Source: Balneolales bacterium | Lineage (GTDB): Bacteria; Bacteroidota; Rhodothermia; Balneolales; Cyclonatronaceae | NCBI GenBank assembly: GCA_020832405.1 | Contig: JAFIET010000010.1 | Location: 1-64,000, forward strand | Direction: 5' to 3' | DNA length: 64,000 nt | Shown: positions 1 through 64,000 of the stretch, one piece after another | How the letters are laid out: each line of letters opens with the position of its first letter | How positions within the stretch are numbered: the first letter of the stretch is position 1 | Notes under the pieces: generated by a model | Told to the model about the DNA's origin: nothing | The model's database searches: none | The model's input: the letters and a program-made list of their open reading frames with translations, nothing else | Position numbers and translations under genes: made by a program

Positions 1-2
1 TC

Positions 3-137
3 ACGAAAACTGAACGTAGATTTTTAGTCTCTCGCTTTCCCTATGGAATCATCTATTCAGTTGAAAAAGATCAGATCACAATTTTTGCTGTTATGTGCTT
101 AAGGCGAAAACCTGGGTACTGGAAATCCCGAACTTAA
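3..137 (+). CDS. RelE/ParE-family toxin, C-terminal fragment (cut by window edge)
   Basis: An open frame enters from the left edge and runs 44 codons to TAA at 135-137. The translation contains RRFLVSRFPYGIIY, then a short acidic stretch, then FAVMCLRRKPGYW close to the end. This is the typical C-terminal half of RelE/ParE-type toxins: a beta-strand with FPY..IIY, then the conserved AVxHxRRxPxYW tail. The start and any antitoxin lie outside the window. Family members inhibit translation by mRNA cleavage (RelE) or poison gyrase (ParE); the fragment does not say which. The usual His of the AVxHxRR motif is Cys here (VMCLRR), which may matter or may be ordinary variation. Confidence 0.72.
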   Translation, partial: TKTERRFLVSRFPYGIIYSVEKDQITIFAVMCLRRKPGYWKSRT

Positions 138-202
138 ATCTGTGGGTATAACAAAGCATAGCGCTTCGCGGTATTTCGTATCCTGCTGATGTGTAAGCCA
201 TT

Positions 203-215
203 GTTGCTTATATTC
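203..215 (+). promoter_or_regulatory. Promoter-like motif GTTGCTTATATTC (copy 1)
   Basis: The 13-mer GTTGCTTATATTC lies 57 nt before the GNAT start codon. The same 13-mer recurs at 1841-1853, 62 nt before the first histidine kinase. In both places TAAGCC lies a few bases upstream. The similar spacing to two start codons suggests a shared promoter or leader element. This is inference from two copies only. Confidence 0.3.
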
Positions 216-271
216 GGGCATGGTCGCCTCGCAGAAGAAATGCTGGGTCGTCAAATTCCAAAAGAAACACA

Positions 272-835
272 ATGATCACAGTAAAACCGGCAACCGTCTT
301 TGCGGACGTTAAGGAAGTTGTGGGGCCTAAGCATCCTGACGCCAGTGTTTGCTGGTGCCTCACGTACAGACTCCCTGCCAAAGAGAACAATGCCCTCACG
401 GGCCCGGCCAGAGGTGAGCGCGTAGCGGAGATGCTGAAGGCGGGGCCCATTGGGGTCCTGGCCTATGATGGTGACGAAGCTGTGGGCTGGGCGGCCGTAG
501 CCCCTCGGCGCGAAACCACATTTGACCGGAGCAGGACCATCCCCCGTTTAGACGATGCCGATGTTTGGTGCGTATGGTGCATCCGGGTCAAGCCCGGTCA
601 CCGAAGGAAAGGAATTTCGCATCAGCTGCTTGCGGGGGCTATAGCATTTGCACGCGGCGAGGGTGCAGCGATACTGGAAGGCTACCCGCTGGAAAACGCG
701 GGCAAGGTGATCAATACGACCATGGCGTATGTTGGCACAAAGGCCCTCTTTGAGTCAGCCGGCTTTCGTCAGGTAGCCGATACAAAATCCGTCCTTGATG
801 GTTTTCCGCGAGTACTGATGCGGCTGAACCTATAG
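272..835 (+). CDS. GNAT-family N-acetyltransferase
   Basis: This 187-residue protein has the core of a GCN5-related acetyltransferase. Strand beta4 (VWCIRVKPGH) runs into the acetyl-CoA pyrophosphate loop RRKGIS at residues 111-116, followed by the helix HQLLAGAIAFA. The end (TKALFESAGFRQV) is the usual GNAT motif B with the LYExxGF-like turn. It would transfer acetyl from acetyl-CoA to an amine; the acceptor cannot be read from the sequence. It stands alone: the toxin fragment upstream ends at 137 and the next gene starts after about 270 nt. The first in-frame ATG is used as the start. The family call is secure; the substrate is unknown. Confidence 0.85.
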   Translation: MITVKPATVFADVKEVVGPKHPDASVCWCLTYRLPAKENNALTGPARGERVAEMLKAGPIGVLAYDGDEAVGWAAVAPRRETTFDRSRTIPRLDDADVWCVWCIRVKPGHRRKGISHQLLAGAIAFARGEGAAILEGYPLENAGKVINTTMAYVGTKALFESAGFRQVADTKSVLDGFPRVLMRLNL

Positions 836-1106
836 GTACTGTATTGAAGGTGGTGCCGGTGATCGCCTCTTCAAACCATGCTATGAAATGCCATGCAGCT
901 GAAAGCCAACCCGTTTTCACCACCGGAAACCGGGAAAAACAGCTGCCTTATTGCCCTGATGCAAATACGATTCCCCTATTTTCACACGCTACTTTTTACT
1001 CAGGGCCTCACCTTCCCGGGTTTTGAGTGTCCGGGTGCCTCGGCTTTGCGCTCAGCTTTGTGTTAGCTTTATCAAATCATCCCCAATCCCCCAACCTAAC
1101 CCCCAA

Positions 1107-1805
1107 ATGCGAGTCCACATCTTACAGCATGTCCCGTTTGAGGGGCCCGGAAGTATTCACTCCTGGATAGCATCCCGGAAGGCTACGGTAACGACAACCC
1201 GGTTTTTTGAGTCGGTTTCGTTGCCCCGGCAGGCGGACTTCGATCTTTTGATTGCGCTGGGCGGACCGATGAGTGTGAATGATGAAGCGGAGCTTCCCTG
1301 GCTGATTGCGGAGAAGGCTTTTATCAGGGAATCGGTGCAGTCGGGGAAAGCCGTGCTTGGTATCTGTTTGGGCGCGCAGCTGATTGCGGCTGCTTTCGGG
1401 GCAAGGGTGTACCCCGGCAGGCATAAAGAAATCGGCTGGTTTCCGGTGAAAGCCTGCAGGCACGAACCCGGCACCTTCACCTTCCGGTTTCCGGAGCAAG
1501 TAAACGTCTTTCACTGGCATGGGGAAACCTTCGGTCTTCCTCCCGGAGCAGCACATTTGGCTTACAGCGAAGGCTGCCTGCATCAGGCATTTCAGATGGG
1601 GCCGCGCACCATCGGCCTTCAGTTTCACCTCGAAACAACGCCGGAATGCGCGGACTCCATGATCCGGAACGGTCGTCGCGAGCTGCTTCCGGCAACCTAT
1701 GTGCAAACCGAGCAGGAATTGCGCGCCGCCCCGCCCGCCTGTTATGCGGGTATAAACGAGCTTATGGTGCAGGTGCTTGACTACCTCACCTGCAAGGAGG
1801 TTTAG
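1107..1805 (+). CDS. Class I glutamine amidotransferase-like protein
   Basis: This 232-residue protein has the fold and full catalytic triad of class I glutamine amidotransferases: the nucleophile Cys87 in GICLGAQ, and His174 and Glu176 in the block QFHLETTPE. The GGPMSV turn near residue 52 forms the oxyanion region. Stand-alone proteins of this type resemble the GMP-synthase amidotransferase domain and are often annotated as GMP synthase-like or gamma-glutamyl-hydrolase-like; the acceptor is unknown. An earlier in-frame start at 1023 would add 28 Pro/Ser-rich residues with no homology to the fold. The ATG at 1107, which begins the first beta-strand (MRVHILQH), is therefore preferred. It appears monocistronic. 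Confidence 0.85.
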   Translation: MRVHILQHVPFEGPGSIHSWIASRKATVTTTRFFESVSLPRQADFDLLIALGGPMSVNDEAELPWLIAEKAFIRESVQSGKAVLGICLGAQLIAAAFGARVYPGRHKEIGWFPVKACRHEPGTFTFRFPEQVNVFHWHGETFGLPPGAAHLAYSEGCLHQAFQMGPRTIGLQFHLETTPECADSMIRNGRRELLPATYVQTEQELRAAPPACYAGINELMVQVLDYLTCKEV

Positions 1806-1840
1806 CAGGGCAAAAACCTTGTCTGCACATAAGCCGGCAT

Positions 1841-1853
1841 CGTTGCTTATATT
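1841..1853 (+). promoter_or_regulatory. Promoter-like motif GTTGCTTATATTC (copy 2)
   Basis: This is identical to the 13-mer at 203-215, again preceded by TAAGCC, and lies 62 nt upstream of the kinase start at 1915. A weaker relative (GTTGCTTAATTA) is present at 3112-3123, before the second kinase. Confidence 0.3.
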
Positions 1854-1914
1854 CTCAATCAGGGCCGGATGACTGTTTCGCCCCAAACGTAGGGCGTAAT
1901 CCAAACCCAACCTT

Positions 1915-3009
1915 ATGGATATGGATAATCAAAATGATAGGAAGACGGAGCAGGCGTACCCCTTAGAGCCGTTTTTTGAGCTTTCGCATGATTTGCTGTG
2001 TATTGCGGGCTTTGACGGTTATTTCAAAAGAGTGAATCCTGCCGTTTGCAGCCTGCTGGGCTATACCGAGGCCGAACTGCTGTCTGAGCCGATCAGCTTT
2101 TTTCAGCATCCTGACGACAGGGAGGCCACCCAACTATACCGGGAGAACATCCTTGAAGGGAAGCCGCTCACCAATTTCGAAAACCGCTACATCACCAAAC
2201 AGGGCGACGAGCTCTGGTTTGCCTGGACCTCCATTCCGGTTCAGGAGCAGCAGCTGGTGTATGCCATTGCAAAAAACATCACCCATAAAAAGAAGCACGA
2301 GGCTGAGCGCAATCAGCTGCTTGCTGAGCTGAGCAATCATAACAGCCGCCTCAAGCAGCTCAACTACACGACCTCACACGACCTGAGGGCGCCGGTCAGC
2401 AACCTGATTTCCATTTTCAGCCTGATTGATCTCTCTGAAATAACGAACGAAGAAACCAGGGAATTTATCGGCATGCTGCAGACCTCCGCTGAAAACCTGA
2501 AAGAGACCCTTGACGGCTTTGTGGATAACCTCAAAAATCAAAATCCGGCGGAACGAAAACTCGCAGATGTGCGGATAGAGGATGTGATAGCAACCACAAA
2601 AAAGGCCATTCAAACGCTGATTAAAGATTCCAACACAAGCTTTCAGACCGATCTGAGCGCTTTTGAGTCCGTGAGGTTTAACCCAAAATACCTGGAGAGT
2701 ATCTTCCTGAACCTGATTTCCAACGCGATCAAATATGCGCATCCGAAGCGCGATCCGGTCATCATCATAAAAAATGAAATCACCGGCGGGAAAAAGACGC
2801 TTACGTTCTCCGATAACGGTATCGGGTTTGACAGTGAGAAGCAGAAAGACAAAGTTTTCGGTCTGAACCAGACTTTCCACAAAAATAAAGACAGCAAGGG
2901 CATAGGTCTGTATCTCGTAAAAACCCACATGGCCGAAATGGGCGGGCAGATTACCGTTGAAAGCCGGGTTAATGCGGGTACGACTTTTAAACTGGTATTT
3001 CGGGACTGA
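1915..3009 (+). CDS. PAS-domain sensor histidine kinase
   Basis: This 364-residue soluble kinase has one PAS domain (about residues 17-130, from FFELSHDLLCIAGFDGYF to YAIAKNITHKKK), a short coiled linker and a phospho-acceptor helix with His155 in the H-box SHDLRAP. The HATPase_c domain follows, with N box (NLISNAIKYA), G1 (DNGIGF) and G2 (KGIGLYLV). No transmembrane segment or signal peptide is visible, so it should sense a cytoplasmic signal through PAS and autophosphorylate. No response regulator is adjacent, so the partner is unknown. A second PAS kinase follows about 210 nt downstream on the same strand and may have arisen by duplication, although the two differ in sequence. Confidence 0.93.
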   Translation: MDMDNQNDRKTEQAYPLEPFFELSHDLLCIAGFDGYFKRVNPAVCSLLGYTEAELLSEPISFFQHPDDREATQLYRENILEGKPLTNFENRYITKQGDELWFAWTSIPVQEQQLVYAIAKNITHKKKHEAERNQLLAELSNHNSRLKQLNYTTSHDLRAPVSNLISIFSLIDLSEITNEETREFIGMLQTSAENLKETLDGFVDNLKNQNPAERKLADVRIEDVIATTKKAIQTLIKDSNTSFQTDLSAFESVRFNPKYLESIFLNLISNAIKYAHPKRDPVIIIKNEITGGKKTLTFSDNGIGFDSEKQKDKVFGLNQTFHKNKDSKGIGLYLVKTHMAEMGGQITVESRVNAGTTFKLVFRD

Positions 3010-3219
3010 GGACGGGCTGATCGCGTTTCGGTGGAGGGCATAATTGAATTTCAGGACGCCATAGCATTCCTGTTGTTCGACTTTTTTTTGTATTATCGAA
3101 AAAGAATAGGTGTTGCTTAATTAAATGGTGTACAGGGCGGGAAAAGATTAAGCCAAAGGGCACTGCACTTAACAAATGATTGTAGAAAACCTTACTAAAT
3201 CAGAGCTGAGCAGTTATTT

Positions 3220-4497
3220 ATGAATGATTCGGTAAAGACAAAAAAGGAGCTGATAAAAGAGCTTCAGGAATTAAAACAAACACATGATGCCTTGAGGGCA
3301 TTGTATGAAGAGAATACCCGTGAAAACAGGAAGGCCAGGGAGGAGGGTGCCAAACTGAAAGATATTATGGCTCAGGCTGAGGAGCTTGCACAGTTGGGCA
3401 GCTGGGAATGGGATATCGCAAACGACAGCTGGATCTTATCAGATAACTGGAGAAGAATACATGGCGTGGGTGATACCAAACTTACAACCGAAGAGCTGCT
3501 GCCAATCGCCCATCCGGATGACAGGGCTGCTATCTCTGAAGCATTTGAAGAAGCTGTAAAAAGCGGAAAGCCCTATCATATTGAACACCGCATTATCCGC
3601 AAAGATACGGGTGAAATAAAGCAAGTCTCTGCAAAGGGAGTAACAATACCTGATGCAGCGGGCAAACCCGCATATATGGTTGGCACTGTTCAGGACATCA
3701 CCGACCTGAAACAGACCCAAGAAGCCTTAAAGCTAAGCGAAAGTAAATTGCGGGATCTCAATGCTCAAAAAGACAAATTCTTCTCAATCATTGCACACGA
3801 TCTCAGAAGTCCGTTTAGCGCTGTAAGCGGATTAAGTAATTTGCTTAAGAGTGAAATAGCAGACAGTAATTATGAGGCTGCTGGTATGTATGCCGGTTTG
3901 ATAGAACAATCTTCTGATCAGGCCATGAATTTACTGAAGAACCTGCTTGAATGGTCACGCGCTCATACAGGCAGAATGAAGTTTAATCCTGAGAAAACAA
4001 GTCTGAGAAAGCTCATCAAAGAAAACATAAAAATTTATAGTGTAGCAGCGAACCAAAAAAAGATTGTTCTGTCACATGATATAAATGATGACATAATCAT
4101 TTACGCTGATAAACCAATGATTAGTACGGTACTCAGGAATTTGATCACAAACGCAATCAAGTTTACCGGAGAGGGCGGGGAAATCATTATTTCAGCAACG
4201 GGAGAAGCTGAAGAAGTTATTGTTGGCGTGAAAGATAACGGCGTTGGTATCAGGGCAGACAGGCTGGAAAAACTGTTCCGCCTTGATGATAATGTTTCTA
4301 CATCGGGTACCAACAATGAGGATGGAACAGGGCTTGGACTCATTCTCTGTAAGGAGTTTGTGGAGAAAAACGGAGGAAGAATCCGGACCGAAAGTGAGCC
4401 TGGGAAAGGTTCCGTATTTTATTTTTCGATTCCTTGCTATAAGGATGAAAAAAGCGGCACAACCAATAGTCAAATAAAACAGCTGAGCCATTCATGA
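3220..4497 (+). CDS. PAS-domain sensor histidine kinase
   Basis: This 425-residue cytoplasmic kinase starts with a basic/acidic coiled coil (about residues 1-50). A PAS/PAC domain follows (about 52-165, including LGSWEWDI and the PAC end VGTVQDITDLK). The dimerization helix carries His193 in the H-box IAHDLRSPF, and the HATPase domain has N box NLITNAIKF, G1 DNGVGI and G2 GTGLGLIL. All catalytic boxes look intact. The stop overlaps the start of the next gene in an ATGA arrangement, so the kinase and the small lipoprotein are probably translationally coupled. That suggests, by inference only, that the lipoprotein takes part in or is controlled by the same signalling path. Confidence 0.93.
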   Translation: MNDSVKTKKELIKELQELKQTHDALRALYEENTRENRKAREEGAKLKDIMAQAEELAQLGSWEWDIANDSWILSDNWRRIHGVGDTKLTTEELLPIAHPDDRAAISEAFEEAVKSGKPYHIEHRIIRKDTGEIKQVSAKGVTIPDAAGKPAYMVGTVQDITDLKQTQEALKLSESKLRDLNAQKDKFFSIIAHDLRSPFSAVSGLSNLLKSEIADSNYEAAGMYAGLIEQSSDQAMNLLKNLLEWSRAHTGRMKFNPEKTSLRKLIKENIKIYSVAANQKKIVLSHDINDDIIIYADKPMISTVLRNLITNAIKFTGEGGEIIISATGEAEEVIVGVKDNGVGIRADRLEKLFRLDDNVSTSGTNNEDGTGLGLILCKEFVEKNGGRIRTESEPGKGSVFYFSIPCYKDEKSGTTNSQIKQLSHS

Positions 4498-4889
4498 AAG
4501 CGTACCGACCCGCAGCAATTTTATTCATCACAGCCCTGCTCACCCTCACATCCTGCCTGTTCAACAAAGAGGAAGCAGAAGCAGATACATGGCCCCTCCC
4601 CGCACTTGAAATCCTGGATATACAGACGGATGAAGGTGAAATTACCTTTGATGTTTTGGTAGGTGTGTCAAGCTCCGGGTGGGAGTTCGGCAGGCCACAG
4701 GTAAAGCTGGAAAACAGGGCCTATGAGATAACGTTCAGGGGCATCCGACCGACCGGATATGTATTGCCGTTTATGGGAAATTTAGAAACGGACATCACGC
4801 TGCCCGTGCAGCCGGGCCAAACCTATACCTTCAGCTTCATGACGCTGAACGAAGCCCCGATCGACACTACGATTGCGATTCCGGAATGA
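4494..4889 (+). CDS. Small lipoprotein coupled to a histidine kinase
   Basis: This 131-residue protein has a lipoprotein signal peptide: a basic start, a hydrophobic core FITALLTL, and lipobox LTSC with Cys21 as the lipid-bearing residue. The mature part is acidic at first (EEAEAD) and then resembles a small beta-sandwich with alternating strands (EITFDVLVGV, YTFSFMTLN). I do not recognise the family. The ATG overlaps the TGA of the upstream kinase by four bases, which decides the start and indicates coupled translation. Being lipid-anchored, it should face the periplasm or the outer membrane. Confidence 0.8.
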   Translation: MKAYRPAAILFITALLTLTSCLFNKEEAEADTWPLPALEILDIQTDEGEITFDVLVGVSSSGWEFGRPQVKLENRAYEITFRGIRPTGYVLPFMGNLETDITLPVQPGQTYTFSFMTLNEAPIDTTIAIPE

Positions 4890-5211
4890 GGCATCAGTGA
4901 TTATCTGAAGCAGGGAAGAGGCGTAGAAAAAAAACAGACAAGAGTCCTTAAGCTTATCCTGAAAAGTTATGAACACCTTTTCTAAAATCTATATTAAGAT
5001 CATATTCGCAGTTATGGGAAGGCAAAGCCTGTGGGGCGTCTGCCTTCTGATTCGAAATGCCCCACATCCGGCCAAGAGCAAAATGGTTGCCCCCCCCGAC
5101 CCCCCCCTGATTAATGCAAACCTCTTTTTATAATTACCAAAACCAAAAATGAAGATGTTGATCTTCTTTATCCCAAATTCAAATTAACCCATACCCTAAA
5201 CCGAGGCTGCC
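4890..5211. other. Intergenic region with a C8-GA-C8 tract
   Basis: This stretch of about 320 nt holds no convincing gene. It contains an unusual double homopolymer at 5090-5107: eight C, then GA, then eight C. The tract lies about 105 nt upstream of the next gene. The region turns AT-rich before that gene, as expected for its promoter area. Confidence 0.6.
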
Positions 5212-5844
5212 ATGGACAAGCGTATATTGAAAAAAATAAAAAAATATCCCTGGGAAAAATGGATTAATGCATTTCACAGCGGGTTCACGGTCTGTAAGCA
5301 AAAAACTGAGGAATTATCAATATGGTACAATCCGTCATTACAACTCCTTGATGACAAATTGCATGAAGACATTCAAAAACACACCAATGTTGAAATGGAT
5401 GATGATTTGATTGGTGAGTTTCATCAATATACATTCTTAACCGAGCTGTTTAGGTCAATTCCGCGCCCCATGAATGCAGTAACAGAAAAGCTGTTCAGCT
5501 ATGATACAACCGGTTTTTATGGCTCCTATACAAGCGGCGAAATTGTAAAATTTAAGAATAATATCTATATCACAGAAGATTGTGATGGGGAGCTTTGGAG
5601 CATTTACAGCGTGCAATTGGGAAATAAGAAACTTACTCAAAAGGCGTGGTTTGAAATGATCAGCTATATGTTGTTCAGAACAGATATCCACGGGTTTCGG
5701 GTCCCTGAAATAGATGAGGGCAGCCTTCAGTTTAATAAGAAAGTTAAGGTCCCAAAACTGACGGAATACCTTCAGGAAACTATCAAAAAAGAAAAACCCG
5801 AATCTACGCAGGATGTAAAGTTATGGATTAAGCCCCAACCTTAA
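5212..5844 (+). CDS. Hypothetical protein, AT-rich gene
   Basis: This 210-residue soluble protein has a Lys-rich N-terminus (MDKRILKKIKKYPWEKW) and no signal peptide or membrane segment. The middle looks alpha/beta, with aromatic strands (GFYGSYTSGEIVKF, YITEDCDGELWSIY). I do not recognise the family. The body composition, rich in Lys, Ile, Asn and Glu, together with AT-rich codons, differs from the neighbouring genes and hints at horizontal acquisition. The reading frame is clean, begins with ATG and ends just before a strong terminator-like hairpin, so it is probably a real single-gene transcript. Confidence 0.72.
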   Translation: MDKRILKKIKKYPWEKWINAFHSGFTVCKQKTEELSIWYNPSLQLLDDKLHEDIQKHTNVEMDDDLIGEFHQYTFLTELFRSIPRPMNAVTEKLFSYDTTGFYGSYTSGEIVKFKNNIYITEDCDGELWSIYSVQLGNKKLTQKAWFEMISYMLFRTDIHGFRVPEIDEGSLQFNKKVKVPKLTEYLQETIKKEKPESTQDVKLWIKPQP

Positions 5845-5916
5845 TCCCATTTTAAAGTCTGAAATTGAATTGCTTAAGTTGCATTACCCAAACCAATTCC
5901 AAAATGAACTACACTC

Positions 5917-5952
5917 AAAAGCCTCCGAAGATTCTCATCTCCGGAGGCTTTT
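5917..5952. terminator. Bidirectional rho-independent terminator
   Basis: The arms AAAAGCCTCCG and CGGAGGCTTTT enclose a 14-nt loop and have A/T runs on both sides. The hairpin sits between convergent genes (5844 plus, 6029 minus) and could serve both. Confidence 0.85.
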
Positions 5953-6028
5953 ATATTTTTAAATCCGGGTAATTTCAACGGAAGAATTGAAGTAAGCTGA
6001 AACGCCCCCTTGCCTCATCCCGCCGTTA

Positions 6029-7330
6029 TCACGCGCCTTTGCGCAGATCTCCCAAAACATCATCTTCCGGCTCAACCGGGTCGGAGGGGCGCTCGGTGAT
6101 GAGGCGTACGCCGCGCTTGTAGGTGAAATAATGCCACATCCACTCCACGAAAACGTGCAGACGATTGCGGAAGCCGATCAGGAAAAGGATGTGAATAACC
6201 GACCACATCGCCCAGGCCAGAAAGCCGCTGAGCTTGAGTCCGCGGATGTCAGCCACGGCACGCGCCCGGCCGATGGTTGCCATGCTGCCCTTGTCGAGGT
6301 AGCGGAACGGCTTGCGCTCTGCGGCGGCATAAGCGGCGGGATCTTTCAGCAGATTGGCCACGTACTTGCCCTGCTGCATGGCCACCGGCGCAACGGCCGG
6401 AAGCAAATTGCCTTTGTCATCTTTCATGTGCACGGCATCACCAATCACAAAAATATCCCGGTGACGCGGCAGGCTCATGTCAGGCGCAACGATGGCGCGA
6501 CCGGCACGGTCGGTTTCCACATCAAGCGTTCCGATCACCTCATTGGCCACCACGCCGGCTGCCCACACGATATTGGGGGATTCGATCACGCCGTCTTCAA
6601 GAAAGACCTTGTCCTGCTCAATGTGGGTTACGGCCGTGCCCTGAAGCACCTCAACGCCGAGCTCACCGAGCATATCCACTGCTTTTTGAGAGAGCGAATC
6701 GTCGTAGCCGTTCAAAATGCGCGGACCCGCTTCGATGAGGTATACGTGCGTTTGCTCGGGGCTGAAATTGGTGTAATCGCGCATCATGTTACGCTTGGCG
6801 ATTTCGGCAATGGCGCCGGCCATCTCCACACCGGTCGGTCCGCCGCCAATCACCACAAAATTGAGGTATTTCTGCTGCTCTTCGGGGCTGTCGATCTGAT
6901 CCGCTTTTTCCAGCGACAGCAAGATGCGCTCCCTGATGTTGAGCGCATTCGAGATCGTTTTGAGGCCGGGCGCGTGCTTCTCCCAGGCATGGTTGCCGAA
7001 ATAATTGTACTTCGCACCGCAGGCGACCACGAGCGTATCAAAGGGGATGAGGCGGTCATCTTTCAGGCGTACAACCTTTTGCTCTTCGAGCACCTCCACC
7101 ACTTCACCCAGCATCACCTTCACATTTTTCTGTTTGCTGAAAATGCCGCGGATGGGCACCGCAATGTCGCCAGGCGAAAGCGCCGCCGTAGCAACCTGAT
7201 ACAGCAGCGGCTGAAACAGGTGATGGTTGGTTTTATCAATCAGGGTGATGTTTACATCGGCCTTGGCCAGCATCTTGGCCGTTTTGATACCGCCGAATCC
7301 GCCTCCGATAATTACGACTTCTCTTTTCAT
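6029..7330 (-). CDS. ndh: Type II NADH:quinone oxidoreductase (NDH-2)
   Basis: This 433-residue flavoprotein has an N-terminal FAD-binding motif (IIGGGFGG, from residue 7) and a second dinucleotide fold for NADH (VVIGGGPTGVEMAG, about residues 165-180). It also has the late FAD motif DIFVIGDAVHM and a hydrophobic, aromatic C-terminal stretch (about 370-408, SGFLAWAMWSVIHILFLIGF) typical of the membrane-anchoring tail of NDH-2. It would oxidize NADH and reduce quinone at the inner face of the membrane without pumping protons. The frame is open 46 codons further upstream, but the protein fold begins exactly at MKREVVIIGGG, so the start at 7330 is used. It is divergent from the channel gene across a gap of about 270 nt. 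Confidence 0.93.
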   Translation of the reverse strand: MKREVVIIGGGFGGIKTAKMLAKADVNITLIDKTNHHLFQPLLYQVATAALSPGDIAVPIRGIFSKQKNVKVMLGEVVEVLEEQKVVRLKDDRLIPFDTLVVACGAKYNYFGNHAWEKHAPGLKTISNALNIRERILLSLEKADQIDSPEEQQKYLNFVVIGGGPTGVEMAGAIAEIAKRNMMRDYTNFSPEQTHVYLIEAGPRILNGYDDSLSQKAVDMLGELGVEVLQGTAVTHIEQDKVFLEDGVIESPNIVWAAGVVANEVIGTLDVETDRAGRAIVAPDMSLPRHRDIFVIGDAVHMKDDKGNLLPAVAPVAMQQGKYVANLLKDPAAYAAAERKPFRYLDKGSMATIGRARAVADIRGLKLSGFLAWAMWSVIHILFLIGFRNRLHVFVEWMWHYFTYKRGVRLITERPSDPVEPEDDVLGDLRKGA

Positions 7331-7604
7331 AGCTCTGCTGTTTAGGGAATATCTGTAAATTTTTGTTTTCACTATAACTACAGCGGAGGCCGGTACATTC
7401 ATCCCGGCCCAAAATAAGCGGCAGCGCTGGAAGCGGTTTGCCCGAAAAGCAGGCGGGAAAACCTGCAAACGAAAGCCCGTTTATCGGGCAAAACGTGATT
7501 TTATTGGTTATTATGGAAGAATCAGGCCTGCCACAGTAAGCGGAATCGCCTGCTTTAAAAACAGCTTTCATTTCGGTCATCCCTCCCAACAAAATCCGGA
7601 AGCT

Positions 7605-8324
7605 ATGGATCTCAGACGTATCGTAGAAAAAAGTGATACCAAGGCGGGAAAGGCTTTTGACCTGAGCATTCAGGCCCTGATTATTTTTTCGCTGATCACT
7701 TTTTCGGTTTCCACCCTTGAAGGGCTGAGTGAGCCGATGCTTGCGTTTCTCTATGTTTCGCAGCTTATCACGGTTTTGCTGTTTACTGCCGAGTACCTGC
7801 TCCGGATTTATGTGGCGGAGAACAAGCGGGCCTACCTCTTCAGCTTTTACGGCCTGATCGATCTCATTGCCATACTGCCGTTTTTCCTGCTCACCTCGGT
7901 CGATCTTCGCGCGGTTCGGGTAGTGCGGCTGCTACAGCTCTTCCGGATTCTCAAAATTGTACGCTACAGCCGGGCCCTGATGCGGTATCACATGGCCTTC
8001 AAAAAGATAAAAGAAGAGCTTGTCATCTTTTTCAGCGCGACCTGTTTCCTCATTTACCTTTCCGCCGTCGGTATTTACTACTTCGAGCACAGCGCACAGC
8101 CGGAAGCCTTTAGCTCCATTTTTCACAGCCTGTGGTGGGCCGTCGCGACCCTCACAACGGTAGGCTACGGCGACGCCTTCCCGATTACCACCGGCGGCCG
8201 CATCTTCACCTTTTTTATTCTGATGATCGGGTTAGCCATCATAGCAGTGCCCTCCGGTCTGCTCGCTTCGGCCCTGCAGCGCGCCGGAAAGGAAATAGCT
8301 GATGAATCAGAATTGCCGGGATGA
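7605..8324 (+). CDS. Voltage-sensor-type potassium channel
   Basis: This 239-residue protein has six membrane segments. S1-S3 fall at about 20-38, 48-68 and 78-98. An Arg-rich S4 lies at 101-120 (LRAVRVVRLLQLFRILKIVR) and a pore domain carries the selectivity filter TVGYGD at 185-190. The filter is that of K+ channels, and the S4 charges spaced every third residue indicate voltage sensing. The protein ends soon after S6, with no RCK, KTN or cyclic-nucleotide domain, so gating would depend on voltage alone. It is transcribed away from ndh, and a shared regulatory region is possible. Confidence 0.92.
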   Translation: MDLRRIVEKSDTKAGKAFDLSIQALIIFSLITFSVSTLEGLSEPMLAFLYVSQLITVLLFTAEYLLRIYVAENKRAYLFSFYGLIDLIAILPFFLLTSVDLRAVRVVRLLQLFRILKIVRYSRALMRYHMAFKKIKEELVIFFSATCFLIYLSAVGIYYFEHSAQPEAFSSIFHSLWWAVATLTTVGYGDAFPITTGGRIFTFFILMIGLAIIAVPSGLLASALQRAGKEIADESELPG

Positions 8325-8723
8325 AACCTGGTTATGTTAAAAAACTAACAGCCCAATCTTGCCGGAAATAAAAGAATCCGTAGCATGGTTAGATTACCGG
8401 CTAAAAAAAAGGTTTGCGTGCTGCGGTGGAGAAAATCGCAGCCGTTTCCGAAACGATAGCAGGCCTTTACCTGCTTTAAATAACAGCCTGTGAATTAAAT
8501 AAAATAATGGCTTAAATTGCATGAAGAGAGTAAGCAGTACACAGAAAATCACCGAAGCATGCTTATAACTGCAACCCGCAGGAAATATCGGGTCTTTGCA
8601 GATATGTGTATTGCCGGATGAAAGGGTATCCAAAAGCCTTATATAAGCTCAATGGTACAGGGTAAGTGTTTAGGCCACCCAAAAACACAGGAAAATTGAA
8701 GCATTTAAAGCGTATGTCTGAAT
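8325..8723. other. Intergenic region upstream of hybrid kinase
   Basis: This stretch of about 400 nt is AT-rich with no supported coding frame. Short open frames on the minus strand (for example around 8394-8633) have no recognisable motifs. It probably holds the promoter and leader of the hybrid kinase. I see no clear hairpin terminator for the channel gene. Confidence 0.5.
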
Positions 8724-11700
8724 ATGAATACAAACTTAACAATCGGAACTGCAACACATAAACTGATTCCTGACGATGCAGGCCTGCCCTGCGATTACAT
8801 TTTTGAGGAAGTCAGCGAATCTTTTGAACAGCTTACGGGCCTCGGCAGGGAAGCTGTTGCAGGAAAGCGTGCTTCTGAAGTTTTCCGGGGCAAGAAAGCG
8901 GCAGAGGCCGGTTATCCTGAGCTGTCCGCTTTTGCCAAAACGGCCTCCGAGTGTCGCGAAGCTGTTTATGAAACCTACAGCAGGCTAAGCGGAAAGAAGC
9001 TGCAGCTCGTAGTGTATCCGGTCGAAAAACTGCTTTTCCGCGTCATTATTACCGATATTACGCCGGCGAACAGTCAGCGGGAAAGTACAGCGCTTTTTTT
9101 TGATATAAACCCGGATGCCTTATGTATTGCCGACTCAGAAGGGAAAGTAATAAAAGCTAACCCTGCTTTTGAGCAGATACTGGGTTACGGCAGCGGGGAT
9201 CTGAGTTTTTGTAACCTCATCAGTTCGGCCCATCCCCGAGATTTAAGCCGTACAAAGCAGTGTTGGGAAGCCTTGTTGAAGGGTGAGCTTGTCGCCTCGT
9301 TCACCAACCAAAGCCGTTGCAATAACGATTCATATAAAAGTATAGAATGGCACCTGAGTCTTGTGGGGAATCAGGTATATGCCGTTGCAAAGGATATTAC
9401 AGAGCGGGTGGCAAGGGAAAGCGAGCTTTTGGAAAGCAAAAAGCAGGCGGATCTTTTTTTTAATCAGTCGCTGCACGGTTTTTTTATCTGTATGCTGGAT
9501 GAGCCTGTTGAATGGAACGAGCATACCGATAAGGAGAAAATGCTGGATTACATCTTTGCACATCAGCGGATGACGCGCGTAAATCAGGCACTGCTGGATC
9601 AGTACGGGGCTACAGAACAGGAATTTATCGGCATAACGGTTGGTGAACTTTTCAGGCATAATCGGCAACATGGCCGCGCAATCTGGAGGGGGCTGTTTGA
9701 CAGGGGGAGATGGCATGTGCAAACACGGGAACAAAAGTTCGACGGCACACCTATGCTGATTGAAGGCGACTACGTTTGCATGTACGACGAACAGGGCCGG
9801 GTTACCGGTCATTTCGGGGTTCAGGTGGATATAAGCGAGCGTGAAAAAACGGAAGCGGCGCTTCGTACAGCTGAAGCTAAACTTCAGAAAACCGCGTATG
9901 ACCTCACGGAAAACATACCCATCGGCACCTATACCATGGTGCAGCCACCCGATGGCGGGCTGGCCTATTTTTCTTTTATGAGCAGCCGTTTTCTGAAGCT
10001 CACCGGTCTGAGCCGGGAAGAGGCCGCATCTGACCCCATGAAGGGCTTTGCTTGTGTGCACCCTGACGACTTCGATGAGTGGGTGGCTCTGAATGTGAAA
10101 ACCTTTGAAACAAAAAGTCCGTTTTTTGGCGAAACCAGAGTTGTTGTGGATGGTGAAACGCGCTGGATTACCGCTGAATCTGTTCCGCGCACCCTGCCGG
10201 ACGGCTCAACGGTTTGGGAAGGCGTGCTCGCAGATATCACTGACCGCAAAAAGGCGGAAAAGGCACTGAGCGAAAGTCTGCAGCGCTTTAATGATCTGGT
10301 AGATCATGTTTCCGTCGGGGTTTATGTATTCTGGGTACGGGCAAACGGAAGCATGGATTTCGAATACGTGAGTGACGGATGGTGTGCCATGAATAACCTC
10401 AGCCGGGAAGAGATCCTGCAGGATGCTGCTCTGAGCTTTAAACTGTTTCATCCCGATGAACTCGATGACTTTATGGCACTGAACGCTGAGGCTATGCGCG
10501 AAAAAAAGCGGTTCAGATGGGAAGGCAGGATTATCGTTGACGGAAAGGTAAGCTACGCCCTGATTGAATCAACACCCGTTTTCTTTGAAAACGGCGACAG
10601 CCGCTGGTTCGGCATTCAGCAGGATGTTACGGAAGGCAAGAAGTTAAGGGAACAGCTCATCAGGGAGAAAGAAAAAGCGGAATCGGCCAGTGTTGCCAAA
10701 AGCCGGTTCCTGGCTGCCATGAGTCATGAAATCCGCACTCCCCTGAACGGGGTGATCGGCTTTACCGAGCTGTTAAAAAATACCGGTCTTTCACCCGTTC
10801 AGAAACAGTATGTTGAAAATGCAAATACCGCGGGCAGGTCGCTGCTGGGCATTATTAATGATATCCTGGATTTTTCAAAGATTGAAGCAAACATGCTTGA
10901 ACTGGAAGAAATCCGGACGGATATGGACGCTTTGTTTGAGAGCTGTATTGACGTTATTACCTATGCAGCCGGTGAGAAACAGCTTGAAATCCTGTATGAT
11001 GCCGACCCGGAACTGCCCCGCTTTGCCTGGGTTGATCCTGTGCGCCTGCGTCAGGTTGTAACCAACCTGCTGAGTAATGCGGTTAAATTTACGGATGAGG
11101 GGGAAGTCGCCCTGATTATCCGCTGTACAGCCGAAAATCAAAAGCAGCGTGCCATTCAGGTAGCGGTACGTGATACCGGTATCGGAATCACAAAATCACA
11201 GCGCGAAAAACTGTTCAAATCATTCTCGCAGGCAGATACCTCCACAACCCGAAAATACGGCGGCACCGGTCTTGGTCTGGCGATATCAGATATGATTGTC
11301 AGGAAAATGGGCGGGAAAATTGAGGTAGAGAGCATACCCGGTAAAGGCTCAGTATTTCATTTTGAAATTATGGTGCAAACGGAGCTCGCTCCGCGTTTTC
11401 AACAGGAAAGGCCAATCCGGCTTAAAAATGTGCTGATTGCGGACGATAATGCGCGTAACCGCGAAATACTACAGCGCACACTTGCGGTAGCAGGGCTGGG
11501 AACTCTTCCCTGCGACAGTGCAGCCACAGCCCTGAGGGCCCTGGAGCAGCAGGATGTCGATGCCGTTTTGTGTGACTACCGTATGCCCGGCATGAACGGT
11601 ATTGAAATGATCCGCTACATCCGGGAAAACATGCAGCTGCATCCGGAAACATTGCCTGTAATTCTCATGCATGGCTCAGGGGATACTTCCGGGCTTTTTG

Positions 11701-12617
11701 AGGAATGCGAGCGGCTCGGGGTGCGGTATCTCATTTCCAAACCTGTAAAGCAGTCGCAGCTACTGAACGCTCTTGAGCACATCCATACCACACCCGGCAG
11801 CACAGAGGTTGCCGGCCTAAGGTCGGCGGATGAGCAGATGATGGTGCCCACAGAGAAAAAAATGAAGATTCTCGTAGCGGATGATGTACCCATGAATCTG
11901 CTGCTGACCCGGGCCATGCTACAGGAGATTATACCCGGCTGTGACATTTACGAAGCTGAAAACGGCCATGCCGCCATCGAAAAGTACATCGAATGCAGTC
12001 CCGACTTGGTTTTCATGGACGTACAGATGCCGGAAAAAGACGGCCTCGGAGCAACCGAAGCAATCCGTAAAATTGAGCGGGAAACCGGCAGATACGTTCC
12101 GGTAATCGGCCTTTCTGCCGGCGTACTAAAAGAGCAGATCGAGCAGTGTTACCGCGCAGGAATGGACCGTTTTATTACCAAGCCGGTAGAGTCCGAAAAA
12201 TTGCGGGCTGTAATTTGGGATTATGCTGATCACGACTCCGAAACGGATACTAAGACGACGAACCGGGCTGATAATACGCCGCTGCGTTTTGATAAGAACA
12301 GGCTTATGGCCCGGGGCGGCGAGAAGGTTGCCACAACAGTGATTTCTTTATTGCTTACCGATATTCCTGTTTTACTCGGGCAAATTTCCGATGCATTTAA
12401 GGCCGGGCAGGCAGACAGGCTTGGCAGGCTGCTGCACAAACTGAAGGGAACAAGCATGAACGGATGCCTCTTCAGGATAACCGCCTTAGCCGAAGCAGCT
12501 GAACACAAACTCCGGACCCGTCCCGATACAGCATTTGAAGAGGCCCTGTTACCGGAGCTGATGGAGGAATGGCAAGAAGCAAGCAAAATACTTGAATCGA
12601 TAATTCAGCCAAAATGA
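8724..12617 (+). CDS. Hybrid sensor kinase: multi-PAS, HisKA, HATPase, two REC, Hpt
   Basis: This 1297-residue cytoplasmic phosphorelay protein carries about five PAS/PAC units in the first 640 residues; PAC-like ends include [36 protein letters not shown] and [12 protein letters not shown]. Next come HisKA with His668 in [11 protein letters not shown] and HATPase_c with N box [10 protein letters not shown]1 DTGIGI and G2 GTGLGLAI. Receiver 1 has Asp951 in LCDYRMPG, receiver 2 has Asp1099 in [11 protein letters not shown], and a C-terminal Hpt domain has His1238 in LLHKLKGTS. All phosphotransfer residues appear intact, so a His-Asp-His relay within one chain is expected. No separate output regulator is adjacent. 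No membrane segments are seen. Confidence 0.95.
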
Positions 12618-12670
12618 TGCCCCGGATTCAGCCGGCCTGAATCAGCTTTAAAACGGACCTGGCAGGCACA

Positions 12671-12707
12671 AAAAAAGCCGCCCCTCACTTCGAAGGGCGG
12701 CTTTTTA
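12671..12707. terminator. Bidirectional rho-independent terminator
   Basis: The arms AGCCGCCCCTC and GAAGGGCGGCT pair with A/T runs on both sides. The hairpin lies between the convergent hybrid kinase and ahcY. Confidence 0.88.
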
Positions 12708-12768
12708 ATTTTTGGGAAGCAGCTGCGCAAAGAGAACCGTGCTGCGCATCTGCCCGGAGCAGTGCCGC

Positions 12769-14076
12769 TTAGTAGCGGTAATAATCCGGCTTGAACGGAC
12801 CCTGCTGCTTAATGCCGAGGTACTGTGCCTGATCGGGGGTAAGCTCGTCGAGTTCAACGCCGATTTTGGCGAGATGCAGCTTGGCTACTTTCTCGTCAAG
12901 CTCTTTCGGGAGCACGTGCACATCAACAGAAAACTCTTCGGGACGGGTCCAAAGCGCGATTTGCGCAAGGGTTTGGTTGGTGAAGCTGTTCGACATCACA
13001 AAGCTCGGGTGACCTGTAGCGCAGCCGAGGTTCACGAGGCGGCCTTCGGCGAGCAGGTAGATGGTGTTGCCGTTCGGCAGGGTGTAGGCATCAACCTGAT
13101 CTTTGATGGTGTCTTTTTTGCCGTTGGCGTTGAGCCATTTCACCTGAATCTCGGAATCGAAGTGACCGATGTTGCACACGATGGCCTGATCTTTCATCAC
13201 CTCAAAATGCTCGGCGCGGATTACATCCTTGCAGCCGGTAGCGGTCACGAAGATGTTGCCTTCACGGGCCGCATCATCCATTTTCTTCACTTCGTAACCG
13301 TCCATAGCGGCCTGAAGCGCGCAGATGGGGTCGATTTCGGTAACGATAACGCGGGCGCCGTAGGAGCGCAGGTTTTCGGCTGAGCCTTTGCCCACATCAC
13401 CGTAACCGGCCACAACCGCCACTTTGCCGGCAATCATCACATCGGTTGCCCGCTTGATGCCGTCCACGAGGGACTCCCGGCAGCCGTATAGGTTATCGAA
13501 TTTGCTCTTGGTAACGGAGTCGTTCACGTTGATGGCCGGAACTTTCAGCGTGCCTTCTTTGGCCATCTGATACAGGCGGTGAACGCCGGTTGTGGTTTCT
13601 TCGGAGAGGCCGCGGATGCCTTCAAGCAGCTCGGGGTAGTCGTCGTGCACCATAGCGGTGAGGTCGCCGCCGTCGTCGAGAATCATGTTCAGCGGCTGAC
13701 CATCAGGGAAAAACAGGGTCTGCTCGATGCACCAGTTGAACTCTTCTTCGCTCATGCCTTTCCAGGCGTACACCGGAACGCCGGCTGCGGCGATGGCTGC
13801 TGCTGCGTGATCCTGTGTGGAGAAGATGTTGCAGCTCGACCAGGTAACGTCGGCGCCCAGCTCAACGAGGGTTTCAATGAGAACGGCGGTTTGCACGGTC
13901 ATGTGCAGGCAGCCGGCGATGCGTGCGCCTTTGAGAGGCTTGCTTTGGCCGTACTCTTCGCGAAGCGCCATGAGGCCGGGCATTTCTGCCTCGGCGACTT
14001 TAATTTCCTTGCGGCCCCATTCGGCCAGACTGATGTCTTTTACCTTGTAGGGGAGTTTTTCTTTGGTTTCGATCAT
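12769..14076 (-). CDS. ahcY: Adenosylhomocysteinase
   Basis: This 435-residue enzyme is full length for the bacterial family. It hydrolyses S-adenosylhomocysteine to adenosine and homocysteine in the activated methyl cycle. Diagnostic stretches are the substrate region [11 protein letters not shown] near residue 56, [15 protein letters not shown], the block [13 protein letters not shown], the NAD-binding Rossmann loop [13 protein letters not shown], and the conserved C-terminal tail KPDYYRY that completes the neighbouring subunit's cofactor site. It appears monocistronic and convergent with the hybrid kinase. I looked upstream for a SAH riboswitch and saw no convincing one; a G-rich run lies about 90 nt upstream (14163-14180). 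Confidence 0.97.
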
Positions 14077-14190
14077 AAATACGTTTTCGGAATCAATTTG
14101 GATTAGCCTTGTAAAATACGCTTAATTCGCTGTTTTTTCAATGCGTGATGGTGATGTAAACAGGCGGGCGGGCGGGGGCGTTCAGGCTCT

Positions 14191-14310
14191 GATGGCACGC
14201 GGATTGAGCGGGGGCTTTAAGGCTCTCTGATGGCACGCGGATTTTTCGGATGCGGGGCAGCGCGGATTTGCGCGGATATGTTGTTTGAATCCGCGTTTGA
14301 AAATCCGCCT
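14191..14310 (+). repeat. R1 intergenic repeat, partial copy (c0)
   Basis: Two copies of the R1 landmark GGCACGCGGATT lie here (near 14193 and 14231), followed by CGCGGATTTGCGCGGAT-type sequence and a reversed AATCCGCG segment. Only the left module of R1 is present; the CTTCGCGG module is missing. The copy lies between ahcY and the M1 peptidase, directly after a GGCG-repeat run. Confidence 0.7.
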
Positions 14311-14345
14311 CATCAGCGTTCCATTATTTCCGAATCAGCCCGCAC

Positions 14346-16544
14346 TCACTTCACCAGGGTAACGGCCCGTACTTCGGTGCGGCCTGTTGCGCGCATCACT
14401 ACAAAATAGACGCCGCTTGCTGCGCTGCCGGCCTGCCACGGAAGCAGATGTTCGCCGGTGAGCATCAATCCTTCAAAAAGAACCGTTACCCGCCGGCCGT
14501 TCAAATCATAGATTTCTGCCCGGATTTCGGCCGGCTCGCTCAGAGTGAAGGGGATGAGCACGCGGGCGTTGAAGGGGTTGGGGTAGGGCGGAAGCAGCTG
14601 GAGTCCGCCGGGAAGTTCGCGGCCGATATCGGCAAAGCTGCCGGGGAAAACGTCGGCGCGGCCAAGCAGCAGATGCGATTCCGGGTCGGGTTCGGGCACG
14701 GCCGGCGGGAAGGGAAGCCGGAATTCCGCTTCGAGGGGCTCGCCCGGTGACGGCAGCGGCAGGCTCAGCGTTGTGTCGCGCGTGCCGCCGGCTTCGGGAA
14801 TCCGGAGCTGCAGCGGCACGGACCAATCCGCCGGACCCTCCGCTGAAGCACGCGTTGCCGCCTGAAGCCGCAGCAGGTAGCCTTGGCCGGAGTGATCCGA
14901 AACCGGACGCACCGCGTAGCGCAGCCCGAGCTCGGCATGGGCAAGCCCGTAGATCCAGGTATCAAAAAAGCCCCGCAGCGGCGCTCCGCTGAAGGCCTCC
15001 GCATGGGCGATAAAATCTTCGGTTGTTGCCGAGCCGTGCAGAAAGTCGCCCTGCACCCAACTTCGGAGCAGGCCGAAAAAGGCATCATCCCCCAGTAAAA
15101 TTCGCAGCTGATGCAGCACCATCGCGCCTTTGAGGTAGCTTGTGCGGTAGCGGAAAATGCGGGCGACCGAAGCATCCGGCGCTGACGGATCAATACGCTC
15201 AGAGGGCACAAACACGCGGCCCGCCGGTTCAGCCGTGATTTGCCCGATCACCCCGCGCCGCCACTCGCGAAAGGCCGCGGGTCCGTCGAAGGCTTCGATC
15301 ACCAGGCCCTCGGCGTAGGTCGCGAAGCTCTCGTTCAGCCAGATGTCTTCCCAGCGCGCGCAGGTTATCGCGTTGCCAAACCACTGATGCGCCAGCTCGT
15401 GTGCCACAAGCGCCCGCGAAAAATTATGCATCGAGCTCATGGTCTGATGCTCCATGCCGCCGCGCCGTCCGAACATGGCGTGCCCGTATTTTTCGCTGAG
15501 GAAAGGATAGGGGCCGAAAAGCTCTGTAAACAGCGCAAGCATGGGCAGGGTGAGGCGGGCCTGCTCCCGCAGCAGGGGCGTATCGGCATCGGGGTACACG
15601 AAGTTGACGACCGGCAGGGAATCCTGCGGACTGTGCCGGAAGTAGTCGGTGAAGCTCACGTAAGGCGCGGCTGCCACCGAAATGAGGTAGTGCGCGATGG
15701 GATAGCGGGAGCGCCAGTGCCACTCGGTATGCCCGTTAGGTAGCGGCGTTTCCCGGACGAGGAGTCCGTTGGAAGCCAGGGTGAGGCCGTCGGGGATGCG
15801 GGCTATCACATCCGATGAATCGGCCTTCACGGCCGGTGTGTTGAGGTTTGGGAACCAGTCCCGCGCGCCGAAGGGCTGACTCAGCGACCAGAAGTGCGGT
15901 GCCCCGCCCCTGCGCGTGAACACAAAACTGCCGAAGCCGGTGCTGCCCGGCCGCCCCTCGTACGCAATCCGGATGAGGCGCTGTGTTTCGGTGTCGGGGA
16001 GGGCGGCGAGCTCAATCTCCACGAGAAAATCTACCGGACCCGCACTGCGTGTAAACGGCAGCTCAGCCCCGGTAGCAGCATCCGTGATTCCCGAAATGTG
16101 CAGGCTGCGGTTCAGTTCAAGGGTGATGCGCGCCTTGCCCTGCGGAAAGTGCAGCAGCAGGTCCGCGTGTCCGCTGATGCGCTCCTCGTCCGGATCGATA
16201 TCGAGGTTGAGCCCGTAATAGCCGACCCGGAAACCGGGATCAGCATGGCTGTGGGCATCCCCCGAAAACCACCCGAATCCTCCGTGAGGCAAGCCCGGAG
16301 AGGATTTCAGCTCCGCACAGCTCAGGGCGCCGTCTGCCTGAACGAGCGGAAGTGCGGGCGCGGAGGGCATCCCGTTTTGGGCCCAAACTGAAGCCGTAAA
16401 ACTGACGGAAAGCGTGAGTCCCAAAAAGCAGACCTGCATCAGGTGCCGGGCGCCGGCATGGGAGCGCATCCCCCGAAACACGCCTGAACCCGCAGCAGAC
16501 AGGAGCAACGACAAAATCCGGAGCGCAGCAGCAAAGCGGGTCAT
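14346..16544 (-). CDS. Secreted M1-family metallopeptidase with type IX secretion tail
   Basis: With the start at 16544 this is a 732-residue gluzincin aminopeptidase. The zinc motif is HELAH (His382, His386) followed by Glu405 in NESFA, the exact HEXXH-x18-E spacing of M1. The upstream GGMEH matches the exopeptidase GxMEN loop. An N-terminal secretion signal ends near SVWAQ. The C-terminal 80 residues (PYPNPFNARVLIPF, then IYDLNGRRV and GVYFVVM) form a Por-type sorting domain, so the enzyme is probably exported across the outer membrane by the type IX system. The open frame continues upstream to 16760, but that part is translated R1 repeat. Starts at 16469 or 16439 are also possible. It should trim peptides outside the cell. 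Confidence 0.9.
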   Translation of the reverse strand: MTRFAAALRILSLLLSAAGSGVFRGMRSHAGARHLMQVCFLGLTLSVSFTASVWAQNGMPSAPALPLVQADGALSCAELKSSPGLPHGGFGWFSGDAHSHADPGFRVGYYGLNLDIDPDEERISGHADLLLHFPQGKARITLELNRSLHISGITDAATGAELPFTRSAGPVDFLVEIELAALPDTETQRLIRIAYEGRPGSTGFGSFVFTRRGGAPHFWSLSQPFGARDWFPNLNTPAVKADSSDVIARIPDGLTLASNGLLVRETPLPNGHTEWHWRSRYPIAHYLISVAAAPYVSFTDYFRHSPQDSLPVVNFVYPDADTPLLREQARLTLPMLALFTELFGPYPFLSEKYGHAMFGRRGGMEHQTMSSMHNFSRALVAHELAHQWFGNAITCARWEDIWLNESFATYAEGLVIEAFDGPAAFREWRRGVIGQITAEPAGRVFVPSERIDPSAPDASVARIFRYRTSYLKGAMVLHQLRILLGDDAFFGLLRSWVQGDFLHGSATTEDFIAHAEAFSGAPLRGFFDTWIYGLAHAELGLRYAVRPVSDHSGQGYLLRLQAATRASAEGPADWSVPLQLRIPEAGGTRDTTLSLPLPSPGEPLEAEFRLPFPPAVPEPDPESHLLLGRADVFPGSFADIGRELPGGLQLLPPYPNPFNARVLIPFTLSEPAEIRAEIYDLNGRRVTVLFEGLMLTGEHLLPWQAGSAASGVYFVVMRATGRTEVRAVTLVK

Positions 16545-16616
16545 GGGGGGAAAGGTGAAGAGGTGATGACGGGTGACGAAGATTAAAATAAGCGAAGGAG
16601 CAGGAAAAACCTTAAA

Positions 16617-16772
16617 CCCTTCGTGCCATCCTTTGCGCCCTTCGTGGTAAAAATCAGCGGGTCGTGGTTTAACCGCGAAGGTCACGAAGGGTAACACGAA
16701 GACCGCGAAAGGGGGAGGCTTTTCCGGCATCGGAGCTTTGAGAGGCTTCATGTACATCATCCTAAAAAATCC
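16617..16772 (-). repeat. R1 intergenic repeat, inverted copy (c1)
   Basis: The CTTCGTGG/ACCGCGAAGG hairpin-forming module (CCTTTGCGCCCTTCGTGG, then TTTAACCGCGAAGGTCACG) is followed by a shared tail GGCTTTTCCGGCATCGGAGC and ATCATCCTAAAAAA. The tail is almost identical to that of copy c2 at 17201. Orientation is opposite to the copies at 19.6, 29.0 and 30.6 kb. The repeat runs into the upstream end of the M1 peptidase frame. Confidence 0.85.
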
Positions 16773-16808
16773 ACTTTCAAAGAACCGGCAAGTACGAAGA
16801 ATTATTTG

Positions 16809-16822
16809 TACTTTTAAAAGTA
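16809..16822. promoter_or_regulatory. Palindromic operator candidate upstream of phd-like gene
   Basis: TACTTTTAAAAGTA is a perfect 14-nt palindrome, 24 nt before the antitoxin start. An AAGTAC half-site lies at about 16790. Phd/YefM antitoxins typically repress their own promoter by binding such palindromes, so this is a plausible autoregulatory site. Confidence 0.5.
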
Positions 16823-16846
16823 TGTTTAAAATAAATTCAACCTCCT

Positions 16847-17140
16847 ATGGCAACTGCACGACTCGACATTAACAAAGACATTCAGCCGGTTTCTGAATTT
16901 CGGAAACATGCGGCTGATTTCATTGACCGCATCAAAACAGAAAAACGGCCGATCGTTCTCACGCAGCATGGTAAAAGTGCGGCTGTGCTGGTAGATGTTT
17001 CGGAGTACCAGCGCATGCAGGAAAAAATCGAGCTGATGGAAGACCTGCTCGAGGCAGAACGGCAAATCTCAGCCGGCAGGGTTCTAACCCACGAGGAAGC
17101 CAAACAGCGGATTAAAGAAAACCTGGCAAAGTGGAAATAG
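16847..17140 (+). CDS. Phd/YefM-family antitoxin (orphan)
   Basis: This 97-residue protein has the Phd/YefM layout. The N-terminal DNA-binding fold includes VSEFRKHAADFIDRI, then the hallmark RPIVLTQHGKSAAVLVDVSEYQRM, then an acidic/basic helical C-terminal tail (LLEAERQISAGRVLTHEEAKQRI) that would wrap the toxin. The cognate toxin frame begins at 17131, overlapping the last codons, but is cut to 19 codons (see next entry). The antitoxin therefore has no functional partner here. The gene is flanked by two near-identical direct R1 copies (16617 and 17201). A self-regulatory palindrome lies just upstream. Confidence 0.88.
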   Translation: MATARLDINKDIQPVSEFRKHAADFIDRIKTEKRPIVLTQHGKSAAVLVDVSEYQRMQEKIELMEDLLEAERQISAGRVLTHEEAKQRIKENLAKWK

Positions 17141-17190
17141 TTTGGACAAATCAGGCAGATAAAAACGCAGGCATAATTTTTACGCCATAA
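17131..17190 (+). pseudogene. Truncated RelE/ParE-type toxin remnant
   Basis: A GTG at 17131 overlaps the antitoxin end and opens the frame VEIVWTNQADKNAGIIFTP, which stops at TAA 17188-17190. The first ten residues match the standard N-terminus of RelE/ParE toxins (xEIVWTxxAxKD), and the overlap is the usual antitoxin-toxin coupling. The homology ends after about 15 residues and R1 repeat c2 begins within about 15 nt. The rest of the toxin has probably been replaced by the repeat. No continuation is found after the repeat. Confidence 0.7.
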
Positions 17191-17200
17191 AAAAATCCTT

Positions 17201-17400
17201 AGTGCCCTTCGTGCCATCCTTTGCGCCCTTCGTGGTAAATTCCGGAATTGAGGTTTTAACCGCGAAGGTCACGAAGGGTAACGCGAAGACCGCGAAGGGG
17301 ATGCTTTTCCGGCATCGGAGCTTTGATAGGCTTCGTATCCATCATCCTAAAAAAAATCCGCGTGAATCCGTCTCAATCCGCCCAATCCGCGTGCCATCAA
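17201..17400 (-). repeat. R1 intergenic repeat, inverted full copy (c2)
   Basis: This copy has both modules: the CTTCGTGG...ACCGCGAAGG hairpin module, a tail shared with c1 (CTTTTCCGGCATCGGAGC), then AAAAAATCCGCGTGAATCCG and AATCCGCGTGCCAT, the reverse complement of ATGGCACGCGGATT. It lies between the truncated toxin and the MazF-like gene. Confidence 0.88.
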
Positions 17401-17405
17401 TCGCT

Positions 17406-17723
17406 TTAGGGGGCGAACATTTCCTGCAGTACTTCCAGCACCCGGGCTGCGGTGGCGTCATCAATAGTGCCGAGCTGCCTGATGAGCCGGCTTTTGTCAA
17501 CCGTGCGGATCTGATCGAGTACGATCTGACCCTTTTGCCCGGCGAATCGGGTAGTGACCCGCGTCGGGTATTTTTTGAGCGTTGAAGTGAGCGGGGCGAT
17601 AATAACGGTGCGGATGTGCCGGTTCATTTCATCGGGGGAAATGATGACGCAGGGCCGGGTTTTGCGGATTTCCGAGCCTTTGGTGGGATCGAGCGAAATC
17701 AGGTGCACTTCAAATCTCTTCAC
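17406..17723 (-). CDS. MazF/PemK-family toxin
   Basis: This 105-residue protein matches the MazF/PemK endoribonuclease fold: FEVHLISLDPTKGSEIRKTRPCVIIS (the first strands and the RPxxV/I core), then RTVIIAPLTST, GQIVLDQIRTVDKSRL and the closing helix ARVLEVLQEMF. MazF enzymes cleave single-stranded mRNA. The catalytic Arg of KTRPCVI and the conserved D/T region are present. The best start is the GTG at 17723, inside the end of the antitoxin gene (14-nt overlap). A longer open frame upstream would only be antitoxin DNA read in another frame. Paired with the AbrB-type antitoxin upstream. Confidence 0.9.
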   Translation of the reverse strand: MKRFEVHLISLDPTKGSEIRKTRPCVIISPDEMNRHIRTVIIAPLTSTLKKYPTRVTTRFAGQKGQIVLDQIRTVDKSRLIRQLGTIDDATAARVLEVLQEMFAP

Positions 17724-17991
17724 CGGATGTGTCCTCCCAGCTCCACTCGGTTTCATCCCATTCGGAGTTTGGTTCGCTGCCGGACCAGTCCTCAAGCTGA
17801 TCATCAGCCTGCGCGGCCATTTTCCGAAAGGCGGCATTCCAGCCCTTACGGCTCGGCTCAGCCGCCCGCAGCACGATTTCATTATCCCGGAGAATCATCT
17901 CAATTTCGCCGCTGAGGCCGCTTTCCTCGATCAGAGGCTTCGGAATCCGGACCCCCTGAGAGTTGCCGATGCGAATCAGTTTTGTTTTCAT
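17710..17991 (-). CDS. AbrB/MazE-family antitoxin
   Basis: This 93-residue protein begins with a swapped-hairpin AbrB/MazE DNA-binding domain (TKLIRIGNSQGVRIPKPLIEESGL, then IEMILRDNEIVLRAA). Its acidic C-terminal tail is rich in Trp, Glu and Asp and would neutralise the MazF-like toxin encoded next. The start is set at MKTKLIRIGNSQG because residues before it have no match to the fold. The two genes overlap by 14 nt and form a toxin-antitoxin operon lying between R1 copies c2 and c3. Expected action: repression of its own promoter and toxin inhibition. Confidence 0.9.
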   Translation of the reverse strand: MKTKLIRIGNSQGVRIPKPLIEESGLSGEIEMILRDNEIVLRAAEPSRKGWNAAFRKMAAQADDQLEDWSGSEPNSEWDETEWSWEDTSGEEI

Positions 17992-18071
17992 GCTGTTGTG
18001 CTGTGGGTTGGAAGTATGAAGTGAAATATAATTACAATGTGGGTACGTTGCCATGTTATTAACCGCGAATT

Positions 18072-18208
18072 TGCCCTTCGTGCCATCCTTTGCGCCCTTC
18101 GCGGTAAAAATCAGCGGGACGTGGTTTAACCGCGAAGGTCACGAAGGTTAGCGCGAAGACCGCGAAGGGGGAGCATTGCAACAGGAATAAAGAAATCCGC
18201 GTGCCATA
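18072..18208 (-). repeat. R1 intergenic repeat, inverted copy (c3)
   Basis: The sequence CCTTCGTGCCATCCTTTGCG, GCGGTAAAAATCAGCGGGAC, then AACCGCGAAGGTCACGAAGG closely follows c1. A shortened end, AAATCCGCGTGCCAT, follows. It lies between mazE and the MFS gene. Confidence 0.85.
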
Positions 18209-18335
18209 AAACCCGTACCTTGGCATTCAAAAAATACAGCGGTTCGCCGTCCGCCGTCTGCCGTCCGATTGGAATCATTCCGCAAAACAAGTCGTTCAGC
18301 AAGCCTCTCAACCTTCAACCCCGTAACACCTTTTC

Positions 18336-19580
18336 TTGCAAAGCCTTTCCGAAAACCCGTATTACAGGCTGGTCCGCAGCAACGCCAACTTCCGGCGGGT
18401 GTGGTTCTCGCAGATGGTCTCCAACCTGGGCGACTGGTTCGGCGTGCTGGCCGTTTATGCGCTCATTATCGAGTTTTCCGGATCGGAGCTGCTGCTGGGC
18501 CTCATCATCGTAATTAAGATGATGAGCTTCGCGGTGTTTTCGCCTTTTGCAGGCTACATCGCCGACCGCTTCGACCGGCGGATGCTCATGATTGTCTGCG
18601 ATTTCGGCCGGGGATTCGCGGTGCTCAGCTTCCTCTTCGTGCGTGAACCCGAGCTGCTCTGGCTTATCTATGTGATGACTGCCGTGCAGATGATGTTCGC
18701 AGCGGTCTTCGAGCCGGCCAAGCAGTCTTCCATTCCTAACATCACCTCTCCGGAGGAGCTGGTGCGCGCCAACATCCTATCGAACCTCTCCTGGAGCATC
18801 ATCTTTACCAGCGGCATGGGCCTCGGCGGGCTCGCAACTGCCGCCTTCGGCACCGATGCCGTTTTCGTAATGAACGGGCTCGGCTACATCCTCAGCACCA
18901 TTTTTATCTTCCGGGCGACAATCCCGCATGTGCGCGACGCGGCAACCCTTGAAAGCCTGCGCGACCCGATCAAGGGCATCATGGACGGTTACCGCTATCT
19001 CTGGAAAACCGGCCGGGTGTATCGTCCGGCGATGGCCAAAGGGGGGATGACCATCTTCATGGGCGGCCTGGTGTACATGCTCATTCTGATTTCCGATCAG
19101 GTGCTGCTGATGGGCAGCGCCGGGCTCGGGCTGCTCTATGCGGCACGGGGCGCGGGCACCGCCGTCGGACCCGTGCTGCACCGCAAATACGCGAGCAACG
19201 AAAACCGCTGGGTCGCCGGTATGGGCGCCGCGATGGTGATCGCCGGGCTGTTCTATTTCGGGGTCGGGCTCACCGCTTCTTTGTGGGTGATGATGACCCT
19301 CGTTTTCCTCTCGCATATAGCCTCGGGCGCAAACTGGGTTTCAAGCACCGTTCTCCTGCAAAAACGCGCGCCGGATGCTTTCCGCGGCCGGGTGTTCAGC
19401 GCGGAATTCCTGCTTTTCACTGTCGCACAGTCGCTCTCGACCCTTGCTGTGTCGCTGCTGCTGGAGTTCAACATCCTGGAGCTGCAAACCGCCATCCTGA
19501 TCTTCTCGGCCGGCCTCGTACTCACCGGCATCATCTGGCTGCTCACCGTAGCAAGGCGCGAAAAAGCGGACGTGGGGTGA
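18336..19580 (+). CDS. MFS transporter (enterobactin/macrolide exporter-like)
   Basis: This 414-residue membrane protein has 12 predicted helices of the major facilitator superfamily. The start NANFRRVWFSQMVSNLGDWF and the loop AGYIADRFDRRMLM are typical of the EntS / macrolide-efflux branch of MFS exporters. The middle loop and the region LQKRAPDAFRGRVFS are also characteristic. Substrate unknown. An in-frame TAA lies only three codons upstream, so the TTG at 18336 is the only initiator that keeps the conserved N-terminus; the first ATG would remove helix 1. No partner gene is coupled; R1 repeats lie on both sides (c3 and c4). Confidence 0.88.
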   Translation: MQSLSENPYYRLVRSNANFRRVWFSQMVSNLGDWFGVLAVYALIIEFSGSELLLGLIIVIKMMSFAVFSPFAGYIADRFDRRMLMIVCDFGRGFAVLSFLFVREPELLWLIYVMTAVQMMFAAVFEPAKQSSIPNITSPEELVRANILSNLSWSIIFTSGMGLGGLATAAFGTDAVFVMNGLGYILSTIFIFRATIPHVRDAATLESLRDPIKGIMDGYRYLWKTGRVYRPAMAKGGMTIFMGGLVYMLILISDQVLLMGSAGLGLLYAARGAGTAVGPVLHRKYASNENRWVAGMGAAMVIAGLFYFGVGLTASLWVMMTLVFLSHIASGANWVSSTVLLQKRAPDAFRGRVFSAEFLLFTVAQSLSTLAVSLLLEFNILELQTAILIFSAGLVLTGIIWLLTVARREKADVG

Positions 19581-19583
19581 TGA

Positions 19584-19771
19584 GATGGCACGCGGATTGT
19601 GCGGATCGGGCCGGATTTGCGCGGATTTTTTTTGGGGATGATGGGGGATGGAGCCCAATCAGGCTGCTCCTTTGCCCCCCTTCGCGCAACCCCTCGCGCC
19701 CTTCGCGGTTAAAACCGGCAGCTGATTTTTACCACAAAGGCCGCAAAGGATCTCACGAAGGACACGAAGCC
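19584..19771 (+). repeat. R1 intergenic repeat, forward copy (c4)
   Basis: GATGGCACGCGGATTGTGCG, GATCGGGCCGGATTTGCGCG, GATTTTTT, then CGCGCCCTTCGCGGTTAAAA and a CCGGCAGCTGATTTTTACCA, CAAAGGCCGC segment. The same modules appear in the same order as in copies c5 and c6. The copy fills the gap between the MFS gene and the PEGA protein. Confidence 0.88.
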
Positions 19772-19928
19772 AGTACCGCCCCGGTATGCCAGATAATTTC
19801 TACCAGGCACCGATTTTACTTCAGCTTTAAAGCTCAAAACAATATCTTTACAAGAAGCCCGAAAAAATCACGGATTGCTAACAGTGCGCGTCGGGCTTTG
19901 ATAATATTCTTTTCATTGTTTTGTCGCT

Positions 19929-21896
19929 ATGCATTCTGAAACTCCGCTTGAATCGCCTTTTACTGCACCCGGTGCCCTTTTTGCTTCGCTTTGGCTTTTT
20001 GTGATGTGTGCCCTGCTTTTGCCCGCCCTGCTGCCCGGGTCCGCCGCGCAGGCGCAGGTGCTGCGGCAGATGGAAGTCGAGCGCGTAACCAACAACCGCG
20101 CTTTTGTATTTCAGGATTACCCCGGCTATGCGGCCGTGTACATCGAGAGCAGCATCCCCAACCTCAGCATAGCTTCCAACCTTGATGTCATTGCTGATCT
20201 GAGCGACCCGGCTTCGGGGGTGTACCGGGTTATTATTCTGCCCCGGCCGCAGGCGCTCTACTTCCGCGCGCCCGGTTACATGGAGGCCCGCATGAGTACG
20301 GGCGTGCTGAATGCCCGGCAGGTGATCGAGCTCCGCATAGATCCGCAGGACCGCAGTATCACCGATACCGGCGACCTGCTTATCCGCTCGGAGCCTTCCG
20401 GCGCGGCCTTCACTGTCGAAGGCCTGCCCGGCACCTACAGCACGCCGCACAGCTTCACCAATATCATCGCCCAAACCTATAATATCCGCGTTGAGCTTCC
20501 CGACCACGAAACCAAGCACGTGATTGTGCGCGTAGATCCGCTGCGGCCCACCGTGCGCGATGTGGTGCTGACCCCCACTTTCGGTTTCCTCAACCTGAAT
20601 ACCCCCAACGCCACGCTTTTTCTCGCAACGGATGAGGTGCCCCAGTACCGGGTGACCTACACGCCCAACCGCAGCATCCGGCTCGATACCGGCACCTACA
20701 GCTACCGCATCAGCCGCCCGAACTACGAAGATGAAACCGGCCGCTTCACCATTGAACCCGGCCGGACAAGCATGCTTGAGGTCAGCCTGCGGCCGACCTA
20801 CGGGTTCCTGGTGGTGAACACTCCCGATGCGCAGCTTTTCCTGCGAAATACGGCCGGGGGCGATGAGCGCCTGCAGCCCTATCAGCGGCAGCAGCCGGTG
20901 CAGATCGATGCCGGTACCTACAGCTTTCGGATACAGCGGAATTTTTTCCAGCCGGTTTCCGGAAACATCACTATACGCCCCGGCGAAACGAGCTTCCTTG
21001 CCCCTGAGCTGAGTCCGGATTTTGCTACCCTGCGGGTTCGGGCCAATGCGCCGAACTTTCAGCTCCGTGCCACCGACAGCAATGCGCCTGCTACGAACAA
21101 CCGTAGTGAAATCAACCTGGAGCGCGGGCTGCGTACGGTTGTGGTATCGGCTCAGGGTTATGCCGACCTCAGCCTGCGGGTCAACGCCCGGCCCGGTGAG
21201 CGCATCGATACTACGGTTGTGCTCGAAAGCCTTGCCGCCCGGCAGGACCGGCAGCGGCGGGAACAGCTGCCGCGGGGCATCCTGAATGTGAGCACCGATA
21301 TGCCCGATGCTGAAATTTTCATCAACGGCGAGCGTCGCGGACAGGGGGAAATCAGCATCTCGGTAGTGCCGGACAGCTATGAAGTTGAAGTCCGGCACCC
21401 GCATCTTTCCCGGCAGAAAATCAGGGTAACGGTCGGCTCCGCAGCGGTAGTTGATCAAAACCTGGTGCTGCTCCCCTCGAAAGGGCAGGCCGTGCTGCTC
21501 TCGGCCCTGCTGCCGGGCACGGGGCACCTCTATACCAACCGCAACCGCGGCTACTTCTACCTCGCCGGTGCGGCTGCCGCGGCCGGATTTACCGTCTGGG
21601 CCCGCTTCGACTACCTTGCCGCCGGCGAGCGCTACGAAAACGCTCAGCTGAGATATCAGCAGGCTTCCTCTCTCGAAGATGCTGCCCGCTTCCGCGCCGA
21701 TGTGCTGAAGGAATTTGGCAACCAAAGCACGGCCTATGATAACATGATGCTCGGCCTCGCCGTCTTCGGCGGCGTGTATGCCGTGCAGATGCTCGATGTA
21801 CTCATCCTCCGCCCCCGCTACGGCTACCGCGACAGCCGCCAAACCGTGCAGGCGGGCTTCGGCCCGCAGGGTGCAAGTCTCACCCTCCGCTTCTGA
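19929..21896 (+). CDS. PEGA-repeat secreted/envelope protein
   Basis: This 655-residue protein has a signal peptide (hydrophobic core about 21-40, ending AAQAQ) and then several PEGA-type beta repeats. Examples are LLIRSEPSGAAFTVEG, FLNLNTPNATLFLATD, FLVVNTPDAQLFLRN and LNVSTDMPDAEIFINGERRG. The C-terminal 150 residues carry two or three hydrophobic segments (AVLLSALLPGTGHLY, YFYLAGAAAAAGFTVWARF, MLGLAVFGGVYAVQML), as in DUF5683-like envelope proteins. PEGA domains are extracytoplasmic beta modules; the exact role is unknown. Its stop lies 42 nt before the ATG of the next lipoprotein, so the two probably share a transcript. Several long antisense frames across this gene are shadows caused by its biased codon usage. 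Confidence 0.85.
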   Translation: MHSETPLESPFTAPGALFASLWLFVMCALLLPALLPGSAAQAQVLRQMEVERVTNNRAFVFQDYPGYAAVYIESSIPNLSIASNLDVIADLSDPASGVYRVIILPRPQALYFRAPGYMEARMSTGVLNARQVIELRIDPQDRSITDTGDLLIRSEPSGAAFTVEGLPGTYSTPHSFTNIIAQTYNIRVELPDHETKHVIVRVDPLRPTVRDVVLTPTFGFLNLNTPNATLFLATDEVPQYRVTYTPNRSIRLDTGTYSYRISRPNYEDETGRFTIEPGRTSMLEVSLRPTYGFLVVNTPDAQLFLRNTAGGDERLQPYQRQQPVQIDAGTYSFRIQRNFFQPVSGNITIRPGETSFLAPELSPDFATLRVRANAPNFQLRATDSNAPATNNRSEINLERGLRTVVVSAQGYADLSLRVNARPGERIDTTVVLESLAARQDRQRREQLPRGILNVSTDMPDAEIFINGERRGQGEISISVVPDSYEVEVRHPHLSRQKIRVTVGSAAVVDQNLVLLPSKGQAVLLSALLPGTGHLYTNRNRGYFYLAGAAAAAGFTVWARFDYLAAGERYENAQLRYQQASSLEDAARFRADVLKEFGNQSTAYDNMMLGLAVFGGVYAVQMLDVLILRPRYGYRDSRQTVQAGFGPQGASLTLRF

Positions 21897-21937
21897 TGCT
21901 GATGCCCAACCCGAACAGCCCCGAAACACCTCCCGCC

Positions 21938-24715
21938 ATGAAAAAGCTCTCCCTTACCCTCCTCACCAGCCTGCTGCTCGCCGCCGCCCTGCTCTACTGC
22001 ACCAGCCCAACCGAGCCGGTTTTTGACAACCCCTACGATGAGGAAAGCGGGGCCTACATCCCGACCCCGGATCTGAATACGGCGCCGGTACAACCTCTTG
22101 CGACTGCCGCCATTACCGGGGGCGTATTTGAGACGAATTTCGGAAGGCCCGTTACGAAGAAAGGTGTGTGCTGGAGCACTTCGGAAAATCCGACGATTGA
22201 GGATAACTGTTCGGATGAAGGACCCGGAACACAGCCATTCGAGACCCTGATTGAAGGACTTGATGTAACAACCCGGTACTATGTTCGGGCTTATGCCACC
22301 AATGATGCGGGTACGATTTACGGCGGACAGCGCAGCTTTACAACTCAATCGGGTGTGCCTGAACTGCAAACCGGGCAGGCAGATGAGATCAGGGCTTTGA
22401 GCGCTGTAGCGCAGGCTACCCTCGGTGAAGAAAACGGCGCGGTTGTATTGGATTGGGGAATCTGCTACCGGCCTGCCCAAAGCCCGGAAGAGGAAATCTG
22501 CCTTTCAGCAGTACAGCAGCAGCTGCTTGCAGGCGGCGCGCTCAGAGAAGCTGGGGATCTTTTTGCAGCTCGCGCCGCCTCCCAAAGGCAGGCACAGGCC
22601 GCCGGACGACAGAGCCGCAGCCTGAGCGCTGAAGCCGGGAGGCCGCAGCCCTCAGCAGGACCTGCATCCGAAAACCTGCAAAGCGGCCTCACCGCAGAGC
22701 GGGAGCAGCTGCAGCAGCGTCAGCCTGTGGCCGTGCAGCAAAGGCAGACACCGGCAAGAGAGCAAAGCTCAGATCGCTTACCTGCACAACTGCAAAACCG
22801 GGACCTCCCTGTGCTGCAGCAGCAAAACGAACTTTCGGGTCAGGCAGAAAGCCGGCCGGCAGCCGAAATTCTGAATACTGCTGACGGCAGCTTCACCGTA
22901 CAGCTTACCAACCTTCAGGCGGACACCGGGTACGAACTCCGGGCCTGGGCAGTGAATGACGCGGTTGGGGTGAGCTACGGGAATGTGGTTTCGTTTACAA
23001 CCATGGATGGCGTACCGGAAATAGAGTCGCAGCCCGCAGCTTCAGTTACGGCTTTTTCTGCTTCGGTTGAAAGTATAATTGAAAAAGATGGTGGCGATCC
23101 TATTACCGCACGCGGCATCTGCTATGGTGATATGCCGAACCCTGACCGGTCTGATAATTGTATAGCCGCCGGACAAGGTTTGGGAAGCTTTGAAATTACA
23201 CTTGAAGAACTCAATGCGGACACGCAGTATTTTGTGCGGGCCTATGCTGAAAACCGGGTTGGGGTGCATTTTGGCAATCAGATCAGCTTCGCTACCAACG
23301 ACGGCTTGCCGGGCATTACCACAAACCCTGCATCAGAAATCAGGGCATTTTCTGCGATAACGGGAGGAACCATTCAGCCGGACGGCGAAGCCCCTGTAAC
23401 CGGGCGTGGGGTTTGTTACGCAACTATCGAAAATCCAACTCTGGATGATAGTTGTATTCAAGCCGGAGAAGGAGAGGGAAGTTTTGAGGTCGAGCTTGGA
23501 GGTTTGAACCCCGATACTGAATACTTTATTCGAGCCTATGCGCAAAACGAAAGGAGCTTGGGGTACGGGAATGAAGTGTCGTTTACAACCTTACCTGTTC
23601 ATAATTTAAACCTCACTGCAAATCCACCAGGTTCTGGCAATGTGTCTGGAGGAGGTCAATTCGCAGCTGGTGTTATGAGAATTATTTCAGCCAATCCTGC
23701 GGCAGGATTTGAATTTGCAGGTTGGACCGGCGACATCTCTCATGTGGGTAACCCTAATTCAGCAACGACATCAATTACGATGCCTGCAAGTAATGTGAAC
23801 CTGGTTGCCAATTTTACACCTGTTCCAACTGTACCTACATACAGTTTAACACTCACGGCCAGCCCTTCAGGTTCGGGCACTGTAAGTGGAGGAGGGCAAT
23901 TCGCGGAAGGTGTTGTGAGATTTATTTCAGCTAACCCTGCGACAGGTTTTGAATTCGTAAGTTGGACCGGCGACACCTCTCATGTGAGTAATCCTAATTC
24001 AGCAACGACATCAATTACGATGCCTGCAAGTAATGTGAACCTGGTTGCCAATTTTACAACCCAGTCTAATGGAGGCTGGCCACGTGACACTGAAACACTT
24101 ATTCATGATGTTACTAATCCACACACCGGCCGCACATGGATGGACCGCAACCTGGGTGCTTCCCGAAGGGCTACATCTCCCACAGACTCTGAAGCCTATG
24201 GCGACCTCTACCAATGGGGGCGCGCGGCTGATGGGCATCAGAAACGTATTTCTGCAACAACTTCAAATTTAAGTTATACTGATTCACCAGAGCATGAAAA
24301 ATTTATATTAATTGACGTTAATAATCATTTTTCTCACTATGATTGGCGGGCTTTCCAAAACAACAGTTTTTGGCAAGGATTTGAAGGATTAAATAATCCA
24401 TGCCCTATGGGATATCGTATACCAACAATTGCTGAGTGGCAGATCGAAAAAGAAACTTGGGTAACTGAAGATCTAAACGGTGCTTATCAATCTATATTGA
24501 AATTGCAAGTCGCAGGTTCTAGAACCCCTGATAATGGTAATGTTATCAATGTGGGGATTAAAGGAAATTATTGGTCGAATACAGTTTCTGATTTATATAC
24601 AAATCCACTTTGGCGAATCTATGTTAGTGGTTTGTTAAACTTTGGTGTCAATGAAGTCACCCTTGATAGCCAGGCACGGGCAGTAGGGGCTTCAGTTCGA
24701 TGTATAAAAGATTGA
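21938..24715 (+). CDS. Mosaic surface lipoprotein: FN3-like repeats, InlB-like repeats, FISUMP domain
   Basis: This 925-residue lipoprotein (signal MKKLSLTLLTS, lipobox ALLYC) has four FN3-like units of the Bacteroidota type, each with a GxCY...NPT...C core, a GSFE/GSFT strand, and RAYAxN...SFTT. They fall at about 22.06-22.36, 22.36-23.01, 23.01-23.30 and 23.30-23.60 kb. The second is interrupted by a Gln/Ala/Arg/Ser-rich insert of roughly 120-150 residues (about 22.49-22.86 kb). Two InlB B-like repeats follow (23.60-24.06 kb). The C-terminal FISUMP domain runs from TGRTWMDRNLGASR through CPMGYRIPT.EW to RAVGASVRCIKD. DNA becomes clearly more AT-rich after about 23.6 kb, which suggests the 3' part was acquired separately. 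Likely adhesive and surface-exposed; no enzymatic motif. Confidence 0.85.
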   Translation: MKKLSLTLLTSLLLAAALLYCTSPTEPVFDNPYDEESGAYIPTPDLNTAPVQPLATAAITGGVFETNFGRPVTKKGVCWSTSENPTIEDNCSDEGPGTQPFETLIEGLDVTTRYYVRAYATNDAGTIYGGQRSFTTQSGVPELQTGQADEIRALSAVAQATLGEENGAVVLDWGICYRPAQSPEEEICLSAVQQQLLAGGALREAGDLFAARAASQRQAQAAGRQSRSLSAEAGRPQPSAGPASENLQSGLTAEREQLQQRQPVAVQQRQTPAREQSSDRLPAQLQNRDLPVLQQQNELSGQAESRPAAEILNTADGSFTVQLTNLQADTGYELRAWAVNDAVGVSYGNVVSFTTMDGVPEIESQPAASVTAFSASVESIIEKDGGDPITARGICYGDMPNPDRSDNCIAAGQGLGSFEITLEELNADTQYFVRAYAENRVGVHFGNQISFATNDGLPGITTNPASEIRAFSAITGGTIQPDGEAPVTGRGVCYATIENPTLDDSCIQAGEGEGSFEVELGGLNPDTEYFIRAYAQNERSLGYGNEVSFTTLPVHNLNLTANPPGSGNVSGGGQFAAGVMRIISANPAAGFEFAGWTGDISHVGNPNSATTSITMPASNVNLVANFTPVPTVPTYSLTLTASPSGSGTVSGGGQFAEGVVRFISANPATGFEFVSWTGDTSHVSNPNSATTSITMPASNVNLVANFTTQSNGGWPRDTETLIHDVTNPHTGRTWMDRNLGASRRATSPTDSEAYGDLYQWGRAADGHQKRISATTSNLSYTDSPEHEKFILIDVNNHFSHYDWRAFQNNSFWQGFEGLNNPCPMGYRIPTIAEWQIEKETWVTEDLNGAYQSILKLQVAGSRTPDNGNVINVGIKGNYWSNTVSDLYTNPLWRIYVSGLLNFGVNEVTLDSQARAVGASVRCIKD
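23721..24060 (+). repeat. Intragenic tandem duplication of InlB-like repeat
   Basis: Two segments starting at 23721 and 23961 (period 240 nt, 80 codons) are almost identical over about 98 nt, both reading GTTGGACCGGCGACA and later ATTACGATGCCTGCAAGTAA. Only four substitutions are visible up to the final Thr codons. The near identity at the DNA level, including third positions, indicates a recent duplication or gene conversion. Confidence 0.85.
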
Positions 24716-24754
24716 CAGATTATTTTTATAGTACATTAAATTAGTTAATTAGCT

Positions 24755-25882
24755 TTAGTCCAAAAACCCCCGGTAATTCTCCCGTGTAATTACCTCAAAA
24801 CTACTGTTAGGATAGGTTTCAAAAAACTCAGCCGGCTTGCGGACTTTGGCGTTGGGGTTCCATTTGAATTCGAAAGTACTCAGCCTTCCGCCGGCTTCTT
24901 CGAGATAGTCGATTTCCTTGCGGTCGTAGGTGCGCCAGAAGTAGCGATTCGGGAACTGCCGTTGGTTGTGCAGCAGCTTCATCCGCTCGGTAACACAAAA
25001 ATTCTCCCATAGTGCCCCGGTGTCATCGCGCTGCGAGAGGGGGTTGAAATTGTTGATGAGGCTGTTCCGGATGCCGTTGTCCAGAAAATACACTTTGAAG
25101 GATTTTGAAAGCTCCTTGCGCAGGTTTCGGCTGAATGAACCCAGCCGGAAAACCACAAAGCTTTTTTCCAGCAGCTCGATGTAGTTGCGGATGGTATGGT
25201 GGTTTTCACCCAGCAGCTTTGCAAGCTCGTTATAGGAAACCTCATGGCCCAGCTGAAGCGCCAGCGCCTGTAGCAGCTTAAATAACAGGTCAGACCGCTT
25301 GAGCTGATTAAACTGAAGCACATCTTTATACAGGTAGTTGGTCGAAATATCCCGAAGCTCCTCAAGGGCCTCTTCTTCGGGCTGACCGTACACATCGGGG
25401 TACATCCCGAACCGAAGCATATTTTCGAGCCTTGCATCCCAATCGACCGGCAGCGTTTCCTGAGAAATTTCGGTCAGTGAAAACGGGTAAAGCGTGAAGG
25501 TGCGGGAGCGGCCGGTCAGCGGTTCGCTCACGGACTGCGCCATGTCGAAAGAGGACGAGCCTGTGGCAATCAGCTGAATGTCCGGTCGCGTATCGGCCAG
25601 TACTTTCAGCGTGAGGCCAATGTTAGGAATGCTCTGCGCCTCGTCAAGCACAATTACTTTATAGTTGCCCAGAAAATCATTAAGCAGCGCTGTGTTGGTT
25701 GTTTCGAGCGCCTGTCGGTACTGCAAAATTTCACAGTTGATGTACCGCGCTTCATCACCAAACCCGGCAAGAAGTGCTTTGGAAAGGGTCGTTTTGCCGG
25801 TGCGGCGCGCTCCGTAAAGGATGATGACCTTCCCCTTAAACAAAAGCTTTTGGATGCTGTCCTGAATGCTGCGTCGGATCAT
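24755..25882 (-). CDS. AAA ATPase with DUF4143 domain (ATPase A)
   Basis: This 375-residue cytoplasmic ATPase has Walker A GARRTGKT (residues 24-31), Walker B VIVLDEAQ with Asp80-Glu81, and the sensor LIATGSSSFDM near 105-115. A winged-helix-like middle (EVSYNELAKLLGENHHTIRNYIELLEKSFVVF) follows, with a C-terminal domain whose strands KEIDYLEEAGG and FEFKW give the D...ExK pattern of the PD-(D/E)XK nuclease fold. This is the AAA_14/DUF4143 family, common in Bacteroidota and of unknown function. It is a tandem paralogue of ATPase B, on the same strand across a gap of about 220 nt. Two tandem 29-nt palindromic repeats lie 96-156 nt upstream. Confidence 0.9.
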   Translation of the reverse strand: MIRRSIQDSIQKLLFKGKVIILYGARRTGKTTLSKALLAGFGDEARYINCEILQYRQALETTNTALLNDFLGNYKVIVLDEAQSIPNIGLTLKVLADTRPDIQLIATGSSSFDMAQSVSEPLTGRSRTFTLYPFSLTEISQETLPVDWDARLENMLRFGMYPDVYGQPEEEALEELRDISTNYLYKDVLQFNQLKRSDLLFKLLQALALQLGHEVSYNELAKLLGENHHTIRNYIELLEKSFVVFRLGSFSRNLRKELSKSFKVYFLDNGIRNSLINNFNPLSQRDDTGALWENFCVTERMKLLHNQRQFPNRYFWRTYDRKEIDYLEEAGGRLSTFEFKWNPNAKVRKPAEFFETYPNSSFEVITRENYRGFLD

Positions 25883-25977
25883 GGCTGTGCTGCGTTATGG
25901 TAACGGTTCCGGGTATCAGTTGACCGCATCCTGCCGGGCGGAGTTAAACCTGATGCCCTATAAAGTAGGCAAAATAC

Positions 25978-26038
25978 AAATCTCGGAAGTCAACTTCCAA
26001 AATTTATATAAATCCCGGAAGTTTACTTCCGAAATTTA
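25978..26038. promoter_or_regulatory. Paired palindromic repeats upstream of ATPase A
   Basis: Two 29-nt units (25978-26006 and 26010-26038, period 32 nt) match at 25 of 29 positions. The core of unit 2 is CGGAAGT-TT-ACTTCCG; that of unit 1 is CGGAAGT-CA-ACTTCCA. Both have outer arms AAAT and ATTT. The symmetry suggests a dimeric protein binding site; the 32-nt period is close to three helical turns. No other copy was noticed in the window. Confidence 0.7.
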
Positions 26039-26102
26039 GGAAAAGGGAGGGCAGTCGCGTTATGCAGCCGCAGGGATAAACCATGCTTTCGGTTAAGGGC
26101 AA

Positions 26103-27245
26103 TCAGGCCGTGCCGGGGGTCACCCGGTCCATCATCACAAAATCTCTGAAGTTAGTCCGGTCGATGGTTTTGCTTTCTGCCTTGTAGGTGTTCGTGAAGC
26201 TTGCTGAGAGCCGTTCGCGCCCCTGCGCATCCCACTTGAACTCAAAACCGCTGATTCTGCCTCCCAGGTCCTCTACCCAGTCCACTTCCTGCTGCTGCTT
26301 GGTTCGCCAGAAATAGGTGCGGGCCAGTGACTCCTTATATGCAATTTGTTTTATGCGCTCTGAGACCAGAAAGTTTTCCCAAAGTGCCCCTTTGTCGGTT
26401 CGGGAGGCCGGCGGATCAAAGTTTCCGATAATCATGTTTCTCACCCCGTTGTCGTAGAAATAGATTTTATTGTTTTTCCTGATTTCATTGCGCAGGTTCC
26501 GGCTGAAAGCACCAAGCCGGAAAACAACATAGCCTTTTTCGAGAATTTCAATGTACCGGCTCACCGTTTTGGTGTCGAGGCCTGTCATTTGCCCAAGCTC
26601 CGCATAACTGACCTCGCTGCCAGTCTGAAAAGCAAGGGCACGCACGAGCTTGTCGAGGGCATCCGTTTTTTTGATGCCTCCGTAAATAAGCAGATCGCGG
26701 TACAGGTAGCTGTTTACAAGATTGCGCAGCACCGGAATTTCGTCGCCCGGCGACATGAGCACATCCGGATAAAACCCGTATATCAGCCTGTGCTCAAGCT
26801 GCTGTTGTGAGGCGAGGTACCCGTGCTGCTGCTCGAATTCTTCCCAGGAAACCGGAAAGAGCTGATACTCCCACTTGCGGCCGGTAAGGGGCTCGTTAAG
26901 CTGATTTGCAAGATCAAAAGAGGATGAACCGCTCGCAAACAGCTGAACCTGTTTGAACTGATCCGTGATGATTTTCATGGTCTGACCGATGTCGGGTATT
27001 CGCTGCGCTTCATCAATAAAAACCCGGCTGTATGTTCCGAGGATGGAGCGAATCCGCCCTGTATCCGCTCCGCCTAACATTTCCCGTGTTGAGGGGTCGT
27101 CACCGTTGAGAAAAAGAAAAGGCGTACCGCGAAGAATGGTCGTCATAAGCGTTGTTTTGCCGACCTGTCGGGGCCCCGTAACAATGATTGCCTTGCCGGA
27201 ACCAATCCGTTTCTCGATGGAAGCCTGCAGGGTGCGTTTGTACAT
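26103..27245 (-). CDS. AAA ATPase with DUF4143 domain (ATPase B)
   Basis: This 380-residue paralogue of ATPase A has Walker A GPRQVGKT (24-31), Walker B VFIDEAQRIPD with Asp78-Glu79, and the sensor LFASGSSSFDLA. A winged-helix segment (EVSYAELGQMTGLDTKTVSRYIEILEKGYVVF) follows, and the C-terminal nuclease-like block is QQQEVDWVEDLGG followed by FEFKW. The catalytic-looking Glu/Asp...Glu-x-Lys pattern is kept. It is transcribed toward ATPase A with no coupling. Its own upstream repeats (27303-27371) differ completely in sequence from those of A. A DNA- or chromosome-related role is only inferred from the domain structure. Confidence 0.9.
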   Translation of the reverse strand: MYKRTLQASIEKRIGSGKAIIVTGPRQVGKTTLMTTILRGTPFLFLNGDDPSTREMLGGADTGRIRSILGTYSRVFIDEAQRIPDIGQTMKIITDQFKQVQLFASGSSSFDLANQLNEPLTGRKWEYQLFPVSWEEFEQQHGYLASQQQLEHRLIYGFYPDVLMSPGDEIPVLRNLVNSYLYRDLLIYGGIKKTDALDKLVRALAFQTGSEVSYAELGQMTGLDTKTVSRYIEILEKGYVVFRLGAFSRNLRNEIRKNNKIYFYDNGVRNMIIGNFDPPASRTDKGALWENFLVSERIKQIAYKESLARTYFWRTKQQQEVDWVEDLGGRISGFEFKWDAQGRERLSASFTNTYKAESKTIDRTNFRDFVMMDRVTPGTA

Positions 27246-27302
27246 GGCGGAGGGGTTTAGGGGAAAAGTCAGGAGCTTGTTTACCGGTAAAGATAATCAA
27301 AA

Positions 27303-27371
27303 CATAACCATTCCGGAATCAAATCCATTTTGGTCATAACCATTCGGGATTTCATTCCGGAATGGTCATAA
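27303..27371. promoter_or_regulatory. Paired palindromic repeats upstream of ATPase B
   Basis: Two adjacent 32-nt units start at 27303 and 27335. Both begin CATAACCATTC and end TTTGGT or AATGGT, and are followed by a third CATAA. Within them are the palindromes ATTCCGGAAT and CATTCCGGAATG, and the long-range pair ACCATTC / GAATGGT. The block begins 58 nt before the ATPase B start. Confidence 0.65.
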
Positions 27372-27531
27372 ACGCAGGCTTTCCGGAAGTGAAGGCTTCC
27401 GTGACTCAGCTCAAAAATCCCGCCTCCGGACACGCACAAATCCTGCCTTTCGGGCTTCCCGAAAAAGGGTTCAAAAAAGTATATTGGCACAGCACTACTC
27501 GCTGCAATCTCAAATTTTCCGAATCCGCTTT

Positions 27532-28938
27532 ATGAAAACAAGTCTGGCCGTTTTTCTGCTGATTTTACTGACGGGATGTCGGGAGGCCGCGTCTCAGACC
27601 GTGTCCGGCATCCTCACGGAGCATGCCGGTCAGGAGGTGCGCCTCGAGGGCTTTCGCGGCTTCGATACCCGGCTAATCAGCAGCGGCAGGGTTTCTGACA
27701 GCGGGGAATTCTCGCTTTCGTATGCCGGCGAGCAGCCGGGCATGGCGCTGCTTTCGGCGGGCGGCGGCAGCCCGTTTGTGGTTGTACTTTCGGGTGAAGA
27801 CATCCGGCTCGAAGGGGCGTCGCCGGCCATGCCCGAAACCATGCGGGTGGTGGAGGGCACCGAAAACCGGCTGTTTGAGCAGTACGCCTCGGAGCATCCG
27901 CGGCGCGAGCAGGCCCTCAGCGCCTGGATTTACCTGCGCACCCTTTATGATGCCGATTCGCTCTTCGCCGCGCATCAGCTACCCCGCGAGGCCATTGCAG
28001 CCGAAATCGCGCGCATCCGCGCAGAAGATGAAGCCTTCCTCTCGGCGCTTGATCCCGACACCTACATCAGCTGGTATCTGCCGGTCCGGCGGCTTGTGAG
28101 CGCGGTGCCGGTTGTGGCGCAGTTCCGCACGGAGGAAATCCCGGCAACCATCGAAGCCTTCCGGCAGCTCGACCATACCGAACCGCGCCTGTACCGCAGC
28201 GGTCTCCTCGCCGATGTGCTGGAAAGCCACGTGTGGCTGATCGAAAACAGCGGGCGTGATCTCGATGCGGTCTTTGAGGCGCTGAACCGCTCCGCCGATA
28301 TCCTCACCGAAAACCTCTCAGCCGATCCCGTGCGCTTCCGGGAGCTCACCGCATTCCTGTTTGAGCTGCTTGAAAGGCGGAGCCTGTTTGCCTCATCAGA
28401 GCATCTTGCGCGCCGGCTGCTCACGCAGTACCCGGAGCTGCCTGACCGGAACCTGCGCGCAAAGCTGGAAATCTACGGCGCCATGCGCATCGGCAACACC
28501 GCTCCCGAACTTGTTTTCGGTCCGCTCACGCACCGACCCGATGGTCTGTCAGCGGAAAGCCTGAGCGGGGTGGATGCTGATTTCGTGCTGGTCGTCTTCG
28601 CCGCAGGTTGGTGCGCCGCCTGCCGGGAGATGCTGCCCGAACTGCGGACAAGGTACCAAAGCTGGCGTGAACAGGGGGTGGAAGTTGTGCTGGTAAGTCT
28701 GGATGATGCGCCCGAAGCCTTTGAAGCCTTCACCGCCGGGCTGCCCTTTCCGGCCACCACCGACCTGAAAGGCTGGGAAAGCGCCGCCGCCCTCGACTGG
28801 CACGTGCACAGCCTGCCCGCCTTCTGGCTGCTGGACCGCGACCGCAGGATTATCCTGCGCCCCAACTCCGTAAGGCACGCCCATGCCTGGGTTGACTGGC
28901 ACCTCATACAGGGCAACCCCATCCCCTCCCCGCGCTGA
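27532..28938 (+). CDS. Thioredoxin-like (TlpA/ResA-type) lipoprotein
   Basis: This 468-residue envelope protein has a lipoprotein signal (MKTSLAVFLLILLTGC). The N-terminal part resembles the DUF4369-like beta domain common in Bacteroidota (VSGILTEHAGQEVRLEGF), followed by a long helical middle and a C-terminal thioredoxin fold with active-site CAAC (Cys361, Cys364) in GWCAACREM. The cis-Pro region is SLPAFWLLD. Such proteins act as thiol-disulfide reductants in the periplasm, often for cytochrome or outer-membrane protein maturation; the partner is unknown here. The start was chosen at the signal peptide; an upstream in-frame initiator would add 16 residues. Confidence 0.87.
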   Translation: MKTSLAVFLLILLTGCREAASQTVSGILTEHAGQEVRLEGFRGFDTRLISSGRVSDSGEFSLSYAGEQPGMALLSAGGGSPFVVVLSGEDIRLEGASPAMPETMRVVEGTENRLFEQYASEHPRREQALSAWIYLRTLYDADSLFAAHQLPREAIAAEIARIRAEDEAFLSALDPDTYISWYLPVRRLVSAVPVVAQFRTEEIPATIEAFRQLDHTEPRLYRSGLLADVLESHVWLIENSGRDLDAVFEALNRSADILTENLSADPVRFRELTAFLFELLERRSLFASSEHLARRLLTQYPELPDRNLRAKLEIYGAMRIGNTAPELVFGPLTHRPDGLSAESLSGVDADFVLVVFAAGWCAACREMLPELRTRYQSWREQGVEVVLVSLDDAPEAFEAFTAGLPFPATTDLKGWESAAALDWHVHSLPAFWLLDRDRRIILRPNSVRHAHAWVDWHLIQGNPIPSPR

Positions 28939-28949
28939 TCTCCCGGTTG

Positions 28950-29265
28950 ATGGCACGCGGATTGAGCGGATCGGGCCGGATTTCCGCGGATTTTTTGGGG
29001 GGTTGATGCACCGAACCCCGCCCCCATGTCATTTCGAACGCTTATCAGGTGGAAGGAACTCTCCGAAGCATCCGGGAGGGGAGAAGCAGGAAAATGACCG
29101 AAGCGTAATGTGAGAAATCCCCAAAGCCAGCCCCCCACCCTTCGCGGTCTTCGCGCATCCCTTCGTGACCTTCGCGGTTAAATTCCGGCAGCTGATTTTC
29201 ACCGCGAAGGCCGCTAAGGATGTCGCGAAGTCCGCAAATAGTAGGGTGCCGGATGGCCCGCGGAA
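28950..29265 (+). repeat. R1 intergenic repeat, forward copy (c5), interrupted by R2
   Basis: It starts GATGGCACGCGGATTGAGCG, GATCGGGCCGGATTTCCGCG. It is split by an R2 element at about 29027-29122, then resumes with CCTTCGCGGTCTTCGCG, GACCTTCGCGGTTAAA, CGGCAGCTGATTTTCACCGC and GAAGGCCGC. It ends immediately before ATPase C (stop side). Confidence 0.87.
29027..29122 (+). repeat. R2 repeat nested in R1
   Basis: It begins TGTCATTTCGAACGC, contains CCGAAGCATCCGGG and ends TGTGAGAAATCCCC. This is the TCATYTCGAACG ... GTGAGARATCYCC family, also present at 58.3-58.6 and 60.0-60.6 kb. R1 copy c6 lacks this insert, so R2 seems to have arrived inside c5. Confidence 0.75.
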
Positions 29266-29295
29266 CGGGTCAGATTTCAGTTACCCCGTACGCTT

Positions 29296-30489
29296 CTAAT
29301 ACAAAAAACCAAACAGCCAAAGCGGGATGCGGTTGCCATATCCGGTTTCGATGCCGTCGATGGCGAGCCATGCGTTTTCTTCACCTGAAATCTGTGCGGC
29401 GGTCTTGTTTTTGCCGCCCACTTCAAGGAGCAGGCTGCGATCAATGAGGAAGTCGCCACGATCAGGCTCGTGCACGGTGTGGATCGGAGCAAGCTGACTA
29501 AGCAGGAATGATTCGCGCTGCGTGCCGGGGTTCACCTCACCCGGATTAAGGCTGTGCATGATATTGGGATGGCTCAGGTAAACTTTTTCCGGCTTGGTAA
29601 GCAGGCTGATCCCTTTTTTCGCACTAAACAGGGATCGTGTGAGCCCCGCCAAATCAAGATAGCGGAAATAAGCCTTCAGGTTGTTTTTGCCTGTCTGCAT
29701 GCGTTCCGCAAGTTTGTCGATGTTAGGTTTAAAAGGCACACTATGGCTGATGATGTGCAAGAGCTGTTTTACCTTTTCCATACTTGCCGGGCTGATCCCG
29801 GTAGTGAGCAGTAAATCGGACTCGATAACCCGGACAACCGTTTCCCGAAGGCGCAAATCGTAAGTTTGCGGGTTCTCGAAATAATAGGGGTAGTAGCCCC
29901 CGCGCAGGTAATCCTCAAAATGCTGAAGCGGCCTGATTTCCTGCCAGATCGTTTTTGCAATCTGCTGATGGTCGCTCAGAATGGAACTTAGCGGAATAAC
30001 ATCGAAAGTCTTTCCCGTAGCAAACTGAATATACTCGCGAAAGGAAAGCCCCGGAAGGTCGTAAATCACGGCCCGCCTCGAAAGCTCACCAAGGCCCTCA
30101 CTCAGCTGAAGCATGGATGAACCGGTAAACAAAACATGAAGCCCGGGATAGCGGTCATAAATGTTCTTCATTTCACGGGCCCAGCCACTGTAGCTGTGCA
30201 CTTCATCGATGAGAAGGTACTCGCCGCCCCGTTTCACAAATGCATCTGCAAAATCGGCAAGTCCCTGCTGCGCAAAAGCAATATCATCCAGACTGACATA
30301 TATTTTTTTCTTGTCCTGAAGCTTCATCCGGGCAAACTGAAGCAACAGCGTCGATTTGCCGACTCCCCGGGCACCCTTGATTCCAATCATGCGTCCGCCC
30401 TCAGAAAGCTGAGCCAGCTGATTTCTTACAACCGCTTCCGGCGCATGTGAGATGAGCCGTTCAGAAATTTCGAATAAATAATCCATCAT
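29296..30489 (-). CDS. AAA ATPase with DUF4143-type C-terminus (ATPase C)
   Basis: This 397-residue ATPase has Walker A GARGVGKS (39-46), Walker B LLIDEVHSYSGW with Asp95-Glu96, and the sensor VLFTGSSMLQLS. Its helical middle includes SVPFKPNIDKLAERMQ and GKNNLKAYFRYLDLAGL. The C-terminal nuclease-like block is GDFLIDRSLLLEVGGKNK, in which the usual E-x-K is spread as LEVGGK. The last 30 residues deviate from the other three ATPases. The gene lies between two direct R1 copies (c5 and c6) and has its own palindromic repeats touching the start codon. Two start codons are adjacent (30489 and 30486). Confidence 0.87.
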   Translation of the reverse strand: MMDYLFEISERLISHAPEAVVRNQLAQLSEGGRMIGIKGARGVGKSTLLLQFARMKLQDKKKIYVSLDDIAFAQQGLADFADAFVKRGGEYLLIDEVHSYSGWAREMKNIYDRYPGLHVLFTGSSMLQLSEGLGELSRRAVIYDLPGLSFREYIQFATGKTFDVIPLSSILSDHQQIAKTIWQEIRPLQHFEDYLRGGYYPYYFENPQTYDLRLRETVVRVIESDLLLTTGISPASMEKVKQLLHIISHSVPFKPNIDKLAERMQTGKNNLKAYFRYLDLAGLTRSLFSAKKGISLLTKPEKVYLSHPNIMHSLNPGEVNPGTQRESFLLSQLAPIHTVHEPDRGDFLIDRSLLLEVGGKNKTAAQISGEENAWLAIDGIETGYGNRIPLWLFGFLY

Positions 30490-30492
30490 AAT

Positions 30493-30547
30493 ATCGGTCT
30501 GTGTTCAGACCGAATTTACTTGTAAATCGGTTCACGTCCAAACCGAT
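30493..30547. promoter_or_regulatory. Paired palindromes at the start of ATPase C
   Basis: Palindrome 1 is TCGGTCTG-TGTT-CAGACCGA (30494-30513, perfect 8-nt arms). Palindrome 2 is ATCGGTT-8 nt-AACCGAT (30526-30547). Centre-to-centre distance is 33 nt. The first lies only 4 nt from the ATG, so a bound protein or an RNA hairpin there would block translation. Confidence 0.7.
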
Positions 30548-30562
30548 ATCTGATGTGCGCCT

Positions 30563-30772
30563 AATGGCACGCGGATTGTGCGGATCGGGCCGGATTTGCG
30601 CGGATTTTTTTGATAATGGGGTGATGAGGATGAGGCCCAATCCCCCCTTCGCGGTCTTCGTGCAACCCTTCGCGCCCTTCGCGGTAAATAAACGGCAGCT
30701 GATTTTCACCGCGAAGGCCGCAAAGGGTGTCGCAAAGTTCGCAAAGGTCACGGTGTGGCGGATGGTACACGG
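30563..30772 (+). repeat. R1 intergenic repeat, forward copy (c6)
   Basis: ATGGCACGCGGATTGTGCGG, ATCGGGCCGGATTTGCGCGG, ATTTTTTTG, then CCTTCGCGGTCTTCGTG, CCCTTCGCGCCCTTCGCGG, CGGCAGCTGATTTTCACCGC and GAAGGCCGCAAAGG. It is close to c4 and c5 and in the same orientation, with no R2 insert. Confidence 0.88.
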
Positions 30773-30824
30773 AGGCGGTAAAAAACCGGCGCTTAATCCA
30801 TGGCTCTCAACGCATCCTTCACCC

Positions 30825-31865
30825 CTAAAAAATCTCGATATCGCCTATGCTGAAACGGTTGCTTTCGGGGGTGGCCTGTTTGGGCTGCCAGGTGCGCACG
30901 TGTATCAGGGGTTCTTCTTCGCTTCGGAAATCGATCAGCAGGAAGAGGTAGCCCACATCGGAGTAGGTTTGGGAGTTGTAGTACTGCACCAGCGACACGC
31001 CGTACATGTGCGGCTGCTGCGGGTGCCGGAAGATGTCGATGTCCTCAAAGCCCACATCAATCCAGGCGTTTCGGGCGAACACCCCGCGCAGGCGGCTCAG
31101 GTATTCTTCCTTATTGAAGCGCAGGAATTCAACCTTCTCCTGCTGCTCATATTCGGAGCTTTTGCCGGTGCTCTCCACAACCCGACCCACGATAATCAGG
31201 GCTTCATCGCTGAACACCTGTTCGATGAAAGCGATGTCTTTCTGATTGAAGGCCGTGCGGAAAATTTCGAGAAAGCTGATGATCATCATCCTGTTTTCGT
31301 GATCGACCGCGCTGTCGGCGGCACGGATGAGCGCCTGATAGCGGTGTGCGGGAAGCGCGAGCCGGAGGCCGGATACGCTGCCGTCGGCGCTGAACTCCAG
31401 CACGCCCTCCTCAAAATGCTCATCGCCTGACTGATCCCGCATCATCAGCGGGATGTTGCGCATCTCCCAGCTGCCGTCGCTGCGGCGGGCGAGCTGCTCG
31501 ATGATGATGTCGTCATCCACATAAAACCGACTCACGCTCCACAGGCGGCCGAAGCCGACCGCGTCGAAGGCCGCGTGGGTTTCCCGCCCGAAATTCGGAC
31601 GGCGCTGCAGGCCGAAAGAGCGGTTGATTTCCGTGAGAAAAGCCGTAGCATTGCGTTCAATCAGTCCGCCAAAACTGCTGTCCGAAAAATCGGCAACGTT
31701 CACCAGCACCTCCGCCGGCGGGTCAGATGGTTCACCGGAGGCACCAAGGGCCTGTATAATGGGCACTAAGCTCATCACCCCCGCTATCAAAACGAAAAAC
31801 AGCCGGCGGAAAGACGCCAGGTGTAATGGAAAATGTCGTTGCAGTAATAGATATGAAGAATTCAT
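30825..31865 (-). CDS. Secreted protein of unknown function
   Basis: This 346-residue protein has an N-terminal hydrophobic segment (RRLFFVLIAGVMSLVPIIQALGA) that acts as a signal peptide or anchor. The mature part is mixed alpha/beta. Its C-terminal half, with FLEIFRTAFNQKDIAFIEQVFSDEALIIVGRVV and the late strands YGVSLVQYYNSQTYSDVGYLFLLIDF, has the look of an NTF2/SnoaL-like cone fold; that is a visual inference. I do not recognise the family. It lies 59 nt downstream of the following larger secreted protein on the same strand and is very likely in the same operon. Confidence 0.7.
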   Translation of the reverse strand: MNSSYLLLQRHFPLHLASFRRLFFVLIAGVMSLVPIIQALGASGEPSDPPAEVLVNVADFSDSSFGGLIERNATAFLTEINRSFGLQRRPNFGRETHAAFDAVGFGRLWSVSRFYVDDDIIIEQLARRSDGSWEMRNIPLMMRDQSGDEHFEEGVLEFSADGSVSGLRLALPAHRYQALIRAADSAVDHENRMMIISFLEIFRTAFNQKDIAFIEQVFSDEALIIVGRVVESTGKSSEYEQQEKVEFLRFNKEEYLSRLRGVFARNAWIDVGFEDIDIFRHPQQPHMYGVSLVQYYNSQTYSDVGYLFLLIDFRSEEEPLIHVRTWQPKQATPESNRFSIGDIEIF

Positions 31866-31907
31866 GTTGCCGGAAAAAAAGGGAAAAATAAAAATCGTTA
31901 GTTTGGA

Positions 31908-31928
31908 CCGCTAACCGCTAACCGCTAT
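31908..31928. repeat. CCGCTAA tandem triplicate
   Basis: CCGCTAA, CCGCTAA and CCGCTAT lie in a row. The last unit contains the stop codon of the gene at 31925, so slippage here would change only the end of that frame. Confidence 0.7.
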
Positions 31929-33607
31929 TCCGTGAAGTGAAACCAGACCGTTCCCATATTGCGGAAGCGTTCGGGGATTTCGGTTTCGGTGAAGGTTGTG
32001 GTGCCGGGCAGGCGGGTGCGCGCTCCGTTCAGGGCGGGGCCAAGCACGGCTTCGACGCGGCGGTTCACGGGGTTGATGACCGCGAAGTAGCTTAGTGAGG
32101 CATCGGGCATATCTGTGCGGTTGCCGACAATCAGCCGGCCTTCCTGCTGCAGCCCGTTAAGGCGGCTGATGAACTGATCGCCGATGCGGATGCGCAGTAG
32201 CTCGTCGAGCAGGGCTGTTACGATGGCGCTTTCGCTGGCTGTGCTGCGAGCAGGTGCAGGCGTGGGCGCTGTTTCCGGGCGAGGACTTCGCCCCGCAGTT
32301 GCCGGCGGTGTCGGACGGCGCTCGCTGAGCGGGCTGATGCGTCCGCTGCGGTGCAGGCTTTTGTGCGTAGTTAGGTGCTCGTCGTTGTTCAGGTGAAGCG
32401 AAACTTCTGCGGTATCGGAGCCCGGTTGAAAGGTGACGACCGGCGTGGATTCGGTGGTGCTTCGGCCGTCGATGGTCCAGCGGACGGAAAAGACGCTGAG
32501 GTTTTGGGTGTTGGGGATGAGGCGCACCCTGCCGTTGCTCAGGGCTACGGTTTCGATATCGAGGCTGAGGGCCGGTCGCCAGTCGGCCGTGACCGAGCGG
32601 CGGGTTTCGGGCCGGATGCGCAGCAGGGCATCGGCGATTTCTTCGGGAAGGCTGCTGCCGGGCGAAGGACTGATGCGCAGCACCAGCTCTTCGAGGGCGC
32701 TTGTGCGGGGCTGATCGATGTAGAGGGAGGTACGCCCGTTAACGACCGGGTGCGCCCCCGCGCCCCGGCGGTCGATGCCGGTTTCCAGCATTTCTGCCGG
32801 CTGATTTCCGAAGCGGATTTCCAGATCGAGGTACATTTCGATGCTGTCGCCGGAGCTGCGGTTGCGCACGCCCGAAACCCGGATATCGGCTTCGTTCATC
32901 AGCCGCAGGATGCGCTCCCGGCTGAGCAGGCGGGCTTCGACCGGGGCATCCGAACCGAAAGCGGTCACGAAAACCGGCTCAGGGAAAAAGGTGGTTGCGG
33001 CAAGGACTTCCAGCCACAGCAGCATGGCCCCGTTGAAATTGCCGAGACTTTCGGCCATTTCGGCCTGTGCGAGCATGGATCGGAGCCGGCCGGCTTCAAG
33101 CTCAAGGGTGCGCGCAAAATCGGCCCGGCTGATGTAAGCGGTCGTGCGCCAGCTGCCGTCGCGCCGCTGCACTTCGATATGTCCCGCGCCGCGCAGCTCC
33201 ATGCGGCTGAGGGTACGGCTGCGCATCTGCACCTCGCTGCGGAGTTCCTCTTCGTTCTCGCTCACGCGCACTTCGGAATCCGAAATCACAAAAACGACGA
33301 TGCGTTCAATCAGATCCTGCCGGGCAAGGCTCAGCGCCTGCTCGCGGCTTTCGTGGAAAGCCTCCCCCCAGTGATAGTTGCCGCTCTGCTTGATTTCGAG
33401 AATGCGCTGACTTTGCTCCGTTGTTTGGGCCTGTAACGAAAGCGGGTTGATCAGCTGTGAGGCCGCGATCATACAAACCGCTAAAAAAAGAAAAACCGCA
33501 CGAAACGGAAGGGGTTTCGGGCGGGCAGATAAATCGGGAGCCGGCCGGGAGAGCTTGCGGGGCCCGGATGCACTAAGGCGTAAAAAAGTAAAATTCATTC
33601 GGGACAA
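31925..33607 (-). CDS. Secreted LPP20-like N-domain protein, C-terminal low-complexity linker
   Basis: This 560-residue exported protein has its hydrophobic signal core preceded by about 35 basic/Pro-rich residues (RAVFLFLAVCMIAASQLINPLSLQAQ follows). The N-terminal mature part resembles the LPP20-type domain (YHWGEAFHESREQALSLARQDLIERI, then a substitution-rich beta hairpin and TTAYISRADFART). A Pro/Ala/Thr/Ser-rich linker lies at about residues 420-460. The C-terminal domain includes SRLNGLQQEGRLIVGNRTDM and ends in GTVWFHFTE. Function unknown; probably periplasmic or outer-membrane associated. It is the first gene of a pair with 30825-31865. The unusually long n-region suggests that the true start may be slightly downstream. 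Confidence 0.72.
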   Translation of the reverse strand: MSRMNFTFLRLSASGPRKLSRPAPDLSARPKPLPFRAVFLFLAVCMIAASQLINPLSLQAQTTEQSQRILEIKQSGNYHWGEAFHESREQALSLARQDLIERIVVFVISDSEVRVSENEEELRSEVQMRSRTLSRMELRGAGHIEVQRRDGSWRTTAYISRADFARTLELEAGRLRSMLAQAEMAESLGNFNGAMLLWLEVLAATTFFPEPVFVTAFGSDAPVEARLLSRERILRLMNEADIRVSGVRNRSSGDSIEMYLDLEIRFGNQPAEMLETGIDRRGAGAHPVVNGRTSLYIDQPRTSALEELVLRISPSPGSSLPEEIADALLRIRPETRRSVTADWRPALSLDIETVALSNGRVRLIPNTQNLSVFSVRWTIDGRSTTESTPVVTFQPGSDTAEVSLHLNNDEHLTTHKSLHRSGRISPLSERRPTPPATAGRSPRPETAPTPAPARSTASESAIVTALLDELLRIRIGDQFISRLNGLQQEGRLIVGNRTDMPDASLSYFAVINPVNRRVEAVLGPALNGARTRLPGTTTFTETEIPERFRNMGTVWFHFTE

Positions 33608-33809
33608 ATCTGCGACTAAGCTTGTGATGCGGTGCTAAAAAGAAGCCGCGGCCTGTTTTGGTATTCAGCTGAAGGCCCGGAAACCCATCACCCGAAAAAA
33701 AGATACCAAAATTTGAAAAAAGCGCCTCGGCGGGTAAAAAATATGATACGGAATTAGCGCTGAAGCCGCAAAGAGATACGTCCTGTTTTGTCCCGAAAGC
33801 CGGGCAGGC

Positions 33810-34328
33810 TCAGACCTTGTTCTCCGGTTTGTGGATGCGGTCGTAGAGCAGGTAGTAGCCGATTACACCAAAAAGGGCGGCCATGATGAGGGTCATGATG
33901 AAGCTGTTGAGGCCCTTCGTGAAGCCGTGAGCCGTGGCGATGGTGGTGAAGGTGATGAAGGTAAAAAGCAGCGCGCAGATCAGGTTCACCCAGCGCATCA
34001 TGCGGGTGGCTTTGCGGTACTCGTGCGCCGCGTTTTCTTCGGTGATGGTGACCGTGTAGTTAAAGGTATGCGGCGCTTTGTTGAAGAAGTAAATCATCAT
34101 AAACGTCATGGCGCCCATAAGCGGGAGCAGCAGCAGCATGTAGCGGGAGCCGGTGGAGGTCACTTCACCCGAAAAATCAAAATGAGTGGGCACAAGCTCG
34201 GGGAGTCCGCTGAAGGATACGGCAACCATGAGCACCAGAATGATGATGAGTGTAAAGCCGAGCCGGTCGAGCAGGCGGTCAAAAGGCTCGGGTTCGATTT
34301 CAAGTTTGGGGGGACGCGGGCGTTTCAT
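33810..34328 (-). CDS. DUF1648-type membrane protein
   Basis: This 172-residue protein has four hydrophobic segments (FTLIIILVLMVAVSF, YMLLLLPLMGAMTFMMIYFF, WVNLICALLFTFITFTTIA, FIMTLIMAALFGVIGYYLL). The motif LVPTHFDFSGEVT after the first segment is the hallmark of the DUF1648/SdpI-like family (LPxHxxxxGxPD). Function unknown; relatives include immunity-like membrane proteins. The frame extends upstream to 34703, but homology starts at MKRPRPPKLE. It is divergent from the aminotransferase. Confidence 0.82.
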   Translation of the reverse strand: MKRPRPPKLEIEPEPFDRLLDRLGFTLIIILVLMVAVSFSGLPELVPTHFDFSGEVTSTGSRYMLLLLPLMGAMTFMMIYFFNKAPHTFNYTVTITEENAAHEYRKATRMMRWVNLICALLFTFITFTTIATAHGFTKGLNSFIMTLIMAALFGVIGYYLLYDRIHKPENKV

Positions 34329-34581
34329 GAGGCAGTTTTTTTCATGGGGAGGTTTTGGGGCGCAGATGGGGGACTGCTGTACGGAAGATATCAAAATCTG
34401 TTGCCGGCTGTGGCGGGATTTCGGGTTCCTGCATTCGGATATGACCGTTTTGTGCAGCTTTGTAAAACAAGCCGTTACCAGTATATTTCCGACAGGTCCG
34501 CCTGCTGTTGGATTAAGAATGCAGCCAATCGGCCAGCCGTTTTCTATGTTCACCGCTTTTTCTTCATCAACTCCGTAAATC

Positions 34582-36027
34582 ATGTCCGTACAACCGATTA
34601 CAGATCCCAAAGCTGCCGGGGCTGCAAGCCCTGTAACCGACGAAGCCTTTTTTGAAGCGCTCAGGCGCAGCGAGTACGCCAATCTCGACGCCGGCGGACA
34701 CACCTATCTCGATTTTACCGGCGGCAACCTGAACCCGCGGAGCCTGATTGAGGCGCATCAGAAGATGCTGCTCGAATCGGTGCTCGGCAATCCGCACTCG
34801 ACCAACCCGACCTCGCAGCTTGCGACGCAGCTCGTTGAGGAAGCCCGGGCCAAAATTCTTTCCTTTTTTAATGCCGCGGCCGATTACTACTGCGTGTTTA
34901 CGACCAACGCAACCGCGGCCCTGAAGCTCGTTGGGGAGAGCTACCCCTTCACCGCGAGCAGCACCCTGCTGATGCTCAGCGACAACCACAACTCGGTGAA
35001 CGGCATCCGTGAGTTTGTGAAGCGCCGCGCCGGCCGCACGCTGTACGCGCCGCTGAATGTGGAAGACCTGCAAATCAACGAAGAAAAGCTTGCCAAGCTG
35101 CTTGAAGACGGGCGCGGTGAGGGGCCGAACCTGTTCGCTTTCCCGGCGCAGAGCAATGTATCGGGGGTGCAGCATCCGCTGGAGTGGATTGCCCGCGCAC
35201 AGGCGCTCGGCTACGATGTGCTGCTCGACGGCGCCGCTTTTGTGCCGACCTCCCGGCTCGATCTGAGCGTGTGGAAACCTGAGTTTGTCTCGGTCTCTTT
35301 CTACAAAATGTTCGGCTTCCCGACCGGTATCGGCTGTCTGCTGCTCAAAAAATCGGCATTCACCAAACTGAGCAAAAGCTGGTTTGCAGGCGGAACCGTG
35401 ACCCTGGTTTCCGTTGCCGAGCAGAAGCAGCACCTGGCCGACGGGCACGAGCGCTTCGAGGACGGCACCCTGAACTACAACATGATTCCTTCCGTGAAGA
35501 ATGGCCTGGAATACCTCGAAACCATCGGGATGGAGCGGATCTCGGCCCGCGTTAAGGCGATGGCGGGATGGCTGGCGCAGCAGCTGCGGGAAATCCGGCA
35601 CGACAACGGAAAGCCGGTCGTGCGGTTGTTTGGTCCCGAAACGTTTGAAAACCGCGGCGGCAGCCTGGTGCTCACCTTCTTTGACCGCGACGGGAAACTC
35701 TATCCGTTTCAGGAAGTGGAAGGGCTGGCCAACGAGCGGAAAATTTCGATCCGCTCGGGCTGCTTCTGCAATCCCGGCATTGATGAAATCAACTCCTGCG
35801 TATCTACGGAGGAAATTGCCCGCTACTTCGCAAGCCGCGACCGGCACTCGCTGCCGGATATGGTGAAGTTTCTTGGCCGCATGCGCGGCGCGACCCGCGT
35901 TTCGGTCGGCATCGCCAACGTGCAGAAAGACCTCGATACCTTTGTGGATTTCGTGGCCTCGCTCAAAAACAAAACCATAGCCGAAGCTTTGCGCCGCAAC
36001 GAGATAAAGGCGATCAGCCACTGCTGA
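34582..36027 (+). CDS. Class V (PLP) aminotransferase, cysteine-desulfurase/Mo-cofactor-sulfurase-like
   Basis: This 481-residue enzyme of the aminotransferase class V fold carries GGNLNPRSLIEAHQ (N-terminal substrate loop), FTTNATAALKLVGES (cofactor phosphate loop), VLLDGAAFVPTS (Asp-x-Ala contacting the pyridine ring), Lys242 in VSFYKMFGFPTG as Schiff base, and the RSGCFCNPG loop with Cys394 and Cys396. The SFYKMFG...G.G.LL pattern and late RSGCFCN motif are typical of the Mo-cofactor sulfurase branch, which moves sulfur from cysteine. Whether it acts on Mo cofactor, or is a general desulfurase, cannot be said; no molybdenum gene is adjacent. The esterase gene follows 16 nt downstream, so the two likely form an operon. 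Confidence 0.88.
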   Translation: MSVQPITDPKAAGAASPVTDEAFFEALRRSEYANLDAGGHTYLDFTGGNLNPRSLIEAHQKMLLESVLGNPHSTNPTSQLATQLVEEARAKILSFFNAAADYYCVFTTNATAALKLVGESYPFTASSTLLMLSDNHNSVNGIREFVKRRAGRTLYAPLNVEDLQINEEKLAKLLEDGRGEGPNLFAFPAQSNVSGVQHPLEWIARAQALGYDVLLDGAAFVPTSRLDLSVWKPEFVSVSFYKMFGFPTGIGCLLLKKSAFTKLSKSWFAGGTVTLVSVAEQKQHLADGHERFEDGTLNYNMIPSVKNGLEYLETIGMERISARVKAMAGWLAQQLREIRHDNGKPVVRLFGPETFENRGGSLVLTFFDRDGKLYPFQEVEGLANERKISIRSGCFCNPGIDEINSCVSTEEIARYFASRDRHSLPDMVKFLGRMRGATRVSVGIANVQKDLDTFVDFVASLKNKTIAEALRRNEIKAISHC

Positions 36028-36043
36028 GGCAGCGAAGCCGGAA

Positions 36044-36589
36044 ATGAGCATGCACATTTTCTTTTCACACGGGAAGGAGAGCGGTCCGAACGGCATCAAG
36101 ATTCAGCAGCTTTCGGCTCTGCTGCGCGAGCGCGGACTGACTTCGGAGAGCCTTGACTACACCGACACCTTCGACCCGGCCGTGCGCGCAGCCCGGCTGG
36201 TGAGCCGGGTCAGAGCTTTTACCGACACAAACCCCGGAGCGGGCTGGGCGCTTGCCGGTTCAAGTATGGGCGGGGCCGTGAGCCTGCTGGCCCTGCGCGA
36301 CCTGCAGCCTGCGCTCAAGCCGGCTGGACTCTTCCTGATGGCGCCGGCCGTTTTCATGCCGGGATATGAAACCGAACCCCTGCCGGAAATCAGCTGCCCC
36401 GTGAGCCTCATTCACGGCTGGCAGGATGAGATCATCCCCCCGGAAAACGCCATTCGGTTCGCCCGCCTCTTCCCGAAGCACACCCGGCTGATGCTGCTTC
36501 CCTCGGGCCATACCCTGAATGAAGTGCTGCCCGACGTAAAGCATTTTTTTCTGCGTTTTTTGGATGATGTGTGCCCGGGCAGGTCATAA
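36044..36589 (+). CDS. Alpha/beta-hydrolase (small esterase)
   Basis: This 181-residue alpha/beta-hydrolase has nucleophile Ser74 in GSSMGG, Asp128 in HGWQDEIIP and His156 in PSGHTL, a complete triad. The oxyanion-hole segment FFSHGKESG near residue 7 replaces the HG motif. Length and motifs resemble the YqiA/UPF0227 and RsbQ-like small hydrolases. It has no signal peptide, so it is cytoplasmic. It begins 16 nt after the class V aminotransferase and probably shares its transcript. Confidence 0.87.
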   Translation: MSMHIFFSHGKESGPNGIKIQQLSALLRERGLTSESLDYTDTFDPAVRAARLVSRVRAFTDTNPGAGWALAGSSMGGAVSLLALRDLQPALKPAGLFLMAPAVFMPGYETEPLPEISCPVSLIHGWQDEIIPPENAIRFARLFPKHTRLMLLPSGHTLNEVLPDVKHFFLRFLDDVCPGRS

Positions 36590-36658
36590 TGCTGAAGCCG
36601 CATCTTCACTTTACAGCTGAACCCTTTCCCGCAAACCAGAATGATTTGGAGGAAAATC

Positions 36659-37486
36659 ATGATAAAGATTAAGCGCCAAAATGCGTCATCAGCGCCGGCA
36701 CCGGTTGCAGCACTGCTGCTGCCGCTCGTGATACTGGCCCTCGGTTTTACTGCGGCTGGCTGCGGCAGCGAACCTGCCCGGGTACCCGCCGGTGAAACGC
36801 ATCACGAAGTGGAAGGCGCTGCGGAGCGTCTGCTGGTATTCACCAAAACGAGCGGCTGGCGGCACGACTCCATAGAAGCAGGTGTGGCAGCGGTGAAAAA
36901 GCTGGCTTCGGAAAACGGCTTCAGCCTCACGCACACGGAGCAGGCGGGGTATTTCACGCCGGAAAATCTCAGCCGTTATCAGGCGGTGCTTTTCCTGAAC
37001 ACAACAGAAACCGTGTTCACGAATGATGCGCAGCGGCAGGCCTTCAAAGCCTTCATTCAAAACGGCGGCGGTTTTGCGGGGGTGCATTCCGCGACTGACA
37101 CGGAGTACGAATGGCCGTGGTACGGCGGGCTGGTAGGGGCGTATTTCAGCAATCATCCCAACAATCCGAATGTAAGGCGCGCGGTGATTGAGGTGGTAAA
37201 CCGGGATCACCCTTCAACCCGGCATCTGCCGGAGCGCTGGGAGCGGGAAGATGAGTGGTACAATTTCAGCTTCATCAGTCAGGCAACAGAGGTGCTGCTG
37301 CGGCTCGATACCGAAAGCTATGAGGGCAGCGACCATCCCGGAAATCACCCGGTTGCCTGGTATCATGCGTATGACGGTGGCCGGGCCTTTTACACGGCTC
37401 TGGGGCACACGCGGGAGTCATTCGAAGAGCCGCTGTTTCTCGAGCATCTGCTGGGCGGCATTTTGTATGCTTTGGGGCGGCACTAA
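36659..37486 (+). CDS. ThuA-like domain lipoprotein
   Basis: This 275-residue lipoprotein (lipobox TAAGC, Cys35) carries a ThuA-like/trehalose-utilisation type glutamine-amidotransferase-like fold: LVFTKTSGWRHDSIEAG, then GGGFAGVHSATD and YHAYDGGRAFYTALGHT. Related proteins are found in sugar-metabolism loci and often act as carbohydrate-binding or hydrolase-like domains, with catalytic activity uncertain. GGAGGA at 36648-36653 lies at ideal distance from the ATG at 36659; this is the clearest Shine-Dalgarno site I saw in the window and fixes the start. An upstream ATG at 36641 overlaps this ribosome site and is unlikely. Confidence 0.88.
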   Translation: MIKIKRQNASSAPAPVAALLLPLVILALGFTAAGCGSEPARVPAGETHHEVEGAAERLLVFTKTSGWRHDSIEAGVAAVKKLASENGFSLTHTEQAGYFTPENLSRYQAVLFLNTTETVFTNDAQRQAFKAFIQNGGGFAGVHSATDTEYEWPWYGGLVGAYFSNHPNNPNVRRAVIEVVNRDHPSTRHLPERWEREDEWYNFSFISQATEVLLRLDTESYEGSDHPGNHPVAWYHAYDGGRAFYTALGHTRESFEEPLFLEHLLGGILYALGRH

Positions 37487-37670
37487 AGCACAGGCTGAGG
37501 CTTTTGAAGCCTGAGGTTTAAAGATTGAGGGCTGCCGGAACCTGATGGATCCGGTTTCTGTGCGCTGACTTCTCATCACCGATCCCCGATACGTGCGGCT
37601 TTCTGTTTTGGAGTTTTGATGCCGGCTTATGGGATGGGTTCAGGCTGGGAGCGCCGGCATCAGAAAGCAA

Positions 37671-37740
37671 GGGACACGCCGCCGATTTGGGATTTTTAAG
37701 CAGCACGGGCGCCAGTGATGTGCACGGAGTTTCCCCCAAA
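37671..37740 (+). repeat. R3 repeat, diverged copy
   Basis: The string GGGACACGCCGCCGATTTGG, GATTT, then AGCACGGGCGCCAGTGATG and CACGGAGTTTCCCCC lines up with the R3 copy at 60.33-60.40 kb (GGGATATGCCGTTGATTTGG, GATTTG, AGCACGAAAGACAGTGATG, CACGGAGTTTTCCC). It is the third member of this family in the window and lies in the gap between the ThuA-like and HD genes. Confidence 0.7.
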
Positions 37741-37792
37741 TAAAAAAATGACGGGAGCGGCAAAAGGTCGGGAATCAGGGGCAGATTTATTT

Positions 37793-38332
37793 TCAGGATT
37801 TCGCGAACACTTCAGCAAGGAACAGAATGTGGACGCCCAGCTCGGTTTGGATGAGGTCTGCACCCTGCCGGATGTCATCCCGGCTGACGTTTGCAGCGAA
37901 GCGCTTGTCTTTCATTTTTTTGGTGACGGAGCTGGTCTTCATGCCCACAAAGCCCTCCGGGCGCATCAGGGAGACGGCGTGCATGAAGCCGCTGAGTTCA
38001 TCGCAGGCAAAGAGGTAGCGCTCAATTTCGGTTTCCGGTTTCTTGCCGGTGCGCTCCGGGGCGTGTGCCCGAATGGCTTCGGTAACGGAGACCGGCAGCC
38101 CGAATTTCGGGAAAACTTCGGCTAAGGCGTAGTTGGGATGGGCGTCGGGGTGTTTCTCCCAGTCGAGGTCGTGCAGCAGGCCGGCGAGGTACCATTCATG
38201 GGTTTCCTGGTCGTTTTTGTCCAGCTTTTGGGCGTAGGCCGTCATGGCGGCAGCAACCATGCGGCAGTGGTGTCGCAGGTTTTCGTTTTCGATGAAGGTT
38301 TCGAGCAGCTGTTCAGCTTCTTGTTTCGTCAT
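37793..38332 (-). CDS. HD-domain protein
   Basis: This 179-residue protein has an HD motif in GLLHDLDWEKHPDAH (His54-Asp55). Other HD-superfamily metal ligands can be seen at His21/His22 in LRHHCRMVA and in the late Asp of ACDELSGF. It is a small, one-domain member, often annotated as HDIG-type hydrolase, that could be a phosphohydrolase on nucleotides or phosphorylated metabolites. Substrate unknown. It faces away from the next PAS protein. Confidence 0.87.
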   Translation of the reverse strand: MTKQEAEQLLETFIENENLRHHCRMVAAAMTAYAQKLDKNDQETHEWYLAGLLHDLDWEKHPDAHPNYALAEVFPKFGLPVSVTEAIRAHAPERTGKKPETEIERYLFACDELSGFMHAVSLMRPEGFVGMKTSSVTKKMKDKRFAANVSRDDIRQGADLIQTELGVHILFLAEVFAKS

Positions 38333-38533
38333 GGCAGTTCAAAGTTGTTGTTTTTTAAAGGAAAAGTGAAAATTACAGGCAGTCCGGGATTTGAGCGAAT
38401 ATACCAACTGCTGAAAGGAATGCAAGAAAAGCATAAAAAAAGTGATTTTAGCCGTATTTTTCGGGGCTGGCTGCCCCTCCCTGTTGTGAAAGACCAGAAG
38501 GAACAGCTGGTCTCATTTTATAGTTTTCAAATC

Positions 38534-40264
38534 ATGCTTCCAATCTATCTAAAAAAGTCGCGTGTGTCTGCCGCTGCCTGTGTTGCACCTGAAGGGCAGC
38601 TGATTGATTGTAACCCTGCATTTGAGCGGTTGTTTGGCGAAAAAACGGGTTTCACTAAGCTTTTTGATCTGATACAAACCGGTTCACACGGCAGTTTGCG
38701 CCGATTATGTGCTAATGCGGGTTCAGCAGAAAAACGCAGAAAACGGACAATACCGGTAACGACCCTCTTTACAGTGTACGGAACAGCTGTGCAGGCAGAT
38801 TTTATGCCTTTTTCAGAAGGACCTGAGGGAACTGTGCTGCTTGGACTATTTGCACAAATTTTGCCCAATACAGGGCTTCCGAAGCATACCCCTACAAATC
38901 TTGAGCTTCAGCGTGATTACCTTGCGTCGATTATTGCAGCCATACCTGATATGCTGCTCATTGCTGACAGAGACGGCAACATTCTGGAGTGGGGACATGC
39001 TGCCGATGGCAAAGAGGGCTTTGTTCCTGCTGCCGGTTTTGAAGAAACTGCTTTGCAGGGGCTGCTTCCGGTACGTGTTCGTGCAGCCTTTCGCAGTGCA
39101 CTCCGGCGCATTTGCCGCGGTGAATCTGCTGAACGGGTCGAATACAGCCTTGCAGGCAGTGGTCAGGATAACTGGTTTGAAGCCAATCTCGCTCCATTAG
39201 GTAATGATAAAATTATTGTACTAAACCGGGATATTACCAAGCGGAAACAGACTGAAGAGAAAATCAGAATTCAGGAAGGCATGCTTCGGGCAATTTATAA
39301 CAGTGCGGGACAGTCAGTAACCTTTATTGACCTTGAGTTCAAAGTCATGTTCTTCAACAAGGTTGCTGAAAATATTGTAAAGCAGGTTTTCGGAAAGGTG
39401 AAGACCATCGGTGCGCCAGCCCTCGATTATGTGTTGCCTGCCGACCGGGATGCGTTCGAAAATTATTATCGGGAGGCCCTTGCGGGCAAGCAGGCTTATT
39501 TTGAAAAGGAGAATCGGGGTAAATGGTGGCGTTTTTTCATTTATCCGGTGTATGATGAGGGCGGCAAAATCAGCGGTATTGCTCAAAATGTGGCTGACGT
39601 AACCGACCGGAAAGAACGGGAAATTGAGCTTCGTGAAAATAAAGAACGGCTGAATAAAACAATCGAAGCGGTACCGCACCCGCTCTTAATTACGGATGAG
39701 GCCTGCTGCATTACCTATATAAATGAGCAGTTTGAGGCCGTGCTGGGCTACGATGAAAGCAAGGCCGTGGGATTGCCGCTTAGCAGCCTTATCCCTGATG
39801 ACTACAAAGCAGCGTTTGGTCAAAAACCGCTGCTGTATTTTGAACGGGTTGAAACTGAAAACGCACTTAGTACGGATCGTTACATAGCTGTTCTGAGATC
39901 CTGCGGCGACCAAATAACGATGGACAGCAGCTTTAATACTTTTTCGAACTTCGGCAAGCAGTACTCCATCATTATTTTGCAGGATGTAACGGAGCTTAAG
40001 CGCCGTCAGGATATCATCCTCACCCAAAATAAATTCCTGCGGAAAATTGCATGGCAGCAGTCCCACGAAGTACGCCGGCCTATTGCCAACATTTTGGGAA
40101 TCTGCAACATGATCAGAGGGGATGAAGCGCTCTCAAATGAGGAGCTCAAACTCTACCTGCAGCACCTGAGCATAGAGGTGGCCAATCTTGATGACATCGT
40201 GAAAGCCATCGTTGCCGAAACGAACCGTACCGAAGAAGCGGCCGGCGATCAGCCCGGCACCTGA
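38534..40264 (+). CDS. Multi-PAS protein with phospho-acceptor helix but no HATPase
   Basis: With the start at 38534 this is a 576-residue protein with a degenerate PAS at the N-terminus, then three clearer PAS units (LASIIAAIPDMLLIADRDGN, MLRAIYNSAGQSVTFIDLEF and LNKTIEAVPHPLLITDEACC). The last about 85 residues resemble a histidine-kinase dimerization helix with His in QQSHEVRRPIANILG and a second helix, and then the protein ends. No N, G1 or G2 box follows. Relatives in Bacteroidota with this ending exist, as I recall; they would need a partner kinase ATPase domain or serve as a scaffold. The longer open frame from 38138 overlaps the HD gene on the opposite strand and is rejected. ATG at 38420 is an alternative start. 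Confidence 0.82.
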   Translation: MLPIYLKKSRVSAAACVAPEGQLIDCNPAFERLFGEKTGFTKLFDLIQTGSHGSLRRLCANAGSAEKRRKRTIPVTTLFTVYGTAVQADFMPFSEGPEGTVLLGLFAQILPNTGLPKHTPTNLELQRDYLASIIAAIPDMLLIADRDGNILEWGHAADGKEGFVPAAGFEETALQGLLPVRVRAAFRSALRRICRGESAERVEYSLAGSGQDNWFEANLAPLGNDKIIVLNRDITKRKQTEEKIRIQEGMLRAIYNSAGQSVTFIDLEFKVMFFNKVAENIVKQVFGKVKTIGAPALDYVLPADRDAFENYYREALAGKQAYFEKENRGKWWRFFIYPVYDEGGKISGIAQNVADVTDRKEREIELRENKERLNKTIEAVPHPLLITDEACCITYINEQFEAVLGYDESKAVGLPLSSLIPDDYKAAFGQKPLLYFERVETENALSTDRYIAVLRSCGDQITMDSSFNTFSNFGKQYSIIILQDVTELKRRQDIILTQNKFLRKIAWQQSHEVRRPIANILGICNMIRGDEALSNEELKLYLQHLSIEVANLDDIVKAIVAETNRTEEAAGDQPGT

Positions 40265-40303
40265 TCTTCACCGTTGTTTTGCTGCTGAAAGGTGTTCTTC
40301 CTT

Positions 40304-40900
40304 TTACATTTTATGAGCCAGCACCCGGAGTACGCTCGCTTTTCCCTGATGGAAACGGCCTTCGCTGAGTTCCGTTTCTACCGGTTCGAGTTCAGAGAAG
40401 CTGTAGCCGCTTAGCCAGTTTTCAAGTTGTTCGGGGGTATAAAGCAGCTCCGGCGATTGTGGCCCGCCCGATGCACGGCCCAGCTGTGCGGCTCAATAAA
40501 GCTCTGCAATCAGAACGCCGCCGGGCTTAAGGCTTTCGGTTATTTTTGCAAAGGCGCGCTCCATAAACAGCGCCGGTAAGTGGAAAAAGATAACTCCGGC
40601 CGCATCGAAGCTTTCGGGTTCAAGGGCCGCATCATGAAAAGACTCGACCCGGTAATCGAGCTGCACCGCATTTTTCCGGGCAAGCTGCATCGCCTTTCGC
40701 CGGCCGGCTGTGCTGAAATCAACAGCGGTAACTTTCCAGCCCTGCTGTGCAGCCCACACGGCATTGCGGCCTTCACCCTCTCCGGGCAGCAAAATATGGC
40801 CGGGCGTGAACTGCTCCAGTTTTTCTTTAAAATAAAGGTTGGGTTCAGTGCCGTAGGTATATTCGGGTGCCCGGTAGCGTTCGTCCCAGAAGTGTTTCAT
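40304..40900 (-). pseudogene. SAM-dependent methyltransferase with in-frame TGA
   Basis: A frame of 198 codons encodes a class I methyltransferase: N-terminal FWDERYRAPEYTYGTEPN, SAM-binding loop ILLPGEGEGRNAVWAA, and the acidic ribose motif VTAVDFS. The protein stops at TGA (40493-40495) after GGVLIAELY. The same frame then continues without a break as AAQLGRASGGPQ, LLYTPEQLE and VETELSEGRFHQGKASVLRV to TAA at 40304-40306. These downstream residues match the C-terminus of the family, so one nonsense change splits an otherwise intact gene. It may be a recent mutation, a sequencing error, or stop readthrough. Confidence 0.85.
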
Positions 40901-41054
40901 AGTTTCATTTAATTCGTAATAAAAGCGGCGACTAAATCTGATTGAGTTGTTTTCGCCAGATGAAAGAATTCTGAAGTTAAGGAAGACTGATCCTTTTTAT
41001 GACTTTTTAGGTTGATAAAGTTGTCTTTTGTGTAGGGGGGATGAAGCCTCAAAG

Positions 41055-41090
41055 CCATAAAAAAAGGCCGGAGGTAAAATCTCCGGCCTT
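41055..41090 (-). terminator. Rho-independent terminator of the mutase gene
   Basis: The perfect arms AAGGCCGGAG and CTCCGGCCTT enclose a 7-nt loop. A T-rich tract follows on the minus strand. It lies 36 nt after the mutase stop. Confidence 0.88.
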
Positions 41091-41125
41091 GTGGTACGCA
41101 TTAATGATGGTCTGCCCGAATCGGG

Positions 41126-43285
<2,160 letters not shown>

Positions 43286-43550
43286 AATTGCGGGATTTAA
43301 TAATAGATCAGGATAACATTTTAGCGCATGGAACAAACCGAACCGCTAATTTCGAATAATAATATCTGTTTAAAGTACAAAAAAAGCCGGAATGATACCC
43401 AAAGCCTGTGCTGCTTTAGATTGATTTTCCAGCAGTGCAGCAGTTCGAGCATGGAAGGTAAACCGATCGGTTCCGGAAAGCTGAAAGAACGGTGTTTGGG
43501 TCTGACGATGCGTTATCTAAATATAATAAAAACAAGTTATTGAAATAATA

Positions 43551-43564
43551 TTTGTTTAAACAAA
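43551..43564. promoter_or_regulatory. Palindrome TTTGTTTAAACAAA upstream of the VOC dioxygenase
   Basis: A perfect 14-nt palindrome lies 64 nt before the start codon of the VOC gene, in an AT-rich stretch. This symmetry and place fit a MarR- or TetR-like operator. No regulator gene is adjacent. Inference only. Confidence 0.35.
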
Positions 43565-43627
43565 CGATCTTCTCGTCAGCTGCGTTTAAAGCTCGAAATA
43601 CAACAATTAAACCAAATCAGAATTATT

Positions 43628-44572
43628 ATGAAAGCACAAGTACACGGCTTGCATCATATTACGGCAATAGCCGGTGATCCGCAGGAGAACCTTGACTTTT
43701 ACACGAAGGTGATGGGTCTGCGTCTGGTAAAGAAAAGCATCAATCAGGATGCGCCCGATACCTACCATCTGTTTTTTGCCGACAAAGACGGCAACCCCGG
43801 TACGGACCTCACCTTTTTCCCCTGGCCAGATATGGGTCCGGCGAAAACCGGTGCGGGTATGGCAGTGGAAGTCATTTTCGCCATCCCGCAGGGCACGATG
43901 GCCTACTGGAAAGAGCGCCTTGACGCTCATAACATCACCACCCTCGAGGAAATCCGCTTCAGCGAAAAACACCTCACCTTCATTGATCCGCACGGTCTTG
44001 GTCTGGCCCTCACGGAAAACGATGACGAACGTGATTTTGCAGCCTGGGAAAAAAGCAGTGTTCCGGCAGATAAGCAGCTGCGCGGCATGCATAACGTGCG
44101 TTTTCAGGTGCGTGAGCTCAAAAATACCGAAGTCCTGCTCACAGATGTGTTCGGTTACGAACGCATGGCTGAAGACAACGGCTGGGTCCGCTACGGCGTG
44201 GAAGGCGGCACTTCCGGCAAGCTTGTAGAAGTACATGCTGATTCCAAACTCGGTCTTGGGCGCTGGGGAACCGGCGGCATCCATCATCTTGCGTGGCGCG
44301 TGAAAGACACCGAAGAAGAAATGACCGTACGAAATAAGGTGATGCAGTTCGGTCTGTCGCCCTCACCGCAGATTGACCGCTTTTGGTTTAAATCCGTGTA
44401 CTTTAAAGAGCCCGGCGGCGTTTTGTTTGAGCTTGCCACCGACGGCCCCGGATTTGACCGGGATGAAGATCCCAAAAAATTGGGTGAAACTTTAATCCTG
44501 CCGCCGTGGTATGAGCCTAAGCGTGCAGAAATTGAAGCAGGCCTGAAGCCGCTTAAATATGAGTTGAGTTAG
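43628..44572 (+). CDS. VOC-family ring-cleaving dioxygenase (MhqO-like)
   Basis: This 314-residue protein has two vicinal-oxygen-chelate modules. Module 1 begins VHGLHHITAIAGDPQENLDFYTKVMG with metal ligand His, and module 2 contains MHNVRFQVRELK, GTGGIHHLAWRVKD with a second His, and FKEPGGVLFELATDGPGF with the Glu ligand. This His-His-Glu pattern and the ending resemble the MhqE/MhqO group of hydroquinone-type dioxygenases. It should use Fe(II) and O2 to open an aromatic ring or detoxify quinones; the substrate is uncertain. Monocistronic, followed by a hairpin terminator. Confidence 0.9.
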   Translation: MKAQVHGLHHITAIAGDPQENLDFYTKVMGLRLVKKSINQDAPDTYHLFFADKDGNPGTDLTFFPWPDMGPAKTGAGMAVEVIFAIPQGTMAYWKERLDAHNITTLEEIRFSEKHLTFIDPHGLGLALTENDDERDFAAWEKSSVPADKQLRGMHNVRFQVRELKNTEVLLTDVFGYERMAEDNGWVRYGVEGGTSGKLVEVHADSKLGLGRWGTGGIHHLAWRVKDTEEEMTVRNKVMQFGLSPSPQIDRFWFKSVYFKEPGGVLFELATDGPGFDRDEDPKKLGETLILPPWYEPKRAEIEAGLKPLKYELS

Positions 44573-44610
44573 CATTATTAAATCAAGAGAGCGCAACAAC
44601 GAGCCATAAG

Positions 44611-44661
44611 AAAAGCCGGCGCTGATGCTGATAAGTTTCAGGCATCGGCAGCCGGCTTTTT
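44611..44661. terminator. Bidirectional terminator
   Basis: AAAAGCCGGC and GCCGGCTTTT form the stem base, with CTGATGC/GCATCGG extending it. It lies between the convergent VOC and symporter genes. Confidence 0.85.
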
Positions 44662-44691
44662 GGTTTGGAACAGGCAGTGGTTTACAGATCT

Positions 44692-46092
44692 CTATTGAGA
44701 AGATGCCTGATCAGGCTGAGTAAGGCCAAATTGTTTTTCTGCCAGAACGCCGGTGCCGAAAGCAGTAAGAGCACAGATCAGGGACAGCAAAAACGCCCAT
44801 GAAAGCTCAAAAATGTAGGTAGCTGAAAGCCACACTGCCATAGCGGTAACCAACGTGAGCCCTGCGGCAAGCGGCCCCCCTTTCTTGCTGAAGAGTCCGA
44901 AAACGACAATCGTGAAAAGTCCGGCTGTGCCAAAAGCGGCTGCATCAACTACGAGATCGTAAACTCCTTCGGCGTTGGTAGCCACAAACCAGGCTGTAAT
45001 TCCAAACGCAACAACCATGATTCGTGCCCAGCCGATTTTCTGCTTTTCGGCCATACCGGGGTTCTGATTCACAATAAGGTTGTGGGAAACCAGTGAGGAT
45101 GCAACAAGCAGGGTGGAGTCAACGGTAGAGAGGATAGCTGAAACCAGCGCCCCTGCGAAAATAATGTACAGCAGGGTTGGCATGTATTCCTGAGCAATCA
45201 GCGGTACAATTTGCTCACTGTCTTCAAGGCCCGGCATCAGATGCAGGCCAATGATACCGATAAAAGCGGGAATCATTCCGAAACCCAGGTACATGCTGCC
45301 TGCAGTGACGGAAGCCCGGCGGGCAACTTCCGGAGAGCGGGTTGCTATCACCCGGGCTACCAGCTCATGTGCAACAACCGATCCGCAAAGCGGGATCGCC
45401 CAAATGTCAATCCGGTCAAGCCATGAGGTACCATCGGGCTGACGCAGGCTAAGGCGCTGTGGATCCACCTGCGACCAAACGGCGCTGAGATCAGGCACAT
45501 TCAAAATAAGCAGCACCAAAAGCGCGACAAGCCCGAAAATCAGCACAACCCCCTGAATCAGGTCGGTCCAGGCAACGGCGAGCAAGCCTCCCAAAACCGT
45601 ATAGGCAATAACTATGGCAGCAGCAATGGTGATAGCGATTTCCAGCTCAAGCTCGGAAGAGGCGGTAAGCACCTGACCAAAAGCGAGTATCTGAGCTGAT
45701 GCCCACATCAGTGTGCCGGGTACCATCATTAAAACGGCAAGGCGCTCAATCCCGGGCGAGTAGCGCTGCCGGAACAGATCTGCAAGCGTTGTTAGTTTGC
45801 GCTTCCAGAGGGGTACTGCAAAAACAAGGCCCATACCGATCAGGCAAAGACCAAACCCGAAGGGATCGGCCGAGCCGCCTGCAAGCCCGCCGTCATAAAT
45901 TGCCCCGGAAGCGCCAATCACACTTTCCGCACCGAACCAGGTCGCAAAAATAGTGAAGGTACCGAGCCAGTAGCCGAGTTTCCGACCGGCGAGGAGGTAG
46001 TCGATTTCGGTTTTGATAAAGCGGGAAACCCAGACCCCGACTAACAGTTGCAGCCCCACATAAATAAGAATACCCACCAGCATATACGACAT
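44692..46092 (-). CDS. Sodium:solute symporter (SSS family)
   Basis: This 466-residue inner-membrane protein has about 13 helices. Family hallmarks are the N-terminal DYLLAGRKLGYWLGTFTIFATWFGAESVIG, the TVLGGLLAVAWTDLIQG segment (the SSS signature around GGxxAVxxTDxxQ), and the Na-binding area ILSTVDSTLLVASSLVSHN. Solute not readable: proline/pantothenate-like and sugar-like members share these motifs. It appears monocistronic. It is convergent with the VOC dioxygenase. Confidence 0.93.
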   Translation of the reverse strand: MSYMLVGILIYVGLQLLVGVWVSRFIKTEIDYLLAGRKLGYWLGTFTIFATWFGAESVIGASGAIYDGGLAGGSADPFGFGLCLIGMGLVFAVPLWKRKLTTLADLFRQRYSPGIERLAVLMMVPGTLMWASAQILAFGQVLTASSELELEIAITIAAAIVIAYTVLGGLLAVAWTDLIQGVVLIFGLVALLVLLILNVPDLSAVWSQVDPQRLSLRQPDGTSWLDRIDIWAIPLCGSVVAHELVARVIATRSPEVARRASVTAGSMYLGFGMIPAFIGIIGLHLMPGLEDSEQIVPLIAQEYMPTLLYIIFAGALVSAILSTVDSTLLVASSLVSHNLIVNQNPGMAEKQKIGWARIMVVAFGITAWFVATNAEGVYDLVVDAAAFGTAGLFTIVVFGLFSKKGGPLAAGLTLVTAMAVWLSATYIFELSWAFLLSLICALTAFGTGVLAEKQFGLTQPDQASSQ

Positions 46093-46273
46093 AAGCTGTG
46101 CTCCTTCAGGTTCAGTTCAGTTGCGGTTGGATAGCGTAAGGAATTGGCATTAACGGGCGGTTAATGCGCACACAAAGGTACGTTAAAGCTGTTTTTATAT
46201 TCAACAATAATGAACCGCTGAGGGAAATGTCTTCGCAAATCAGATACAGGCAGATGCTAAAAGCTGATTAAAG

Positions 46274-46316
46274 GTCATAAAAAAGGGGTTTCAGGATGAT
46301 ACTCCTGAAACCCCTT
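46274..46316 (-). terminator. Rho-independent terminator after the anti-sigma gene
   Basis: The perfect 14-nt arms AAGGGGTTTCAGGA and TCCTGAAACCCCTT enclose a 6-nt loop. A T-rich tract follows on the minus strand. Confidence 0.92.
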
Positions 46317-46347
46317 AGAGATAGCAGACAGATAAACGCCGGGAAAG

Positions 46348-47349
46348 TTAGTCGAGATCTACGTCTTCCAGGAACTCATATCCGTCGAAGGTATCGAAAT
46401 CGAAATCGCCGCCGAGATGAAAAATATACTCATCCAGCAGGTGAGGCCTCATCAGGCTCAGATATTCCCAGGCGTCATTACCAAACTGCCCGGGCATTTC
46501 GGCTACAAGCCTCAGCGGGCGTAAAGCCCTGAAAAGCAACCCCTGATGGATATAAGCATTGGCCTTAAACCAGTATGCTTTTTCTGCCTGATGCACATCG
46601 CTTAAATCAAATGAAAGGGTACGTTCAAAAGCTGAAACGGCCTCAGTCCAGCGTTCCATGTTGTAAAGGGTAAGGCCTTTATTCAGGTAAACTACGGCAA
46701 CCCGCGGATCATCAGGAAAAAACTCAATAACCTCGTCATATAGCTCCAGGGCCTGTTCATAGCTGCCTGAAAAAGCAAGCAACAGCGACTGATCAATTAT
46801 TTCCTCAACCGGATCGGCAGTGCTGTCGTTGCGGAGTGAGGCAAGCGGCTCAAATAAAATATAATCAGCCTCTTGCGGGATACCAAGCCGCTCAACCAGC
46901 GCCAGGCGGCTGTCGGTTCCGGTCTGAGAGCTTACCCGCAGCAGGTTCAGGCTCCAGACCAGTAAAAGAACAGCTGCTGCTGCAGCAATCCAGGCATAAT
47001 AGGGTTTAATGCTGAATGTTGGGACTGCGCTTTTATCTGCCATATCTGGTGTTGCCTTATAAGAAACCGGTTCGGCTTTTGCCGTGTTAATGGCTGTTTC
47101 TGATTCGGCAAGCTCTTCGGCATATATCTCTGATTCGGCTTGTGCCATAAGCGCCTTAAACTTTTCAGGATCGCTTGCTGCCATGTGTCTGAGATTGGCA
47201 TCAAGGTGAAGGTGATCCAGAAAATCAGGGTTTTCAAGAAGAAAAACCCAAAATGCTTCTGTTTCTTTAGCGGACATCTTTCCGGATAAGTAACGCTCAA
47301 TACTCCGGTGTGCCATTTCAATAAACTCGTTATTTGTAGGATTCTGCAT
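46348..47349 (-). CDS. Membrane anti-sigma-like protein with TPR-like periplasmic part
   Basis: This 333-residue protein has a soluble N-terminal part with a putative zinc-less anti-sigma-like helical region (ERYLSGKMSAKETEAFWVFL, common in Bacteroidota anti-sigma factors). A single membrane span lies at about 117-137 (YYAWIAAAAAVLLLVWSLNLL). The outer part carries TPR-like helices (GSYEQALELYDEVIEFFPDD, AVVYLNKGLTLYNMERWTEAVSAFERTL). It lies downstream of an ECF sigma gene on the same strand, 202 nt away. It probably binds that sigma factor and senses an envelope signal; this is inferred from context. A strong terminator follows. Confidence 0.8.
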   Translation of the reverse strand: MQNPTNNEFIEMAHRSIERYLSGKMSAKETEAFWVFLLENPDFLDHLHLDANLRHMAASDPEKFKALMAQAESEIYAEELAESETAINTAKAEPVSYKATPDMADKSAVPTFSIKPYYAWIAAAAAVLLLVWSLNLLRVSSQTGTDSRLALVERLGIPQEADYILFEPLASLRNDSTADPVEEIIDQSLLLAFSGSYEQALELYDEVIEFFPDDPRVAVVYLNKGLTLYNMERWTEAVSAFERTLSFDLSDVHQAEKAYWFKANAYIHQGLLFRALRPLRLVAEMPGQFGNDAWEYLSLMRPHLLDEYIFHLGGDFDFDTFDGYEFLEDVDLD

Positions 47350-47551
47350 CGTCTCTGAAGTTCAAACTATTGATAAGTTCTCCGAACCTTTTGGCACGGA
47401 GGTACGTGACAGCAACAGCAGCGTGAATAACTATAACCTGAAAAACCTGGAACTAACGATTGTGAACTGGAAAAAAGCGTATTGTTTGTCAAATCAGGCT
47501 GTCTTACGTACACCCCTTTAGAGTCAGAACTTTGGATTTCCTTACAGTATT

Positions 47552-48094
47552 TCAGGAATTTTTTTTTATACACTCCAAAAGCTTCTGATTGATGCGGTGT
47601 TTTCGGGTCCAGACATTGCTGGCGGTGGTATTAAATTCCCGGGCAAGGGTTTCTGTTTTTGCTTCAGGGTTACTAAGCATAAACAAAACCATGCGCCTGA
47701 AAGCAGCATTCAGTTTTTCAATACAAAGGTACAGCAAATCCTTAAGTTCATTGTCGATAAGCAGCTGCCCGGGGTTGTTGTGCGTACTTTCAAGCAAATC
47801 TTCTGAAGGCATTCCGGCCATTCGTTTGTTTTGTTTATAAAGCCGAAAATATTCATTTCGCGCTGAAACCAGTATATAGGCTGCCGGCTTAGTACCGTCA
47901 ATTTCACCTGTTTTTGTTTTACTGATAATCATAAGTAAAACATTTTGGGCACAATCTTCTGCATCATCTTTTGATACGCCAAAATGAATTCGGAGAAAAT
48001 CTGTAATTACACGGGTTGTTTTACGGGCAAGTTGGTTCATCTCAGCAACGTCGTCGTGCTGGATAGCGGTTATAAACCGGGAAAAGTCGTTCAT
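47552..48094 (-). CDS. ECF RNA polymerase sigma factor
   Basis: This 180-residue sigma-70 family protein has a sigma-2 region (ARKTTRVITDFLRIHFGVSKDDAEDCAQNVLLMI), a short linker, and a sigma-4 helix-turn-helix (LSNPEAKTETLAREFNTTASNVWTRKHRINQKLLE). The DAEDCAQN motif binds the -10 region. It lacks the first and third regions of housekeeping sigma, as expected for ECF type. The adjacent membrane protein downstream is its likely anti-sigma. Divergent from the M13 peptidase across about 380 nt. Confidence 0.9.
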   Translation of the reverse strand: MNDFSRFITAIQHDDVAEMNQLARKTTRVITDFLRIHFGVSKDDAEDCAQNVLLMIISKTKTGEIDGTKPAAYILVSARNEYFRLYKQNKRMAGMPSEDLLESTHNNPGQLLIDNELKDLLYLCIEKLNAAFRRMVLFMLSNPEAKTETLAREFNTTASNVWTRKHRINQKLLECIKKNS

Positions 48095-48475
48095 ATTAGA
48101 AGCAGGTTACGAGAAATATGAGAGGACAAATGTTTTCCGGCCGGGTTGAGTGAGCGCGTTCTACAGCTTAAGCAAGATTTCAGCATCAGCTACAGCTATA
48201 ATATGCAAATTTTAATAAGGGCAGCCGTTTTTATAACAGATACGAAAGTAATCTAAATCACCATTAATCCAAAGAAAAAGTGTAAATGAATTTACATCAG
48301 GTATCGTGCTTATTTAAGCAACGTTCATCGCCGGAATACTGCCGGTAGAGCAGTTAGCAGGCAGATGTATATGTTAAGCTGAAGCGTCTTATATTTATGC
48401 GCCGGTAATGCGGCCACACACCCGTAAACCAATCTGTAAACCCTTTTCTGAAACTTTCACTCTATTCCGGAAATT
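48095..48475. other. Divergent intergenic region
   Basis: About 380 nt with no supported gene. It should carry the promoters of the sigma gene (minus) and the M13 peptidase (plus). No clear inverted repeat or known RNA element was noted. Confidence 0.5.
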
Positions 48476-50545
48476 ATGATTCGACTACTTTTTTGGACCC
48501 TGATGCTTTTTTTTGCTCAGCAAGCTGCTTATGCAGCAACAATTGACACATCTTATGAGGACGGCGATGAAGCGCCTGCTGATAATGACCAAAAGCTGAG
48601 CTCCGGTATTTTCACCCACTTCATGGATACAAGTGTCCATCCCGGCGACGACTTCTATCAGTTTGTAAACGGCCTCTGGCTGGAGCAGACCCAAATTCCC
48701 GGCGACCGTGCCCGCTGGGGCAGCTTCGATGAGCTGCGCGAAATCGCTGACGGGCACGTGCTCGAAATCATCCGCGCGGCAGCAGAAGCAAATGCGCCGC
48801 ACGGCAGCGATCAGCAGAAAATCGGAGACATGTTCCGCTCATTCATGAACACCGGTTTGCTTGAAGAGCTCAGGCTCAGCCCCCTCAGCCCGCAGCTCGG
48901 AAAAATCGACGCCCTGCAGTCGCACGAAGATCTGGCCGGCCTCTGGGGTTACTTCCAGCGGTACCGCGCGGGCATCCCGATTTCGCTGTTTGTGGGTCAG
49001 GACCCGCAGCAGAGCGACCGTTACATCACCTCCGGAAGTCAGTCAGGTCTCGGGCTGCCCGACCGCGATTTTTATCTGAATGATGACGACCGCTCCCTCG
49101 CCCTGCTTGAGGCCTACCGTACGTTCATCGAAAGCATGTGGGAGCTGGCCGGCTGGGACAACCCGGCTGCTGCCGCCGAAACCGTAATCCGGATTGAAAC
49201 GGCCATAGCCGAAAACCACTGGACCCGCGTCGAAAACCGCGACCGGGTGGCAACCTACAACCTGATGAAAACCACCGAACTTGCCTTTTATTCGCCGGGC
49301 TTCGACTGGATGCTCTTCCTGGATCAGGCCGGCCTGGGCGATATCGAAGAGCTGGTGGTGCGTCAGCCTTCATACTTCACGGCTTTTGCAGCCATGCAGG
49401 CTGAAGTACCCGTAGCCGACTGGCAGACCTACCTCCGTTTCCACCTGCTTCGCAGCAGTGCTACGAGCCTCAGCGCCGATTTCGATGAGGCCCATTTCCG
49501 TTTTTACGGGCAGATTCTCAGCGGTCAGCAGGAGCAGCGCTCCCGCGAACTCCGCGGTGTAGCGGCAACGGAAAGCGTGCTCGGCTTCATGGTTGGTCAG
49601 AAATACGTGCAGGATCACTTCCCCCGCGAAGCAAGCGAGCGCATGGATGAAATGATTGATAACCTGCTCGTAGCTTTCGATCAGTCCATCAGAGAGCTCG
49701 AATGGATGACCGACGCCACCAAAGTTGAGGCCCTGGCCAAGCTTTCGACCTTCACCACCAAAATCGGCTATCCGGAAGTCTGGCGCAATTACGATTGCCT
49801 CGAAATCCGCCCCGACGAGCTCATCGGGAACCTGCGCCGTTCGGCCGTGTGCGAGTACGAGCGAAATATCGGTCGTCTGGGTCAGCCCATCGACACCACG
49901 GAGTGGGGCATGACCCCCCAAACCGTGAACGCCTACTACCGCGCTTCCCTCAACGAAATCGTGTTTCCTGCGGCCATCCTGCAGCCGCCGTTTTTCGATG
50001 TTGAGGCCGAAGATGCCGTCAATTACGGCGCAATCGGAGCCGTAATCGGGCACGAAATTTCGCACGGTTTCGACGATCAGGGCCGCCGCTCCGACGGCGA
50101 GGGCAACCTGCGCGACTGGTGGACCGAGGAAGACGAAGCCGCCTTCGGCCTGCTTGCACAGCGCATGATCGATTTCTACAGCAGCTTCAACCCCATCGAT
50201 GACATGCACATAAACGGGGCACTGGCGCTGGGTGAAAACATCGCCGATCTCGGCGGCATGAACGTGGCCTGGCGGGCCTACCTCAACTCCCTGAACGGAG
50301 CCGAGCCGCCGGTAATCGACGGCTTCACCGCAGAGCAGCGCTTCCTGATCGGCTGGGGGCAAATCTGGCGCACCAAGTTTACCGACGAAGCCCTGCGGCG
50401 TCAGCTGGTTACGGGGCCGCACTCGCCGGGCCGTTACCGCGTGCTGGGCATTGTGCCGAACCTCAATATCTTTTATGAAGCCTTCGAAGTGGGTCCGCAG
50501 CACAACATGTACAAGCCCGAAGAATCCCGCATCCTCATCTGGTAA
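48476..50545 (+). CDS. M13-family metallopeptidase (neprilysin-like), secreted
   Basis: This 689-residue zinc endopeptidase has a signal peptide ending near AYAA. The zinc motif HEISH (His526, His530) is followed by Glu587 in GENIADLGG, and NAYYRASLNEIVFPA is the substrate-binding block. The N-terminal segment DDFYQFVNGLWLEQTQIP is also typical. The length fits the family. It would cleave small peptides in the periplasm or outside. The closing motif is unlike the vertebrate CxxW end: the last residue is Trp (RILIW). It stands alone, followed by a terminator-like hairpin. Confidence 0.95.
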   Translation: MIRLLFWTLMLFFAQQAAYAATIDTSYEDGDEAPADNDQKLSSGIFTHFMDTSVHPGDDFYQFVNGLWLEQTQIPGDRARWGSFDELREIADGHVLEIIRAAAEANAPHGSDQQKIGDMFRSFMNTGLLEELRLSPLSPQLGKIDALQSHEDLAGLWGYFQRYRAGIPISLFVGQDPQQSDRYITSGSQSGLGLPDRDFYLNDDDRSLALLEAYRTFIESMWELAGWDNPAAAAETVIRIETAIAENHWTRVENRDRVATYNLMKTTELAFYSPGFDWMLFLDQAGLGDIEELVVRQPSYFTAFAAMQAEVPVADWQTYLRFHLLRSSATSLSADFDEAHFRFYGQILSGQQEQRSRELRGVAATESVLGFMVGQKYVQDHFPREASERMDEMIDNLLVAFDQSIRELEWMTDATKVEALAKLSTFTTKIGYPEVWRNYDCLEIRPDELIGNLRRSAVCEYERNIGRLGQPIDTTEWGMTPQTVNAYYRASLNEIVFPAAILQPPFFDVEAEDAVNYGAIGAVIGHEISHGFDDQGRRSDGEGNLRDWWTEEDEAAFGLLAQRMIDFYSSFNPIDDMHINGALALGENIADLGGMNVAWRAYLNSLNGAEPPVIDGFTAEQRFLIGWGQIWRTKFTDEALRRQLVTGPHSPGRYRVLGIVPNLNIFYEAFEVGPQHNMYKPEESRILIW

Positions 50546-50588
50546 ACCGGAGCAGCCCCGGGCAGCATCCATCGGAAAAAAACTGTCA

Positions 50589-50633
50589 GCGTCCGGTCGT
50601 GCAGATTTTCACACGGCCGGGCGCGCTTTTTTT
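50589..50633 (+). terminator. Terminator-like hairpin
   Basis: GCGTCCGGTCGTG and CACGGCCGGGCGC pair imperfectly and are followed by seven T. It lies 44 nt after the M13 peptidase stop. Confidence 0.7.
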
Positions 50634-50691
50634 GTAGGGGGATGTGTTTCCGGGCGGCACCGCTTCCTCATCTCAAAAAAACACCGCAGCA

Positions 50692-51219
50692 ATGAAAAAA
50701 TCCGATGAATCCGTACCCGCTGACCCGCTCATCATCCGGCTTCACAGCCGCGACCGGCACCGGATTGAACTGCTCGCCATCCTGCCGTCGCAGCAGCAGA
50801 ATCTAAATCCGGATACGACGGAAATGCGGAAAAGGGTGGAAGCACATCACCCTTTACCCCAGCCGGAATTTTCCGAAGACAGCGGCACGGCAACGATTCG
50901 GTGGTCGGCCAAAAAACTGCTGAAACGAAGTGGCGGCAGCTATCAGCTGCGGGAAACCGACGCGCTGCTGCGCCTGCAGCTCGAAAACCGGCTCTGGAGT
51001 CTTGTGGCCGCGCCGGGTTGGCTGTGCCTGGGCGGTGCAGCCGTTTATGCCTGGAAAATGCTCGATCAGCAGGAGCCGGCCGGGTTGTTCGCGGTGATTA
51101 TTCTGGCTGCTTTTGCCCTTCTGTTTTTTAATCAGCGCGACAAAGCGCAGGGCAAAGCCGTGGAAGAGCTGCGCCGGCAGATGCTCGCGCTCTGCGGGGA
51201 AAATCCGGAAAAGAGCTGA
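50692..51219 (+). CDS. Hypothetical two-helix membrane protein
   Basis: This 175-residue protein has a soluble N-terminal half with a basic core (TIRWSAKKLLKRS), a middle helix, two hydrophobic segments (LVAAPGWLCLGGAAVYAW and LFAVIILAAFALLFF) and a short charged tail. The family is not recognised. ATG at 50692 was preferred over the earlier start at 50644 because the latter adds 16 residues lacking any structure. It sits between a terminator and the beta-helix lipoprotein; no operon partner. Confidence 0.62.
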   Translation: MKKSDESVPADPLIIRLHSRDRHRIELLAILPSQQQNLNPDTTEMRKRVEAHHPLPQPEFSEDSGTATIRWSAKKLLKRSGGSYQLRETDALLRLQLENRLWSLVAAPGWLCLGGAAVYAWKMLDQQEPAGLFAVIILAAFALLFFNQRDKAQGKAVEELRRQMLALCGENPEKS

Positions 51220-51447
51220 GGCCCCGCCGTTCTGAATCAGCCTGAAACATCACAGAAGCGTTTGTTAACCTGCACTTAATACCATGGCGTTATATTAAAA
51301 CCATGTTAATATGAAACTTGTGGGTTTACCATGTCTTTCGACTGTAACATTCCCATAATACTCGGCCTGGTGTAAATAACACTAAGGTAACAGCAGAGCG
51401 ATAATCTTTGGGTGTATTCTTTTACCCAAAACCAATTTCACTTTGCT

Positions 51448-52911
51448 ATGCAACCACCTGTACAAAAAGTTCAGAAGTATCTGCTGTTAAGCCTGATGCT
51501 TGTGTTTTTTGCCGGCACTTTTTACGCCTGCAGCGACAGCTCAACCAACAACGACCCGGACCCGACACCGGATTTCATCGAGCTGTCCGGAAACCTTTCC
51601 ACCCAAACCCTCACCGCCAACAACCGCTATCTGCTTCGCGGTCAGGTATTTGTTCGTGACGGATCGGTACTAACCATCGAGCCGGGAACGGTGATCTTTG
51701 GCGACAAGCGCACCCGCGCAACCCTCATTATCGACAGAGGCGGCAAGATTATCGCCGATGGTACCCGCGAGAACCCCATCGTGTTCACTTCTGCGCAGGA
51801 GCCCGGCGTACGCGACCGCGGCGACTGGGGCGGACTCGTAATTCTGGGCCGCGCCAATGTGAATCAGCCTGAGCCGGCTGTAGAAGGTGTAACGCCTGCG
51901 GTCATTTTCGGAACCACGCACAGCAGGCAATTCGACGACGACAACTCAGGCATTCTCCGCTATGTAAGGGTTGAATTTGGCGGCATTGAACTTTCCCCAA
52001 ACAACGAAACCAATTCCATTACCATGGGTGGTGTAGGCCGCGGAACCATCATGGAATACAACATGGTATCTTTTGGCGGCGATGACGGCTTCGAGTGGTT
52101 TGGCGGCACTGTAAACGGCCGTTATTTAATTTCTCACGCCATGTGGGATGACGATTTTGACTGCGATTACGGCTGGAGCGGAAACGTGCAGTTCGGCCTC
52201 ATAATCCGCTACCCCGGTTTTGCGGATCAGTCTCAGTCGAATGCTTTTGAGTGTGATAACGGCCCCAACGACAACGATCAGCCACGCGATGAGCAGGGCA
52301 ACATCCTGTTTCCTGATTACGCCTTCACCACCGGTACCTTTTCTAACGTAACCGTGATTGGCCCCATCCGCGAAGGCGCAACCATTTCAAACGGAAACTA
52401 CGCCCACGCCATCGACCTTCGCCGCCGTGCCTCGGTTTCGATTTTCAACTCTGTGTTCACCGGCTTCCCGCGCGGCCTGCGCATGAATCAGCCTTCCGTA
52501 CTTGAAAACTTCCTGGCCGGTCGCGGTTCGCTCGAAAACAACGTAATGGTGTATGCCACCGAAGCAAATGCTTTCCTTGGCGGTTCTGGAGTTGATGCAG
52601 CAGCGGTTGCAGGTCTCTGGAATGAAAAAAATACCACGATTGCCGGTCCGTTCAGCGACGCCCTGCACACGCAGCTTGGCCTGAACCCGGACCTCTTCTT
52701 TGGCAGCCGCCTTGCTGACGACTACCCCTCAAACCCTGACTTCCGCGTAACCTCAGGTTTGCTGGCCAGCGGTGCAAGCTTCAGCCACCCGAGATTCAGT
52801 GAACCCAACCGCGCCGGCTTCTTCCAGCCTGTGAACTTCATCGGTGGCTTCGGCGCTGACAACTGGACCGAGGGCTGGACCGAGTTCGACCCCGTTAACC
52901 GAGAGTACTAA
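51448..52911 (+). CDS. Right-handed beta-helix lipoprotein
   Basis: This 487-residue lipoprotein (signal core LLLSLMLVFFAGTF, lipobox FYAC, Cys28) carries a beta-helix built from short repeated strands (GSVLTIEPGTVIFG, ATLIIDRGGKIIADGT, GGLVILGRANVN, SGILRYVRVEFGG, GTIMEYNMVSFGGDDGFEWFGG). In Bacteroidota such lipoproteins often accompany TonB-dependent receptors, as one does here two genes downstream. The exact ligand is unknown. The start was chosen at MQPPVQKVQ; an upstream GTG would add 12 residues. The gene is closed by a hairpin at 52934-52963. Confidence 0.85.
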   Translation: MQPPVQKVQKYLLLSLMLVFFAGTFYACSDSSTNNDPDPTPDFIELSGNLSTQTLTANNRYLLRGQVFVRDGSVLTIEPGTVIFGDKRTRATLIIDRGGKIIADGTRENPIVFTSAQEPGVRDRGDWGGLVILGRANVNQPEPAVEGVTPAVIFGTTHSRQFDDDNSGILRYVRVEFGGIELSPNNETNSITMGGVGRGTIMEYNMVSFGGDDGFEWFGGTVNGRYLISHAMWDDDFDCDYGWSGNVQFGLIIRYPGFADQSQSNAFECDNGPNDNDQPRDEQGNILFPDYAFTTGTFSNVTVIGPIREGATISNGNYAHAIDLRRRASVSIFNSVFTGFPRGLRMNQPSVLENFLAGRGSLENNVMVYATEANAFLGGSGVDAAAVAGLWNEKNTTIAGPFSDALHTQLGLNPDLFFGSRLADDYPSNPDFRVTSGLLASGASFSHPRFSEPNRAGFFQPVNFIGGFGADNWTEGWTEFDPVNREY

Positions 52912-52933
52912 CCGAAAACTGTCTTCAGAAAAA

Positions 52934-52963
52934 AGACCTGTCCGAAACCCTTTCGGGCAGGTC
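52934..52963 (+). terminator. Hairpin terminator
   Basis: AGACCTG-T-CCGAAA and TTTCGG-G-CAGGTCT form a stem of about 14 pairs with one mismatch, followed by a T-rich stretch. It lies between the beta-helix gene and the next lipoprotein and could attenuate rather than stop transcription of the TonB locus. Confidence 0.8.
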
Positions 52964-52994
52964 TGTTCTGTTTCTCCTACATCCACCGCCGAGT

Positions 52995-53615
52995 ATGTTC
53001 AGATTTTCATCCTTCCTGCTGATTTCCCTCTTCGCTTTTCTTGCAGTGTCCTGCTCCGAAAAGCCCGAAGATGCCGGTGCTTACCGCGCTTCCCTTCAGC
53101 TTGATGAAGCCAGCGCGCAGGCGCTGATGACCTCCGGAATCCGCTATGCCGGCCGCCTTCCCGCCGGGGCCACGATACAGACCCGTTACGAAGCCCGCTT
53201 CGATGCCGACTACGCCGAAACAGCCGCGGAACACCGCATCGACTATTTCTACCGCAGCCCCGATGACCGCGTTTTCATGGTCATCAGCCGGGATGCCCGC
53301 AGCCTGCACAGCCGCAGGCTTGCTACCGGCATAGAGCTGATACCCGGCGACAGCCTTTCCGCCCGCCCGCTCGCCTATGCTGAACACTTCCGCACCTGGG
53401 CCATGGCACCTGATGAGCTCGACCGCAAAGCCGGTGAACTCTTCCTCCTCATGAAAGCCGGTGCCGACCTCAGCCCCTTCTACCCGGAAAACTCCGGCGA
53501 TGAAGAATACATCGAGTTTCCGAACGCAGAAGTGCTTTTCGATACGCAGACCCGCAGCTGGGTCCGTGACGAACCGCATCCCCTCGATACCCTTCGGGAA
53601 CTCCGAAATCAGTAA
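52995..53615 (+). CDS. Lipoprotein of unknown function preceding the TonB receptor
   Basis: This 206-residue lipoprotein has a signal core FSSFLLISLFAFLA and lipobox AVSC with Cys20. The mature domain is acidic, alpha/beta, with strands FDADYAETAAEHRIDYFY and VFMVISRDARSLHSRRL. Family not recognised. It lies 57 nt before the TonB-dependent receptor on the same strand and downstream of the beta-helix lipoprotein, so it likely belongs to the same surface uptake or assembly locus. Nothing more can be said. Confidence 0.75.
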   Translation: MFRFSSFLLISLFAFLAVSCSEKPEDAGAYRASLQLDEASAQALMTSGIRYAGRLPAGATIQTRYEARFDADYAETAAEHRIDYFYRSPDDRVFMVISRDARSLHSRRLATGIELIPGDSLSARPLAYAEHFRTWAMAPDELDRKAGELFLLMKAGADLSPFYPENSGDEEYIEFPNAEVLFDTQTRSWVRDEPHPLDTLRELRNQ

Positions 53616-53672
53616 TAAACCCGCTTACCCGGCAAACGCACACCTTATTTATATTCAAGAACCAAAACTGGT

Positions 53673-56531
53673 ATGAAATCAAGCTATACAGGCGCATTAT
53701 TGAGGATTACCCTGCTCACGATTGTTTTTTTTGCAGGAGGATGGGGCATCACGGCCGTAAACCAGGCTGCTGCGCAGCTGCAGTCGCAGACCGGCACGCT
53801 CAGCGGGCTGGTGTTTGATGAAGACAGCAGCGAAAGCATCATCGGGGCAGCGGTGAGGCTGGAAGGAACCCTGCTCGGCGCCGCTACCGATATCGACGGC
53901 CGCTACATCATCCGGAACATTCCGGCGGGCACCTACACGGTCATTTTTTCCTACGTGGGCTACACGGATCTGCGCTTCACCGATGTTGTCATTGAGCCGA
54001 ACGGCCGCCATGAGCTCAACGCCCTGCTTTCTGCATCAACGCTCGATCTCGATGCGGTAACGGTTTCTGCTACCCGGCAGCGCGACAGCGATGTCTCCGT
54101 AATCAGCGATATCCGGAGGAGCTCGCAGGTGCTTTCCGGGGTTTCTGCCCAGCAGATTGCCCGCTCTCAGGATGGCAACGCGGCACAGGTGATGCAGCGG
54201 GTGCCCGGCGTAACCCTGGTTGACAGCCGCTTCGTGATGATCCGCGGGCTGAGTGAGCGCTACAACAACGTGCTCATCAACAACACCCTCGCGCCCAGCA
54301 CCGAGGTGGACAAGCGTACTTTTTCCTTCGACCTCATTTCAAGCGGCTCGCTCGACCGCATGCTCATTTCGAAGTCCGGCTCGGCGGAGCTGCCCGGCGA
54401 TTTTGCCGGCGGCGTAATCAAACTCTTCACCGTTGAGCAGCGGGATGAAAACTTCACAAGCTTCAGCATTGGCAGCGGCTACCGTGTTGGCACTACCGGG
54501 CGCAGCTACATGCAGAGCCGCGGTTCCCGCACCGATTTCCTGGGCTTCGACAGCGGCTTCCGGGCGCTGCCCGGCGACTTCCCCGATTCCCGCAGCCTGC
54601 AGAACAGCGCGCGAAACGCACAGCTGCGTCAGGATGCCGCCCTCATGCTCGAAAACAACTTCCTGCCCGAAAGCACAACCGCGCTGGCCGATCACAGCCT
54701 GGGCCTGGCCTTTGGCCGCAACTGGCAGGCCGGCAGCCGCCGGTGGAGCAACATCACCACGCTCGACTACAGCACGGGCTATCAGCGCTACGACCGCTCC
54801 TTCTTCCGCTACCTCGAGTGGGAAAACCGGAATCAGCCCATCCTGCAGCGCTTCGCCTTTAACGACGAAACTTTCCAGAAGGAAACCCGCCTCAGCCTGA
54901 TGTCCAACTTCAACCTGCGCCTCAACCCTTCACACAGCATCAGCTTCAAAAACCTGTTCAATCAGATCGGCGAGAACGAAACCATCATGAGAAACGGCAC
55001 CGACTTCATTCAGCGGCCCGATGATGAGCTCATGAATTACCTGCTCGGCTACCGCTCCCGCTCTATTTACACGGGTCAGCTCGAGGGCAATCACCGCCTG
55101 AGCGAAAACCAAAACCTCAACTGGACGCTCGGCCTCAGCTACCTCGGCGAGTCAGAGCCGGACCTCCGCCGCTTCCGCACCTTCCGCGACATTAATGATG
55201 CCGACGAGCGCTTCACCATGCAGATGCCGCCCTCATCCAACCTTTTTGATACGGGCCGCTACTTTGGCAGCCTCGATGAAATTTCCGTCAATCAGGGCGT
55301 CAACTACGAATACCGGCCGGCGCGCGGACCGGAGTTTATCCGCGGCGGCTACCTGATCGATTACCGCAACCGCGATTTCAGCTCCCGCTACATCTCCTAT
55401 CTGTACCCCGGCTTCTTCAACCCGAATGTGCGGGAAGAGCTGATACGCCTGCCCCTCGATGAGATTTTCGCCCCGGAAAACATCCGCACCCTCGACGGCT
55501 TCGTGATTGAGGAAGGCACCCGGCCCATCGACAGCTACGGCGCGGAAAGCCTCACCCTTGCCGGGTACCTGAGCACGGAGTTCGTGCTCAGCCGCATGCA
55601 GCTTTCCGGCGGACTCCGTGTTGAGCACAATACCCAACAGCTCAACAGTCAGGACGACTTCCAGGATATCCGGGTTAAAAATCCGGTGCTTTCCCTGCTG
55701 CCCTTCCTTTCGGCATCGCTCACCCTCACCGAGCGCACGCAGCTCCGCGCCGGCTACAGCCGCACCGTAAACCGCCCCGAATTCCGCGAGCTCGCGCCCT
55801 TTGTGTTCTACGATTACAAGATGGATGCGGGCCGTGCCGGAAATCCGAACCTCAAAACCGCCCAAATCGACAATGCCGACCTCCGCTATGAGTTCTACCC
55901 GCGGCTCGGGGAGCTGATTTCCGTCGGGGTATTCTTCAAATACTTCAACAACCCGATCGAAAACCGTACTATCGTAACGACCGAGAGTCCGCAGTTCAGC
56001 TATATAAACGCGGACTACGCCATGAGCTACGGCGCCGAAATCGAGTTCCGCAAATCCATGCTCGGTCTCACCAACAGCGCCTTCATAGACCGCTTCTCTG
56101 TGAACGCAAACGCCTCCGTGATCTTCTCGGAAGTGAATCTCGGCGAAACGGCCGTTGCCCAGAGTCAGACCCGCGCCCTTCAGGGGCAGTCGCCCTACAT
56201 TGTAAACATGGCGCTGTACTACGACGATCAGCAGCGCGGCATTCAGGCAAGCGCCGTGTACAACATCGTGGGTCCCCGGATTTTTTCAGTGGGTGATGTG
56301 CTCTTCCCGACCATCTACGAAATGCCCCGAAACAGCCTCGATCTGTCGGCTTCCTACCGCTTTGGGCGCGGTTCGCAGCTCAAAGCGGGCATCAGCGACC
56401 TGCTGAACGCCCCGTACCGCTTCTACCAGGATTCCGACCGAAACGACCGCCCCGAAACCGGCCGCGATCACGAAATCTTCAGCTACAGCCGCGGTCAGAA
56501 AATCAGCCTCAGCTACAGCTATCGGTTCTGA
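53673..56531 (+). CDS. TonB-dependent outer-membrane receptor
   Basis: This 952-residue receptor has a signal peptide and an N-terminal carboxypeptidase-like regulatory beta-sandwich (LSGLVFDEDSSESIIGAAVR, then IDGRYIIRNIPAGTYTVIFSYVGY). The plug domain follows, with the block AAQVMQRVPGVTLVDSRFVMIRGL, and then a beta-barrel ending in the aromatic strand SLSYSYRF, whose terminal Phe is typical for Bam recognition. No SusD partner is seen, so it is not a standard SusCD pair. The substrate is unknown; two upstream lipoproteins are likely accessories. A strong terminator follows. Confidence 0.94.
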   Translation: MKSSYTGALLRITLLTIVFFAGGWGITAVNQAAAQLQSQTGTLSGLVFDEDSSESIIGAAVRLEGTLLGAATDIDGRYIIRNIPAGTYTVIFSYVGYTDLRFTDVVIEPNGRHELNALLSASTLDLDAVTVSATRQRDSDVSVISDIRRSSQVLSGVSAQQIARSQDGNAAQVMQRVPGVTLVDSRFVMIRGLSERYNNVLINNTLAPSTEVDKRTFSFDLISSGSLDRMLISKSGSAELPGDFAGGVIKLFTVEQRDENFTSFSIGSGYRVGTTGRSYMQSRGSRTDFLGFDSGFRALPGDFPDSRSLQNSARNAQLRQDAALMLENNFLPESTTALADHSLGLAFGRNWQAGSRRWSNITTLDYSTGYQRYDRSFFRYLEWENRNQPILQRFAFNDETFQKETRLSLMSNFNLRLNPSHSISFKNLFNQIGENETIMRNGTDFIQRPDDELMNYLLGYRSRSIYTGQLEGNHRLSENQNLNWTLGLSYLGESEPDLRRFRTFRDINDADERFTMQMPPSSNLFDTGRYFGSLDEISVNQGVNYEYRPARGPEFIRGGYLIDYRNRDFSSRYISYLYPGFFNPNVREELIRLPLDEIFAPENIRTLDGFVIEEGTRPIDSYGAESLTLAGYLSTEFVLSRMQLSGGLRVEHNTQQLNSQDDFQDIRVKNPVLSLLPFLSASLTLTERTQLRAGYSRTVNRPEFRELAPFVFYDYKMDAGRAGNPNLKTAQIDNADLRYEFYPRLGELISVGVFFKYFNNPIENRTIVTTESPQFSYINADYAMSYGAEIEFRKSMLGLTNSAFIDRFSVNANASVIFSEVNLGETAVAQSQTRALQGQSPYIVNMALYYDDQQRGIQASAVYNIVGPRIFSVGDVLFPTIYEMPRNSLDLSASYRFGRGSQLKAGISDLLNAPYRFYQDSDRNDRPETGRDHEIFSYSRGQKISLSYSYRF

Positions 56532-56573
56532 GGCAGGGAAATCCGGGGGATACGCCCGGTACCGTTCATCACA

Positions 56574-56610
56574 AAAAAAGCCGCGCAGACCAGTTTCTGC
56601 GCGGCTTTTT
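56574..56610 (+). terminator. Rho-independent terminator of the TonB receptor
   Basis: AAAAAGCCGCGCAGA and TCTGCGCGGCTTTTT form perfect arms with a 6-nt loop. It ends the TonB locus. Confidence 0.93.
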
Positions 56611-56772
56611 GCATGAAGGTCCGGGCAAGACCCGGGGGCAGGGCGTGCAGGAAAACCAGAGAAGCAGCCGGACGAAAACTTGTGCTGCGCTGCATCAAGT
56701 TGTCCGTAAGTCCGTATCTTGCGCGGGTTAACACTTTTTTTTAATTTCCTTACACTCACGAACAAGCCAGTC

Positions 56773-57693
56773 ATGTCAGAACGCTTTTTTTCAGAAGACG
56801 AAGTTGCCAAAGTCATCCGCCGTGCCGCTGAGCTCGAGGCCGAGCGGGCGAAGCAATCAAAAGGGAAGCCGCAGGCAGGGCTGAGCGTGCAGGAGCTGGA
56901 AGAAATCGCGAGTGCTTCAGGCATTGATCCGGAGCTCATCCGGCAGGCCGCAAACGAGCTCGATACGGAACCGTCGCAGTCGCCGGCCGGGCGGTCGCGG
57001 TCAACCCGCTCAGAAACTTCGGCCGTTGTAATTGACGACAGCGAGATCTATGCCGAAGAATGGATTGATGTAAAACCGGCCGACGGCCTCATCGACCTGC
57101 TCATAGCTGAGCTCAACCATAAGTACGGCACCTCTGAAGACGACGTAACCTGGTGGAACAACCTCACCGGCGATTACCCCGGCAAGGCCCGTGTGAAGCG
57201 CAGCAGCCACACAACCGAGTGGATTTACACCGATGCCTGGCAGATGTCGACTACGCGGGTATTGTTTCAGGGGCGGGGCGACCGGCTGCGCATCCGCGTG
57301 AGCAAGCGCGACACCTACGGCGGCAACTGGGAAAACTACGGCAATTACGCCTGGCTCATCGCTGCCGTACTTATGATTCCGACGGGTATTTTGGGCCATT
57401 TTGCCATGGAATCCGCCATAGCAACTGCGCTTATAATGGCGGCCGTTTTTGCGCTCAGCTTCGGAGCGGGCCGTACCTACCTCACGGGCCTTGTGGGAAA
57501 GGAAGAGAAAAAAATGGACCGGCTTTCGGCGGAACTGGGTGATCTGGCCCGTGAGCTCGGTCCCGATTTTCAGAAGTCGGGCAGCACTTCGGCTTCACAA
57601 AGCCGCCGCACCATCAAAATTGACGGCGCGGAAGCCGACCTCAGCGACTCGGTCGCACAGAAAGCGCAAAAGCTCCGCAATCAGCTCCGCTGA
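56773..57693 (+). CDS. Hypothetical membrane protein with acidic N-terminal region
   Basis: This 306-residue protein begins with a charged helical segment (FFSEDEVAKVIRRAAELEAERAKQ, then LSVQELEEIASASGIDPELIRQAANEL), which resembles a small helical adaptor. A soluble alpha/beta domain follows. Two hydrophobic segments lie near 195-240 (NYAWLIAAVLMIPTGILGHF, AMESAIATALIMAAVFALSFG), and the C-terminal tail is charged. Family unrecognised, though the N-terminal pattern is often seen in Bacteroidota membrane proteins of unknown role. The start codon follows a GTTAACAC-rich stretch; ATG at 56773 is favoured. Confidence 0.68.
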   Translation: MSERFFSEDEVAKVIRRAAELEAERAKQSKGKPQAGLSVQELEEIASASGIDPELIRQAANELDTEPSQSPAGRSRSTRSETSAVVIDDSEIYAEEWIDVKPADGLIDLLIAELNHKYGTSEDDVTWWNNLTGDYPGKARVKRSSHTTEWIYTDAWQMSTTRVLFQGRGDRLRIRVSKRDTYGGNWENYGNYAWLIAAVLMIPTGILGHFAMESAIATALIMAAVFALSFGAGRTYLTGLVGKEEKKMDRLSAELGDLARELGPDFQKSGSTSASQSRRTIKIDGAEADLSDSVAQKAQKLRNQLR

Positions 57694-57710
57694 GCCGGAA
57701 CCGGCCCGGC

Positions 57711-57977
57711 CTAATCCAGATACTTGTCGAAATACTCCTCTACCCAGCCCTTCAGGGTAGATTCCGGCACCGGCAGGAAAAAGCTCTTTTTTAGGTCAAC
57801 CGTGATTTCATCACCCGAATCAGCGATATAGCCCGAAACCAAATTGCCGTTAAAACGCAGGGTATCGCCCTCCCATTTATGGCCGATACCAAACTTCTTC
57901 TGCATATCGCCCGCAATAATGCCGAGCGCCTCGCGCACTTCTTCCTTGCTTTTGCTGTGCTTTCGTGTGAGTTTCAT
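57711..57977 (-). CDS. Polyhydroxyalkanoic-acid-system family small protein
   Basis: This 88-residue protein matches the small family found with PHA granule systems: a basic N-terminus and EEVREALGIIAGDMQKKFGIGHKWEGDTLRFNG, with strands NLVSGYIADSGDEITVDLKKSFFLPV followed by the helix WVEEYFDKYL. The fold resembles a one-domain START-like strand-helix arrangement. It need not imply PHA synthesis; no phaC gene is in view. It is convergent with the gene at 57693, separated by 17 nt. Confidence 0.72.
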   Translation of the reverse strand: MKLTRKHSKSKEEVREALGIIAGDMQKKFGIGHKWEGDTLRFNGNLVSGYIADSGDEITVDLKKSFFLPVPESTLKGWVEEYFDKYLD

Positions 57978-58125
57978 GCTCTGTCCTGCTCCGTATTGAG
58001 GTGAGGGGTAAGTGTATAAGCCGGACTATATAAACAACAAAAAAACGGAAATCAACCAGGCAGCATACCAGAATCCGGCATCTGTCATTTTTCCGCCCCG
58101 TTTTTTTAGGGTGAAATTTTGAGAA

Positions 58126-58186
58126 CATCACTGTCTTTCGTGCTTGTGACAAATCCCAAATCAACGGCATGTCCCGTGCCTTTTTT
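58126..58186 (-). repeat. R3 repeat, inverted copy left of ATPase D
   Basis: CATCACTGTCTTTCGTGCTT, then GTGACAAATCCCAAATCAAC and GGCATGTCCCGTGCC followed by T-run. This is the near-perfect reverse complement of the R3 copy at 60.33 kb: only one substitution and one 1-nt indel were visible over about 54 nt. Confidence 0.9.
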
Positions 58187-58285
58187 TTTGAGGTCCCTTC
58201 CTGATCTTAGCCCGCAGACCATGTAGCAGCTCTAAGTTACCTGATGTGCACAGTCCTGAACCCCCAAAAAAACAAATCAAACAAA

Positions 58286-58575
58286 TGTCATCTCGAACAG
58301 CGGCGTATGGCAATGAGCCTGCCAAAGTCTGTGCAAGCAGCACAGTCGCGAAACCATTCGAAGCATCATGTGAGAGATCTCCAAAGGTGGCCTGCCCGGC
58401 ACTTTCTGAGCGCCCCGAAAAAAGCCTGCGTGCTGGCCCGCCATCCGCCGCCCCGTGGCGTATTCATGTGAAGGAGATTCCTCACATGATGCTTCGGCAG
58501 CCAATCGGGCGGGTCCGGCCCAAAGCCTTCGGCAAGCTCCCTGCCACACGAGCAGCGTTCGGAATGACACGGGGG
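58286..58575 (+). repeat. R2 composite repeat left of ATPase D
   Basis: It begins GTCATCTCGAACAGCGGCGT, ATGGCAATGAG and CGAAACCATTCGAAGCATCA, TGTGAGAGATCTCC. The second half begins GGAGATTCCTCACATGATGC and ends GCAGCGTTCGGAATGACACG, the inverted form of the same element. The pair is thus head-to-head. A matching direct copy occurs on the other side of the ATPase at 60032-60244. Confidence 0.85.
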
Positions 58576-58641
58576 AGGGTGTCGGGAGTGGGTATGGGGT
58601 TAGGGCAATGCCCTAATGTGGCACCAAGTTTGAAAAAAGAC

Positions 58642-59847
58642 TCAGCTGAAATACTCCCGGCAGGGAACAGCGATCGCCGTGAGGCCATCCTGCTCAAACC
58701 GGTCGTGCTGATTAAGTGTGATGATGTGCCCTTCCTGCAATCCAAAAAAGCGGAGGGCTTCAAAAAGGCCGTTCAGCTCCCTTTCAAGATTATCAGCCGT
58801 CAGTTTCAGGCAAACCTGTATTACCTCAGCGGGCCTGCTTTTTTCGACCGCGATAAAATCGCACTCACCCTTTTCTTTGAAATAGCAGATCTCCCTGTAT
58901 CTGCGTCTCAGAAACAGAAAAACAAGATTTTCAAACACCGGACCCCAATCAGAAGTGAACGACTTTGAATTGACCTGCACGAGTCCGGTATCGATCGCAT
59001 AAACCTTTCTTGGGTTCACGTTCTGCTTTTGTACCGAATAGCTGAATTTGGGCACAAAGAAGAATAGCCAGGACTGCTCCAAGTGCGAGAAATACTCCAT
59101 TACCGTACTTGTGGCACTGATACCGATCTGCGACTTGAGCTTGTTTGCGCTAACCAGTCTGCCTGTGTTGGATACAAGAAAAAGCGCAAGCCGCTGCAGC
59201 GATTTCACATCCCGAACGCCGTAGCGTACGGCGATATCCCGTATCAGAATGTCGTTAAACAGCTGATGCAGCACATCGTCGTTTCCGCTTTTGAGATACT
59301 CCGGAAAGCCGCCCTCGTTCATGTAATTCTGAAACAGCGCATCGGATGGCTGCAGCCCTCTTAACCGCAAAAACTCCGGCCACGAAAAGGGGAACAGTTC
59401 GGTGCTCAGATGCCTGCCGGTCAGCCGTGAGCCCAACTCCTGACTCAGCAGGGAGGCGTTCGATCCCGTAATGATCAGCCTGCAGCCTTCGTCGAGCTTC
59501 TGCCGCACGTACAACTCCCAGCCTTCCACAACCTGAATTTCATCAAAGAAGAGCAGCTTTTTCTCTGATTCATGCAGGATGTCATCGAGCCGCGCAAAAT
59601 CCCTGAGGTCGAAGCCGTACAGGCGCGGGTCTTCAAAGTTCAGAAAAAATGCATCCGCATAGTCCCCGTGCAGCAGCTGATGCATGAGCGTACTTTTCCC
59701 GCAGCGGCGTATGCCCGAGATGATAAGCGCATGCGCATCAGGTTCGGGCAGCCGGTGCATGGCATCGCGCATGAGCCCCGTTTCCCTGCCGCGCAAATTA
59801 TCCCGCTGCGCCCGCGCAACATCCGCAATGGTAGTTTTGGTAATCAT
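58642..59847 (-). CDS. AAA ATPase with DUF4143 domain (ATPase D)
   Basis: This 401-residue ATPase has Walker A GIRRCGKS (45-52), Walker B LLFFDEIQVVEGWE with Asp102-Glu103, the sensor LIITGSNASLLS and the helical arm LTGRHLSTELFPFSWPEF. A winged-helix-like part (VSANKLKSQIGISATSTVMEYFSHLE) follows, and the C-terminal nuclease-like block is GECDFIAVEKSRPAEVIQVC. The last motif has E-x-I-Q rather than E-x-K, so the catalytic Lys is replaced by Gln. The gene is enclosed by direct R2 composites and inverted R3 copies, and has its own palindromic pair upstream. Confidence 0.9.
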   Translation of the reverse strand: MITKTTIADVARAQRDNLRGRETGLMRDAMHRLPEPDAHALIISGIRRCGKSTLMHQLLHGDYADAFFLNFEDPRLYGFDLRDFARLDDILHESEKKLLFFDEIQVVEGWELYVRQKLDEGCRLIITGSNASLLSQELGSRLTGRHLSTELFPFSWPEFLRLRGLQPSDALFQNYMNEGGFPEYLKSGNDDVLHQLFNDILIRDIAVRYGVRDVKSLQRLALFLVSNTGRLVSANKLKSQIGISATSTVMEYFSHLEQSWLFFFVPKFSYSVQKQNVNPRKVYAIDTGLVQVNSKSFTSDWGPVFENLVFLFLRRRYREICYFKEKGECDFIAVEKSRPAEVIQVCLKLTADNLERELNGLFEALRFFGLQEGHIITLNQHDRFEQDGLTAIAVPCREYFS

Positions 59848-59874
59848 ATTTTTCTCTGGTTTGACGCAAAGCTA

Positions 59875-59930
59875 CAAATTTGTTGTTTAGCAACAAACAA
59901 TAGTGTTGTTTGGCACCAAACAAAAATATG
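59875..59930. promoter_or_regulatory. Paired palindromes upstream of ATPase D
   Basis: The first palindrome is TTTGTTG-TTTAG-CAACAAA. The second is TTGTTTGG-CA-CCAAACAA. Both share TGTTGTTT starting at 59881 and 59904 (23 nt apart), roughly 30 nt before the ATG. They match each other, but not the palindromes of ATPases A, B or C. Confidence 0.7.
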
Positions 59931-60031
59931 ACCGCGCTATCGCGAGATCGTTTTGCCGGGGCCTGATCCGCTTCGGAGATTCGCCGCATTGATGAGCACA
60001 GTCATGAAAACCCAACAAAAAAAAACAACAG

Positions 60032-60244
60032 GTCATCTCGAACAGCGGCGTATGGCAATGAGCCAACCGAAGCCACAAAAAGCGGCCCAACCGCGAAACC
60101 ATTCGAAGCATCATGTGAGAGATCTCCATAGGTTGCGTTGCCCGGCACTTTCTCAACGCCCCGAAAAGTCCATTCGGGCGGGACTTGCTCAGAGGCTACG
60201 GCAGATTCCCTGCAAATTAAGCAGCGTTCGGAATGACACGGGGG
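60032..60244 (+). repeat. R2 composite repeat right of ATPase D (direct copy)
   Basis: The start GTCATCTCGAACAGCGGCGT, ATGGCAATGAG and CGAAACCATTCGAAGCATCA is the same as in the 58286 copy. The end GCAGCGTTCGGAATGACACG is also shared. The middle has diverged or is shortened, so this copy is about 213 nt rather than 290 nt. Confidence 0.85.
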
Positions 60245-60324
60245 CGCGGGCGAAAGACCAGGTAATTCCGGACCGATCCGATAAATCCGTGTGCTGTTAT
60301 TACATCAAAATTTTGGCATACAAC

Positions 60325-60399
60325 CAAAAAAGCACGGGATATGCCGTTGATTTGGGATTTGTCACAAGCACGAAAGACAGTGATGCTCACGGAGTTTTC
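60325..60399 (+). repeat. R3 repeat, right of ATPase D
   Basis: GCACGGGATATGCCGTTGAT, TTGGGATTTGTCACAAGCAC, GAAAGACAGTGATG, then CTCACGGAGTTTTCC. Reverse complement of the copy at 58126; together they enclose about 2.15 kb holding ATPase D. Confidence 0.9.
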
Positions 60400-60449
60400 C
60401 CAAAAAAAATCTGCGGTTATTTATTGCAACTGGGGTGTGCTCCGGCTTC

Positions 60450-60553
60450 GGAGATTCCTCACATGATGTTTCGGCGGCACCAAGAGGCGGGGTAGGCTCA
60501 AAGATTTCGGCAAGTTCCCAGTAACATGTGCAGCGTTCGGAATGACACGGGGG
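60450..60553 (-). repeat. R2 repeat, inverted single copy
   Basis: GGAGATTCCTCACATGATGT, then TTCGGCAAGTTCCCAGTAAC, and CAGCGTTCGGAATGACACGG. Same element as the second half of the 58286 composite. Confidence 0.78.
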
Positions 60554-60627
60554 TAGGTTTGGTGATGTTGAGAATTTCGTTCTGCCGTAATTCCTGACGG
60601 GGACAACTGCGGTCAGCGGTCATTAAA

Positions 60628-60665
60628 ACAAAAAGCCCCGCAACCGGTATGGCAGCGGGGCTTTG
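60628..60665 (-). terminator. Rho-independent terminator of the S46 peptidase
   Basis: AAAGCCCCGC and GCGGGGCTTT form the stem; a T-rich tract follows on the minus strand. 27 nt after the stop. Confidence 0.88.
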
Positions 60666-60691
60666 GTTTTTCAGGAATTGTGAATCAAAGA

Positions 60692-62872
60692 TTAGCGGTT
60701 GCGCGCGTCTTCGATTTCGCGGACGAGGCGGTCGGCGCGGTACACGTGACGCAGGGCTTCGAGCATGCCGCGGCTATCCACCGAAACGGCGCGGGCGCTG
60801 CGGTCGTCGAGGATGAGGGTGCTCGAGCCCATGCTTTCTACGTTGCCGTCGAAAGCGAGACCCACAACTTCGAGGCGGGTGTTAACCACCGGCGAACCGG
60901 AGTTGCCCCCGATGATATCATTGGTGGAAACAAAGTTGAGGGGCGTAGCGAGGTCGAGCGTTGCCGATGGCGTAGCCCAGCGCTCGGGCAGCGCCCACTC
61001 CGGCTCGTTGCGGTGCGAGTGATGGCGGTCGTACAGGCCGTAAAAGGTGGTATAAGCCGGTGCGAAGGTGCCGTTGTATTCGTAGCCGGCCACTACGCCG
61101 TCTGCGATGCGGGGCGAGAAGGTTGCATCAGGCGGGATGCTCGTGCCGTACACCGCGAACCAGCCGCGACCCAGACGGGTTTCGAGCTGATTTTCTTCCA
61201 TACCGAGCATCTGAAAGGCCATGGTGTTGTCGAACAGCGTGCTGCCGAATGCCATGAAGTAATCGAGTGCCGGATCGCTCCAGCTGTCGAAATCAGTCTG
61301 CACGAAGGCCGCGGTCTGCTCCTGCGTGGCAAGGGCGGAATTTTCAACGAGGTAGCGGGCAAACGCTGCTTTGTCGCGGCCATTGAGGATGCGGGCGAGG
61401 TATTCGGAGTCTTCCCCTAACAGGCTTGCCAGGTAGTGCAGGTGATTTTCGATCATGATGACTTCGGCTTCGGCTTCTTTGTCGCCGATATTGGCGATGC
61501 TGCCGACGGCCCGGCTGCGGGTTTCGCTGTCGAGCTCCTGATGGTTCAGGCGGTAGGCCACGAGTGCGCGCTGCAGCAGGGCTGAGCTGAGCCCGGAATT
61601 TGGCTGCATGCCGATGCTCATGAGGTACGGATAGGGCGCGAGGGAAGCCTTCAGCTCCTGAATTTCGGCAATGCGCTCAATAATGGGGATGAATTCCTCC
61701 GCCAGGGCGGGGTCTTCGCGCAGGCTTGCGATGAAGTTGTTTTCGTTATCGGTGCGGCGGCCCATCAGGTAAGGGTCGCGGTGCGCGAGTACCTGTCCGC
61801 CGTAGAGTTTCTCGGCGTTGCGCAGACCGAAAATGGTATTACGCAGCTGCTGCGCCTCTTCGGTATCCGGATCGAGGGCAAAAATGGCATCAAGCCCGTT
61901 CAGGGTGTGGTACAGGAAATTGTGAATGATGTCGAGCTGAAACTGCCCGGCGTAGGTCAGCTGTGCCACGGTGTTGAGGCGTGTTGTGCTGCCGGGGTTG
62001 CCGATCACAAAAACACCGTCGCCGCTTTCCACGCCCTGTGTGGCAAAGGGGAAGAAAAAGGGGGTTTCGAGCGGGGCATCATCTTCATATACCCGCATGA
62101 ACGACATATCGAGATTGTAGCGCGGGTAGGTGAAGTTGTCGGTATCGCCGCCGTAGTAGCCGATCTGCAGCTCAGGCGCCATCACCATCCTGACATCGCT
62201 GTAGCGGCGGAAAAAGTAGGCCGAGTAGCGGCCGCCGTTGAACAGCGAAACCACCTGAACCACGATGTTGTCGCTTTCGTCAAATTCAGCACTGAGCTCG
62301 GCCTGCACCCGCTGAATCACCTGCGAGCGGACCTGCGCCTGCTGTTCGATGGGGGCGGAGTCAACTTCATCCAGAATCAGATCGGTGAGGTCGCGGATAT
62401 CGACCAGCTGATCGAGGTAGTAGCCCTCAATCATGCGCTCGTCGGAGAGGGTTACGGCGTAGAAGCCGTCGTCGAGGGTGCGCTCGCCTTCCCGGCCGAT
62501 TTGCGTAATCTGATCGCGCACACAGTGATGGTTGGTCATTACGAGGCCGTTAGGCGAGATGAAGGAACCGGAGCACCCGGGCAGGCGGACCGCACCGAGG
62601 CGGGCGCGCTCAAACCAGGCGTCGTCGGGGTCGAAGTTGTAGGTTTCGGCAAAGTATTCGACCGGTGCATGCTCGAAGGTCCACATGCGGCCGTTGTCGA
62701 GAATGCTCGAAGGTAGCGGCTCGAAAACCGGAAGCAGGGAAACTGGTGCCGGTTCTGTAACCGGCTGAGGAGCGGCGGGCTGCTCAGCCGTTTGCTGAGG
62801 GGCCGCGCAGGATAGCACAAAGAGAAGGCTGAAAACAGCCGTCAGGTGTTTCAGGGATGGGAATTGGTACAT
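60692..62872 (-). CDS. S46-family serine peptidase (DPP7/DPP11-like) lipoprotein
   Basis: This 726-residue peptidase has a lipoprotein signal (hydrophobic core TAVFSLLFVL, then SCAAP with Cys22), followed by Pro/Ala-rich linker. The S46 catalytic fold shows His115/His116 in TNHHC, the block GGDTDNFTYPRYNLD with the probable Asp, and Ser658 in GGNSGSP. Family members release dipeptides from the N-terminus of peptides in the periplasm or at the surface. The Gly/Arg position that decides DPP7 versus DPP11 specificity was not assigned, so substrate preference is left open. The terminator at 60628-60665 ends the unit. Confidence 0.94.
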   Translation of the reverse strand: MYQFPSLKHLTAVFSLLFVLSCAAPQQTAEQPAAPQPVTEPAPVSLLPVFEPLPSSILDNGRMWTFEHAPVEYFAETYNFDPDDAWFERARLGAVRLPGCSGSFISPNGLVMTNHHCVRDQITQIGREGERTLDDGFYAVTLSDERMIEGYYLDQLVDIRDLTDLILDEVDSAPIEQQAQVRSQVIQRVQAELSAEFDESDNIVVQVVSLFNGGRYSAYFFRRYSDVRMVMAPELQIGYYGGDTDNFTYPRYNLDMSFMRVYEDDAPLETPFFFPFATQGVESGDGVFVIGNPGSTTRLNTVAQLTYAGQFQLDIIHNFLYHTLNGLDAIFALDPDTEEAQQLRNTIFGLRNAEKLYGGQVLAHRDPYLMGRRTDNENNFIASLREDPALAEEFIPIIERIAEIQELKASLAPYPYLMSIGMQPNSGLSSALLQRALVAYRLNHQELDSETRSRAVGSIANIGDKEAEAEVIMIENHLHYLASLLGEDSEYLARILNGRDKAAFARYLVENSALATQEQTAAFVQTDFDSWSDPALDYFMAFGSTLFDNTMAFQMLGMEENQLETRLGRGWFAVYGTSIPPDATFSPRIADGVVAGYEYNGTFAPAYTTFYGLYDRHHSHRNEPEWALPERWATPSATLDLATPLNFVSTNDIIGGNSGSPVVNTRLEVVGLAFDGNVESMGSSTLILDDRSARAVSVDSRGMLEALRHVYRADRLVREIEDARNR

Positions 62873-62987
62873 GAGATGAAATTTGGTTTAAGGAAAACTT
62901 AATCTGATAAAGGTACCGGATTATCAGAAAAGCTTTCACCTTTTTTTCGCAACAAAGTTGCGTTCTTTTTTTTATTTCTGTAAAGAT

Positions 62988-63239
62988 TCAGCTCCGCAGC
63001 CGGAGCCGTACCGGACCCTTTGCCCTGCGGATATCCACAGGCTTCCCGCGCTGCAGCACTTCAATCCGTCCTTCATCAGCCAGCTTCGCGGCGGCTTTCC
63101 GCACTTCGGGCATGTGGGCCCACCACGCATCCCCGAAAAAAGCACGGGCCGGCTCCGAGGGGCAGAACGAGGCCGTAAGCCCTCTTTTGTGGGCAAACTG
63201 CAAAATGGTGTCTGTAAGTGAGGCGTCATTCTCTGGCAT
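62988..63239 (-). CDS. DUF3253 protein
   Basis: This 83-residue protein matches DUF3253: an N-terminal helix DTILQFAHKRGLTASFCPSEPARA, then MPEVRKAAAKLADEGRIEVLQRGKPV and a basic tail RAKGPVRLRL. The CPSEPAR and KGPVRLR stretches are the hallmarks. Function unknown; the compact winged-helix-like pattern would allow nucleic-acid contact, but that is inference. It is divergent from the Pmp3-like gene. Confidence 0.83.
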   Translation of the reverse strand: MPENDASLTDTILQFAHKRGLTASFCPSEPARAFFGDAWWAHMPEVRKAAAKLADEGRIEVLQRGKPVDIRRAKGPVRLRLRS

Positions 63240-63362
63240 GTTTGCCGGTCATTTGTTTAAAAAGGCAGAATTGCCGTAATTCAGCTGCAACATCGTAAGC
63301 CCCGAAGCGGTACGATACCATTCCGATAAAATGCCACCTCATATTAAAAAGACTGAATTCCC

Positions 63363-63536
63363 ATGAGCTGCCTTCGCCTCATCTTTGCCATAATCCTGCC
63401 CCCGCTGGGCGTGTTTCTCACGGTCGGTATCCGTTTTTCTTTCTGGCTGAATATTTTGTTTACCCTCTTTGGCTTCGTGCCGGGCATCGTTCATGCGGTC
63501 TGGGTAATCGCAAAACATGATGCAGAGCCCCGATAG
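63363..63536 (+). CDS. Pmp3/YqaE-family small membrane protein
   Basis: A 57-residue frame reads MSCLRLIFAIILPPLGVFLT, then VGIRFSFWLNILFTLFGFVP and GIVHAVWVIAKHDAEPR. The ILPPLGVFL and LTLxGxxPGxxHAxW pattern and two hydrophobic segments are those of the Pmp3/YqaE (UPF0057) family, small proteins linked to membrane potential and salt stress. Residues after the second helix are short, as usual. Confidence 0.88.
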   Translation: MSCLRLIFAIILPPLGVFLTVGIRFSFWLNILFTLFGFVPGIVHAVWVIAKHDAEPR

Positions 63537-64000
63537 AGGCTGAAATCAGCGCAGTCGGGAGTATTGTGCTTTTCGGGGGATGTGCTCACAGGCAGCGCCT
63601 CAAACAGTAGCCGGATTCCCGTACCGGAATTTGGGCTGCATCCCGACGAACCCGTCGGCATTGCCTTCCGGCCCGGATACAGTTTTCAAAAAGGCATCAT
63701 CCGTCCGGGCCCGTTTTGGGCATAGCAAAGCTGCCGGGGAGACACCTAAGCCGTGTCAGAAGAATGTTTGGGGTGGTGAAACAAGTATAAAAAAATCTTA
63801 ATTCTTTGTCGGGAAGGAGGGTGCCAAGTACGTAAAAAAGGCCTCTGTATGCATAAAATGAGGACAAGGCAGGCGCTCTGCAAGACGAAGCCCGGCTAAT
63901 GGGTAAATTTACTTACAGGTTTTTATGTAAGGAAATAATGTGCTATAATCGCTTTGCCCCCGAAAACGGCCGGGGCTATTATCTCATCTAATCTTACTAC
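63537..64000. other. Right-edge region without a supported gene
   Basis: About 460 nt with only a 73-codon plus-strand frame of no recognisable content. Two inverted repeats were noticed: CTTACA...TGTAAG at 63912-63931 and GCCCC...GGGGC at about 63956-63975. The area may be upstream of a gene beyond the edge. Confidence 0.45.

What the first reader, a model, noticed from the sequence alone, without database searches (positions are those of the whole stretch)
24755..59930. Four DUF4143 ATPases each carry private paired palindromes at their start
All four AAA/DUF4143 ATPase genes (A 24755-25882, B 26103-27245, C 29296-30489, D 58642-59847) have two similar palindromic repeats within about 160 nt upstream, spaced 32, 32, 33 and 23 nt. 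The sequences are unrelated between genes: CGGAAGT/ACTTCCG, CATTCCGGAATG with ACCATTC/GAATGGT, TCGGTCTG/CAGACCGA, TTGTTTGG/CCAAACAA. A layout kept without sequence conservation suggests that each protein recognises its own operator, as in self-regulated or selfish modules. The C-terminal domain resembles PD-(D/E)XK nucleases, so site-specific binding or cleavage is conceivable. I know of no published system of this kind.
Basis: partly seen in the sequence, partly recalled or inferred. Interest (0 to 1): 0.82.

Follow-up and report, generated by a model that had tools for sequence, protein, structure and literature searches.

The report
ATPases that read their own operators
Each gene of a very common but uncharacterised bacterial ATPase family (a candidate antiviral defence, PDC-S01) carries its own pair of DNA palindromes across its promoter, and the palindrome sequence changes in step with the DNA-reading helix of that same protein, so these proteins almost certainly bind, and probably repress, their own genes.

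Summary
In 52 AAA_14/DUF4143 genes of the genus and family, 73% have paired palindromes above z=3 against shuffles, versus 2% of 129 control promoters. Spacings cluster at 32/33, 22/23, 53/54 and 64 bp. In the A/B subfamily the unit is N5-WTATAW-N5' every 32 bp, lying on the Bacteroidota promoter (TAnnTTTG in the operator span in 50/71 genes, 8/71 shuffled). Of about 373 protein columns, residue 226 at the tip of the winged-helix recognition helix best predicts half-site base 3 (N→T, K/H→G, E/D→C) and residue 224 base 4 (D→G, N/S→not G). The rule was written down, then tested on 32 new genes: 15/17 and 29/32 correct (permutation means 6.0 and 16.1). It survives tree-independent contrasts (p=2.6e-6, 0.005). 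So each ATPase reads its own private operator; autorepression is the best inference. Gene C's family shows similar coupling. Gene D has the layout, but its code was not formally tested and its nuclease motif is lost. Other subfamilies carry one long dyad; most proteobacterial copies tested lack the layout. Phage defence and operator cleavage remain untested.

The parts
24755..25882 (-). Gene A: AAA_14 ATPase - winged helix - PD-(D/E)XK (DUF4143), 375 aa; PADLOC PDC-S01
   Evidence: Pfam AAA_14 3e-28, DUF4143 1e-40; PDLC04789 4e-151
25984..25999 (-). Operator unit 2 of A (TGGAAGTTGACTTCCG on the coding strand)
26016..26031 (-). Operator unit 1 of A (CGGAAGTAAACTTCCG), 32 bp from unit 2; these two are the only exact sites in the genome
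25196..25204 (-). A recognition-helix residues NHH, aligned to B 224-226
26103..27245 (-). Gene B: AAA_14 ATPase - winged helix - PD-(D/E)XK (DUF4143), 380 aa; AF2 model pLDDT 91
27313..27328 (-). Operator unit 2 of B (ATGGATTTGATTCCGG)
27345..27360 (-). Operator unit 1 of B (CCGGAATGAAATCCCG), 32 bp from unit 2; overlapped by ACCATTC/GAATGGT arms
26562..26576 (-). B recognition-helix start DTKTV (residues 224-228); residues 224-226 are the operator-covarying positions
26232..26288 (-). B PD-(D/E)XK motif: E320-x-D322 ... E335-x-K337 (E320, E335 and K337 invariant, D322 nearly invariant, in 63 relatives)
29296..30489 (-). Gene C: AAA_14 ATPase with winged helix; no DUF4143 hit at the Pfam cut-off; D...E(V)GGK C-terminal motif
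30492..30515 (-). Operator unit 2 of C (ATTCGGTCTGAACACAGACCGATA)
30525..30548 (-). Operator unit 1 of C (TATCGGTTTGGACGTGAACCGATT), 33 bp from unit 2
29665..29691 (-). C recognition helix GKNNLKAYF; G(K/R)N members of the C family have YGGT half-sites
58642..59847 (-). Gene D: AAA_14 ATPase - winged helix - DUF4143; nuclease motif degenerate (GECDFI...IQVC)
59867..59874 (-). -7 box TAGCTTTG of the D promoter; second palindrome lies immediately upstream, in the -33/-7 interval
   Evidence: consensus TAnnTTTG is from general knowledge of Bacteroidota promoters
59881..59902 (-). Operator unit 2 of D (TATTGTTTGTTGCTAAACAACA)
59904..59925 (-). Operator unit 1 of D (TTTTGTTTGGTGCCAAACAACA), 23 bp from unit 2

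Best explanation
Each of these AAA_14 ATPases is a sequence-specific DNA-binding protein whose private target is its own promoter. A dimer's two winged helices read the half-sites of one palindrome. Two or more dimers sit on the same face of the DNA, 2 or 3 helical turns apart (5 or 6 in some relatives), over or next to the -7/-33 promoter elements, and shut off transcription of their own gene. Specificity comes from the first residues of the recognition helix, so paralogues in one genome can diverge to orthogonal operators. Shown: the layout, its restriction to the cognate gene for A and C, the promoter overlap (by sequence), and the covariation of half-site with recognition helix in the A/B subfamily. 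Inferred: dimer and tetramer assembly, repression rather than activation, and release by an ATP-dependent signal such as infection or DNA damage that would derepress the gene.
For: Paired palindromes in 73% of family genes vs 2% of control promoters; lags 32/33, 22/23, 53/54 and 64. More than 100 further genes, mostly Bacteroidota, again peak at lag 32. Operator half-sites were found from DNA alone. The best of about 370 protein columns is residue 226, with 225 and 224 in the top six. Combined n=103: residue 226 N->T3 44/48, K/H->G3 15/17, E/D->C3 10/10; residue 224 D->G4 55/62; MI for base 3 is 0.98 bits at column 226, next 0.31. The rule was written down first and tested on held-out genes: 15/17 and 29/32, permutation p 5e-5 each, the floor for 20,000 shuffles. 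Independent contrasts on a tree built without winged-helix columns: 226/base 3 20/26 vs 7/39 (p 2.6e-6), 225/base 2 p 2.7e-4, 224/base 4 p 0.005. AF2 places 225-237 in a helix of a winged helix, pLDDT 91. TAnnTTTG lies in the operator span in 50/71 genes vs 8/71 shuffled. C family: [NTHP]RN->TGC 7/7; RA/RV/RE/RT->TGT 7/8; RD->TGA 2/2; G(K/R)N->YGGT 4/4.
Against: No binding, expression or ATPase data exist for any member in what I could find. The sign of regulation is inferred from site position only. For gene D and for the single-dyad subfamilies the protein-DNA code was not formally tested, and the C-family tally is small and was made after looking. About 16% of A/B genes fall below the 95th percentile of shuffles, and a few confident ones break the rule (for example L236 and L263). 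Gene B's half-sites are weaker than A's, and an overlapping second arm pair leaves its exact register uncertain. Outside Bacteroidota and close phyla the layout is often missing: none of six alphaproteobacterial plasmid copies reached z 3.
Confidence: 0.85

Rival explanations
1. The palindromes are operators of other, unlinked transcription factors, not of the ATPases.
For: Position over promoters fits any repressor.
Against: The half-site follows the ATPase's own recognition helix, including in held-out genes and in independent contrasts. The A and C sites occur nowhere else in the genome above chance.
Confidence: 0.04
2. The repeats act in RNA (5' UTR hairpins, attenuation, or self-processing by the nuclease domain).
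For: Some palindromes lie within 60 nt of the start codon (C, L008).
Against: Spacings are near multiples of a DNA helical turn; units lie upstream of or across -7 boxes; arms are short with AT-rich 6-nt centres; bases track DNA-reading residues with the usual side-chain/base preferences, K/H with G and D/E with C.
Confidence: 0.03
3. The sites are cleavage or capture sites for the PD-(D/E)XK domain, part of a selfish or site-directed nuclease cycle.
For: E320, D322, E335 and K337 are invariant or nearly so in 63 A/B relatives; members occur on plasmids and on a few unannotated phage-collection contigs.
Against: The D family lacks the E and K of the motif and keeps operators; no sites elsewhere in the genome for A or C; cutting one's own promoter is hard to reconcile with stable inheritance.
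Confidence: 0.05
4. The ATPase binds its operator to activate its own gene (positive feedback), or switches from activator to repressor as occupancy rises, like restriction-modification C proteins.
For: Two unequal sites, some well upstream of the promoter, resemble C-boxes in layout (general knowledge); distant fold matches include MalT.
Against: In many genes the half-site overlaps the -7 TTTG or lies in the -33/-7 gap, where bound protein should block RNA polymerase.
Confidence: 0.12

Closest known systems
PDC-S01 (PADLOC/candidate phage defence; AAA_14 + DUF4143 ATPases)
   Same: All four window proteins match PDC-S01 profiles; A matches at 4e-151. Reported as the fourth most common defence in prokaryotes, experimental validation pending (PMC12988326).
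   Different: No operators, DNA specificity or autoregulation were found in the passages read or in searches for DUF4143, PF13635, COG1373 and PDC-S01 in the open library.
Restriction-modification controller (C) proteins with C-boxes
   Same: Works like: single autoregulator per locus, private paired palindromes across its own promoter, paralogue-specific sequences (general knowledge, not tested here).
Toxin-antitoxin autorepression (antitoxin binding to its own paired operators)
   Same: Works like: self-limiting expression from private tandem dyads (general knowledge).
   Different: No antitoxin gene was seen beside the four window genes; DNA-binding and putative effector domains are in one ATPase.
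Archaeal ATPase SSO1545 (2fna), PABY2304 (2qen), STAND ATPases Apaf-1 and MalT
   Same: Fold matches (TM about 0.5 for the first two, low for Apaf-1 and MalT); ATPase next to a winged helix.
   Different: Distant (11-14% identity). The sequence-profile search of the PDB found only partial matches to p97/Cdc48-type AAA proteins.
Mycobacterial IniR (PMC5760070)
   Same: ATPase domain predicted SSO1545-like, with a DNA-binding regulator function.
   Different: IniR activates another operon and has a MalT-like domain and a separate C-terminal DNA-binding domain; no private self-operator is described in the passages read.

Membership tests
AAA_14/DUF4143 ATPase (Pfam PF13173 + PF13635) | AAA_14 domain above the Pfam cut-off | tested here: met
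   A, B, C, D all above 27 bits
AAA_14/DUF4143 ATPase (Pfam PF13173 + PF13635) | DUF4143 domain above the cut-off | tested here: inconclusive
   Met by A, B, D; C has no listed hit, though a paralogue of the same family (L016) scores 32.8 bits
PDC-S01 candidate phage defence | Match to PADLOC PDC-S01 profiles | tested here: met
   (C at 2.5e-24, others 6e-108 or better)
PDC-S01 candidate phage defence | Antiviral activity | not testable with these tools
   No assay; PMC12988326 says validation is pending
PD-(D/E)XK nuclease | D ... E-x-K catalytic signature | tested here: inconclusive
   Present in A and B; altered to E-x-G-G-K in C and lost in D (Q-x-C/S)
Autoregulator with private operator | Paired dyads on its own promoter, absent elsewhere in the genome | tested here: met
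   absence elsewhere tested for A and C only
Autoregulator with private operator | The protein encoded by the gene reads those dyads | tested here: met
   Covariation, held-out and contrast tests for the A/B subfamily; C family by a small tally; D not formally tested
Autoregulator with private operator | Change in expression when the protein is removed | not testable with these tools
   needs an experiment
Restriction-modification C protein | Small stand-alone HTH protein linked to a restriction-modification operon | tested here: not met
   375-401 aa AAA_14 proteins

The most novel reading that the evidence does not exclude
The private operator may be more than a thermostat. The ATPase-nuclease could be held inactive as an ordered, helically phased assembly on its own promoter, and infection (for example invading DNA or a nucleotide change) would release it, both derepressing the gene and arming the nuclease. 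Paralogue-specific operators would then let a genome keep many independent sentinels (16 DUF4143 matches here). This would give one of the commonest candidate defence families its control logic.
Probability: 0.2. Interest if true: 0.92.

Novelty: new variant of a known kind. Interest (0 to 1): 0.8.

Why it matters
PDC-S01 is reported as the fourth most common defence in prokaryotes (39,480 instances, adding the bacterial and archaeal counts in PMC12988326), still unvalidated and without a mechanism. The evidence here says its Bacteroidota members are sequence-specific DNA-binding autoregulators, gives a partial amino-acid-to-base code that predicts the target of a new member from its sequence, and makes the family directly testable with gel shifts and reporters. 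The large natural set of orthogonal operator-repressor pairs could also serve as regulatory parts.

Tried and rejected
(1) First palindrome score (free spacers, 7-bp arms) was noisy; replaced by an equal-geometry four-half-site score. (2) First operator fit picked A-rich artefacts and the outer dyad for some genes; replaced by GC-weighted, inner-arm-weighted fitting, before any protein comparison. (3) Insulation by selection: 0 of 36 within-genome A/B pairs share residues 224-226, but only 1.7 were expected to, so not significant. (4) Universality: alphaproteobacterial, Azotobacter, Nitrosomonas, Desulfosarcina and Acinetobacter plasmid copies show nothing at z 3 or above; Treponema, a phage-collection contig and Moraxella do, and one of two Thermus copies is borderline. 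(5) Close PDB relatives by sequence: none for B alone; only p97-type ATPase matches with a profile. (6) Literature for a known operator: none found.

Full report
What is there. Four AAA_14 ATPase genes lie on the minus strand of the window: A 24755-25882, B 26103-27245, C 29296-30489 and D 58642-59847. A, B and D have AAA_14 plus DUF4143; C passes only AAA_14. All match the PADLOC candidate-defence profiles PDC-S01. The genome has 16 DUF4143 matches, and the five other genomes of the genus have 3 to 14.

The palindromes are not chance. I scored, for each gene, two inverted repeats of equal geometry with four similar half-sites, against dinucleotide shuffles of the same sequence. 52 family genes from the genus and family gave mean z 5.1 and 73% above 3; 129 control promoters from the same genome gave mean 0.5 and 2%. 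The controls are somewhat richer in G+C (0.45 against 0.38), but the z-scores are relative to each region's own shuffles. Best lags pile up at 32 and 33 (19 genes), 22/23 (8), 53/54 (5) and 64 (2), whereas control lags are scattered. These spacings are near whole numbers of DNA turns, which points to protein bound on one face of DNA. The A operator (CGGAAGTnnACTTCC) occurs only twice in the 3.96-Mb genome, both in front of A. The C operator has two exact sites, both in front of C, and its other matches are at the frequency of the reversed control.

Subfamily patterns. In more than 100 further genes, mostly Bacteroidota, lag 32 is again the peak. The C family uses 32/33. The D family uses 23 in the relatives closest to D and 32 in a more distant group of the same phylum. 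Five other subfamilies (L059, L001, L002, L012, L020) instead, or in addition, carry a long dyad, usually centred about 20-25 nt from the start: 52-67% above z 3 against 1.6% of controls. Outside Bacteroidota the layout is present in Treponema, in a KSB1 genome, in a phage-collection contig and as a single dyad in Moraxella, but it is missing from most proteobacterial plasmid copies tested.

Anatomy of the A/B operator. Fitting from DNA alone gives N5-(AT-rich 6-bp centre, consensus WTATAW)-N5' repeated every 32 or 33 bp; 84% of genes exceed the 95th percentile of shuffles. The centre is shared; the 5-bp half-sites differ between genes (GGTGA, GGTCA, GGGGA, TTCGG, CGGAA, TGCGG and others). The Bacteroidota -7 element TAnnTTTG lies inside the operator span in 50 of 71 genes, against 8 of 71 shuffled; its TTTG often overlaps a half-site or lies 17-22 nt downstream of the second centre. 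In gene D the box TAGCTTTG at 59867-59874 directly follows the second palindrome; A, B and C have no exact TAnnTTTG in the 200 nt upstream.

The protein reads its own operator. Among about 370 columns of the protein alignment, residue 226 (B numbering) best predicts half-site similarity after removing overall identity (r 0.335); 225 and 224 are among the top six. The AF2 model of B (mean pLDDT 91) puts these residues at the start of the recognition helix, 225-237, of a winged helix spanning about 194-263. I then wrote a rule in the notebook (N226->T3, K->G3, E->C3; D224->G4, N/S224->not G4) and tested it on genes fetched afterwards. Of 32 confident genes under 90% identical to training, base 3 was right in 15 of 17 and base 4 in 29 of 32; shuffled pairings give means of 6.0 and 16.1, and none of 20,000 shuffles reached the observed values. 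Over all 103 genes: N->T 44/48, K or H->G 15/17, E or D->C 10/10, I->T 9/9; D224->G4 55/62. Mutual information for base 3 is 0.98 bits at column 226 and 0.31 at the next column. On a tree built without the winged-helix columns, edge-disjoint pairs that differ at 226 differ at base 3 in 20 of 26 cases, against 7 of 39 for pairs with the same residue (p 2.6e-6); 225/base 2 gives p 2.7e-4 and 224/base 4 p 0.005. In the C family, [NTHP]RN helices go with TGC (7/7), RA/RV/RE/RT with TGT (7/8), RD with TGA (2/2) and G(K/R)N, including gene C itself, with YGGT (4/4); this tally is small and was made after looking. D was not formally tested. B's DTK predicts G3 and G4, as found (CCGGA/CGGGA), but B was in the training set.

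What it does. Shown: layout, privacy (A, C), promoter overlap by sequence, and own-helix covariation. Inferred: dimers on each dyad, cooperative dimer pairs, repression. Distant fold matches are the archaeal ATPases SSO1545 and PABY2304, then Apaf-1 and other AAA+ and STAND proteins, including MalT at rank 20. The nuclease motif (E320, D322, E335, K337) is invariant or nearly so in 63 A/B relatives, but the D family has Q in place of E and C, S, A or T in place of K and still keeps its operators. The operators therefore do not depend on nuclease chemistry. This argues for regulation, not cutting, as the reason for the sites.

Known or new. PDC-S01 is described as the fourth most common defence across prokaryotes, with ATPase domains fused to PD-(D/E)XK members and validation pending (PMC12988326). 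I found no report of operators for DUF4143, PF13635, COG1373 or PDC-S01 in the open library; most subscription papers and all preprints are not covered. Autorepression from private paired dyads is a known kind of control (C proteins, antitoxins; general knowledge). Finding it, with a readable code, in this ATPase family is new as far as I can tell. I file it as a new variant of a known kind.

Limits. Everything here is sequence inference. The code covers two or three of five half-site bases. Operator calls for weak genes are uncertain, including the exact register in B. Counts by genome come from a sampled set, and the held-out genes are relatives of the training genes, although below 90% identity.

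Noticed in passing
window 28966-28983, 30580-30597, 19601-19618: Dispersed element with core GCGGATCGGGCCGGATTT: 36 matches at up to 2 mismatches in the genome, none for the reversed control. Two copies lie close to gene C, one on each side.
   Followed up: partly
window 58362-58382, 60107-60127, 58473-58493: Second dispersed element (AGCATCATGTGAGAGATCTCC), 15 matches in the genome at up to 2 mismatches, none for the reversed control; copies lie on both sides of gene D.
   Followed up: partly
L007, L018, L022 (downstream of the ATPase): A conserved gene (protein starting around HPLMxxPGWxE) follows the GGTGA-type ATPase in three genomes of the genus; not identified.
   Followed up: no
L020, L023, L028, L037: These members carry arrays of several palindromes (TTTTCACGGTA...TACCGTGAAAA) with a 53-54 bp period running over about 200 bp; the array may have a further role.
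   Followed up: no
D family, L279-L308: The C-terminal nuclease motif is uniformly altered (CDF or VDF ... QV/QA followed by C, S, A, V or T), suggesting a family-wide loss or change of catalysis.
   Followed up: partly
C family, L309-L338: Nearly every member has D-F ... E-(I/V)-G-G-K instead of E-x-K, a displaced lysine that might still be catalytic.
   Followed up: no
L343: In the Rhizobium beringeri plasmid record the ATPase and DUF4143 parts are annotated as two adjacent genes, probably a frameshifted copy.
   Followed up: no

Follow-up and report, generated by a model that had tools for sequence, protein, structure and literature searches.

An AAA_14/DUF4143 ATPase gene probably occupies a repeat-rich, rearrangement-prone intergenic gap rather than a mobile cassette in a Balneolales bacterium

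Near the right end of the window analyzed here (a 64,000-nucleotide stretch of a Balneolales bacterium contig, JAFIET010000010.1), a single ATPase gene, ATPase D, lies between direct copies of one repeat, R2, which are themselves enclosed by inverted copies of another, R3. The initial annotation read this nested symmetry as a mobile or recombining unit. Is the arrangement a cassette, or is it a gap between genes in which repeats and an ATPase gene have come to lie side by side? The locus contains the following features.

57711-57977, minus strand: PHA_gran_rgn gene, left boundary; joined in the sister species to the MFS gene (window 18256-19580) instead
58103-58184, minus strand (strand as that of model R1): left R3 copy; outer T6G5 end toward the PHA gene
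58286-58577, plus strand: complete R2 copy of about 290 bp; ends GTCATCTCGAAC... and ...GTTCGGAATGACAC; internally self-complementary
58642-59847, minus strand: ATPase D gene, AAA_14 (PF13173) plus DUF4143 (PF13635), 401 aa
59859-59926, minus strand: operator-like array at the ATPase D promoter; two TTGTTTGN(5-6)AAACAACA palindromes and a degenerate third, 23-bp period
60032-60244, plus strand: shortened second R2 copy
60327-60408, plus strand: right R3 copy, inverted relative to the left copy; outer end toward the 3' end of the S46 peptidase gene
60441-60553, plus strand: right half of R2 only, outside the R3 pair; a corresponding R2 half lies beside the sister S46 gene (L084:10493-10605)
60692-62872, minus strand: S46 peptidase gene, right boundary; joined in the sister to the gene at window 20070-21893 instead

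Both sets of repeats are real. The inverted R3 arms proved longer than originally described, at 82 nt each with 89% identity (85% over 89 nt when an inverted-repeat search widens them to 58102-58190 and 60321-60409), and ATPase D lies between direct R2 copies as reported, the right copy being 86% identical over 136 nt. With up to 3 mismatches allowed, the R3 core is expected by chance 0.01 times in the window and was found twice; the repeats are therefore far beyond chance as sequence. The third R2 half (82% identity), beyond the right R3, had been missed. Codon-score gene calls within the R3 pair returned ATPase D alone and no transposase.

A sequence model derived from 31 R3 copies recovered 96 copies in this 3.96-Mb genome, or about one per 41 kb, and at least 150 in the complete genome of the sister species (G005). 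The same search of 39 other relatives gave no match in 38 and one marginal match (E = 0.008), and an exact search for the R3 core in the GTDB genome set returned 10 scattered matches in unrelated organisms, about the level of chance. Nearly all copies examined (163/164) lie between genes, and most have A/T tracts at both ends. R3 has no palindrome of the kind that folds into the hairpin of a REP sequence. It matched no Rfam family, and alignments of 31 and 103 copies contained no conserved fold or covarying pairs; a structured RNA was rejected on these grounds. We also rejected a coding repeat, given one-base indels and, by eye, no three-base rhythm in the invariant columns.

R3 copies are strongly oriented with respect to genes. 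The T6G5 end is the gene-nearer end in 54 of 63 copies here and in 68 of 90 in the sister, most commonly about 80 nt past a gene's stop codon. All R3 pairs less than 500 bp apart (21/21) share one inverted orientation, with T6G5 ends outward on both sides of unrelated spacers of 28 to 448 bp. Such pairs occur in convergent, divergent, and tandem gaps, and a role as mere terminators of convergent genes was rejected for this reason. R3 orientation in the sister also leans with the replichore (98:52, or about 65:35), the positions of origin and terminus having been read from GC skew in sampled stretches. As a dispersed element, R3 is confined to the two sister species; it has polarity but no palindrome.

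The orientation rule does not extend to longer distances. Eight R3-R3 gaps of 500 to 3500 bp were seen, compared to about 7 expected by a hand estimate from density, and they have no orientation bias (5 in one inverted order, 3 in the other). The 2.1-kb pair around ATPase D is therefore not by itself remarkable: R3 sequences are beyond chance, but the enclosure of ATPase D by an R3 pair is not. These gap counts lend weight to pure coincidence, that is, dispersed repeats falling into a long gap and appearing nested, with no boundary role for R3; so does contig C133, where R2 adjoins R3 with no ATPase at all. The strength of the R3 polarity rule argues the other way. The R3 pair at ATPase D is unusually well matched (mate ranks 1 and 2 of 63, equaled among the listed pairs by one other, in the sister). 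A recent common origin or conversion would account for this, although the pair was chosen for looking alike.

Many R3 copies are conserved in place. A copy was found at the same position and in the same orientation in the sister for 13 of 22 testable copies, a fraction biased upwards because a copy was testable only when an ortholog of its flanking gene fell within the sister stretches retrieved, and most of those stretches were picked around sister R3. An R3 copy and its positional ortholog are scarcely more similar than two copies taken at random, although the intergenic DNA around them mostly cannot be aligned between the two species; this pattern fits either constraint to one consensus or conversion between copies. 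The left R3 at ATPase D has such a positional ortholog (L135:7784-7867), identically oriented and upstream of the same gene, with no ATPase present; the left R3 is therefore older than the composite. The right R3 has no counterpart at the sister's S46 ortholog.

These observations bear directly on the proposal that R3 forms the terminal inverted repeats, and R2 the inner direct repeats, of a mobile or invertible 2.3-kb ATPase D unit. The proposal draws on the mutual likeness of the 89%-identical arms, the invariably inverted short R3 pairs, and the different location of ATPase D in the sister. However, the complete R3-R2-ATPase-R2-R3 arrangement was found at no second site in either genome searched, R3 and R2 are scattered genome-wide and nearly always lack an ATPase, ATPase D also occurs without R3, and the left arm is kept at the same sister gene where there is no unit. 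With a third R2 half beyond its arms and no transposase within them, a mobile unit of this form is very improbable.

Like R3, R2 forms a dispersed family in the two sister species (17 places here, 13 in the sister); two more genomes of the genus gave weak, partial matches to it. R2-type repeats were observed at many contig ends (C178, C35, C39, C162, C155, C4, C114, and C137), where they probably break the assembly, making the R2 copy count a lower bound.

ATPase D itself has a history separate from that of the repeats. Its ortholog in the sister (89% amino acid identity) lies at another place, with neither R3 nor R2 beside it, and is flanked instead by an unrelated 342-bp direct repeat (94% identity). 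In that sister region (L195:7983-11272), the ortholog between the 342-bp repeats is followed by what appears by eye to be a transposase remnant. Homologs at 63 to 70% identity were found in 11 further genomes of three families, and the R3 search found no R3 in four other genomes with a homolog (G001, G004, G033, and G040). No neighbor is common to this locus and the homologs, and few are shared among the homologs themselves. The ATPase D tree mixes families, one family-f4 homolog nesting inside the family-f1 clade with 0.99 support; the gene is therefore exchanged horizontally, and its distribution is patchy. The palindrome array, with its 23-bp period, is conserved upstream of homologs across families; the palindromes therefore belong to the gene, and R2 and R3 to the place. 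This contrast between palindromes owned by the gene and repeats owned by the place illustrates how nested symmetry can mislead. The block shared with the sister (58640-59924) comprises ATPase D and its operator array. We rejected its sharp edges as proof of a cassette, since homology between the two species stops at gene borders generally.

The ATPase D protein matches AAA_14 and DUF4143, both above cut-off, and belongs to an expanded group (16 DUF4143 copies here, 14 in the sister). In the C-terminal domain, the EFK of paralog A is replaced by QVC in ATPase D (placed by eye), and a nuclease-like site may therefore be altered. Any ATPase or nuclease activity is predicted from sequence motifs. 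The predicted structure is of middling confidence, its best matches being weak ones to AAA+ and STAND ATPases; no solved relative was found by sequence, and no function for AAA_14 plus DUF4143 ATPases was found in the literature searched.

The initial annotation is supported in part, in that the spot is recombining and variable, though not a mobile unit; the locus coincides with a synteny breakpoint between the species. Two segments, 20049-25971 and 30825-57977, have the opposite orientation in the sister relative to their neighbors, and the breakpoints fall at an R1 repeat (19580-20049), at the ATPase B/C cluster (26037-30825), and at ATPase D (57977-60613). The window joins MFS to the 20070 gene and PHA to S46, whereas the sister joins MFS to PHA_gran_rgn and the 20070-21893 gene to S46. 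A jump of ATPase D between species was considered and is not needed, since inverting segment 30825-57977 brings its other end beside ATPase D; turnover of the flanking repeats is then still required. The sister also carries, beside its S46 region, a remnant of the ATPase A ortholog (L084:5438-5734; 87% identical over the last 78 residues). Between the two species, no clean empty site or target duplication was found for R2 or R3 in the unalignable intergenic DNA, which makes insertion and turnover in place indistinguishable at this locus.

One orthologous R3 pair encloses 92 bp here and 4.2 kb in the sister, where the interior holds small open reading frames and direct repeats of 330 and 116 bp. 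Among R3 intervals of 0.6 to 5.5 kb, internal direct repeats occur in 4 of 14 inward-facing intervals compared to 0 of 27 in other orientations (a small sample; P of about 0.01 by hand). DUF4143-type genes are themselves associated with repeats, in context counts based on gene calls from a simple codon-score script. Direct repeats are present in both 1-kb flanks of 5 of 22 such genes versus 5 of 456 controls drawn from stretches fetched for holding R3 or DUF4143 (Fisher P = 3 × 10−5), although the repeat in 2 of those 5 is a palindrome and could be a feature of the gene. DUF4143-type ATPase genes also have a neighboring R3 more often than expected (8 versus about 2).

Several further features of these genes were observed. 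A strong tandem repeat lies within 150 bp upstream of 13 of 18 non-redundant AAA_14/DUF4143 genes, as against 42 of 456 controls; its sequence differs from gene to gene, yet 7 of the 13, and none of the 42, have a period of exactly 32 bp. Examples are ATPases A and D of the window and genes at L197, L144, and L141. On contig C13 (L139:5008-6293), a DUF4143 gene is bracketed by two copies of a 41-bp palindrome (98% identical), one immediately ahead of the start codon and the other just past the stop. In the window, ATPase C (29296-30489) matches AAA_14 with no DUF4143 match at a cut-off of 0.001, and direct R1 repeats flank it.

The 4/14 versus 0/27 contrast, the 92-bp/4.2-kb pair, and the direct repeats at DUF4143 genes together favor an R3-bounded variable slot, without a mobile unit, over pure chance. 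With R3 polarity, these same results weigh against coincidence, which we regard as unlikely. In its stronger form, the slot idea would make R3 a conserved, polar boundary element at the edges of genes and the space between inward-facing R3 copies a tolerated site where accessory genes, including DUF4143 ATPases with their gene-specific iterated palindromes, may be gained and lost through recombination of direct repeats; we put this forward only tentatively, as something possible but doubtful. If R3 does mark insertion-tolerant slots, they would account for the places at which a compact genome takes up accessory genes.

The locus as a whole is probably a repeat-rich, rearrangement-prone intergenic gap that happens to hold ATPase D, and not a mobile cassette. 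R3 copies sit at the edges of intergenic gaps, usually with one fixed end toward the nearer gene, and two facing copies thereby bracket the middle. The middle would gain and lose accessory genes, ATPase D among them, along with other dispersed repeats (R2, R1, and the 342-bp repeat of the sister). The rearrangements may be driven by homologous recombination among dispersed copies of the repeats, which would make repeat-flanked genes easy to lose or exchange. ATPase D would travel as a gene with its own operator array, independently of R2 and R3.

Among known systems, the closest parallel to R3 is the REP/BIME/REPIN group (PMC3116915), whose members are likewise present in many copies, intergenic, lineage specific, and often arranged as inverted doublets. 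R3 could by analogy be a REPIN-like non-autonomous mobile element whose inverted doublets replicate with the help of a transposase encoded elsewhere. Its more than 100 intergenic copies, lineage-specific spread, replichore bias in the sister, and over-represented inverted doublets in one fixed orientation are what such an element would resemble, known REPIN doublets being 93% inverted (PMC3116915). R3 differs, however, in being 82 bp long, with neither palindrome nor conserved structure and with unrelated doublet spacers of any length; doublet members are mostly no more alike than random copies, and many copies are old and have kept their positions. The cognate RAYT transposase (Y1_Tnp) has five copies in the sister and none in this assembly of 188 contigs, in which a copy may have been missed; a Y1 transposase was accordingly rejected as the mover of R3. 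Overall, a REPIN-like origin is improbable. ATPase D resembles the AAA_14/DUF4143 ATPases in having both domains and differs in carrying QVC in place of the EFK of paralog A. As described in PMC2759123 and PMC3532100, RU, MITE, and STAR repeats are, like R3 and R2, short and scattered between genes; no clean empty site or target duplication is shown for R2 or R3, and R2 resembles a MITE in its complementary ends and long imperfect palindrome. Beside these families, R3 stands as a high-copy intergenic repeat of two sister species, polar, lacking an Rfam match, and conserved at many positions.
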